34,599 nt of DNA from Phyllobacteriaceae bacterium (GTDB lineage Bacteria; Pseudomonadota; Alphaproteobacteria; Rhizobiales; Rhizobiaceae): NCBI GenBank assembly GCA_029279965.1, contig JAJUHJ010000022.1:1-34599 (forward strand), given 5' to 3'. The first letter of the stretch is position 1. The number at the start of each line of letters is the position of its first letter. A program made the position numbers and the translations under genes. This document shows, piece after piece, positions 1-34,599 of the stretch. The notes beneath the pieces were generated by a model that ran no database searches, was not told the origin of the DNA, and saw only the letters and a list, made by a program, of their open reading frames with translations.

Positions 1-1
1 C

Positions 2-271
2 GCCTACACGGCAAGCAAGTTTGCGGTCGAGGGGCTGACACGCTCGATTGCCCTGGATGGACGCGAGCACAACATCACGGCCTCGGCCCTGCATCCGGGC
101 CAGACCTTGAGCTCGCTCGTGCCAGGCGTTACCGACCAGTTGGGAAGCGATCGTATCGAACCGGCTGATTTGGGCCGGCTGATCGTCTATATGGCCAGTC
201 TCCCAGCCGATATCGCAGTGCTCGACACCACGATCATTCCGGTTCGCGTGCCCTTTCTGGGACGTGGCTGA
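2..271 (+). CDS. Short-chain dehydrogenase/reductase, C-terminal part (5' end outside window)
   Basis: Only the last 89 residues are present. The reading frame is open from base 2 and ends in TGA at 269-271. The fragment begins with AYTASKFAVEG, which contains the Tyr-x3-Lys active-site pair of the classical short-chain dehydrogenases, followed by a region like the family's substrate loop (ALHPGQTLSSL). These enzymes oxidise or reduce alcohols and ketones with NAD(P). The substrate cannot be told from the fragment. The gene runs toward the convergent TRAP operon and is separated from it by about 225 bp with repeat hairpins. Family assignment is good; the role in the neighbouring pathway is unknown. 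Confidence 0.8.
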   Translation, partial: AYTASKFAVEGLTRSIALDGREHNITASALHPGQTLSSLVPGVTDQLGSDRIEPADLGRLIVYMASLPADIAVLDTTIIPVRVPFLGRG

Positions 272-310
272 GGCTCTTTGCGCTGCAGCAGCGGCCAGAG
301 CGATGCGTAG

Positions 311-350
311 TCGTGCGTCCGAATGGAGGCACGCGCTGTAGCACGTTTTG
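311..350. repeat. Fragment of RIME-like intergenic palindrome
   Basis: The segment around GTGCGTCCGAATGGAGGCAC resembles the first palindrome of the longer repeat copies at 9163-9269 and 31453-31557, followed by a GCGCTGTAGCAC stretch at the place where those copies have GCGCTCTGTCTCA. It is a partial or diverged copy in the gap between the SDR gene and dctM. Confidence 0.4.
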
Positions 351-441
351 CATCTCCTGAATCAGCGGGGTTTACGCAAGCGCCAACACATATGGATCGC
401 GGGGACGCCCGCATGCGCATCTTGCCTTTTCCTATGAAATC

Positions 442-471
442 GGCCTGAAAACCGAAACCGGTTTTCAGGCC
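442..471. repeat. Perfect 12-bp inverted repeat downstream of dctM (repeat element, possible terminator)
   Basis: GGCCTGAAAACC at 442-453 pairs with GGTTTTCAGGCC at 460-471 around a 6-base loop. The core resembles the hairpin at 9069-9096, so it looks like a dispersed repeat. It lies just past the dctM stop codon on the minus strand and between convergent genes, so it could help end transcription, but there is no clear U-tract. Confidence 0.5.
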
Positions 472-496
472 GCCCCCACGCCCCATCCATTGCCCT

Positions 497-1792
497 TTAG
501 TTCATCGTCATCGGCAAGAACAGCACGAGTGTCGGGAATAGGATCAGGATGACAAGCCGGAAAATATCCGAAACGATGAAGGGAATGACGCCCTTGAAGA
601 TCGTCGTAAGCTTTATGTCCTTGGCTATCATGTTGATGACAAACACATTGATCCCCACAGGCGGGGTGATCAGTCCAAGTTCCGCCGTCATCACGATGAT
701 GATGCCGAACCAGACGGGATGAAATCCTAGTTCCATGACCACCGGAAATACGATCGGCACGAGAAGGATGATCATCGCCATGGTATCCAGGATGCAACCT
801 GCGAGAATGAACATGATCAGTATCAGCGCGAGCGTGCCGTAAGCGCCAAAATCCAAGCCGATCAGCATGTTGGTGATCCGCTGCGGCGACTGCGTGATGG
901 CCAGGAAGTAACCGAACAGAATGGCCCCGATCAGAACCGTATAGACAGCGACGGAGGTCCTCAGAGCCTCCACCAAGCTGTCGATGATGCTCTGGACATT
1001 CAGCCGCCGGCGAAGAATGCCGATCAGCATCGTCAGGAACGCGCCCACGGCGGCCGCCTCGGTCGGTGTGGCAACACCAAGATAGATTGCGCCGATAATG
1101 GCCACGAAGAGAAGCAGCACCGCCCAGATTCCAGACAGCGATGTGACGGCTTCGCGCAAATTGAACTTTCTGCCTTCTGGAAGGCCTTTGCGATGGCCGA
1201 TCAGCACGGTTGCCATGTACATGGCCATGGCAAGCATGCCGGGAATGATGCCGGCGATGAAGAGCTGCCCCACATCCGTCTCGGTGAGATAACCATAGAC
1301 CACCAGCACAACGGACGGCGGAATAAGGATGCCAAGCGTACCGCCGGCCGCGATGACGCCGGTAGCCGTCTCGTCGCGATAGCCGTAGCGGCGCATTTCC
1401 GGCAGCGCGATCTTGGTCATCGTCGCAGCCGTGGCGACCGTCGACCCGCAAATGGCCGCAAATCCCCCACAGGCGGCGACGGTCGACAGGGCAAGTCCAC
1501 CCCGGAATGACCCGAGCCATGCATTGCCGGCACGGAACAGCTCCTTGGACATTCCCGAGTTGGTCGCGAAAATCCCCATCAAGATGAAGAAACTGACCAG
1601 GCTGAGGTTGAAATCGGCAATGACGCGGATCGGTGATGTTGCCAGAAGATTCAGCGCAGGGCCCATCCCGCGAATGGCGCCAAAACCAAAAACACCGACC
1701 AGTCCCATGGCGATACCGATTGGCACCCTGAGCCCGATCATCGTGAAAAGCGCAACGAAGCCCCCCAGGGCGATCCAATCACCACTCGCCAT
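497..1792 (-). CDS. dctM: TRAP transporter large permease (DctM family)
   Basis: This 431-residue protein is hydrophobic throughout, with about a dozen predicted membrane segments, the usual size and shape of DctM. The stretch GGTLGILIPPS is the characteristic glycine/proline motif of the family. DctM is the Na+-driven membrane channel of TRAP systems and takes carboxylate substrate delivered by a periplasmic DctP protein. It begins directly after the dctQ stop codon (TAGATG, no spacer), so the two are translationally coupled. It is the last gene of a dctP-dctP-dctQ-dctM operon. The substrate is probably an organic or aromatic acid, inferred only from the neighbouring catabolic genes. Confidence 0.95.
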   Translation of the reverse strand: MASGDWIALGGFVALFTMIGLRVPIGIAMGLVGVFGFGAIRGMGPALNLLATSPIRVIADFNLSLVSFFILMGIFATNSGMSKELFRAGNAWLGSFRGGLALSTVAACGGFAAICGSTVATAATMTKIALPEMRRYGYRDETATGVIAAGGTLGILIPPSVVLVVYGYLTETDVGQLFIAGIIPGMLAMAMYMATVLIGHRKGLPEGRKFNLREAVTSLSGIWAVLLLFVAIIGAIYLGVATPTEAAAVGAFLTMLIGILRRRLNVQSIIDSLVEALRTSVAVYTVLIGAILFGYFLAITQSPQRITNMLIGLDFGAYGTLALILIMFILAGCILDTMAMIILLVPIVFPVVMELGFHPVWFGIIIVMTAELGLITPPVGINVFVINMIAKDIKLTTIFKGVIPFIVSDIFRLVILILFPTLVLFLPMTMN

Positions 1793-2308
1793 CTAGTTTT
1801 CTTCCCGAAGTTCCTTCGTTTCGCTGTGCTGGAGCTCACCCCGCCCGGTTATTATCAGATACAGCCGCACCATCACCGTCACGATTGTAACGGCCGTGCC
1901 CACCCAGATGAGGGCCATCAAGGGCCAGACGGAGATACGCAAGTCGAACGTCGCTTCATTGCTACGCATCGCACTCAAGACCCGTTCCGACATCTGCCAC
2001 GTGAGAAGCACGACGAAAAACAGCAATACGCCCCAGGCGAAGATATCGACATAGCGCCTGACGCGCGGCGGCATCATTTCGACGAAGAGGTCGACCTTGA
2101 TGTGCCCGCCGCGATAGCCAACGGAGGCAAACCCCCACATGATGCACGCTGCGATCATCAGGCGTGAAAAATCGAAGGCGTCCGGAATGGGCCAGGTAAA
2201 GAGATAACGGCCGATCGTTGAGGCGACGATCAGAATGGTGACGGCCAGAAGAAGCAGGCCCGCTACGATCTCGATCACCTTGCAGAAACGTTCTAGGAGC
2301 GCAATCAT
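1793..2308 (-). CDS. dctQ: TRAP transporter small permease (DctQ family)
   Basis: This 171-residue membrane protein has four hydrophobic helices, the usual DctQ layout, with a charged C-terminal tail (ETKELREEN). DctQ pairs with DctM in the inner membrane and is needed for TRAP transport. It lies between the upstream dctP gene (71-bp gap) and dctM (adjacent). Nothing is missing or unusual. Confidence is high on family and order, and only the substrate is unknown. Confidence 0.93.
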   Translation of the reverse strand: MIALLERFCKVIEIVAGLLLLAVTILIVASTIGRYLFTWPIPDAFDFSRLMIAACIMWGFASVGYRGGHIKVDLFVEMMPPRVRRYVDIFAWGVLLFFVVLLTWQMSERVLSAMRSNEATFDLRISVWPLMALIWVGTAVTIVTVMVRLYLIITGRGELQHSETKELREEN

Positions 2309-2379
2309 CCGGAACTCTCAAGGGGTTGGCTGGAAGGGGCAGACATTGGCGACGTCTGCCCCAGGGTGCAAAGACTCAG

Positions 2380-3402
2380 CTACTCCAGCAGCGAGTCATG
2401 CTTTTTCAGCGCCTCTTCCAGGCTATCCAGCACGGCGTCCGCGTCCACCCCTGCCTTTGCCACATCGGCTTTCCAGCGCTCGGTCAGCGGTGCGGCGGCT
2501 TCACGCCACAGCGTCATCTCTTCCTCGCTGGGCTTGTGAAGCTCGTGGCCGCCAAGATCGATGATCTCCTGCCGCCCGGCAGCTTCCGCATCGGCCCAGC
2601 CGCTCGCCATTTTCTCGGCCCATTCCGACGTGCAGTGATCGTCCATCACCGTGCGATCTTCCGGTGATAGACCGTCAATGGTGGCCTTGTTCATCACAAA
2701 GGCAAAGACGGTGGCATAGAGCGGCGCATCCAGATGATGTGTCACCGTGTCCTGAATGCCGAAGGTAAAGAGCGATCCCCAAGGCGAGGCGGTAATGTCG
2801 GCAGTGCCCTTATCGAGCGCATCGCGCATCTCTGGCGCCGGCACCTGCACGTTGGCTGCGCCGATTGCAGAGAACATCTGCGCCATTGTGCCGTTCGGCG
2901 GCCGGACGTTCTTACCCGTCAAATCAGCCGGCACAGCGAGGGGGCCATTTTTGGCGTGCAGCGTGCCAGGATCGTGCAGATGGACCATGCAGACATAGAC
3001 ATCGCTCATTTCCTGCTCGGCATACTGACGGTACCACTCATCCACCGCGCGGGACCCGCCTTTGGCGTTCGACGCGAGAAATGGCAGCTCCATAGCCGAG
3101 ATGATCGGAAAGCGTCCGGCCTGATAGCCGGGATTGATGAAGCCGATATCGACGATTCCGTCGCGCGCCATGTCGTAGTGATCGGGCGCAGCTCCCAATT
3201 GCTGCGACGGATAAATGGTGATTTCGATCCGCCCGTCGGATGCTTCCTTGATGGATTCGGCCCAGGGCTCCATTCCCAGCGGCTGAAGCGGGTGCGTGGG
3301 CGGTACCCAGTGAGACAGCGTCAGTTCCACTTCCGCTGCCTGCGCTGCGGTGGCCAGCGCCACAGCGCAAGCCGCCGACGCGAGCAAGCTCGTCAACTTC
3401 AT
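2380..3402 (-). CDS. dctP: TRAP transporter solute-binding protein DctP, copy 1
   Basis: This 340-residue periplasmic binding protein is of the DctP family. The chosen ATG at 3402 follows a GGAGGA ribosome site and opens a signal peptide (MKLTSLLASAACAVALA, cleavage near AQA|AE); an ATG seven codons upstream lacks that spacing. The mature part begins VELTLSHWVPPTHPLQPLG, and the conserved IGFINPGYQ is visible. It closely resembles the neighbouring copy at 3466-4482, with long shared blocks such as GMEPWAESIKEASDG. Differences concentrate in the middle, where the ligand pocket is expected. It probably feeds the same DctQ/DctM pair with a different or overlapping acid. Confidence 0.93.
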   Translation of the reverse strand: MKLTSLLASAACAVALATAAQAAEVELTLSHWVPPTHPLQPLGMEPWAESIKEASDGRIEITIYPSQQLGAAPDHYDMARDGIVDIGFINPGYQAGRFPIISAMELPFLASNAKGGSRAVDEWYRQYAEQEMSDVYVCMVHLHDPGTLHAKNGPLAVPADLTGKNVRPPNGTMAQMFSAIGAANVQVPAPEMRDALDKGTADITASPWGSLFTFGIQDTVTHHLDAPLYATVFAFVMNKATIDGLSPEDRTVMDDHCTSEWAEKMASGWADAEAAGRQEIIDLGGHELHKPSEEEMTLWREAAAPLTERWKADVAKAGVDADAVLDSLEEALKKHDSLLE

Positions 3403-3465
3403 GTCATCCTCCTCCACATGCACTTAAGGCTTTTTTGGCAACGACTCCTGCCTGCACGTCGACTG

Positions 3466-4482
3466 CTATCCGGCGAAGGAATCGTATTTTTTCAGCGCTT
3501 CGATCAGACCTTCAAGAATCGGCTCGGGGTCCATGCCCGCGTCCGAAATCGTCTGCTCCCACTCCTCCGTCAGTGGCGCGGCGGCATCCTTCCAGAGTTG
3601 AATTTGCTCTGCATTGGGCTTGTGCAGAGTGTGCTCTGGATCGGCGGCGATCTTGTCGCGCCCGGCCGCCTCCACATCCGCCCAGCCCGCCGACATCTTC
3701 TCTGCCCATTCCGGCGTGCAATGGTCTTCGATGACCTGCCGGTCCTCGGGCGCGAGCGACGCCATCTTGTCCTTGTTGATCACGAAGGCGTTAATGGAAG
3801 CGTAGAGTTCCATGTCGAGATGATGTTTGACGAGTGAATCTGCGCCAAAGATGTAAAGCGACTCCCATGGAGACTGGGTAATGTCTGCAGTCCCCTTCGA
3901 CAGTGCATCACGCATTTCCGGGGCGGGAACCTGCACGGAGGCGCCGCCGAGAAGGTTGACGAAGCGCGCTTCGGTAGCATTGGCAGGACGCACATTCTTG
4001 CCGCTGACGTCTTCGGGGACGAGAATGCGCGACTTGCCGTGCATCGTGCCCGGATCATGCGAAAGCGCCATGCAGAAATATACGTCGCTCATCTCCTCTT
4101 CTGCGTACTCCTTGTACCATTCCGTCAGAGCCCGAACCCCACCCTTGGCATTGGCAAAGAGAAAGGGCAGTTCGGCGGCTGCCATGATCGGGAAGCGACC
4201 CGGCTGATAGCCCGGATTGATAAAGCCGATATCGGTGATGCCGTCGCGTGTCATATCGTAGTGGTCGGCGGCGGCACCGAGCTGCTGAGCGGGGTAGATG
4301 GTAATCTCGATTCGCCCGTCAGACGCCTCTTTGATCGATTCAGCCCACGGCTCCATTCCAAGCGCCTGCAAAGGATGACTTCCAGGCACCCAGTGCGCCA
4401 GACTCAGTTCCACCTCGGCAGCCGACGCTGGCTGCGCCATGCCCATGGCGAGTGCGGCCGCAGCGAACAAGCGTGTATACAT
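3466..4482 (-). CDS. dctP: TRAP transporter solute-binding protein DctP, copy 2
   Basis: This 338-residue paralogue of the next gene is the first gene of the TRAP operon. It has a signal peptide (MYTRLFAAAALAMGMAQPASA) and a mature domain beginning AEVELSLAHWVPGSHPL. A GGGGAGGAG ribosome site precedes the ATG. The two binding proteins align almost without gaps over their full length, which indicates a tandem duplication. The palindrome TGTATACA covers the first codons of this gene, so a bound repressor would sit at the start of the transcript. The 63-bp gap to copy 1 contains no obvious terminator. Confidence 0.93.
   Translation of the reverse strand: MYTRLFAAAALAMGMAQPASAAEVELSLAHWVPGSHPLQALGMEPWAESIKEASDGRIEITIYPAQQLGAAADHYDMTRDGITDIGFINPGYQPGRFPIMAAAELPFLFANAKGGVRALTEWYKEYAEEEMSDVYFCMALSHDPGTMHGKSRILVPEDVSGKNVRPANATEARFVNLLGGASVQVPAPEMRDALSKGTADITQSPWESLYIFGADSLVKHHLDMELYASINAFVINKDKMASLAPEDRQVIEDHCTPEWAEKMSAGWADVEAAGRDKIAADPEHTLHKPNAEQIQLWKDAAAPLTEEWEQTISDAGMDPEPILEGLIEALKKYDSFAG
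4474..4481. promoter_or_regulatory. TGTATACA palindrome at the start of the TRAP operon
   Basis: This is a perfect 8-base palindrome spanning the start codon and next codons of the first dctP gene. It matches the sites upstream of metF, ligM and livJ. It is read as an operator for the GntR/FCD regulator at 17483-18217. Because it lies within the initiation codons, it could be partly coding chance, but perfect matches are few and most of them are in promoter regions. Confidence 0.5.
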
Positions 4483-4759
4483 ATCTCCTCCCCAATGTCG
4501 GTTGTCAGGTCGGCATTCGCCGTTAACCTCGACGGTTTGTTACTGGACGTTAATATCAGCACAACCGTGCCGCTGATACAAGCGGATACTTGGGAATGCT
4601 GGCGGCTTCGGCGCATAGCCAAGACGCTGGGGCAGGTCTGTCCCGGCTGGATTAACCAGCGCGCAGCATTGCCGATGGACGGATATATGCATACAATCTA
4701 TAGAGTTCGCGGTCCGAAACGATCGCCGGACGGGAGAGTGCAAGGGAGGAGCTTGGAGC
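4483..4759. promoter_or_regulatory. Divergent promoter region, TRAP operon / hydroxyacid operon
   Basis: This 277-bp region between two divergent operons has no credible gene. It holds TGCATACA at 4688-4695, one base off the TGTATACA palindrome and 65 bp before the start codon of the FMN dehydrogenase gene. The flanking stretch (ATATATGCATACAATCTATA) is AT-rich and promoter-like. Confidence 0.5.
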
Positions 4760-6010
4760 ATGACGGCGCAGGACCGGCGGCTTGCTGGATGGCGTTTGCG
4801 GTATCCGTCAGTGGCCGACCTGGAGCCGCTCGCAAAGCGGCGCATTCCCTATTTTTCCTATGATTTTCTGCAGGGTGGCACCGGTCGTGAGTTGTCACGG
4901 CCGCGCAATATGGCGGCGCTCGCTGCAATCGAGATCATATCGCGCCACGGTCTGGATGTTTCCGACGTCGACATCTCGGCGGAGCTGTTCGGTCGGCGTT
5001 ACGCATGTCCGGTTGTCGTGGGGCCCGTCGGTATGGATGGAGCCATATGGCCAGGCGCGACACGCCATTTGGCGGAAACGGCACGTGACAGCAATATCCC
5101 GTATATGACGGGCACTCTGGCGACGGGCACATTGGAAAGTGTTGCAGAGATCGCGCCTGAGAACTTCTGGTTTCAGCTCTACGGCATGCCCTCGGAGGAC
5201 CATCGCGTCAGCCTCGATCTCGTCCGCCGTGCGAAGGATGCGGGCGCTCATATCCTCGCCGTCACGCTGGATGTACCCATACCGCCACGTCGTGTTCGCG
5301 ACATGCGCAACCGGCTTGGCACCCCTTTACGGCTCACACCGCGCATGGTGACCGGGATGCTGGCGCGCCCGCGCTGGCTGAAAGCTCTTGCCCGCGAAGG
5401 GCTGCCGCGCTTTGCAAATATGACCTCTTATTGCCGCGAGGGGGCGAGCAAAACAGAGCTGGATACCTTTGTTGCGAAGGGACGTGCGGGCAGCATGACC
5501 TGGGAAACGCTGGCTCGTATTCGCGAAGCATGGCCGCGCGCTCTGGTGGCAAAGGGCATCCAGCATCCGGCCGATGCGGAAAAAGCGCTATCGCTGGGAT
5601 TGGACGGTGTGATCGTCTCAAACCATGGTGGCCGCCAGTTCGATGCCTCGCCCGCAACGATAGACCTGGTACCTGCCATCCGGCAGGTGGTGGGCGAACG
5701 GATGCAGGTGTTGATGGACGGCGGCATCATGTCCGGGACGGATGTCCTGAAGGCGCTGGCCTGCGGTGCCGACGCCGTCGTGGTCGGCCGGGCCTTTATG
5801 CTTGGCCTTGCCGCCCTTGGGGCCGATGGGGCGCGCCATGTCGCACGGACGCTCGAAGATGAATTGCGCATTGCGATCGGGCAGAGTGGGGCCTGCAATC
5901 GCGCCGGTGTGGCCAATTTGATGATCCGGCATCACAGCGCCTGGAAGATGGACGGTCCCGCTGGTGGACCGCGCAACAAAAACGACAAACTGGAGGAACT
6001 CGGGCAATGA
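4760..6010 (+). CDS. FMN-dependent 2-hydroxyacid dehydrogenase (mandelate/L-lactate dehydrogenase family)
   Basis: This 416-residue protein belongs to the FMN alpha-hydroxyacid dehydrogenase family, which oxidises L- or (S)-2-hydroxyacids to 2-oxoacids. Visible landmarks are FQLYG (138-142), the FMN-contacting Lys265 (VAKG), the catalytic His289 with Arg292 in SNHGGRQFD, the phosphate-binding DGG (320-322) and GRAF (343-346). It is complete and of normal length, and GGGAGG lies upstream of the ATG. Its stop overlaps the next start (ATGA), so the operon is coupled. The decarboxylase-like fusion at 9356-12436 makes an aryl 2-hydroxyacid such as a mandelate a reasonable substrate; L-lactate or another acid cannot be excluded. 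Confidence 0.9.
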   Translation: MTAQDRRLAGWRLRYPSVADLEPLAKRRIPYFSYDFLQGGTGRELSRPRNMAALAAIEIISRHGLDVSDVDISAELFGRRYACPVVVGPVGMDGAIWPGATRHLAETARDSNIPYMTGTLATGTLESVAEIAPENFWFQLYGMPSEDHRVSLDLVRRAKDAGAHILAVTLDVPIPPRRVRDMRNRLGTPLRLTPRMVTGMLARPRWLKALAREGLPRFANMTSYCREGASKTELDTFVAKGRAGSMTWETLARIREAWPRALVAKGIQHPADAEKALSLGLDGVIVSNHGGRQFDASPATIDLVPAIRQVVGERMQVLMDGGIMSGTDVLKALACGADAVVVGRAFMLGLAALGADGARHVARTLEDELRIAIGQSGACNRAGVANLMIRHHSAWKMDGPAGGPRNKNDKLEELGQ

Positions 6011-7689
6011 AGGTCGGTGATGCGATTGCGGAGATACTCAAGCGCGAAGGCGTGGAAATGGTGATCGGCTATCCGGTCAACCATGTGCTGGAATATGCTG
6101 CCATTGCCGACATTCGTCCCATCATCGTGCGCCAGGAGCGCACCGGTCTTCATATGGCCGACGCCATTTCACGCCTGACATCCGGGCGCAAGATCGGCGT
6201 TTTCGTCATGCAGAGCGGACCGGGCACCGAGAACAGCTATGGCGCCATCGCCCAGGCCTATTCTGAATCCGTGCCGGTGCTCGTCATGCCGGGCGGTTAT
6301 GCCCGGCGCCTTGCTCATGTCGATCCCAATTACAATGCCACGATCGCAATGCGCGACGTGACAAAATCGGCTGAACCGATCAACCATCCGGAAGAAATAC
6401 CCAACATCTTCCGCCGTGCCTTTTCGCGGCTGCGCAACGGCCGTGGTGGGCCGGTGCTGGTCGAGATACCGAACGATATCTGGAACGAAGAGGTGCCGGA
6501 GCCGCTCGAATACCGGCCGGTAGTGGCGACACGTTACGCGCCAGAGCCGGAAGCGATCCGCTCCGCAGTCGAAATGCTGGTCGATGCTCGCCGCCCCGTC
6601 ATCTACGCCGGCCAGGGCATCCATTATGCGAAGGCATGGCCGCAATTGCGCCAACTTGCCGAGCATCTTGCCATCCCGGTCTGCACGAGCCTTGAAGGCA
6701 AAAGCGCGTTTCCCGAAGATCACGCACTGGCCCTCGGCTCGGGCGGCGCGGCGATCCCCAAGACGGTGCGTCATTTCCTTGACGAGGCCGATTTGATCTT
6801 CGGCATCGGCTGCTCCTTCACCGAGACGTCGTTCGGCGTGGAGATGCCGCCCGACAAAACGGTTATTCACGCCACGCTCGACCCGGACCATGTAAACAAG
6901 GATTATGAAGCGGCGCTGGCGCTCGTGGGCGATGCGGGCCTGACGCTCGATGCCATTCTGGCGGAACTGGACCGGCGGGGTGAGCGTCAGCGGCCATGGA
7001 CCCACGCGGCGGACGAGATTGTGCAGGTCCGTTCTGCCTGGCTTCGCGAATGGATGCCGAAACTGACCTCCAATGATGCTCCCATGACGCCTTACCGGGT
7101 GCTTTGGGATCTGCAGAAGACCGTTGACGTCGCGAACACGATCATCACGCATGACGCCGGAAGCCCGCGTGACCAGCTTTCCCCGTTTTGGGTCTCAACC
7201 GAACCGCTTAGTTATATCGGGTGGGGAAAGAGCACGCAGCTCGGCTATGGTCTCGGCCTGGCGATGGGCGCCAAGCTGGCTTGCCCCGAAAAGCTGTGCA
7301 TCAATGTCTGGGGCGATGCTGCCATTGGCTTTACGGGAATGGACTTCGAGACGGCCGTACGCGAACGGATCCCGATTCTCTCGATCCTCCTCAACAATTT
7401 CTCGATGGCGATGGAACTGCCGATCATGGGCGTGTCGACCGAAAAGTACCGCTCGACGGATATCTCCGGCAATTACGCCGAGTTCGCGACCGCCCTCGGC
7501 GGCTATGGGGAGCGGATCACCGAACCCTCTGAGATCATCCCGGCGATCCGGCGCGGCATTGAGCAGACCCGGCAGGGCATCCCGGCGCTGCTGGAATTCA
7601 TCACTTGCCAGGAGCTGGCCACCTCGAAATATCCCGCGCCAAGTCGAAAGGCATCCAGGGAAGAGACGAAGGATGGGCACTATGTCTGA
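6007..7689 (+). CDS. Thiamine diphosphate-dependent enzyme, acetolactate-synthase-like superfamily
   Basis: This 560-residue protein has the three-domain layout of the acetolactate synthase/decarboxylase superfamily. The cofactor-activating glutamate is E44 (RQERTG). The thiamine-binding motif starts at G436-D437 and ends at N463-N464 (LLNN), the usual spacing. The decarboxylase GNPG motif near residue 21 is replaced by GYPVNH, and QSGPGTENSYG (69-79) stands where the decarboxylase in this window has its NLHSAAG motif with the catalytic histidine. It is therefore not a standard benzoylformate decarboxylase. It overlaps both neighbours (4 bp and 8 bp), so it probably acts on the 2-oxoacid they make, by decarboxylation or carboligation. 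The exact reaction is unknown. Confidence 0.85.
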   Translation: MKVGDAIAEILKREGVEMVIGYPVNHVLEYAAIADIRPIIVRQERTGLHMADAISRLTSGRKIGVFVMQSGPGTENSYGAIAQAYSESVPVLVMPGGYARRLAHVDPNYNATIAMRDVTKSAEPINHPEEIPNIFRRAFSRLRNGRGGPVLVEIPNDIWNEEVPEPLEYRPVVATRYAPEPEAIRSAVEMLVDARRPVIYAGQGIHYAKAWPQLRQLAEHLAIPVCTSLEGKSAFPEDHALALGSGGAAIPKTVRHFLDEADLIFGIGCSFTETSFGVEMPPDKTVIHATLDPDHVNKDYEAALALVGDAGLTLDAILAELDRRGERQRPWTHAADEIVQVRSAWLREWMPKLTSNDAPMTPYRVLWDLQKTVDVANTIITHDAGSPRDQLSPFWVSTEPLSYIGWGKSTQLGYGLGLAMGAKLACPEKLCINVWGDAAIGFTGMDFETAVRERIPILSILLNNFSMAMELPIMGVSTEKYRSTDISGNYAEFATALGGYGERITEPSEIIPAIRRGIEQTRQGIPALLEFITCQELATSKYPAPSRKASREETKDGHYV

Positions 7690-9061
7690 TGCCGCCTTGC
7701 AGGCGATCGCGGAATTGAAGCCGCTGCTCGGGGATCGGATTGTCACATCGGAGGCAGTGCGCGAGCACCACAGCCGGGATACGTCCCGGCTCAAACCGCA
7801 CCTGCCAGATGCCGTCGCCTTTCCTCAATGCGAGGAGGAGGTGCAGGCAATCGTGCGGGCATGTGCCGCCCATGGCGTTCCGGTCGTGCCGTTTGGGGCA
7901 GGCTCCTCGATGGAAGGGCACACCATTCCGGTGCGTGGCGGCATTTCGCTCGATACACGGGACATGAATCGCGTCGTCGAGGTCAAAGCGGAGGATTTCC
8001 TGGCGGTCGTTCAGCCAGGCGTCACGCGCAAACAGTTGAATACGCATCTGCGGGATACCGGCCTCATGTTCTCCGTCGATCCGGGTGCCGATGCGTCGAT
8101 TGGGGGCATGGCCTCTACGCGCGGCAGTGGCACGACGGCGGTGCGCTACGGTACGATGCGCGAGAATGTCCTGGCTCTGCGCGTCGTCACGCCGGACGGG
8201 ACCGTCATCCGCACCGGATCGCGGGCACGCAAATCGTCCACCGGATACGACCTGACGCATCTTTTTGTCGGGGCCGAAGGGACCCTCGGCGTCATCACCG
8301 AAGTGACGGTGCGCCTCCACCCGATACCCGAGGCCGTATCCTCGGCGATCTGTCACTTCGAAAGTGTGCGCAGCGCGGTGGAGGCGGTGATCGCCACAGT
8401 CCAGTACGGCATTCCGGTTGCCCGAGTGGAGTTCCTCGATGAGGTGGCGATCGCTGCAACCAACAGCTACTCGAACCTTGATCTCAACGTTGCGCCGACA
8501 CTGTTCTTCGAGTTCCACGGCACGCCGAACTGGGTGGCGGAACAAGCAAGGATCGCCGAGGAGATTGCCCGCGATTGCGGCGGCGCGGATTTCCGCTGGT
8601 CGACCGATCCGGAAGAACGCAGCCGTCTCTGGCAAGCAAGACATGACATTTTCTGGGCAACCAAGGCAATCAAGCCGGGCTACGACATCTATACGGGTGA
8701 CATCTGCGTACCGATCTCACAACTCGCCGACAGCATCATCGCAGCGCGCGACGATATTGATGCCTCCCCACTGACGGGGCAGATCATCGGCCATGTCGGT
8801 GACGGCAATTATCATACTGCCTATCTGATCGACCCTGACAATCCGGAGGATCTGGCCGAAGCGGAGCGGCTGGCCGACCGCCTGGTGGAGCGGGCGCTCG
8901 CCGTTGGCGGCACGGCAAGCGGCGAGCATGGCATCGGCACCGGGAAACTGAAATTTATGCGTCAGGAACATGGCGAGGCCATTGATCTGATGAAACGCAT
9001 CAAGGCAGCGCTCGACCCTGCCGGGATCATGAATCCCGGCAAGATGGGGCAGGGTGGATAG
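7682..9061 (+). CDS. FAD-binding dehydrogenase of the GlcD / D-lactate dehydrogenase family
   Basis: This 459-residue flavoprotein belongs to the FAD-linked oxidase family that includes glycolate oxidase GlcD and cytochrome-linked D-lactate dehydrogenase. The FAD-binding segments are visible as PFGAGSSMEG (70-79), the IGGMASTRGSGTTAVRYG region (140-157) and GAEGTLGVITE (198-208). The C-terminal domain has GHVGDGNYH and GEHGIGTGK, which carry the histidines and glutamate of the active site. The ATG at 7682 was chosen because GAAGGA lies 8 bases upstream; it overlaps the previous gene by 8 bp. Such enzymes oxidise D-2-hydroxyacids. Paired with the FMN enzyme in the same operon, it would let the cell use both enantiomers without a racemase. 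Confidence 0.9.
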   Translation: MSDAALQAIAELKPLLGDRIVTSEAVREHHSRDTSRLKPHLPDAVAFPQCEEEVQAIVRACAAHGVPVVPFGAGSSMEGHTIPVRGGISLDTRDMNRVVEVKAEDFLAVVQPGVTRKQLNTHLRDTGLMFSVDPGADASIGGMASTRGSGTTAVRYGTMRENVLALRVVTPDGTVIRTGSRARKSSTGYDLTHLFVGAEGTLGVITEVTVRLHPIPEAVSSAICHFESVRSAVEAVIATVQYGIPVARVEFLDEVAIAATNSYSNLDLNVAPTLFFEFHGTPNWVAEQARIAEEIARDCGGADFRWSTDPEERSRLWQARHDIFWATKAIKPGYDIYTGDICVPISQLADSIIAARDDIDASPLTGQIIGHVGDGNYHTAYLIDPDNPEDLAEAERLADRLVERALAVGGTASGEHGIGTGKLKFMRQEHGEAIDLMKRIKAALDPAGIMNPGKMGQGG

Positions 9062-9108
9062 AGCATGTCGCCTGAAAGCGGGGACCGGTTTCGGGCCAAC
9101 GACATGCG
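9062..9108. repeat. Imperfect palindrome, dispersed repeat
   Basis: GCATGTCG near the left end and CGACATGC at the right end enclose a centre (CCTGAAAG...CCGGTTTCGGGCC) that resembles the inverted repeat at 442-471. It starts immediately after the stop codon of the FAD dehydrogenase gene. Palindromes of this form are common between genes in rhizobia-like genomes. Confidence 0.55.
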
Positions 9109-9162
9109 TGAAAAAGAGACTCAAGGCACCGTAAGCGAATCTGAAAAGATCACGACACGCGA

Positions 9163-9269
9163 GAGCGCCGTGCGTCCATTTGGACGTACAAAGGGCGCTC
9201 TGTCTCATTGAAACAACGCATCGTGCTTTCCGAACATCGATTCAGATTTTCGGGCCGATGCTGTTAACG
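9163..9269. repeat. RIME-like intergenic repeat, copy A
   Basis: This element of about 105 bp matches 31453-31557 over its whole length. It starts with a GC-rich palindrome (TGCGTCC...GGACGTA), continues through CTCATTGAA, and ends with an imperfect palindrome running from GCATCGTGCTTTCCGAA to TTCGGGCCGATGC. It lies between two convergent genes. No transposase or target duplication was seen. Confidence 0.75.
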
Positions 9270-9289
9270 ATCATATCGCAAACGAGAGT

Positions 9290-9314
9290 GGCCGCCGGAA
9301 AGCTCCCGGCGGCC
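9290..9314. terminator. Hairpin between convergent operons
   Basis: GGCCGCCGG (9290-9298) pairs with CCGGCGGCC (9306-9314) around a 7-base loop, followed on the plus strand by ATTCTTTTGTTC. It lies between the stop codons of the FAD dehydrogenase (plus) and the fusion protein (minus) and probably ends transcription from the plus side, perhaps from both. Confidence 0.75.
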
Positions 9315-9355
9315 ATTCTTTTGTTCAGGATCAGGCGGAGATTTTCACACCAGCC

Positions 9356-12300
9356 TCAGGCGATGTGGATCGTCTTCGTCTCGACATAGTTGTCGAGGCC
9401 TTCCGGCCCACCTTCGCGGCCCATGCCTGATTGCTTGAAACCACCGAACGGGTGCTTGGGATCGACGATCATCCCATTGACGGTCACGCTGCCGGTGCGC
9501 ATGCGGCGAGCGACGGCATAACCGCGTTCGGGATTGGCGGTGAAGACCGCGCCGCTGAGGCCATAGGTGGAATTGTTGGCCTTGCGGATCGCATCCTCCT
9601 CGTCCGTGTAGCCGATGACGGAAACCACCGGGCCGAAGATTTCTTCCTGTGCGATCTTCATGTCGGAATCGACATCGGTGAACACGGTGGGTTCGATATA
9701 ATAGCCCTTGCCGAGGTTTTTCGGCCGGCCGCCGCCACACGCGATCGTGGCGCCTTCGCTCCGGCCCGCGGCAATATAGCCTTCCACGCGCTCAAGCTGA
9801 CGCGCCATTGTGAGCGGCCCCATGTGGGTTTCCGGATCGAACGGATCGCCGACCTTAATGCCGGACACGGCGCCAACGTACATATCGAGGAATTCCTGCT
9901 TGCGGTTTTCGGGCACCAGGATCCTTGTCAAAGAGAAGCAAACCTGACCGGTGATCGGCATGGAGTAGATCATCAGGCTGGGCAGAGCCGCCGAAAAATC
10001 TGCATCGTCAAGCAGGATCGCCGCGGATTTTCCGCCAAGCTCCAGACTGACGCGCGCCAGTCGTTCGGCGCAGACTGCCGCGATGTGCTTGCCAGCTGCC
10101 GTGCTGCCGGTGAAGGCAACCTTGTCGATATCCGCGTGGCGAACCAGATAGTCGCCGCCTTCGCGGCCGGCCGGCACCAGGTTGAAAACGCCCTTCGGCA
10201 AGCCCGCCTTTTCGATGCATTCGGCAAGCATGTAGGCCTCAAGAGGCGTTTCCGGTGAAGGCTTGGCGACCATGGTGCAGCCAGCTGCGAGCGCGGCAGA
10301 GACCTTGTAGCTGAGCAGCACCAGCGGGGCGTTCCATGGCGTGATCGCGGCACAGACGCCGACCGGCTCCTTGATCACTTTCACCTGGCCGCCATCATCG
10401 CGCTTGCGGTCATCGACGAACGGATAGCTCTCGATGAGGTCGGCATAATAGTTGAACAGCGTCGGATTCTGGCCCACCAGCTTCTTCGTCAGCATGATGG
10501 GGGCGCCGACCTGAAGGGTCCAGGCGTGGGCGATGTCGTCCAGGCGTTCGGCAAGAAGGTCGGCGACCTTGCGCAGGTAGCGGGCGCGCTCGCTCGGCGC
10601 CATCCGCGGCCACGGACCGTTGTCGAACGCCTCACGGGCCGCGCAGACAGCAAGATCGATGTCGGTCTGCCCAGCCTCTGGATAGCTGAGAATGACCTCC
10701 TCCGTTACCGGCGAAACGACCTCGAGCAGCTTCTTTGACAGTGGCTCGACCCATTGCCCGTCGATGAAGAATTTTTCCGGAGCCTTGGGGACGGCAGGGT
10801 TTCTGGTCATAACGTTCATGGCAGAATTCTCCTCTCTAAGAACGACCTCCAGCAGTCGCGGCCCTTTCCTTTTCAGGAGGTCGCGCAGGCAGTCGGACAG
10901 TTTGCTTCCCTCTTCGCAGCGCATTGCCGGGCATCCTTGCGCTTCGGCGATGGCAACAAAATCCATGTGCGAAATATCGACACCCGACAAACGCCGGGCC
11001 TGGCTCTTTCCCGCAATTCCCCGCAAGGCCTCGTAGCCGCCATTGTTGAGGACGATCACCAGAAGATCGACATCGTGTTCCACCGCGGACCACAATGACT
11101 GAATGGAATAGAGGCTCGATCCGTCGCCCATGATGGCAATGACGGGATGGCGGGGCTCAGCGAGCGCCGCGCCCACCGCCGCGGGGAGACCGTAACCGAG
11201 CCCTCCGCTTGCCGTCGTGAAAAAGCCGCCCGGGCGTTCGATCGGCAAATGGTCGTGCATGGCTTTGCGGGCACTCGGCGCTTCCTCGACAATGATGCTG
11301 TCGGGCGAGCGCAGTTCAGAAAGTGTCTGAAACAGGTATTCAGGCGTTATCCCTGTTGGCTGCGGGACGGGCGGCACATTTCGCGCGGGCACTTTCGCGC
11401 GCTCGCGGTAGGGGCTTGCCTGCGCCAGAAGAGCTTCCGCTGCCACCCTGATGCCAGACACCAGCGCCGTGCCAACGGCGGCACCGGCTGCCTGCTTCGG
11501 GTCGTCCGTGATAAGGCAAAGCTCTGCACCAGCGGGGATATGGTCGCCCATGCCCGGAAAGTGATAGGTGAACACCGGCGCGCCCAGCACGAGGATCAGG
11601 TCTGCCCCCTGGAGACAATCCGACAGGGCCGGCTGGTGGGCGGGAAGGAAGCCGGCGAACAGATGATGACGCTCAGGAAAGCTGCAACGTGAAGACATGG
11701 GGCTGACCCATACTCTCGCCCGATGAGCCTCCGCCAGCTCAACCACGCTGTCCCATGCCTCGTCTATGTCGACGCCGGGGCCGACCACGAACACGGGGCT
11801 GCGTGCCCGGTTCAGCTTCCGCGCCACCTGGCCGAGCGCGGCGGGATCGCCTCCGATCGTGGCAGCGACCTGGCGTATCTCCGGCGGCGTAGCGACCTTG
11901 TCCCAGTCATCCAGCGGCACGGAGACGAGAACCGGCCCCCGGGGCGCCTGCATGGCAGTGTGGTAGGCGCGCGCGATCGCAGCCGGCACATCCTCGGCCC
12001 GTGCTGGCTCATATGCCCACTTCACATAGGGTTTCGGGAACTCCGTCGGGCTTTCGGCAAACAGGAACGGATCATGCGGCAAAAGCTGCCGCGACTGCTG
12101 TCCGGTGGTGATGATGAGCGGTGCTCGGTTGCGGTAGGCGGTGTAGATGTTGCCCATCGCATGGCCGAGACCGGCCGCTGAATGGAGGTTGACGAAGGCC
12201 GCGCCACGCGTGACCTGCGAATATGCGTCCGCCATTCCCACGACGATGGATTCCTGTAGGCCAAGCACATAGGAGAAGTCGGGCGGCAGGTCGGCGAACA

Positions 12301-12436
12301 TGGGAAGCTCGGTCGAGCCCGGATTTCCGAATATGCGGTCGATGCCGTTCTGCCGCAGGAAATCGAAGACAATGTCGCTGACACGCGCATTAAGCCGCGT
12401 GCTCCCGGGACGAAAATCCCGTGTCAACCTGTTCAT
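9356..12436 (-). CDS. Fusion: benzoylformate-decarboxylase-like enzyme + aldehyde dehydrogenase
   Basis: One open frame of 1026 residues. Residues 15-535 are a thiamine diphosphate decarboxylase close to MdlC: GNPGS (Ser41), Glu62 (LQES), His85 in NLHSAAG, His292 in GAPVFTYH, and the cofactor motif GDGS (437-440) to NN (464-465). Residues 543-1026 are an aldehyde dehydrogenase with Asn702 (PWNAP), the general base Glu799 (LELGGK) and nucleophile Cys833 (GQVC). In the mandelate pathway these are two enzymes, MdlC and MdlD, that turn an arylglyoxylate into an aldehyde and then an acid. An AGAGAGGAG ribosome site at 10829-10837 and an ATG at 10819 lie at the junction, so the dehydrogenase part may also be made alone. 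It is divergent from a LysR gene. The true substrate is inferred. Confidence 0.9.
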   Translation of the reverse strand: MNRLTRDFRPGSTRLNARVSDIVFDFLRQNGIDRIFGNPGSTELPMFADLPPDFSYVLGLQESIVVGMADAYSQVTRGAAFVNLHSAAGLGHAMGNIYTAYRNRAPLIITTGQQSRQLLPHDPFLFAESPTEFPKPYVKWAYEPARAEDVPAAIARAYHTAMQAPRGPVLVSVPLDDWDKVATPPEIRQVAATIGGDPAALGQVARKLNRARSPVFVVGPGVDIDEAWDSVVELAEAHRARVWVSPMSSRCSFPERHHLFAGFLPAHQPALSDCLQGADLILVLGAPVFTYHFPGMGDHIPAGAELCLITDDPKQAAGAAVGTALVSGIRVAAEALLAQASPYRERAKVPARNVPPVPQPTGITPEYLFQTLSELRSPDSIIVEEAPSARKAMHDHLPIERPGGFFTTASGGLGYGLPAAVGAALAEPRHPVIAIMGDGSSLYSIQSLWSAVEHDVDLLVIVLNNGGYEALRGIAGKSQARRLSGVDISHMDFVAIAEAQGCPAMRCEEGSKLSDCLRDLLKRKGPRLLEVVLREENSAMNVMTRNPAVPKAPEKFFIDGQWVEPLSKKLLEVVSPVTEEVILSYPEAGQTDIDLAVCAAREAFDNGPWPRMAPSERARYLRKVADLLAERLDDIAHAWTLQVGAPIMLTKKLVGQNPTLFNYYADLIESYPFVDDRKRDDGGQVKVIKEPVGVCAAITPWNAPLVLLSYKVSAALAAGCTMVAKPSPETPLEAYMLAECIEKAGLPKGVFNLVPAGREGGDYLVRHADIDKVAFTGSTAAGKHIAAVCAERLARVSLELGGKSAAILLDDADFSAALPSLMIYSMPITGQVCFSLTRILVPENRKQEFLDMYVGAVSGIKVGDPFDPETHMGPLTMARQLERVEGYIAAGRSEGATIACGGGRPKNLGKGYYIEPTVFTDVDSDMKIAQEEIFGPVVSVIGYTDEEDAIRKANNSTYGLSGAVFTANPERGYAVARRMRTGSVTVNGMIVDPKHPFGGFKQSGMGREGGPEGLDNYVETKTIHIA

Positions 12437-12556
12437 TCCTGCCTCCCTCGTGCACGGATTTCAGGCCGTGCCGTACCCGTGTCGTCGAGGTGAAGTTTGA
12501 CAGATGAAGTCCTGTCTGGGAATTGAAGAATCCAGCCAGACCCATTACAAGAAGGC
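12437..12556. promoter_or_regulatory. Divergent promoter region with candidate LysR operator
   Basis: The 120-bp gap between the fusion gene and the LysR gene holds an interrupted inverted repeat, GACAG (12499-12503), 8 bases, CTGTC (12512-12516). A dyad of this size midway between divergent genes is typical of LysR-type operators. No TGTATACA site is present here, which separates this unit from the GntR-linked operons. Confidence 0.5.
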
Positions 12557-13477
12557 ATGACTTTGGATGTACGCTCTGCCGCCATCTTGTTGGAGTGCGC
12601 CAATACCGGCAGCCTGGGACGCGCGGCACTTGCTCTCAACATGACGCAGCCAGCCGCGACGCGTATGTTGAAGCGGCTGGAAGACGGATACGGCGTTCCT
12701 CTGTTTCACCGGACAACGCGCGGCGTTGTGCCGACCGTTTATGGGGAGGCGCTGCTTCCCTATGCAAAGCTCGTCGTCTCAGAGATTGGCAACGCTGATA
12801 CTGTCATCCGCGAGATGCGCGGCGCAAGCCGGGGGCTCGTCCGTGTCGGTGGGGTGGCAAGCGTGGTTGGCGGTTTTCTGATTGCCGCGATCAGCGAGAT
12901 GCGGCGACGTCACCCCGAGGTGCAGTTCCAGATAGTGGAGGAACTCGAGGACAGGCTGCTTGAGGGGTTGAAGGGCGGCGAGATCGACATCGCCATTTCG
13001 CCCGAGCCGTATGCGGACGACGAAATAACCCTTGCAGCACCCGAGGCGCTCCATGATCTCGTCGTGGTATTTGCCAGGGCGAACCATCCCATTTTGAACC
13101 GGTCGTCCGTTGGGCTTGAGGATGTGGCGCAGCAGGACTGGGCGATGCCTCCCTCCGGCACGCCGGTCGTCCGGGAATGGCTCCGGCGCTTTCACGGGCG
13201 GTCTATCGAGCCAAGAATGCCGTGCCTCGTCTCGCGGTCAGTGCAGGTTATCAAGTCAGCGGTGATGGCAGAGGACATGCTCTGCTGGATGCCCCAGCCC
13301 TTGGTGCGTATGGAAGTCGAGAAGGGTGAAATGGTTCGCGTGCCCGTGCCGGAACTTGACTGGCGCAGAACATTTCGCACCTATCGGCGCAAAAAGGGCC
13401 TCATGACGCCCTCAGCGGCAAGTCTGGTCCAATGTATTCAGCGCCTTGGCGAGGGCCGGGAAGATGCGTTGATCTGA
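12557..13477 (+). CDS. LysR-family transcriptional regulator
   Basis: This 306-residue protein has the LysR plan. A winged helix-turn-helix spans about residues 5-62 (GSLGRAALALNMTQPAATR, then GVPLFHRTTRGVVPT), and a periplasmic-binding-like effector domain starts near 90. LysR proteins usually activate a divergent neighbour when they bind a pathway intermediate, here most likely the fused decarboxylase-dehydrogenase gene. The AAGAAGG before the ATG at 12557 is very close; a TTG two codons on (12563) would have better spacing, so the exact start is uncertain. The effector is unknown, perhaps a 2-oxo- or 2-hydroxyacid. Confidence 0.9.
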   Translation: MTLDVRSAAILLECANTGSLGRAALALNMTQPAATRMLKRLEDGYGVPLFHRTTRGVVPTVYGEALLPYAKLVVSEIGNADTVIREMRGASRGLVRVGGVASVVGGFLIAAISEMRRRHPEVQFQIVEELEDRLLEGLKGGEIDIAISPEPYADDEITLAAPEALHDLVVVFARANHPILNRSSVGLEDVAQQDWAMPPSGTPVVREWLRRFHGRSIEPRMPCLVSRSVQVIKSAVMAEDMLCWMPQPLVRMEVEKGEMVRVPVPELDWRRTFRTYRRKKGLMTPSAASLVQCIQRLGEGREDALI

Positions 13478-13514
13478 ACGCGACAGACCGCCGCCAAGCC
13501 GCTTTTCTACTCGC

Positions 13515-14429
13515 TCAGGCGTACTCGTCGGTATTGCCTGCCCGTGCACTCGCCCATTCGGCACTGGCTTTGATCCCGCCCAATGGGAAGAAATGCACCC
13601 GCTCAATCAAGCTGTCCGGGTTCTCTGCCGTATAGGCTGCAAGTTCGGACAGGACCTCCGTCGGTTCATAGGGAAGCAGCAGCTTGCTGGCATCCATTGC
13701 CCGTTTCTGCAACACCTTGAGGGAGGGGCCGACGCCGCATGCAACAGCGTATTTGAGCAGCGTCTGAAGCTTCGCGGGCCCTGCAACGCCGACGTGGATC
13801 GGCAGCGTGATGCCGCGTCTTTTGAGGCGCTCGGCCCACGCGATTACAGGCTTTGCATCGAACGCGAACTGCGTCACGACGGCCATTTGCGCCTCCGTGC
13901 GTTGGGCAAAGGCCTGCTTCCAGTCAAGCGCAGCGTCGACTTCGGCCGAAGAACCGTCGGCGTCAATGTCCTTGTTGCCCTCCGGATGCCCGGCGACATG
14001 CAGATGTTTGAAGGCGTATTTGTCGAAAAGCCCTGTTTCCAACAGTTGCATGGAGCTGTGGAAGTCGCCGTGGGGTTTGTCGACGCCGCCTGCAAGCAGC
14101 AATGCCTGGTCTATTCCGGCTTCGCCCTGATAGCGCTCGATCCAGTTCTCAAGTGTCTTGCGGTCCTTGATGATGCGGGCGGGAAAATGCGGCATGACCG
14201 GGAAACCCGCCTCATGCAACCGTTTTGCCGTGGCAACCATGTCATCGATGGGTGTGCCCTCGATATGGGCGATATAGACGCGCGTTTCTTCCGGAAGCAG
14301 CCCGCGAAAATCCTCGATCTTGGCCGCCGTCCGCGGCATGACCTCGATCGAAAAGCCGGCCAGGAGCTGGCTCAGTTCGGTTTCATCGAAATCATCGACC
14401 CGCTGATCGCGTCGAAAGAAATTCAGCAC
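13515..14429 (-). CDS. metF: Methylenetetrahydrofolate reductase family protein, partner of LigM-type demethylase
   Basis: This protein of about 304 residues has the TIM-barrel pattern of methylenetetrahydrofolate reductase: FSIEVMPRTAAK with Glu29 near the N-terminus, LLLAGG, HVAGHPEGN and VVTQFAFDA. The start chosen is GTG at 14429, preceded by AGGAGGAG with good spacing; the open frame reaches further upstream without a ribosome site. In Sphingobium SYK-6 a metF lies beside ligM and oxidises the methyltetrahydrofolate made by O-demethylation, regenerating folate. The same pairing here suggests that job rather than methionine biosynthesis. A TGTATACA site overlaps its likely -10 box. It ends 37 bp from the convergent LysR gene. 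Confidence 0.85.
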   Translation of the reverse strand: MLNFFRRDQRVDDFDETELSQLLAGFSIEVMPRTAAKIEDFRGLLPEETRVYIAHIEGTPIDDMVATAKRLHEAGFPVMPHFPARIIKDRKTLENWIERYQGEAGIDQALLLAGGVDKPHGDFHSSMQLLETGLFDKYAFKHLHVAGHPEGNKDIDADGSSAEVDAALDWKQAFAQRTEAQMAVVTQFAFDAKPVIAWAERLKRRGITLPIHVGVAGPAKLQTLLKYAVACGVGPSLKVLQKRAMDASKLLLPYEPTEVLSELAAYTAENPDSLIERVHFFPLGGIKASAEWASARAGNTDEYA

Positions 14430-14464
14430 GGCCTCACTCCTCCTGCTCCGCGTCGTCGACACTC

Positions 14465-14494
14465 TGTATACATTGGCATATAAGAACCGTACAA
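14465..14494 (-). promoter_or_regulatory. metF promoter with TGTATACA over the -10 box
   Basis: On the minus strand TTGTAC (14489-14494) and TATACA (14465-14470) are 18 bases apart and read as -35 and -10 boxes. The palindrome TGTATACA at 14465-14472 coincides with the -10. A start point about 7 bases on would leave a leader of about 30 nt containing the AGGAGG site of metF. The layout suggests repression by occlusion. Confidence 0.6.
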
Positions 14495-14606
14495 CTATTT
14501 TTCCAGTGCGCGCGGCGAAAATCCAGAGATTTACCCGCATTCTGCTCCTGCCTTCTGAGGGCTGCGTGGGAACGCCTCCGCTCAACTCGCTGCTAAGGGT
14601 GGATCA

Positions 14607-14636
14607 ATGAATACATAGATGTGAGAATGAATACAT
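14607..14636. repeat. ATGAATACAT direct repeat, 20-bp period
   Basis: ATGAATACAT occurs at 14607-14616 and again at 14627-14636, exactly 20 bp apart, so both copies face the same side of the helix. Each resembles half of the GTATAC palindrome. They lie about 180-205 bp upstream of the metF start codon and may be a second binding site. The rest of the 14430-14819 gap holds no gene I can support. Confidence 0.4.
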
Positions 14637-14735
14637 CGGTATTTTCTGCGCGCCACATCAGCATTGCCAAAATCGGCGATGCAAAAGCGTCATTGCGGAT
14701 TTGCGGGCAATTGCTGGTGTGGCGAGCGTTGTTGT

Positions 14736-14803
14736 GGACGCACAAACCCAAGCTGAAGCGTCGTGCTTTCCGAAGAGCGATTCCGGTTTCGGGCTGATGC
14801 TGC
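14736..14803. repeat. RIME-like intergenic repeat, partial copy C
   Basis: GTGGACGCACAAA, then AAGCGTCGTGCTTTCCGAAGAGCGATTCCGG... to GGGCTGATGCTG, matches the right-hand palindrome of the copies at 9163-9269 and 31453-31557, with the middle shortened. It lies just downstream of the DUF1932 gene stop on the minus strand. Confidence 0.6.
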
Positions 14804-14819
14804 GGTCGCTAAAGTGGAC

Positions 14820-15698
14820 TCATCCAGCCTTCAGCCGCGCCCGAAGCACCGCGTCCGCCAGATCGGGCAGGCTCTGATTTGCGGCCTCCGGTTTGCCGAT
14901 GGTGCCCATCCGCTCCTGGACGGCAGCAATTTCAGTGGCGAGCGCGCCGCGCAGGCCGAGCTCTTGCAGCGTTGCGGCGCTCTCGCGCATTTCCGCTGCA
15001 CGACGCTTTCCATGGCGCAAGGTCCGCTCGAACGCGTAGCTGGCGGTCTCCGGCCATCCGAGACCGGGATAGCTGGCGGAGATCGACGCCAGAATGTCAT
15101 CGAAGCAACCGGACGCCTTGGCGGCGAGCAGTGTCTCGACGGTAATTGCCTCCAACCCCTTCACAAACAGCGACCGCACCATCTTGATCGCCGTCGCCGC
15201 GCCGGCCTCTGCGGAAACCACTCTGTAATCAAAGCCCAGCCGCGCAAGGTCGGAACTTGTCTCATCCGCGCTTCCCCCTGCGACGAAAACTGGTGTGGCG
15301 TGTCCGCGCGGATGAACCGGAGCCATCACGGCCATATCGAGGTAGGCAGCCCCCGCCGCTTCGATCAAGGCGGCGCATTCGCGCTTGCGTTCCGGCGAGA
15401 CGGAGTTGATATCGAACAACACCTGACCCTGTACAAGATGCGGACATACGGCCTTGACGGCCGCAAGACTCTGGTCGGCTGTGACGGCCGAAATGATCCA
15501 GTCGGCCTCCCTCAGCCCGGCAACGGTTTCGACTGCTGCCGTTCCGCTGTCTTCGATCGCCGCGCGCATGATCGGGGAGGATTCCGACCGATCCAGCAAG
15601 ATGTCGTAGGCGAGGAAATGAAGCGAAGGATCTTTCTCGCCCAGGCTTTTCTGGAATGCGCGTGCTGCCTCGCCGAAGCCGAGGAAACCAATTTTCAT
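14820..15698 (-). CDS. NAD(P)-dependent dehydrogenase, 6-phosphogluconate-dehydrogenase-like with DUF1932-type C-terminus
   Basis: This 292-residue protein opens with a Rossmann fold (MKIGFLGFGEAARAFQ, GxGxxA at about 7-12). It continues with the beta-hydroxyacid dehydrogenase pattern, including VLFDINSVSPERK and AAYLDMAVMAPV. A helical C-terminal half with IKMVRSLFVKGLEAITVE looks like the DUF1932 domain. GGAGATATCGCC precedes the ATG. Family members oxidise 3-hydroxyacids or reduce the matching semialdehydes. The substrate here is unknown, although its place between ligM and metF suggests handling of an aromatic side chain or ring-cleavage product. A terminator separates it from ligM. Confidence 0.75.
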   Translation of the reverse strand: MKIGFLGFGEAARAFQKSLGEKDPSLHFLAYDILLDRSESSPIMRAAIEDSGTAAVETVAGLREADWIISAVTADQSLAAVKAVCPHLVQGQVLFDINSVSPERKRECAALIEAAGAAYLDMAVMAPVHPRGHATPVFVAGGSADETSSDLARLGFDYRVVSAEAGAATAIKMVRSLFVKGLEAITVETLLAAKASGCFDDILASISASYPGLGWPETASYAFERTLRHGKRRAAEMRESAATLQELGLRGALATEIAAVQERMGTIGKPEAANQSLPDLADAVLRARLKAG

Positions 15699-15818
15699 GG
15701 CGATATCTCCATTGTGGTGCGATCGGGGTACCGCATTTTATCGCCGGGTGAAAAGCGCTTGCACGGGAAAAGCGGACTGCCATGCCCAAGGGGCGAAACA
15801 ATTGAATGGGCGCAAGAA

Positions 15819-15855
15819 AAAAGCGCGGCAAGGCTTTTGCCCTCGCCGCGCTTTT
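15819..15855 (-). terminator. Rho-independent terminator of the O-demethylase gene
   Basis: AAAAGCGCGGC (15819-15829) pairs with GCCGCGCTTTT (15845-15855). On the minus strand the stem is followed by a run of six T's. It lies about 85 bp past the stop codon of the ligM-like gene and should end that transcript before the DUF1932 gene. Confidence 0.85.
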
Positions 15856-15938
15856 GAACCATCAGGCCTGTCCCGCCACGTGCGAAGTGCCCTTCCGGGG
15901 GCAGGGACCATGCGCTATCGGCAACCGTTCGCGCCGAT

Positions 15939-17345
15939 TCAGGCGTTGCTCTTTGTGCGCCAGCTCTCGGCGTAGTTCTCGCGGGCTTCTCGCGCATAGG
16001 GCGTCGGCGAGACGCGCACGCGGATTTCGGCCTGCTTGTGCTTCTCGGTGGACGTCTTTTCCGTGTCGTCGGGTTCTCCCCAGACAAGCGTCAATACATC
16101 GCCTTCCTGCACATCGGCGCTAACAACACCCAGCGACAGGAAGCAGCGCTCGTTGAAGGAGTAGCCGTTGAACATAGACATGCCGACCATCTTGTCGCCG
16201 TTCATCACCATGTCGGCGCTGGAGGAAGCATAGTTGGGCTGCGGGAAGTCGAGCCACTTGTAGGGTGTGCCGTCCTCAAGACCCGACGCGATGACCTTCA
16301 GAACATCCTCGCGATTCCACTCGAACGTGACCTTCTTGCGGTTCTTCTGCTCCTTCATCTTTGTCAGCGCGTCCTTGCCGATGAAATCGGACTTCCAGCC
16401 GATATAGAAGCCGTAGCCCAACTCGAACGGATTGACGTAGTAGTCCTCGATGTTATCGCTGACAAAGCTGCCGCCGATGGAGCCGACGGCCTCGTAGCTG
16501 TCGGCGCCCAGCCATTCGCGGTATTCCTTCATCATGCCGTCGCCGGTGTAGATACCCGGCAGCGGCGAGGGGATCCAGCCCGATTCCAGCGTGTTCGTGG
16601 AATAGGCACGGCTGCCGACCTGGCGCAGATCGACGCCTACATCTTTTGCCGCCTGGAGGATCGTCGACTGGATGTAATGCTTGTCGGCGTAAGGTCCCCA
16701 GATCTCCAGCCCGGGGGCGCCGGCCATGCCGTGACGCAGCGCCTGCACCCGGCGCGAACCGATATTGATCCAGTCGACATGGAAGAATTTCACTTCCGGA
16801 ATCGGTCCGCCATTGATCTTCTCGAAGATCTTGTTGGCATCCGGCCCCTGGATCTGGAAGCGGTAATGGGTGCGGTAGATGGCCTTGCCGTCGGGGCGGC
16901 TGTCCGAACGCGGATCGTGGATCAGGCGCACCTTGAAATTGCCGATGGCCTGCTGGAACTTCACCCAGTTCGCCGTTGGAGCGCGACCGACGAGGATGAA
17001 CTTGTCGTCACGCTCGCGGAAAATGATCATGTCACCGATCACATGGCCTGCCGGCGTTACGGGAACGAAGTGCTTGGCGCGGTTCAGGTCGAAATTGGCG
17101 AAGCTGTTGATCCCGACATGATCCAGAAATGCTGCGGCATCCGGGCCTTCGACGATCAACTCGTCCATGTGATGCGACTGATCGAACAAAACGGCCGAAT
17201 CCCGCCATGCGCGCTGCTCGTCGCGCCAGTTGGAGAACTCCGGCGCGACCACCGGGTATACATACATGCCGGTTTTCGAGTTGCGCAGGAGTTTCACGGC
17301 ACCGCCGTTTTCCTTCAAAATAGCTTCAAGGCTAGAGTTGGGCAT
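15939..17345 (-). CDS. ligM: Tetrahydrofolate-dependent aromatic O-demethylase (LigM/DesA family, GcvT-like)
   Basis: This 468-residue protein resembles LigM/DesA, which move the methyl of vanillate, 3-O-methylgallate or syringate to tetrahydrofolate, leaving a catechol and methyl-tetrahydrofolate. Shared blocks include YVYPVVAPEFSNWR, AVLFDQSHHM, VGRAPTANW, RHGMAGAPGLEIWGPY and NTLESGWIPSPLP. Arg121 and Tyr248 sit close to the positions I recall as important in LigM (Arg122, Tyr247). Three consecutive ATGs follow GGGAGG; the third (17345) has the best spacing. ATGTATACAT lies 30 bp upstream, and a terminator follows. The nearby metF supports the folate cycle. Dimethylsulfoniopropionate demethylase and glycine-cleavage T protein are related alternatives but fit less well. 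The exact methoxy-aromatic substrate cannot be read from sequence. Confidence 0.88.
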   Translation of the reverse strand: MPNSSLEAILKENGGAVKLLRNSKTGMYVYPVVAPEFSNWRDEQRAWRDSAVLFDQSHHMDELIVEGPDAAAFLDHVGINSFANFDLNRAKHFVPVTPAGHVIGDMIIFRERDDKFILVGRAPTANWVKFQQAIGNFKVRLIHDPRSDSRPDGKAIYRTHYRFQIQGPDANKIFEKINGGPIPEVKFFHVDWINIGSRRVQALRHGMAGAPGLEIWGPYADKHYIQSTILQAAKDVGVDLRQVGSRAYSTNTLESGWIPSPLPGIYTGDGMMKEYREWLGADSYEAVGSIGGSFVSDNIEDYYVNPFELGYGFYIGWKSDFIGKDALTKMKEQKNRKKVTFEWNREDVLKVIASGLEDGTPYKWLDFPQPNYASSSADMVMNGDKMVGMSMFNGYSFNERCFLSLGVVSADVQEGDVLTLVWGEPDDTEKTSTEKHKQAEIRVRVSPTPYAREARENYAESWRTKSNA

Positions 17346-17374
17346 CATCATACCTCCCAATTGTTGCGGATGAA

Positions 17375-17384
17375 ATGTATACAT
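17375..17384. promoter_or_regulatory. ATGTATACAT operator upstream of ligM
   Basis: This perfect 10-base palindrome starts 30 bp before the chosen ligM start. On the minus strand TTGGAC followed 17 bases later by TATGTA gives a plausible promoter whose -10 overlaps the site. The GntR/FCD gene ends about 100 bp upstream. Confidence 0.65.
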
Positions 17385-17482
17385 ATATCTCACGCATGCG
17401 GCGTCCAATTGCAAGAGGCATTCTTGCCGCGCGGCAGGAATAGTCGCCGCGCAGTGCCGTCAAGGCCCGAACCCCGGCGCGC

Positions 17483-18217
17483 TCACTCCACGACGAGAGC
17501 GAGGCCGGGGACAGTTCCAATCAGACTGCGGTCCTTGACCATGACATATTCGAGATTATGGCGGGCAATCCGCGCATGCTCGCGAGCAATGGCTTCGGCC
17601 CGCGAGCCTTCGCGGGCGGCAATTGCGGAGACGAGCGCCTTGTGCTGTTCGTGCGCAATGTTCAATGAGCGGCGAAAGGCGATGATCTCCGCATTGTTGG
17701 GCAGGAAGGCCGACGGCGAGGCAAAGGGAAGCTGGGTTGCCCGCGCCACCTCGCGTTTGACGACCTCGCTGCCGGAAAGCGATGCCAATTGTCTGTGGAA
17801 CTCTGCATTGAGTTCAGAGTAGGCGTCGAAATCCACTTCTGAAGGCAGATCGCCGAAGCAGGCATCCAGCTTGCCGATGACTGCCTGGATGCGGGCGAGC
17901 GCGTCCGGCTCCACACCGCGTTCGGCGGCCAGACGCGCGGCCGTTCCTTCCAGCACGCCGCGCAACTCGATCGAATCGACGACATCATCGAAACCGAAAG
18001 TGCGCACCACAAAGCCGCCATTCTTTCCGCGGTCGAGGAGTCCTTCCTCGGCGAGACGCGACATGGCCTCGCGAACGGGTGTGCGCGAAATCTCGAGCTC
18101 TTCGGCCAGCGGAACCTCGAACAGCCTTGTGCCGCCCGGCAGTTGCCCGCTCAGGATCTTCTTTCTCAGTTCGATCAGCGCCCGGATCGCATGCGTTCTG
18201 GCGGATGGTTCCCGCAT
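17483..18217 (-). CDS. GntR-family regulator, FCD subfamily
   Basis: This 244-residue protein has an N-terminal winged helix of the GntR type, about residues 10-72 (RTPVREAMSRLAEEGLL). The C-terminal all-helical FCD domain has His141 (NAEFH), His192 (EQHKAL) and His214 (REHARI) as likely metal or effector ligands. FCD regulators are usually repressors released by an organic acid. The ATG at 18217 was chosen because it gives the family's normal length. The longer frame starts with a TTG inside the previous gene and would place the site GGTATACA (18255-18262) within the coding region instead of 38 bp upstream. It is the best candidate to bind the TGTATACA sites in this window, including its own. 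Confidence 0.88.
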   Translation of the reverse strand: MREPSARTHAIRALIELRKKILSGQLPGGTRLFEVPLAEELEISRTPVREAMSRLAEEGLLDRGKNGGFVVRTFGFDDVVDSIELRGVLEGTAARLAAERGVEPDALARIQAVIGKLDACFGDLPSEVDFDAYSELNAEFHRQLASLSGSEVVKREVARATQLPFASPSAFLPNNAEIIAFRRSLNIAHEQHKALVSAIAAREGSRAEAIAREHARIARHNLEYVMVKDRSLIGTVPGLALVVE

Positions 18218-18254
18218 CTTGGCCAACACCTTGTTTTCTGGTTTTGCTGCTTCA

Positions 18255-18262
18255 GGTATACA
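18255..18262. promoter_or_regulatory. GGTATACA site upstream of the GntR gene
   Basis: One base off TGTATACA and 38 bp upstream of the chosen GntR start codon, close to the 31-36 bp seen for metF, ligM and tctC. This suggests autoregulation. Confidence 0.5.
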
Positions 18263-18336
18263 CCAGCCGCGCCGATTGCGCCATTTTGCGCGATAGACGA
18301 CTTTCCCGGCGGATGGTGCATACGCTGGAACGTTCT

Positions 18337-20187
18337 TCAAATCTCGATGATGCGTGCCGAGCCGGCGTACAGTTCTTCGACAAGATCGGCCCGATTGCGC
18401 AGCACGGCCCGCTGGTTCAGAGATCCCTTGTCGGTCAACTCACCCGCCTCCATCGACGGTGGTGAATCGACCAGCAATATGCGCCGGATGAGGGTGGACG
18501 ACCCTGTGCTCTTTTGCGCCAGTTTTGCAAGCGCTGTTTTGAAGTGCTCCCGCACCTCGGGCGCCGTGAGCTGTGCGGCGGTGCCGCCATCCGGAACCAG
18601 TCGGCTGACGTTTTCCAGGTCGGGGAAAACCAATGCAGCAAGATAGGACCGGTCCGCCCCCGCAATGGCAACGTCGCGTACGACATCGCCGAAATGGTTG
18701 ATGAAAGACGCTCGCAGCGCGCCTGTGCTCACCCAGGTGCCGGTGTCGAGCTTGAAGTTTTCCGCTGTTCTGCCATCGAAAAAGAAGCCCGCCGCGGGAT
18801 CGTCCGGATCGGCAAACCGGAGCGCATCGCCGAACCTGTAGAATCCCTCTTCGTCGAAGGCAGCTTCGGTCAGCTCGGGCGCGTTCCAGTAGCCTGGCAT
18901 TATGTTCGGCCCTTTGACGCGGCCATCGAACTTGCCCTCCATCGGCACCAGTTTCAGCGTTACTCCCTGGCATGGCAGGCCCACATTGCCGGCCTCGTCC
19001 TGCGGCCAGGTACACATAAGTGTCGCCGGCGCCGTTTCCGTCGCTCCAAGACCGGTGCCGATGACCGTGCGGTACCCCGTCGTCTGGACGGAAAGGCGCT
19101 CGAGCGCGTCCCAGGTGTGTTGTGCCATGCCGGCGCCGGCATACCAGAGCATTTTCAGGTCGCGAAAGAAGCTGGCACAAAGGTCTTCATCCCTTTCCAG
19201 GTGCGGAATGAGAACCTCGAAGCCGCGTGGCACGTTGAAGTACCAGGTGGGGGAGACCTCGCGCAGATTGCGCACTGTCTTGTGTATCTCGCTGCCGGTC
19301 GGTCGACCGTCATCGATATAAAGCGTGCCGCCGTTGAACAGGGCCATGTAGAAAAGCTTGTTGCCGCCCGCCGTATGATGCCATGGGGCCCAATCGAGCA
19401 GGACGGGCGGCTCGTCCTTGAAGTAGGCATAGGTCTCGCGGACCATGATCTGGTTGGAGCAGATCATGCGATGGGTGTTGATAACGGCCTTCGGTGTGCC
19501 GGTAGACCCTGACGTGAACAGAAACTTTGCAACAGTGTCGGGTGTGATTGCGGCAAAGGCGCGCTCAACCGCTTCTCCGGCCTCGGTGGCGAGCGCCGCG
19601 CCGAAATCTTCCTCTTCACGCGTAGCGCCGTTGCCGAAGAGCCTGCGCACGGTCGGGTCTGCAACCGCATCAATGGCCGGTTTGAACCGTGAGGCGTCGT
19701 CAGCGAAGACCATGCCGGGATTGATGGCGGCAAAAACATCCTTCAGCCGGGTGAAATCGCCTGACACCAGCGAATAGGCTGGCGATACCGCCGCATAGGG
19801 AATGCCGACATGCACGGCTGCAAGCCCCAGCAGGGCGTGATCGATGCCGTTACCGGACAGGATCGCCAGCGGGGCCTTTTCGGAAAGCCCGCAATCGATG
19901 AGATACTGACCGAGGCGGCGAATTCCCTGCACTGCCTCTCCATAGGTGAGCTTGCGCCAGGCGCCGTTCTCATCGCGCTCGGCAAGGAATGTGCGCGTTG
20001 GAGTGGCTTTCGCTTGCGCAAGCAGAACATCGGTGATGCGGTCGGGGTAGGGCGGCAGCGGTTCGGTCTGCTCGATATAGATGGTGCCGTCGCCGGTCCG
20101 CCGCACGGAAATTTTCGGCTCCCAGAACCGCGTGTCACGAAAGGGCGCCGCCAGCCACGGTTTCAAATCCACCTGCGCCACTGTCAT
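18337..20187 (-). CDS. fcs: Feruloyl-CoA synthase-like acyl-CoA ligase
   Basis: This 616-residue AMP-forming ligase carries TSGSTGTPK (225-233), the ATP-binding P-loop of the family. The overall pattern (PLPPYPDRITDVL, LSGNGIDHALLGLAAVHVGIPYAAVSPAYSL, GFYRFGDALRF) matches the long feruloyl-CoA synthase group rather than general acyl-CoA ligases. It would activate a hydroxycinnamate or related aromatic acid with CoA and ATP. GGAGGAG precedes the ATG. It lies 98 bp after the AEC carrier gene on the same strand, so they may share a transcript. The usual partner, enoyl-CoA hydratase/aldolase, is not in the window, so either it lies elsewhere or the ligase serves another acid. Confidence 0.85.
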   Translation of the reverse strand: MTVAQVDLKPWLAAPFRDTRFWEPKISVRRTGDGTIYIEQTEPLPPYPDRITDVLLAQAKATPTRTFLAERDENGAWRKLTYGEAVQGIRRLGQYLIDCGLSEKAPLAILSGNGIDHALLGLAAVHVGIPYAAVSPAYSLVSGDFTRLKDVFAAINPGMVFADDASRFKPAIDAVADPTVRRLFGNGATREEEDFGAALATEAGEAVERAFAAITPDTVAKFLFTSGSTGTPKAVINTHRMICSNQIMVRETYAYFKDEPPVLLDWAPWHHTAGGNKLFYMALFNGGTLYIDDGRPTGSEIHKTVRNLREVSPTWYFNVPRGFEVLIPHLERDEDLCASFFRDLKMLWYAGAGMAQHTWDALERLSVQTTGYRTVIGTGLGATETAPATLMCTWPQDEAGNVGLPCQGVTLKLVPMEGKFDGRVKGPNIMPGYWNAPELTEAAFDEEGFYRFGDALRFADPDDPAAGFFFDGRTAENFKLDTGTWVSTGALRASFINHFGDVVRDVAIAGADRSYLAALVFPDLENVSRLVPDGGTAAQLTAPEVREHFKTALAKLAQKSTGSSTLIRRILLVDSPPSMEAGELTDKGSLNQRAVLRNRADLVEELYAGSARIIEI

Positions 20188-20285
20188 TTTCCGTTCTCCT
20201 CCAATGCGTTCTCAGCGAGTGCGCCTGCCACCGAGGCACGTAAATCCTGTTCCGCCATGGATGCGCTTTCGTCTTGCCACATCGT

Positions 20286-21224
20286 CTACCGTTGTCCGAT
20301 GAGAAGGCCAAGCACCACCGTTATTGTCGCGAGCCCGGCAAGAGTCGTCACGATCAACGTTGCCGCGGATTTCTCGCCCAAACCGAAGCGCTCGCCAAAG
20401 ATCGGATAGACGGTGATCATGGGCACGGCCGCCAGCAGGATGCCGGTTGCCGCCAGTTCTGGCGGAACGCCGCCGATCAGAAGAAAGAAACCCGCCACCG
20501 CGAGCGGATGCAGGACGAGCTTTGCAAGGGCGATCCAGGCAATGTCGCCGGTTAATCCGCCGGCCTTGATGCCGGCAATGATGCCGCCCACGGCGAAGAG
20601 TGCGCAAGGGGCGGAGGCGGCTGCGATCATGTCCACCGCGCTCGTGACCGGACCTGGAAGGGAAAGCCCCAGGAAGGACAATGCCGCCCCCAGCGCGATC
20701 GCGATGATAAGCGGCATGCGGGAAAGGCGTCCGGCTGTCTGTGCAACGGCGCTGCGCCAGGAGGTCCTGCCCTGGCTGCCTGCTTCGGCAAGCGCCAGCG
20801 CGAGCGGGATGATGAGAATATTCTCGACCAGCATCGTCAGGGGAAGGGCCGTCAGCGCCGGCGCGCCCAGCGCCAGCGAAGCCACAGGAAAGCCGATGAA
20901 ACCGGTGTTCGAAGTGGCCCCGCCTAAGCCGCCGATCGCCGCACAGGTCAATGGCTTGCCGAGCGCAATCCGCAATACCAGAAGCGCAGCGAAAAACGCC
21001 ATGAGGGAGCCCGCGCCATAGGCGGCGACATAGTTCCAGTTGAACGTCTGCCTGATGTCCTGCCGGGATAAGGCATTCAGGACCAGCGCCGGCAGGGCGA
21101 AATTCAACACGAAAACCGCAAGTCCCTCGATGTGTTCTCTGGAGGCGATCCCCACACGCGCGGCGACAAAGCCTGTACCGATCAAAAGGAGAATCGGGAC
21201 TATCAGCGCCGGAAGGTCGGTCAT
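20286..21224 (-). CDS. AEC-family transporter (auxin efflux carrier / malonate carrier type)
   Basis: This 312-residue membrane protein has about ten hydrophobic helices in two similar halves, the pattern of the auxin efflux carrier family. Family landmarks include FVLNFALPALVLNAL near the N-terminus, TSNTGFIGFPVASLALG in the middle and ILLAAVPMITVYPIF near the end. Bacterial members include malonate carriers such as MdcF and probably move organic anions. It is the first gene of a likely two-gene unit with the feruloyl-CoA-synthase-like gene. TGTATGCA lies 60 bp upstream. Direction of transport and substrate are unknown. Confidence 0.88.
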   Translation of the reverse strand: MTDLPALIVPILLLIGTGFVAARVGIASREHIEGLAVFVLNFALPALVLNALSRQDIRQTFNWNYVAAYGAGSLMAFFAALLVLRIALGKPLTCAAIGGLGGATSNTGFIGFPVASLALGAPALTALPLTMLVENILIIPLALALAEAGSQGRTSWRSAVAQTAGRLSRMPLIIAIALGAALSFLGLSLPGPVTSAVDMIAAASAPCALFAVGGIIAGIKAGGLTGDIAWIALAKLVLHPLAVAGFFLLIGGVPPELAATGILLAAVPMITVYPIFGERFGLGEKSAATLIVTTLAGLATITVVLGLLIGQR

Positions 21225-21608
21225 GAAATTCTGTCACCTCGTATGACGCCGCCCGTCGAATCGGTTTGTGGTGCTCTGGCGTTTGTATGCATAGAGGCAT
21301 CTGTCGTTGTTGTTCATGCTTCACGGGGAGAAAGTCCGCCGTTTTTTCGGTCGTGAAGATGGCATGGTGTATACACAAACGCAAACGGTCTCTTTCATGC
21401 CCTGTCGCCGGGCGCGCTTGCAAGCGTCTGATATTTAGAAGGGCTAGCCATGATCCCGCGATCATATTTGGCCGTTTGGGTGCCTGAAAGCCGCTTGGCA
21501 TTTGGCAGCGGCCTGTATACACTGCGTTGTCGGCTCCATGCTTGCCGGTTCATGGTGCCTTCATGTATGTGGTCGGGGTCAGACAGATTGAGATCGGGAG
21601 GACGTCCA
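21225..21608. promoter_or_regulatory. Divergent regulatory region with three GTATAC-type sites
   Basis: This 384-bp gap separates the AEC gene from the divergent liv operon and contains no gene I can support. It holds TGTATGCA (21284-21291, one base off), the perfect palindrome GTGTATACAC (21367-21376) and TGTATACA (21514-21521). Near the last site TTGGCA (21495-21500) and TACACT 17 bases on make a possible promoter for livJ. Three sites in one gap make looping or cooperative binding plausible. Confidence 0.65.
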
Positions 21609-22781
21609 ATGGTGAAAAAAATCGTGGTCGCGCTGGCCATGGGCTTTGGCCTTGCTGGCGGAGCCAATGCGCAGGAAACCGTGAAGATCGGCGTTATCGT
21701 GCCTTATTCAGGTCCTTTCGCCGATGCTGGCAATCAGCTCGATGCCGGCATAGAACTCTATATCCAGCAGCATGGCGATGAGGTCGCCGGCAAGAAGATC
21801 GAGATCATCCGCAAGGATACCGGCGGTCCGTCGCCGGATGTGGCCAAACGCCTGGCGCAGGAACTCGTCGTGCGGGATGGCGTCGACATTTTGGCCGGCT
21901 TTGCCTTGACCCCCGAGGCGCTCGGCGCGGCAGATGTCGCGACGCAGGCGGAGAAATTGATGGTGGTGATGAACGCGGCGACATCGGTTGTCACCGAGAT
22001 GTCACCCTACATTGTTCGCACTTCCGTCACCATCCCGCAGGTCAATTATCCCTTTGGAAAATGGGCCTATGAGAGTGGGGTGACGCAGGCGTATACGCTC
22101 GTTGCCGATTACGGTCCGGGCCATGATGCCGAGCAATCCTTCGCCAGAGGCTTCACCGAGGCCGGCGGGGAGATCATCGGGGCCGACAACACGCCGGTCG
22201 CGAATCCGGATTTCTCGGCTTACGTGCAGCGGGTGAGGGGTGCCGATCCCGAAGCCGTCTATATCTTCATTCCCGGTGGCGCCCAGCCGGCTGCGATCGG
22301 CAAGGCACTTGCCGAGCGTGGATTGACGCCGCCCGATACGAAGATCTTCGGCCAGGGCGAACTGACCCATCCAGAGGCGCTGGAAAGCATGGGCGAGAAC
22401 GCGCTCGGAATCATCACGACCTTCCATTACACGCTGGAGCGTGACGACCCGCTCAACAACGAATTCGTCGAAGCTTATCGGGAAGCCAATGACGGGCGCA
22501 GCCCCGACCTGTTTTCCATTGGCGGCTATGACGGCATGCACCTCATTTACGAGGCGTTGAAGGAAACGGAAGGGGACACCAGCGGCGACGCGCTGGTCGA
22601 GGCGGCAAAGGGCATGTCCTGGGATAGCCCGCGCGGCCCCATGTCCATCGATCCGGAAACCCGCGACGTTGTCCAGACGGTGTATATCCGAGAGGTCCAG
22701 GAGGTGGATGGCGTCTTGCAGAACGTCATCATCGATGAGATTCCGAACGTGAAGGATCCACTGCATGGAGCTGACGAATAG
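21609..22781 (+). CDS. livJ: Branched-chain-type ABC transporter substrate-binding protein
   Basis: This 390-residue periplasmic binding protein has a signal peptide (MVKKIVVALAMGFGLAGGANA) followed by VKIGVIVPYSGPFADAGNQ, the start of the LivJ/amino-amide binding fold. The ATG at 21609 follows GGGAGG; the open frame extends upstream but without a signal peptide. In proteobacteria such binding proteins also serve aromatic acids, urea or amides. The operon continues with both permeases, both ATPases and a ring-cleavage dioxygenase, so an aromatic ligand is likely here. Two TGTATACA sites lie upstream. Confidence 0.92.
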   Translation: MVKKIVVALAMGFGLAGGANAQETVKIGVIVPYSGPFADAGNQLDAGIELYIQQHGDEVAGKKIEIIRKDTGGPSPDVAKRLAQELVVRDGVDILAGFALTPEALGAADVATQAEKLMVVMNAATSVVTEMSPYIVRTSVTIPQVNYPFGKWAYESGVTQAYTLVADYGPGHDAEQSFARGFTEAGGEIIGADNTPVANPDFSAYVQRVRGADPEAVYIFIPGGAQPAAIGKALAERGLTPPDTKIFGQGELTHPEALESMGENALGIITTFHYTLERDDPLNNEFVEAYREANDGRSPDLFSIGGYDGMHLIYEALKETEGDTSGDALVEAAKGMSWDSPRGPMSIDPETRDVVQTVYIREVQEVDGVLQNVIIDEIPNVKDPLHGADE

Positions 22782-22823
22782 CGCAGCGGCGTCAGCAGCA
22801 GAAAGATCGGGCGGGGCGTTCTC

Positions 22824-23687
22824 GTGGTCGGTAATCTTGTGATCGTCATTTTCGACGGGCTCGCCTTCGGGATGTTGCTTTTCGTCCTGTCGGTGGGCCT
22901 GTCGGTCACGCTCGGGCTGATGAACTTCGTCAATCTGGCGCATGGCGCGTTTGCTATGCTGGGTGGTTATCTGGCCATCGTTGCAATGCGCCAGCTCGGT
23001 CTTCCCTTTCTCGCGGCGCTGCCTGTCGCATTTCTGGGCGCCGCCCTTATCAGCGTCCTTTTCGAACGGGCTCTTTTTCGCAGGCTTTACCGGGCAGACG
23101 CACTCAACCAGGTCCTGTTCACCATCGGGCTCGTCTTCGTTGCCGCTGCTTCAGCGGCCTATCTGTTCGGGACCGGTCAGCAGCCCATCCAACTGCCCGG
23201 CTATCTGCAAGGGGTGGTCGAGATCGGCGGGATGCGGTTCGGTGTTTACCGCATGTTCCTGATCGTGGTCGCGCTGGCGATCACCGTTCTGCTCGTCCTC
23301 GGCCTGGACTATACCCGCTTTGGCGCGCAGGTGCGCGCCTCCGTGGACAATCAGCGGGCAGCCCAGGGGCTGGGTCTCAATGTCGACACGATCTTTGCAG
23401 TCACCTTTGCGGTGGGCAGCGGACTGGCAGGCCTTGGCGGCGCGCTGGCGATCGAAATGGTGGGGCTCGATCCTTCCTTCGGCTTTCACTATCTGGTCTA
23501 TGTCCTGATCGTCGTTTCCGTAGGCGGCCTTGGGTCTATTGCGGGATCCTTTGTCGCCGCCGTCGTGCTTGGTGTCTGCGACGTCGCGGGCAAGTACTTT
23601 GTTCCGGAGATCGGCTCCTTCCTGATCTACCTGCTCCTGGTCGGCATCCTGTTCGTGCGCCCGCAAGGCCTATTCGGAAAGCGGTAA
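22824..23687 (+). CDS. livH: Branched-chain-type ABC transporter permease LivH
   Basis: This 287-residue membrane protein has about eight helices and the LivH landmarks SVGLSVTLGLMNFVNLAHGAF near the N-terminus and RASVDNQRAAQGLGLNV in the cytoplasmic loop that meets the ATPases. The start is GTG at 22824, 42 bp after livJ. It forms the inner-membrane channel with LivM. Length and composition are normal. Confidence 0.92.
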   Translation: MVGNLVIVIFDGLAFGMLLFVLSVGLSVTLGLMNFVNLAHGAFAMLGGYLAIVAMRQLGLPFLAALPVAFLGAALISVLFERALFRRLYRADALNQVLFTIGLVFVAAASAAYLFGTGQQPIQLPGYLQGVVEIGGMRFGVYRMFLIVVALAITVLLVLGLDYTRFGAQVRASVDNQRAAQGLGLNVDTIFAVTFAVGSGLAGLGGALAIEMVGLDPSFGFHYLVYVLIVVSVGGLGSIAGSFVAAVVLGVCDVAGKYFVPEIGSFLIYLLLVGILFVRPQGLFGKR

Positions 23688-23693
23688 TTTGAC

Positions 23694-24680
23694 ATGACGA
23701 CCGTCTCCCAAGCTGCAACCGATCCGCACTCCTGGCTGAGAGGACAAAGCAGGTGGTCTTACTTCGAGATTGCCTTCTGGGTCATTGCATTGCTGCCATT
23801 CTACTTCTTCCCCACCTATCTGACGCTTGCCAGCCAGATTGCCATCACGGCACTCTTCGCGATTTCCGTTGATCTCGTGCTGGGCTATGCCGGCATCATC
23901 ACGCTGGGACACGCGATGTTTTTCGGACTTGGCGCCTATGCTGCCGGCCTGATTACCAAAGCAGGCTGGGGCGAGCCGCTGACCGGCCTCGTCTTCGCGG
24001 GCGCTTTCGCCGCCCTGATAGGTTTTCTCACCAGCTTCATCATCGTACGCGTGCGCCATCTTGCGCTTATCATGATTACGCTCGGCCTCGGCTTCCTGAC
24101 GTTGGAGCTTGCCAATGCGATGAGTTGGCTGACCGGCGGAGCCGACGGTCTGCGCGGCGTTGACGTCTGGCCCATTTTTGGCTGGTTCGAGTTCGATCTT
24201 TGGGGCTACACCGCCTATTCCTATTCCCTCATCGTCCTGTTCCTGGGCGTCGTTGCAGCCCGGCGCATCGTGCATTCCGCCTTCGGCCTGTCGCTCAGGG
24301 GTGTCAGGGAAAATCTCACGCGGATGCCGGCAATCGGCTCACCCTACCGCTTCCACCTCCAGAAGATCTACACGATATCGGCCGCCTTGGCCGGCGTCGC
24401 AGGAGCCTTGCTGACGCAGACGACGGAAACCGTCTCACTTGAGACACTCAGTTTCCAACGTTCGGCGGATATCGTCGTGATGCTTATTCTTGGCGGCACG
24501 GGGCGTCTTTACGGCGGGATCATCGGCGCAATCATCTTCATGGTTGCACGGGACCAGCTTTCGGGCATGAACCCACAATATTGGTATTTCTGGATTGGAC
24601 TGCTGTTGATGGCGGTTATTTTGGTCATGCCGAATGGCATTCTGGGCGGCCTTTCCCGTCTGGCGGGAAGGAGAAGCTGA
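23694..24680 (+). CDS. livM: Branched-chain-type ABC transporter permease LivM
   Basis: This 328-residue membrane protein is of the LivM type, with the landmarks DLVLGYAGIITLGHAMFFGLGAY, LSLRGVRENLTRMPAIG and ILGGTGRLYGGIIGA. It begins 6 bp after livH, and its stop overlaps the next start (TGATG). It forms the second half of the channel with LivH. No unusual features were seen. Confidence 0.92.
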   Translation: MTTVSQAATDPHSWLRGQSRWSYFEIAFWVIALLPFYFFPTYLTLASQIAITALFAISVDLVLGYAGIITLGHAMFFGLGAYAAGLITKAGWGEPLTGLVFAGAFAALIGFLTSFIIVRVRHLALIMITLGLGFLTLELANAMSWLTGGADGLRGVDVWPIFGWFEFDLWGYTAYSYSLIVLFLGVVAARRIVHSAFGLSLRGVRENLTRMPAIGSPYRFHLQKIYTISAALAGVAGALLTQTTETVSLETLSFQRSADIVVMLILGGTGRLYGGIIGAIIFMVARDQLSGMNPQYWYFWIGLLLMAVILVMPNGILGGLSRLAGRRS

Positions 24681-25441
24681 TGCCGGGCGAGGATATCGTT
24701 CTTCGCACGGAGGCGCTGCAAAAGAGCTTCGGCTCGCTGGAGGTCGCACGCAGCGTTTCGATCGAATTGCCGCGCGGCGCGCGCCATGCCCTCATCGGCC
24801 CCAACGGCGCGGGAAAAACCACGCTTATCAACCTGATTACGGGCCAGATCAGACCGGATTCGGGAAAGATTTTCCTGGAGGGCCGCGATGTCACTCAGAT
24901 GGACGTGGCGGGGCGTGTCCGCCACGGCGTGACACGCACCTTTCAGATCAATGAGCTCTTCCCAAATCTGACGCCGCTGGAGGCCGTGACGCTTGCCGTG
25001 TGTGAACGCGAAGACCTGGCGGGACAGTTTTGGCGCCCCCTTACCGCACAGAAGGCAGCGATCGACGAAGCCTTCGACATCCTCACCCAGTTGCAGCTGG
25101 CCGATGTTGCCACCCGCCCCACACGCACGCTCTCCTATGGCCAGAAGCGACTGATGGAAATCGCCCTGGCGCTCGCCACCCGCCCCAAGGTTCTGTTGCT
25201 CGATGAACCGGCGGCCGGCGTGCCGAAGGACGAGAGCGCGATGCTTTTCAGCGTTATCGCGGCGCTGCCGGCGGATATGTCGGTGCTCTTCATCGAGCAT
25301 GATATGAGCCTGGTTTTCAAGTTTTCCTCGCAGATCGTCGTCCTCGTTGGCGGCGGCGTATTGCTTCAGGCCGAGCCTGATGTCGTGCGCCGCGACCCTC
25401 GTGTCCGCGAGGTGTATCTGGGACAAGCCGGCTATGTCTGA
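24680..25441 (+). CDS. livG: Branched-chain-type ABC transporter ATP-binding protein LivG
   Basis: This 253-residue ATPase has the Walker A motif GPNGAGKTT (40-48), the signature LSYGQKRLMEIALALA and Walker B VLLLDEPAAGV, followed by the LivG-type switch IEHDMSLVF. The ATG at 24680 overlaps the livM stop. It pairs with LivF to power uptake through LivH and LivM. The YG in the signature is usual for LivG. Confidence 0.93.
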   Translation: MPGEDIVLRTEALQKSFGSLEVARSVSIELPRGARHALIGPNGAGKTTLINLITGQIRPDSGKIFLEGRDVTQMDVAGRVRHGVTRTFQINELFPNLTPLEAVTLAVCEREDLAGQFWRPLTAQKAAIDEAFDILTQLQLADVATRPTRTLSYGQKRLMEIALALATRPKVLLLDEPAAGVPKDESAMLFSVIAALPADMSVLFIEHDMSLVFKFSSQIVVLVGGGVLLQAEPDVVRRDPRVREVYLGQAGYV

Positions 25442-26150
25442 ACCGCTTCTCGAAATGCGCGACGTGCGTGCCGGCTACGGCGAGGCGGTGGTGCTGGATG
25501 GCGTCTCGCTTGCGGTGCCCGCCAATGGCAGCCTGGCGGTTCTGGGCCGAAACGGCGTCGGCAAGTCGACGCTGCTCCTGACGGCAATGGGCTTTGTAAG
25601 TCTGCTCCAAGGCTCCGTCTGGTTGAATGGCAGGGATGTTTCGCGCATGCCGCCGCATCGCCGCGCGCGTGCCGGCCTGGGCTGGGTGCCTCAGGAGCGC
25701 GACATTTTTCCATCCTTGACGGTGGAGGAGAACCTGACGGCGACGGCCCAGTCCGGTCGCTGGGAGCTCGATGCTGTCTATTCCCTCTTTCCGCGGCTCA
25801 AGGAACGAAGGTCCAATATGGGCAATCAGCTTTCGGGGGGAGAGCAGCAGATGCTGGCGATCGCGCGCACGCTGATGACCAATCCTTCCATCCTGATCCT
25901 TGATGAGCCGCTAGAAGGGCTTGCCCCGATTATCGTCGAGGAACTTACCGATGCGATCAGGACAATGGCGCGAGACGAGGGGACGGCGCTGGTGCTGGTT
26001 GAGCAGAACGCAGAGGTTGCGCTTGAGCTTACCGACGATGCGATCGTCATCGAGCGCGGTGTCATCGCGCATCGGGCTCGATCGGCGGAACTGCTCCAGG
26101 ACCAGGAGACGCTTAACCGCTATGTCGGATTGAACCTCGACGCATCCTGA
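25434..26150 (+). CDS. livF: Branched-chain-type ABC transporter ATP-binding protein LivF
   Basis: This 238-residue ATPase has Walker A GRNGVGKST (38-46), signature LSGGEQQMLAIAR, Walker B ILILDEPLEGLAP and the VEQNAEVAL switch typical of LivF. It overlaps livG by 8 bp. It completes a full livJHMGF set. The gap to the dioxygenase gene is 61 bp on the same strand with no clear terminator, so that gene probably shares the transcript. Confidence 0.93.
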   Translation: MSEPLLEMRDVRAGYGEAVVLDGVSLAVPANGSLAVLGRNGVGKSTLLLTAMGFVSLLQGSVWLNGRDVSRMPPHRRARAGLGWVPQERDIFPSLTVEENLTATAQSGRWELDAVYSLFPRLKERRSNMGNQLSGGEQQMLAIARTLMTNPSILILDEPLEGLAPIIVEELTDAIRTMARDEGTALVLVEQNAEVALELTDDAIVIERGVIAHRARSAELLQDQETLNRYVGLNLDAS

Positions 26151-26211
26151 CGGAAACGCCGCCATGACACCTGTGCGGCAGAGTTGAAAAAGTGGACAAC
26201 GAGAGTTGGTG

Positions 26212-27162
26212 ATGAGTGAACCCTGTTTCGATATCGCCCATCTGGGCCACCTTGAGATTTTGACCGACAGGCCTGAGGAAAGTCTTGATTTCTTCGTCAA
26301 TGTGTATGGATTGACCGAAAGCGGTCGAGAGGGCGACTCCGTCTATCTGCGCGCCTTTGACGACTATGAGTTCCATACGCTGAAGCTGACGGCGTCGAAC
26401 ACGACCGGTATGAAGCATGCCGGCTATCGAGCCTCATCTCAGGCTGCATTGGAGCGCCGCGTCGCGGCGATCGAAAAGATGGGCTGCGGTGTCGGCTGGT
26501 CCGATGGCGATCTCGGTCACGGCCCCGCCTACCAATTCACGAGTCCGGACGGCCATCTGTTCGAAATCTACTATGAAACGAAGCTATACGAGCCACCTGA
26601 AAGCGAACGTCCGGCACTGAAGAACATCGCTCAGCGCTATCATGGCCGCGGCGCCTGTGTGCGCCGGCTGGACCATTTCAACCTGCTCGCTTCGGATGTC
26701 TCGAAAATCCGGGACTTCATGATCGGTGCGTTGGGCAGCCGGGTCACCGAACAGATACAGTTGGACAATGGCCGGCTGGGCGGCTGCTGGTTCACCGTCA
26801 ACAACAAGAGCTACGATATGGCGGTCACCGAGGACCATTCAGGTGCGCAGGGTCGCTTCCACCACATCACCTATGCGGTCGACCAGCGCGACGATATTCT
26901 GCGCGCCGCCGATATCTTCCTGGAGAACGGCGTGTTCATTGAAACCGGGCCGCACAAGCACGCGATCCAAGGCACTTTCTTTCTCTATGTCTATGAGCCG
27001 GCGGGAAATCGTGTCGAGGTCGCAAATGCGGGGGCGCGGCTCATCCTGCGGCCGGACTGGGAGCCGATCACCTGGACGGAAGCCGAGCGCAGGAAAGGAC
27101 AAGCCTGGGGTCTGAAAACCATCGAGAGCTTCCACACACACGGCACGCCACCGCTGGACTAG
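26212..27162 (+). CDS. Extradiol ring-cleavage dioxygenase, catechol 2,3-dioxygenase (XylE) type
   Basis: This 316-residue protein has two vicinal-oxygen-chelate domains, about 8-125 and 150-280, as in type I extradiol dioxygenases. The iron ligands are visible: His155 (RRLDHFNLL), His217 or His218 (RFHHITY) and Glu269 (GNRVEV), with the active-site stretch GPHKHAIQGTFFLYVYEP between the second and third. All needed residues are present, so it should be active. It would open a catechol next to the hydroxyls. The ATG at 26212 is preceded by GAGAG; TTG and GTG two and one codons upstream are alternatives. At the end of the liv operon, it fits cleavage of the catechol that LigM would make. No downstream hydrolase or hydratase is in the window. 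Confidence 0.85.
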   Translation: MSEPCFDIAHLGHLEILTDRPEESLDFFVNVYGLTESGREGDSVYLRAFDDYEFHTLKLTASNTTGMKHAGYRASSQAALERRVAAIEKMGCGVGWSDGDLGHGPAYQFTSPDGHLFEIYYETKLYEPPESERPALKNIAQRYHGRGACVRRLDHFNLLASDVSKIRDFMIGALGSRVTEQIQLDNGRLGGCWFTVNNKSYDMAVTEDHSGAQGRFHHITYAVDQRDDILRAADIFLENGVFIETGPHKHAIQGTFFLYVYEPAGNRVEVANAGARLILRPDWEPITWTEAERRKGQAWGLKTIESFHTHGTPPLD

Positions 27163-27190
27163 AGCGCCATGCGCCTTTTTTGAACGCACG
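27161..27190. repeat. RIME-like repeat fragment between convergent genes
   Basis: GAGCGCCATGCGCCTTTTTTGAACGCACGG aligns in pieces with the left palindrome of the repeat at 9163-9269 (GAGCGCCGTGCGTCC...GGACGTA). GCGC-CAT-GCGC followed by six T's could also act as a weak terminator for the liv operon. Confidence 0.4.
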
Positions 27191-27213
27191 GGTTCAGACT
27201 TGTCTCTCGCCGT

Positions 27214-28713
27214 TCAATCAGATGAACCGGCCGCCTCATCGGCGGTGGCATTCGGGGCGTCATTGCCACTACGGATGAATGCGCCCTGCCGGCGTAGCAC
27301 GCTCTGCAATTCGCCAACGTCGACTTTTCTGGGTTGAACCCCATGGTTGGCGGCGATACCGGCTGCCGCCCCAGCCGCCTGACCGGTGAGCCAGCACTGG
27401 GGAATTTCGCGCATGAAGCCGTGAGAATTGGCGTCGCAGGAAATGTGTCTCCCCGCCGCCAACAGCCCGTCCAGCTTGATGGGCACCAGCGCGCCATAGG
27501 GAACTGAAATAACTGGAAATTTCGGCGAAACCGACGGGCTTACGCCGACTTCGTCGGGCCGGACTTCGCCGAGATCCCACTGCCCGCGTTCGATGCGGCC
27601 GAGACCGGCAAGACGACGCGTATGGCGCACGCCAAGCTGTGGTCCGCTCAGCAGCATATAGGCGTTCTGGAAACCGGGCGCGTGCTTGCGGAAGAATGCG
27701 CAATGCGCCTCCATGAAACGGTGGGAGCGGATCTCCACTTCCGTCATGTCGTCGACATTGAGTGCCGACAGGCCCGATTGTCTCGGACCCAGAAAGAGCG
27801 CAATGTCATTGCGCCAGGAGACATAAGGAGGCTGAAAGAAGCCGAGGGCTTCGCGCCCAAGCTTCATGAAATCCGAAAATGCGTCCGGCTCGCCACCGCG
27901 AAAAGCCAGCCAGGTCTCCATGTCCACCCCGCCCAGCATAAAGCCGGTGTTCATGCTGTGATGGACATCGCCTTCCTCGATGTCATTCTCGAAGCCAGCG
28001 CCGGCGCGAGCGAAGACGTCACCATCGCCCGTACAATCCACGACCACGCGCGCCATCAGCGCCTGCCGTCCCTCCTTGCTTTCGAATACGACGCCTCTGA
28101 CCGTGCCCTCCTCGACGACTGGAACCGCCATCCAGGAGTGAAATACGAGGCGCACGCTGGCCTCGATCAGAATCTGCTGCGAGAGAAGCTTCATCCGCTC
28201 CGGATCGATCGTTGGAGCCCAGGTGACGATGCCGTGGAAGGCAGACGTCCGCAGCCGCCAATATTTCGCCAGCGCCTCATCGCGTACGCCCCAGAGGCTT
28301 CGATCGGGGCCGGCCACCGCATCCGCCGGCAGGCGGTCGAACACTTCTTCGGCAAATCCGCGTATGACCTGATTTCCCTCCCAGTCGGTCATCCGGTCGA
28401 TCCAGATCACCACGCCACCGGTGGACAGCCCGCCAAGGTGGTTGTAGCGCTCCAGAAGAACCACATCGGCGCCGGTCCGTGCTGCGGCAAGCGCTGCCGC
28501 CGTGCCCGCCGGGCCGCCCCCGACCACCAGCACGTCGCAATTGTGATAGATCGGCACGTCGCGGGCGGGTTCCCTCAACGTGCCATGCCCGTTGCGGGGC
28601 GGAAATTCGTGGCTGGATTGCTCGAATATATCCGAACTGAGAAACCGATCTTCCGTCTGCCGGATTTCGCGGACGCGGGGCGATTGTTTGCCCCCCAACG
28701 ACCCCCCGTTCAT
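27214..28713 (-). CDS. FAD-dependent oxidoreductase (FAD_oxidored type)
   Basis: This 499-residue flavoprotein has an N-terminal dinucleotide fold at about 58-90 (DVLVVGGGPAGTAAALAAA, then VVLLERYNHLGG) and a second cofactor-binding segment VVDCTGDGDVFARAGAGF. It resembles the FAD_oxidored family related to fumarate-reductase-type flavoproteins. The ATG at 28713 overlaps the Rieske gene stop (ATGA), which decides the start; the open frame continues upstream only as a shadow of the Rieske gene. About 57 residues before the FAD fold look unstructured. The coupling suggests that the flavoprotein exchanges electrons with the ferredoxin. The reaction and substrate are unknown. Confidence 0.85.
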   Translation of the reverse strand: MNGGSLGGKQSPRVREIRQTEDRFLSSDIFEQSSHEFPPRNGHGTLREPARDVPIYHNCDVLVVGGGPAGTAAALAAARTGADVVLLERYNHLGGLSTGGVVIWIDRMTDWEGNQVIRGFAEEVFDRLPADAVAGPDRSLWGVRDEALAKYWRLRTSAFHGIVTWAPTIDPERMKLLSQQILIEASVRLVFHSWMAVPVVEEGTVRGVVFESKEGRQALMARVVVDCTGDGDVFARAGAGFENDIEEGDVHHSMNTGFMLGGVDMETWLAFRGGEPDAFSDFMKLGREALGFFQPPYVSWRNDIALFLGPRQSGLSALNVDDMTEVEIRSHRFMEAHCAFFRKHAPGFQNAYMLLSGPQLGVRHTRRLAGLGRIERGQWDLGEVRPDEVGVSPSVSPKFPVISVPYGALVPIKLDGLLAAGRHISCDANSHGFMREIPQCWLTGQAAGAAAGIAANHGVQPRKVDVGELQSVLRRQGAFIRSGNDAPNATADEAAGSSD

Positions 28714-29123
28714 ATCGTGAGGATGACGTATTTGTCTTCTGTGGAGACGTCGAACACCTCCACCTTGTAAGGTCCTTCCGCCAGTGCCGATCCGTCGGTG
28801 ACGTTCACCTCGAAACTTTTCACGCGCATGCGCCTGGGATCGCAATAGGACTGACCGTTCTTCAAGTCGAACTCCCAACCATGCCACGGGCAGCGCACCA
28901 TGACGCGCTCTTCTTCCATCATATATTGCCCCGGTCCGTCCGCGCTCACGAAGGCCGCCACCTTGCCACGACAAAGATCTGCGCCCTCATGTGGGCAGCG
29001 GTTCGCGATCGCAGCGAAACGATCACCCAAATTGAAGATCGCAATGTCCCGCCCTTCGACATGGACGAGCTTTGCCTCGCGCTCGGGGATTTCATCAACA
29101 CGGCAAACGATATGCTGTCCCAT
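28710..29123 (-). CDS. Rieske [2Fe-2S] ferredoxin-like protein
   Basis: This 137-residue soluble protein has the Rieske cluster ligands Cys43/His45 (CPHEGA) and Cys78/His81 (CPWHGW). It lacks a signal peptide or membrane anchor, so it is probably a cytoplasmic electron carrier rather than a bc1 subunit. An insertion of about 15 residues between the two ligand pairs (SADGPGQYMMEEE) is also seen in some ring-hydroxylating-dioxygenase ferredoxins and related proteins. AGGATAGAGTA precedes the ATG. The flavoprotein gene begins in its stop codon. No oxygenase alpha subunit is present in the window, so the terminal acceptor is unclear. Confidence 0.9.
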   Translation of the reverse strand: MGQHIVCRVDEIPEREAKLVHVEGRDIAIFNLGDRFAAIANRCPHEGADLCRGKVAAFVSADGPGQYMMEEERVMVRCPWHGWEFDLKNGQSYCDPRRMRVKSFEVNVTDGSALAEGPYKVEVFDVSTEDKYVILTI

Positions 29124-29207
29124 TACTCTATCCTATTTTCACCGGGCGCCCGGAAACGTCATGTGTCCCATGCATGCCCCTCAAGTTTCATGTGATTGGC
29201 ACGGGTC

Positions 29208-31190
29208 TCACTGCCAAAAGGGAGGCACGAAGGGTGTATGCAGGAGGCGATCATACAGGAGGTGCATCACGAGAGCGATACCACCCGTGTACAGCAGGAC
29301 AGTCATCCAACTGAAGCGACCCCAGAACCTGGTATACAGCGCCGCGAACCCCACAATGGCGAGGAAGGTGCCGAGATATGGCGCCGCCAGCAGTGCCATG
29401 AGCGCCATACCGAGAAAAATGGCGAACTGTCGCTTGTGCTCTTGAAAGAAGCTGCCAAAAGATCCTCCAGCGGTTTTGTCCCCTGCCGACCGGGCGGCGG
29501 AAAACTCTCGTAGGGCCGCGCGGTCTTCCAGCAGGACTGCGGCGGCTGCCAGCAGACCGAAGCAGGCGATGGTGATGGGAGAGACCTTGGCAAGGGGGCT
29601 CCAATCAAGCGCGAGCGAGATCGCCACTGCGAAGACCACCGCGACTGCGAGAGCCAGGGCCGATGACAGCAACAGGCTCGGCCGGGACACGGTGGTGGAC
29701 TCGATGTTGAAATTTGCCAGTTTCTTGCGCGTGGAGCGCAGGGCGAAGAAAAACACCAATCCTACCACGAGAAGCAATGCGATCACCGTGGGACGGGAGA
29801 GCACCTCCGTGGGCGTGTAGGTCTGGTAGGTGATACCCATGGCGTTTTCCATGATCGGACCCAGAACGAAGCCGAGGATGAACGGTGGTCTCGGCCAGCC
29901 GCCGATCTTCATCAGATATCCCAAGAGCCCGATGGCGAGCACCGAAATCCAGCTGAACATGCCTGGAATCCAGAGCCAGGATCCCATGAAGATGAACATG
30001 ATCACCGCAGGCACCACGAAATCGCCGTCGATAAAGGCCGCCTTGGCGACCTGCCGGCCCCAGACCATGAGAATGACCGCACCGATGAGGTTTGCCAGGA
30101 TGATCGTCCAGACCATGCTGAAGGTGATGTCGAGATTGTCGGTGAGCATGTCCCGGCCGGGGGCGAACCCATGGATCGTCAAAGCGCTCAGCAGAATTGC
30201 CATCGCACCGCTTCCGGGGATGCCGAAGGCGATTGTCGGGATCAACGAACCCCCGAGCACGGCGTTGTTTGCCGCTTCCGGTCCGATGACGCCGCGAACG
30301 TCACCTTTGCCGAAGTTCGAGCTATCTTTCGAGCTTTGAACCGCATGCCCGTAAGCGAGCCAGTCGACCACGGAACCGCCGATCCCCGGCAGCATGCCGA
30401 CATAGACGCCGAGCACGGAACAACGGATCACCAGCCAGCGATTCTTGATCGCCTCCTTGATGCCGCGGACCAGCCCATCATTTTCCGCGCGCTGGTCGGG
30501 GATGTGGGCGATCGAGGTACGGCGCGCGGCCAAATCCATCATCTCGGGTATGCCGAACAGGCCAAGTACGACTGGCACCAAAGGCAGACCGTCGAGAAGG
30601 TCCGGCGTTCCGAACCAATAACGCGGTGTCGAACTGGCGACCGGATAACCGATCTGAGACAGCATCAAACCCAGTGCCGCCGCAGCGATGCCTTTGGAAA
30701 CCGCGTTGCCACTCACGGCACCCACCATAATGAGGCCGAGCAATGACAGCAGAAAGAATTCGGGAGAGCCGAAAGCCAGGATAATATACAGCGCGATCGG
30801 GAGCGAGGCCGCCATCGCCAGCCCGCCGACCACCCCGCCGAACGCCGATGAGGCGAAGGCGGCTCCGAATGCCGTCTGCGGCAATCCGCGTTTGGCCATC
30901 GCATGACCGTCGATCACGGTCGCCTGCGAGGCGATGGTGCCGGGAATGCCGATCATGACCGAAGTGATCGTGTCGCTGGTGCTGACCACCGCGAACATGC
31001 CGAGCAGCATCGACAAGGCGGCTCCCGGATCCATCCCGAAGGTGAACGGCAAGAGCACGACCATGCCTGTGACGCCGCCAAGGCCCGGCACGATCCCGAG
31101 CCATAACCCAAGCACCATGCCGCCAAGCAGGTAAAGAACATTGGGATAGGTCACGACGAGGGTCAGGCCGTCGATAAAGCTTTCAAACAT
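29208..31190 (-). CDS. tctA: Tripartite tricarboxylate transporter permease, TctA fused to TctB
   Basis: This protein of about 660 residues combines two membrane parts. Residues 1 to about 500 are TctA, with LGIVPGLGGVTGMV and GMLPGIGGSVVDWLAYGHA near the repeated family motif and a dozen or so helices. Residues from about 505 on add four helices (SLLLSSALALAVAVVF and onward) that match TctB in size and pattern. Normally TctA and TctB are separate genes. The ATG at 31190 was taken as start; a TTG two codons earlier is possible and the ribosome site is weak. It lies 368 bp downstream of tctC, separated by a repeat. Probable substrate: a di-, tri- or aromatic carboxylate. Confidence 0.88.
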   Translation of the reverse strand: MFESFIDGLTLVVTYPNVLYLLGGMVLGLWLGIVPGLGGVTGMVVLLPFTFGMDPGAALSMLLGMFAVVSTSDTITSVMIGIPGTIASQATVIDGHAMAKRGLPQTAFGAAFASSAFGGVVGGLAMAASLPIALYIILAFGSPEFFLLSLLGLIMVGAVSGNAVSKGIAAAALGLMLSQIGYPVASSTPRYWFGTPDLLDGLPLVPVVLGLFGIPEMMDLAARRTSIAHIPDQRAENDGLVRGIKEAIKNRWLVIRCSVLGVYVGMLPGIGGSVVDWLAYGHAVQSSKDSSNFGKGDVRGVIGPEAANNAVLGGSLIPTIAFGIPGSGAMAILLSALTIHGFAPGRDMLTDNLDITFSMVWTIILANLIGAVILMVWGRQVAKAAFIDGDFVVPAVIMFIFMGSWLWIPGMFSWISVLAIGLLGYLMKIGGWPRPPFILGFVLGPIMENAMGITYQTYTPTEVLSRPTVIALLLVVGLVFFFALRSTRKKLANFNIESTTVSRPSLLLSSALALAVAVVFAVAISLALDWSPLAKVSPITIACFGLLAAAAVLLEDRAALREFSAARSAGDKTAGGSFGSFFQEHKRQFAIFLGMALMALLAAPYLGTFLAIVGFAALYTRFWGRFSWMTVLLYTGGIALVMHLLYDRLLHTPFVPPFWQ

Positions 31191-31296
31191 GAGCAAATGT
31201 CCCGCCCTGGTGCCGTGGCATTTCGTCGTTATGCCTGTCGTTCGACGCGTCGTGGTGCAGCCGAGCTATACAGGTCCAGCAGTCGATTTTGGGATG

Positions 31297-31323
31297 TCAT
31301 AGCGCTGTGACGCCTTGCATCAT
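31297..31323 (-). other. Eight-codon open frame with strong ribosome site (leader peptide or gene remnant)
   Basis: On the minus strand a GAGAGGAGGAG ribosome site is followed by ATGATG and the short frame MMQGVTAL ending in TGA. It lies between tctC and the fused tctAB, about 100 bp before the latter. It could be a leader peptide, or the start of a tctB gene whose body was lost when TctB was fused to TctA. The evidence is only the good ribosome site and position. Confidence 0.35.
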
Positions 31324-31452
31324 GTTGCTCCTCCTCTCTCGCCCCGACAAACCAGGCGGCACCATGTCCTGACGACCACCGCAGCAGCTATCCTGCCGGC
31401 GGTAAACGGGATGCCCTTCTCGGCGGCGATTGCCGGCCGGCATGACCCGATG

Positions 31453-31557
31453 GCGTGCCGCGCGTCTTTTCGGACGCGCGGGACGCGCTGCCTCATTGAA
31501 TCGACGCATCGTGCTTTTCGAAAATCGATTCAGATTTCCGGGGCCGATGTTGTAGAC
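31453..31557. repeat. RIME-like intergenic repeat, copy B
   Basis: This full-length match to 9163-9269 contains the left palindrome (CGCGCGTC...GGACGCGCG), CTCATTGAA, and the right palindrome from GCATCGTGCTTTTCGAA to CCGGGGCCGATG. It starts right after the tctC stop on the minus strand and so lies inside the likely tctC-tctAB unit, where it could reduce downstream expression. Confidence 0.75.
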
Positions 31558-31558
31558 G

Positions 31559-32656
31559 TCAATGCTCCATTCTGCCGATGTAATCGCGCATCATGTCCTT
31601 CATTTCTTCCGACGTATTCTTCACGTCATCGACGATCGCCGTTATCTCCTCGGCGAACTCGATATTCGGCTCCGCACCATAAAGCTTGGTGGCAGCTTCA
31701 AGATATTCCGGGGACGTCATGGCTTCCCGGAAGGAGTCGCGCAGCATTTGCAGATGTTCCTCCGGCGTTCCTGGCGGGGCGACAACGATCCAGTTGACAC
31801 TGTTGCTCACCCGGCCGTGAAACTGGATCATGTCCCAGATCGGACCGCTTGGCGCTTCGCCCATGGTGTCTTCATAATACTGAGCGAAGGTGGGAACCGT
31901 GCCGTCGAACGCTTTGTCGGGAATCATGGATTTCCCGTCTTCGGTCGGCCAGGAATAATGCCACGCGCCAAGCGTGCTGCCGTCGGCGATCGGGCCGTCC
32001 CGAAGCTGCTGCTGATACACCACGGCCGTGGCCGGGTAGGCATCGATCTCCCCGCGCGCCTGGGCGGCGAGGAGCGGGCCGTCACCGGCGAAACCGGAGG
32101 CGAAGTTCCAATCGATGCCCAGCATGTCGAGCGCGCCGGCGGTCTGCATCGAAGCCGCGCTCTTTGGCGAAAAGCCGCCGAAGGTCAGGCTCTCGACTTC
32201 CAGCAGGTCCGCGCCGCTTTCGATGCCGTCTCCCACGTCGGTTCTGACATGAAAGAAGAAATTTCCCGCGCCGACGCCAGCGATCAGCCCGAAATCTTCG
32301 AACGGAATCTGCAATTCCTCCGGATCGAGGATGCGCGTCGAACCCTGCCAGGCCAACCAGCCCAGGGTCAGCCCATCCGGCCGCGCGTTCATCACATGAT
32401 AGATGCCCTTGCTGAGGGCGCCGCCGGCGACGGATTGAACGACCATCGTCGGATTTCCTGCCATGGTTTTTGTCCAGGCGTTTGCCGCCAGCTGGGTGCC
32501 CAGACCCGTTGCTCCGCCAGGCGATGCGTTGTGGACGATGGTGACGGTCTGGCCTTCAAGATCGATCACCTGAGCAAAGGCGGGCAGGGTGCCTAAAGCC
32601 GCGCTGAATGTCGCCCCCGCCGCGATCTTCAAAAAGTTCTTCGTAATCCTTTTCAT
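31559..32656 (-). CDS. tctC: Tripartite tricarboxylate transporter substrate-binding protein TctC
   Basis: This 365-residue periplasmic binding protein is of the TctC/Bug family. The ATG at 32656 follows GGGAGGAGTTG and opens a signal peptide (MKRITKNFLKIAAGATFSA, cleavage near AFA|Q); the open frame begins 18 codons earlier without a ribosome site. The mature protein starts with VTIVHNASPGGATGLGTQL, the usual ligand loop of the family. The family captures carboxylates for TctAB. The site TGTATACT lies 33 bp upstream of the start codon. The gene is the first of a tctC-tctAB group interrupted by a repeat. Confidence 0.9.
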   Translation of the reverse strand: MKRITKNFLKIAAGATFSAALGTLPAFAQVIDLEGQTVTIVHNASPGGATGLGTQLAANAWTKTMAGNPTMVVQSVAGGALSKGIYHVMNARPDGLTLGWLAWQGSTRILDPEELQIPFEDFGLIAGVGAGNFFFHVRTDVGDGIESGADLLEVESLTFGGFSPKSAASMQTAGALDMLGIDWNFASGFAGDGPLLAAQARGEIDAYPATAVVYQQQLRDGPIADGSTLGAWHYSWPTEDGKSMIPDKAFDGTVPTFAQYYEDTMGEAPSGPIWDMIQFHGRVSNSVNWIVVAPPGTPEEHLQMLRDSFREAMTSPEYLEAATKLYGAEPNIEFAEEITAIVDDVKNTSEEMKDMMRDYIGRMEH

Positions 32657-32680
32657 CAACTCCTCCCAAGCTCCTGCGCC

Positions 32681-32700
32681 GGAAAGATTGTATACTTTCC
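32681..32700. promoter_or_regulatory. GTATAC-type operator upstream of tctC
   Basis: TGTATACT (32689-32696) is one base off the consensus and sits within a longer inverted repeat, GGAAAG...CTTTCC (32681-32700). Its distance to the tctC start codon (33 bp) matches those for metF and ligM. A further near match, AGTATACA, is at 32944-32951, still upstream of tctC. Confidence 0.55.
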
Positions 32701-32860
32701 ACCGCGACATCTGATCTGAATTTCGATGGCTTCCGCCGCTCTCCTCCCGGTCGCCTTACTGTGCAGTCTCACCGAAAGCGAGTCTGCTGAATTCTCGCAA
32801 CATAATGAAATTTAACGGGAACAATCCTCCCCTGCTGTCGCTGGCCACTCCAAAGCCTCA

Positions 32861-32903
32861 ATTGCAGATCCCCGGCTGAGGCGGGGGATTCATCCTCTGC
32901 AAT
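32861..32903. promoter_or_regulatory. Long two-part hairpin in the intergenic region
   Basis: ATTGCAGA (32861-32868) pairs with TCTGCAAT (32896-32903), and the inner TCCCC (32869-32873) pairs with GGGGA (32884-32888). This makes a stem with an internal bulge. It has no U-tract and matches no riboswitch I recognise. It may be a structured RNA element, a protein-binding dyad or a repeat. Confidence 0.4.
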
Positions 32904-33489
32904 TAGAACCTTGCAGGCGTAGCTTCTCCTTTCCTCGAACGAAAGTATACATAACGGTCAAGTCATCTCAAGCCCAAGCCTGTGTATTTGCCGAAAGGAA
33001 TGTGCCCTGCTTCTGCATTAACCGCGCTGAACTCTCGATGTTGTAAACAGATTGTGTTCCGCGTGTGGGGTGTCCCGCGCTAAGGGTGGCCCAAAAATGC
33101 CCCCGTTAAGCGTCATAAACGACGATCGTATATTATCAAAAGGCGATTGCCCGCCTTTGGATCGTGTTTGCGCAACAGATTCCGCAACACACCGGCGATC
33201 TGGTTGTTGGGAGGCTGCCTCGCGTAACCATTGACCAGCCCCGGATTGCTTGCCTGCACTTCGTTGAGCATGGACGACGTGGTGTGGAAGCTCGCCACGA
33301 TGTCGAGCCGTTCGATCACTACCCGTTTCACATGCATGAGCATCTGTTCCATCGGCGGCCAATAAAAGAGGCGCGTACATAAGAAATTTCAAATACACTA
33401 TTGGCATATCGACGCCTATCTCACGTGTACAGCGTAATAATAGGTAGATCAGTTATGCCTGGATGTTTAATTTAGATAGGGAAAGTATA
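32904..33489. other. AT-richer intergenic stretch with possible gene remnant
   Basis: No convincing gene is seen. A minus-strand frame at 33113-33352 (beginning MEQMLMHVKRVVIERLDIV, ending LLIIYDRRL) has codon use like a real gene, but no ribosome site and no family I recognise, so it may be a remnant. Just downstream of it on that strand, 33055-33105 has a GC-rich sequence with GGTGTCCCGC and GGTGGCCCAAAAATGC that faintly recalls insertion-sequence ends. From about 33360 the DNA is AT-rich up to the first of the small genes. Confidence 0.35.
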
Positions 33490-33837
33490 ATGTCTATTAA
33501 TGCCATTGCGGAGAATTCCGCTCGCCTCGGCCGAAGCAACCTTCTTGAGTCCGGAGGCAGAGTCGGCGGCAGTGAAGACGGCGATTTCATGTCGCAGCTG
33601 CTCAAGCAGCTTCTCGCTGCCAACGACGACAAGAGCGGCCTTTCCGATCTGCTTGGTCAGCTTGGCGCAAAGTCCTCTGGGAGCGCCTGCTCATCTGGGG
33701 GGTGCGGCAGCAGCGGCGGCGGAGCAAACAGCGGTAACGGCGGTGCCTGCGGTTCGAATGGCGCTCAGCCTTCTTGCGGCGGATGCGGCTGCAGCGGTGG
33801 TGCGCAGAACCTGGCGAGCAATCTCCAATTTCAGTGA
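33490..33837 (+). CDS. Small Gly/Ser/Cys-rich protein, possibly secreted
   Basis: I do not recognise this 115-residue protein. Residues 1-60 are polar, with an amphipathic helix around 42-62 (SQLLKQLLAANDDKSGLSDL). The rest is almost wholly Gly, Ser, Ala, Asn and Cys, with six cysteines (GSACSSGGCGSSGGGANSG, then CGGCGC). There is no Sec signal peptide. The ATG at 33490 has GGGAAAG upstream; an earlier ATG at 33463 lacks a site. Two ideas fit: a harpin-like protein exported by a type III system, or a precursor like microcin B17 whose Gly/Ser/Cys core would be turned into azole rings. No secretion or modification enzyme is in the window to decide. Confidence 0.65.
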   Translation: MSINAIAENSARLGRSNLLESGGRVGGSEDGDFMSQLLKQLLAANDDKSGLSDLLGQLGAKSSGSACSSGGCGSSGGGANSGNGGACGSNGAQPSCGGCGCSGGAQNLASNLQFQ

Positions 33838-33877
33838 TCGTGATTATTTCTTCAGCAGATGAAAGGAAATCATTTCC

Positions 33878-34303
33878 ATGATTCTCAGCACATTGGTTGG
33901 TTTGAGCATAGCTTCTGAGCTCATCAGCAATATTCAGAGTTCCGTGTCCAATATCATGGACCAGATGTTCGGCTCGAACGGCAGCGGTCGGCATAATTCT
34001 TGCCGCTCCGGTTGCGATCGGGATTCGCAGACCGGGAATTTCTTCCAGGGTCTGAAGAACGCCGAATCGAGGTTCGATATGGATCGCGACGCGCTTTCAA
34101 ATTTTCGTTCGGATGGCTCCCGTGCATCATTCGGTGGCCGCTGTGGGGCGGGCAGGTTCTCCGCCGCTTTGGACTGCGGCAGGGGAGACGGAAACTTTTC
34201 CTTTTCCTTCGGGGGCGGCGATTGCGGTGGATTCGGTGTGCGACTTGGCGGGTGCAGCAATGCCGGTGTTTTGCGGCTCGGCTGTAACATGCGGTTTTTC
34301 TGA
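33878..34303 (+). CDS. Small Gly/Cys-rich protein with N-terminal hydrophobic helix
   Basis: This 141-residue protein is of unknown family. Residues 1-25 form a moderately hydrophobic helix (MILSTLVGLSIASELISNI). The remainder is rich in Gly, Ser, Asp, Arg, Phe and Cys, with seven cysteines spread through short Gly-rich blocks (GGRCGAGRF, FGGGDCGGFG). It lies 40 bp after the previous small gene and reads as a companion. The ribosome site AAAGGAAAT lies in a small dyad (GGAAAT-C-ATTTCC, 33865-33877) immediately before the ATG. A secreted or surface role is inferred from composition only. Confidence 0.6.
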   Translation: MILSTLVGLSIASELISNIQSSVSNIMDQMFGSNGSGRHNSCRSGCDRDSQTGNFFQGLKNAESRFDMDRDALSNFRSDGSRASFGGRCGAGRFSAALDCGRGDGNFSFSFGGGDCGGFGVRLGGCSNAGVLRLGCNMRFF

Positions 34304-34317
34304 GCCGCAATCGCATG

Positions 34318-34337
34318 ACCTGGCCACGTTGCCAGGT
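34318..34337. terminator. Short hairpin between the second and third small genes
   Basis: ACCTGGC (34318-34324) pairs with GCCAGGT (34331-34337) around a 6-base loop. No U-tract follows, so it may be only a partial terminator or an RNA-stability element inside an operon. Confidence 0.35.
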
Positions 34338-34376
34338 AGCCAGTCAAATAAATATAGATAATTGGAGTTTTGAAAT

Positions 34377-34599
34377 ATGTTTAACCTTTTCGGAAATGCA
34401 TTGAACGCCATCTCGCGACAAAACAGTGTGGTGAGTAGTTTTGCGAGAGACTACAACGAGGAAGGTATTAATCTAATAGACCAGAAGAACGAAATGCATG
34501 CACAGCAGCGAGTCCTCGATCATAATCGGACCTTGGCCAATAATATGATAAACAACAATGACAGCCTGCAGTCAGATGCGCAGAGTCATATAAAGAACA
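34377..34599 (+). CDS. Small helical protein, N-terminal part (runs off the window)
   Basis: At least 74 residues are encoded before the window ends. The protein starts MFNLFGNALNAISRQNSVV and continues as a polar, Asn/Gln-rich, probably helical segment (NEMHAQQRVLDHNRTLANNM) with no cysteine. TTGGAG lies about 10 bases before the ATG. It differs in composition from the two Gly/Cys-rich neighbours but has the same orientation and spacing. Small all-helical proteins of this kind include type III needle and filament subunits, but I cannot assign it to one. The DNA is visibly AT-richer than the catabolic region, which suggests different ancestry. Confidence 0.6.
   Translation, partial: MFNLFGNALNAISRQNSVVSSFARDYNEEGINLIDQKNEMHAQQRVLDHNRTLANNMINNNDSLQSDAQSHIKN

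Follow-up and report, generated by a model that had tools for sequence, protein, structure and literature searches.

The short palindrome TGTATACA recurs along this locus, which raises the question of what protein reads it and what signal that protein would follow. To judge from sequence comparison, a repressor of a known type, one that governs how methoxylated plant aromatics are broken down, very probably binds there. The window, by which we mean the whole 34,599-nt stretch of DNA analysed, carries the following genes.

497..4482, minus strand: TRAP transporter genes (DctM, DctQ and two DctP)
4760..9061, plus strand: FMN dehydrogenase, TPP enzyme and GlcD-type oxidase genes
13515..14429, minus strand: metF-like methylenetetrahydrofolate reductase (NCBIfam TIGR00676 at E 4e-7, far below the cut-off; no Pfam match)
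15939..17351, minus strand: ligM, vanillate/3-O-methylgallate O-demethylase (NCBIfam NF047885, 640.9 bits, cut-off 580)
17483..18217, minus strand: gntR, predicted GntR/FCD repressor of the Atu1419 type (VanR group), from Pfam GntR and FCD matches and identity to Atu1419
18337..20187, minus strand: AMP-binding acyl-CoA synthetase, called fcs in the sequence-only reading (Pfam AMP-binding, E 7e-44)
20286..21224, minus strand: AEC-type transporter (Pfam Mem_trans)
21609..26150, plus strand: livJHMGF-type ABC transporter, livJ probably starting at ATG 21609
26206..27162, plus strand: extradiol dioxygenase of the catechol 2,3-dioxygenase type (TIGR03211, 320.5 bits, cut-off 320.2)
29208..32656, minus strand: tripartite tricarboxylate transporter genes (TctA, TctC; TctC match 24.6 bits, slightly below the cut-off)

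A LysR gene is also present at 12557-13477, and an AraC gene adjoins pobA elsewhere in the genome.

The sequence-only reading had placed five perfect copies of the palindrome at 4474, 14465, 17376, 21368 and 21514, and all are present. It had also expected well under one by chance, which agrees with a shuffle mean of 0.03; none of 100 shuffles reached five. Sites with at most one mismatch number 18 in the window, against a shuffle mean of 2.31, so that the ten sites originally listed, although all real, cover 10 of the 18. The whole 3.26-Mb genome holds eight perfect copies (six for the reversed pattern used as a control) and 172 sites with at most one mismatch (341 for the control). Because the window, at 1.06% of the genome, contains 5 of the 8 perfect sites (binomial P 7e-9) and 18 of the 172 with at most one mismatch (binomial P 7e-13), the motif is not frequent genome-wide but concentrated here. 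A chance origin of the sites was rejected on these figures. The coding/intergenic split was counted within the window, where our own gene calls leave 16% of the DNA intergenic: four of the five perfect sites and eight of the 13 one-mismatch sites fall there. A promoter scan of the window returned four sites against 2.0 in shuffles, a weak signal. The candidate sites, none with an assigned strand, are as follows.

4474..4481: perfect candidate operator TGTATACA, spanning codons 1-3 (ATG-TAT-ACA) of the TRAP binding-protein gene 3466-4482 (minus strand)
4688..4695: one-mismatch site TGCATACA, 65 nt 5' of the FMN-dehydrogenase gene 4760-6010 (plus strand) and 214 bp from 4474
14465..14472: perfect candidate operator, about 36 nt 5' of the metF-like gene 13515-14429 (minus strand; GTG 14429)
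14608..14635: two copies of TGAATACA at 20-bp spacing, farther upstream of metF; possible weak sites
17376..17383: perfect candidate operator with the full 10-mer ATGTATACAT, 25-31 nt 5' of ligM (ATG 17351 or 17345)
18255..18262: one-mismatch candidate operator 38 nt 5' of gntR (ATG 18217), reading TGTATACC in gene direction
21284..21291: one-mismatch site TGTATGCA, 60 nt 5' of the AEC-type transporter gene 20286-21224 (minus strand)
21368..21375: perfect candidate operator within the AEC/livJ divergent region
21514..21521: perfect candidate operator, about 90 nt 5' of livJ, overlapping a promoter-like -10 hexamer (21495-21523)
32689..32696: one-mismatch site TGTATACT, 33 nt 5' of the tctC-like gene 31559-32656 (minus strand; ATG 32656)
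32944..32951: one-mismatch site AGTATACA, 255 bp from 32689

The full 10-mer occurs at one of the five perfect window sites (17376), and the outer bases differ at the others. Sites missing from the original list comprise five in coding DNA (6891, 13433, 17255, 29235 and 29331) and three in intergenic DNA (14608, 14628 and 33042). Some of the original placements shift slightly. Site 4474, described as upstream of the TRAP gene, instead covers its start codon, an arrangement also found in two relatives (L057 and L062). The distance of 31-38 bases to the start codon given for four genes is close overall, and holds for metF, gntR and tctC, but is 25-31 for ligM. With livJ probably starting at ATG 21609, site 21514 lies about 90 nt upstream of it. 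Less confidence attaches to the weaker sites (tctC, 4688, 18255 and 21284) than to the perfect copies.

The most informative comparison for the protein encoded at 17483-18217 is Atu1419 of Agrobacterium fabrum, a tetrameric repressor that binds ATGTATACAT and was crystallised on it (PMC7797058; PDB 6z74, 6za0, 6za3, 6za7 and 6zab). The window protein carries both expected domains above cut-off (PF00392, 52.4 bits; PF07729, 59.1 bits) and is identical to Atu1419 at 163 of 242 positions (67%) in a gapless alignment (E 1.2e-96), while the next best PDB match stands at E 9e-13. All seven DNA-contact residues of Atu1419 (H9, R31, E34, S44, R45, T46 and R49) are retained; the wing residue G66 is Asn. 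In the metal/effector pocket, R86, Y133, N137, H141, S169, R183, H192, H214 and N221 are identical and K175 is Asn, and eight of nine citrate-pocket residues are shared. A quick tree places both proteins in one clade of 23 rows, and the window regulator is linked to ligM- and metF-like genes, as expected of the Atu1419-type group. By sequence, then, the protein is an Atu1419 orthologue of the VanR group. The genes that correspond to metF, gntR and ligM are repressed by Atu1419, and methylene-tetrahydrofolate has been proposed to release it (PMC7797058).

The relatives point the same way. Among 32 of the 61 non-own regulator matches, 28 of the stretches examined contain a perfect site and four have none within the stretch; the reversed control occurs in one of 34 stretches overall. 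TGTATACA lies within 120 nt 5' of ligM in 20 of 24 relatives, where it is the commonest 8-mer, tied with the overlapping ATGTATAC, and it is likewise the commonest 8-mer within 150 nt upstream of metF (8 of 10 relatives); these counts omit the partial or duplicate ligM stretches L056 and L092, take L019 and L076, which hold the same metF gene, once, and concern homologues of more than 55% (ligM) and more than 60% (metF) identity. It is again the commonest 8-mer before vanA, in 14 of 16 relatives, a count that drops L121 and L123 (the L123 vanA promoter falls outside the examined stretch). The livJ genes of L016 and L023 each have two perfect sites upstream, and an AEC homologue (37% identical) in L090 has one 42 nt before it; no tctC homologue beside a site turned up in the relatives' stretches examined. 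Conversely, none of 12 distant ligM homologues (44-58% identical, from other orders, with no adjacent regulator) has a site within 1.5 kb, and the two ligM copies that have a site but no adjoining regulator (L072 and L098) come from genomes that carry the regulator elsewhere. TGTATACA thus accompanies the regulator across alphaproteobacteria. This pattern, the absence of the site beside those 12 ligM homologues, the Atu1419 orthology and the lack of a perfect site at the 13 other FCD loci of the genome together support the assignment of the sites to the 17483-18217 protein, originally put forward as inference.

The association has its limits. In some relatives TGTATACA also lies about 40 nt 5' of the gene for a distant FCD paralogue (30-32% identical), so that the motif is not exclusive to the window-type regulator. 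In the whole genomes of 12 relatives, perfect sites are no commoner than the reversed control (127 versus 129 in all). Sites outside the regulator loci were examined in seven of these twelve genomes as 37 stretches, with L076 and L092 overlapping the loci L019 and L013. Fifteen carry the site at a homologue of a reference gene (a distant FCD gene in three cases); in 10, it precedes or coincides with the start of some other gene, such as folD, a ketopantoate-reductase-like gene or a short-chain dehydrogenase gene; in 12, it is inside coding DNA or unclassified, and not tied to the promoter of a recognised gene. Given the latter group and the control count, many of the relatives' sites are background.

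The regulon had been called locus-wide. Sites are indeed concentrated in the locus, but three perfect ones lie outside the window: before a purU-like gene, before a pobA-like gene and between convergent genes. An extension of the predicted regulon to the purU- and pobA-like genes, both on other contigs, is supported. Among 23 purU genes from 19 genomes, six carry a perfect site in the 500 nt 5' of the gene, and in four of these six promoters TGCATACA forms a second site; the source genome is included in both counts. Some of the other site-bearing purU genes are located close to the regulator, ligM or metF. The pobA-like gene was rejected as a conserved member, as the source genome's own copy is the only one with a perfect site within 500 nt among 25 genes in 20 genomes; two others have one-mismatch sites. 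A site occurs at four of 22 folD genes in 21 genomes, and folD was rejected as a member in the source genome, where it has no site.

Taken together, it is very likely that TGTATACA serves as the operator of the 17483-18217 protein, a putative repressor that a metabolite of demethylation would free, with binding, repression, looping and effector all predicted. The repressor would sit on or beside promoters and start codons, blocking ligM, metF and its own gene, along with the TRAP transporter, the AEC transporter/acyl-CoA synthetase operon, the liv transporter/dioxygenase operon, and the purU- and pobA-like genes on other contigs. Several promoters have two sites spaced 146-255 bp from each other, an arrangement suited to bridging by one tetramer. 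Demethylation of methoxylated aromatics would then yield a metabolite that binds in the FCD pocket and lifts the repressor off the DNA; if Atu1419 is a guide, the metabolite may be N5,N10-methylene-tetrahydrofolate, which suggests a regulator that reads C1 flux.

It is far less probable that another protein (one of the 13 other FCD proteins, the LysR protein of 12557-13477 or the AraC protein by pobA) binds the sites. GTATAC agrees, with zero spacer bases, with the general consensus given for FadR-subfamily operators, NyGTM-N0-1-KACNy (PMC4494728), so cross-binding by other FCD proteins is possible in a genome with 14 FCD genes. However, none of the 13 other FCD loci (1.9-3.4 kb each) contains a perfect site, the nine of these proteins that could be aligned (four gave no match and are missing from the alignment and tree) differ at contact positions, such as T46 and R31, and at pocket positions, and the site follows the window-type regulator across genomes. 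Less probable still is a reading of the sites as AT-rich promoter elements (-10-like TATACA) with no specific regulator; several do lie 25-40 nt before starts, and 21514 overlaps a promoter-like hexamer, but a general element would not be limited to eight places in the genome, five in one locus, nor be lacking from 12 of 12 regulator-less ligM homologues. A doubt of a different kind concerns the one-mismatch sites (4688, 18255, 21284, 32689 and 32944), which could mostly be chance, leaving tctC and the hydroxyacid operon outside the regulon; we consider this somewhat unlikely. Coding DNA holds five of the 13 one-mismatch sites, among them two copies of GGTATACA (17255 and 29331), an 8-mer identical to the one at 18255, and the tctC sites find no support in any relative. 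Against this, the other eight are intergenic, TGCATACA stands beside a perfect purU site in four genomes including the source, and in nine of 12 relatives a perfect copy lies no more than 400 nt 5' of gntR, where the window has the mismatch.

The main rival effector is vanillate. The operator and regulator could be correctly identified and the regulator still sense the substrate, with vanillate or another methoxylated aromatic acid in the metal-Arg pocket, a possibility to be taken seriously even if we do not favour it. FCD pockets often bind carboxylates, and the regulator clade also accompanies vanAB, for which vanillate is the shared substrate. A Pseudomonas VanR is described as responding to syringate and 3-O-methylgallate, and in Sphingobium SYK-6 a regulator from a different family, with vanillate for its major effector, is described as controlling ligM (PMC12314914). 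For Atu1419, however, the authors state that no hydroxycinnamate-pathway intermediate freed it from DNA whereas methylene-THF did (PMC7797058), and the sites before purU and folD in some genomes fit a C1 signal.

The operator itself is already known, from Atu1419, which shares with the window system the operator core, the contact residues and the core targets (ligM-like, metF-like and own gene). The published Atu1419 targets are three promoters in one hydroxycinnamate locus (PMC7797058); the window system has about ten candidate promoters, including those of transporters, a ring-cleavage operon, purU and pobA. Related regulators are found in vanA-vanR-vanB operons, such as the vanARB operon described with its GntR regulator in Rhodopseudomonas palustris (PMC6974649). 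They fall in the wider clade that holds the window protein, share its metal-pocket residues and have TGTATACA before vanA, but their partner enzyme is a Rieske demethylase that releases formaldehyde, whereas the window LigM is THF-dependent. The GGATCC-type VanR, exemplified by VanR2 of Pseudomonas sp. NGC7 (operator GGGATCCC), is likewise reported as a GntR repressor of vanillate/syringate demethylase genes, but with a different operator core and aromatic-acid effectors (PMC12314914). Assignment of the window regulator to that type was rejected, as GGGATCCC occurs 0 times in the window; GGATCC occurs at 7367, 9919, 16571, 22754, 23544, 29979 and 31027, all seven within genes. DesR of Sphingobium SYK-6 also controls ligM, but is described as a MarR-family protein with vanillate as its major effector (PMC6888825, PMC12314914).

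Two things are new: the predicted larger regulon, which takes in genes for C1 disposal (purU here, folD in certain relatives), and the apparent use of a single repressor-operator pair, its pocket largely invariant, with two unrelated demethylases, LigM and VanAB. Three changes between VanAB and LigM under this regulator are seen in a quick tree that has 25 open forks and no fixed root, so that it does not give the direction of exchange. It may be, and we offer this tentatively, that the pair was kept while the demethylase was swapped several times (VanAB yielding formaldehyde, LigM methyl-THF) because the regulator senses not the aromatic but methylene-THF, the endpoint common to both chemistries. 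The result would be a C1-flux regulon that recruits the C1 outlet of each genome (metF and purU here, folD elsewhere) together with transporters for methoxylated aromatics.

The published descriptions that we found cover this regulator and operator from one locus in one species. Here the pair probably controls a wider programme, and the case indicates which genes are likely to belong to it, transporters as yet unassigned among them. Whether a bacterium monitors demethylation through the aromatic substrate or through the C1 unit set free becomes a question testable with existing proteins, and the near-invariant pocket in VanAB- and LigM-linked regulators predicts one answer for both.

Five perfect copies of the palindrome TGTATACA, the candidate operator, lie in the window at the positions given in the sequence-only reading, where shuffling leads one to expect 0.03. 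The one-mismatch forms listed in that reading all belong to the site set, but the list is incomplete: it holds 10 sites, perfect ones included, and 18 are present at one mismatch or fewer (2.31 expected). Five one-mismatch sites (6891, 13433, 17255, 29235 and 29331) are inside coding DNA and probably reflect chance. The window is contig C22 of a 3,258,459-base genome in 206 contigs and makes up 1.06% of it. The whole genome has eight perfect copies and six of the pattern read backwards, and at one mismatch or fewer 172 and 341, respectively; five of the eight (P 7e-9) and 18 of the 172 (P 7e-13) fall in the window. The one-sided variant TGTATACB occurs 24 times in the genome, five of them in the window.

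At ligM, metF, gntR and tctC the site is 25-38 nt ahead of the likely start. The livJ start is probably at 21609, which places site 21514 about 90 nt upstream. The site at 4474, previously described as preceding the TRAP operon, is indeed at a TRAP gene but covers its first three codons (ATG TAT ACA of the binding-protein gene), immediately after a ribosome-binding-like sequence, rather than lying upstream. Similarly, in two other genomes (fetched stretches L059:2071 and L064:2088) a ketopantoate-reductase-like gene has TGTATACA at its start. The perfect sites on other contigs are as follows.

C21:17410, some 40 nt upstream of a gene for a pobA-like flavoprotein monooxygenase, with an AraC-type gene beside it and a pcaH-like gene near
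C14:12262, some 50 nt upstream of a gene that resembles purU, encoding ACT and formyltransferase domains
C45:16762, in the interval that separates two convergent genes

From these positions, seven of the eight perfect sites mark uptake, aromatic-catabolism or tetrahydrofolate (THF) C1 genes, each at a promoter or, in one case, at the start codon. The sequence TGCATACA is found 146 bp farther upstream of the purU-like gene than C14:12262. Upstream of metF there are also two copies of TGAATACA, 20 bp apart at 14608 and 14628. An 11-mer, GCTAAGGGTGG, is present at both 14592 and 33079 and may be left over from the end of an insertion sequence. A separate gene (9356-12436, minus strand) encodes a 1026-residue protein that joins a benzoylformate-decarboxylase-like TPP enzyme to an aldehyde dehydrogenase as a fusion, which would convert a 2-oxo acid to a carboxylic acid in one protein; it is kept in L023 (75%, full length) and partly in L056.

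The regulator, read from the ATG at 18217, is 67% identical to Atu1419 without gaps (163 of 242 residues), with seven of seven contact residues and eight of nine citrate-pocket residues the same. PMC7797058 reports that Atu1419 binds ATGTATACAT, as shown by gel shift and crystal structure, that changing G3/C8 abolishes binding, that Atu1419 represses its own gene, a metF-like gene and a LigM-like gene, that its tetramer can loop DNA between sites 190 bp apart, and that methylene-THF is the proposed effector. Given the identity, the contact residues and the operator, the window holds a known operator-regulator pair in a larger set of genes. No report of TGTATACA together with GntR was found in the open-licence literature, and among the matches listed there for the 10-mer ATGTATACAT only PMC7797058 was relevant by title. 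Within the open-licence literature searched, no description was found of the wider regulon with its C1-outlet members, nor of an operator and pocket core common to VanAB- and LigM-linked regulators.

A search of genome contigs gave 12 relatives (60-76% identical), all with perfect sites at the regulator locus; across these loci the reversed control was seen a single time. In 11 of them ligM is nearby, with the site 25-33 nt ahead of it. Across 297 sampled genomes of the order, own genome counted, the regulator (E <= 1e-30) was detected in 58 and ligM (E <= 1e-60) in 11. Among the fetched stretches, 32 contain a homologue of the regulator, and perfect sites occur in 28 of these (all except L102, L121, L123 and L127), and the reversed control in one of 34 fetched stretches. 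When all 8-mers in the relatives' upstream regions were counted, TGTATACA was the commonest before vanA (14/16; absent in L118 and L126), before metF (8/10; absent in L095 and L097) and within 120 nt upstream of ligM (20/24; absent in L060, L068, L098 and L104), where the overlapping ATGTATAC ties with it. L060 and L068 contain a second regulator (44% identical) that is accompanied by a ligM of its own (60%) and by a pair of sites spaced about 105 bp, and their genomes carry the main regulator-ligM pair as well.

Counted over the complete genomes of the 12 relatives, perfect site and reversed control are equally frequent (127 versus 129), so a lone site is no proof there; position and gene are what count. 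A search of 385 genomes from the class added 13 ligM homologues. One has the regulator nearby and two sites; the other 12 (44-58% identical), with no regulator in the neighbourhood, have no site within 1.5 kb. Two ligM copies lack an adjacent regulator yet have a site (L072 at -80, L098 at -319), and both genomes carry the regulator elsewhere. None of the 13 other FCD loci of the own genome has a perfect site. In some relatives, distant FCD paralogues (30-32% identity to the window protein) are themselves preceded by a perfect TGTATACA, about 40 nt from the start (L078:1998, L080:2077 and L087:2020), so the operator may serve a second regulator there.

VanAB is a Rieske oxygenase whose product is formaldehyde; LigM hands the methyl group to tetrahydrofolate. 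Both chemistries also appear in PMC6974649 and PMC7797058. Homologues of vanA and vanB flank or adjoin the regulator in 18 of 32 stretches (tblastn for all, Pfam for two). The order vanA-gntR-vanB occurs in 16, every one with a perfect site, and vanA-vanB-gntR in L121 and L123, whose stretches do not include the vanA promoter. L106-L115 have a second perfect TGTATACA within vanA itself, about 250-300 nt into the coding sequence and 292-306 bp away from the copy at the promoter; it may be an intragenic operator for looping or a coding constraint. On a quick tree, ligM-linked regulators sit among vanAB-linked ones, with at least three changes.

The pocket was compared across 21 main ligM-linked, three other ligM-linked and 18 vanAB-linked regulators. 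R86, Y133, N137, H141, H192 and H214 are invariant, and S169 and N221 nearly so; nine FCD paralogues of the own genome differ at Y133, N137, S169 and N221. Positions 175 and 183 vary, 175 being Gln in 17 of 18 vanAB-linked proteins, whereas the main ligM-linked regulators usually have Lys, Arg or Asn there, which counts against a wholly identical pocket. A pocket core common to two chemistries speaks for one effector. This could be vanillate, the substrate common to LigM and VanAB. It could also be methylene-THF, which LigM plus MetF generate and which formaldehyde forms with THF. In regulator-bearing genomes the site precedes 6 of 23 purU genes and 4 of 22 folD genes; these sites, together with the published Atu1419 tests (PMC7797058), favour methylene-THF.

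Sites are paired at 4474/4688 (214 bp), 21368/21514 (146 bp), 32689/32944 (255 bp) and purU (146 bp), with at least one mismatched site in three of the four pairs. The distance over which Atu1419 can loop DNA, 190 bp, is of similar size (PMC7797058). For the own genome, we infer binding, looping and the effector. Most likely, a repressor tetramer keeps ligM, metF, its own gene, purU and pobA shut, along with the transporter and ring-cleavage operons. Basal demethylation would then raise methylene-THF, which would free the repressor and so open the C1 outlet along with the genes for demethylation.
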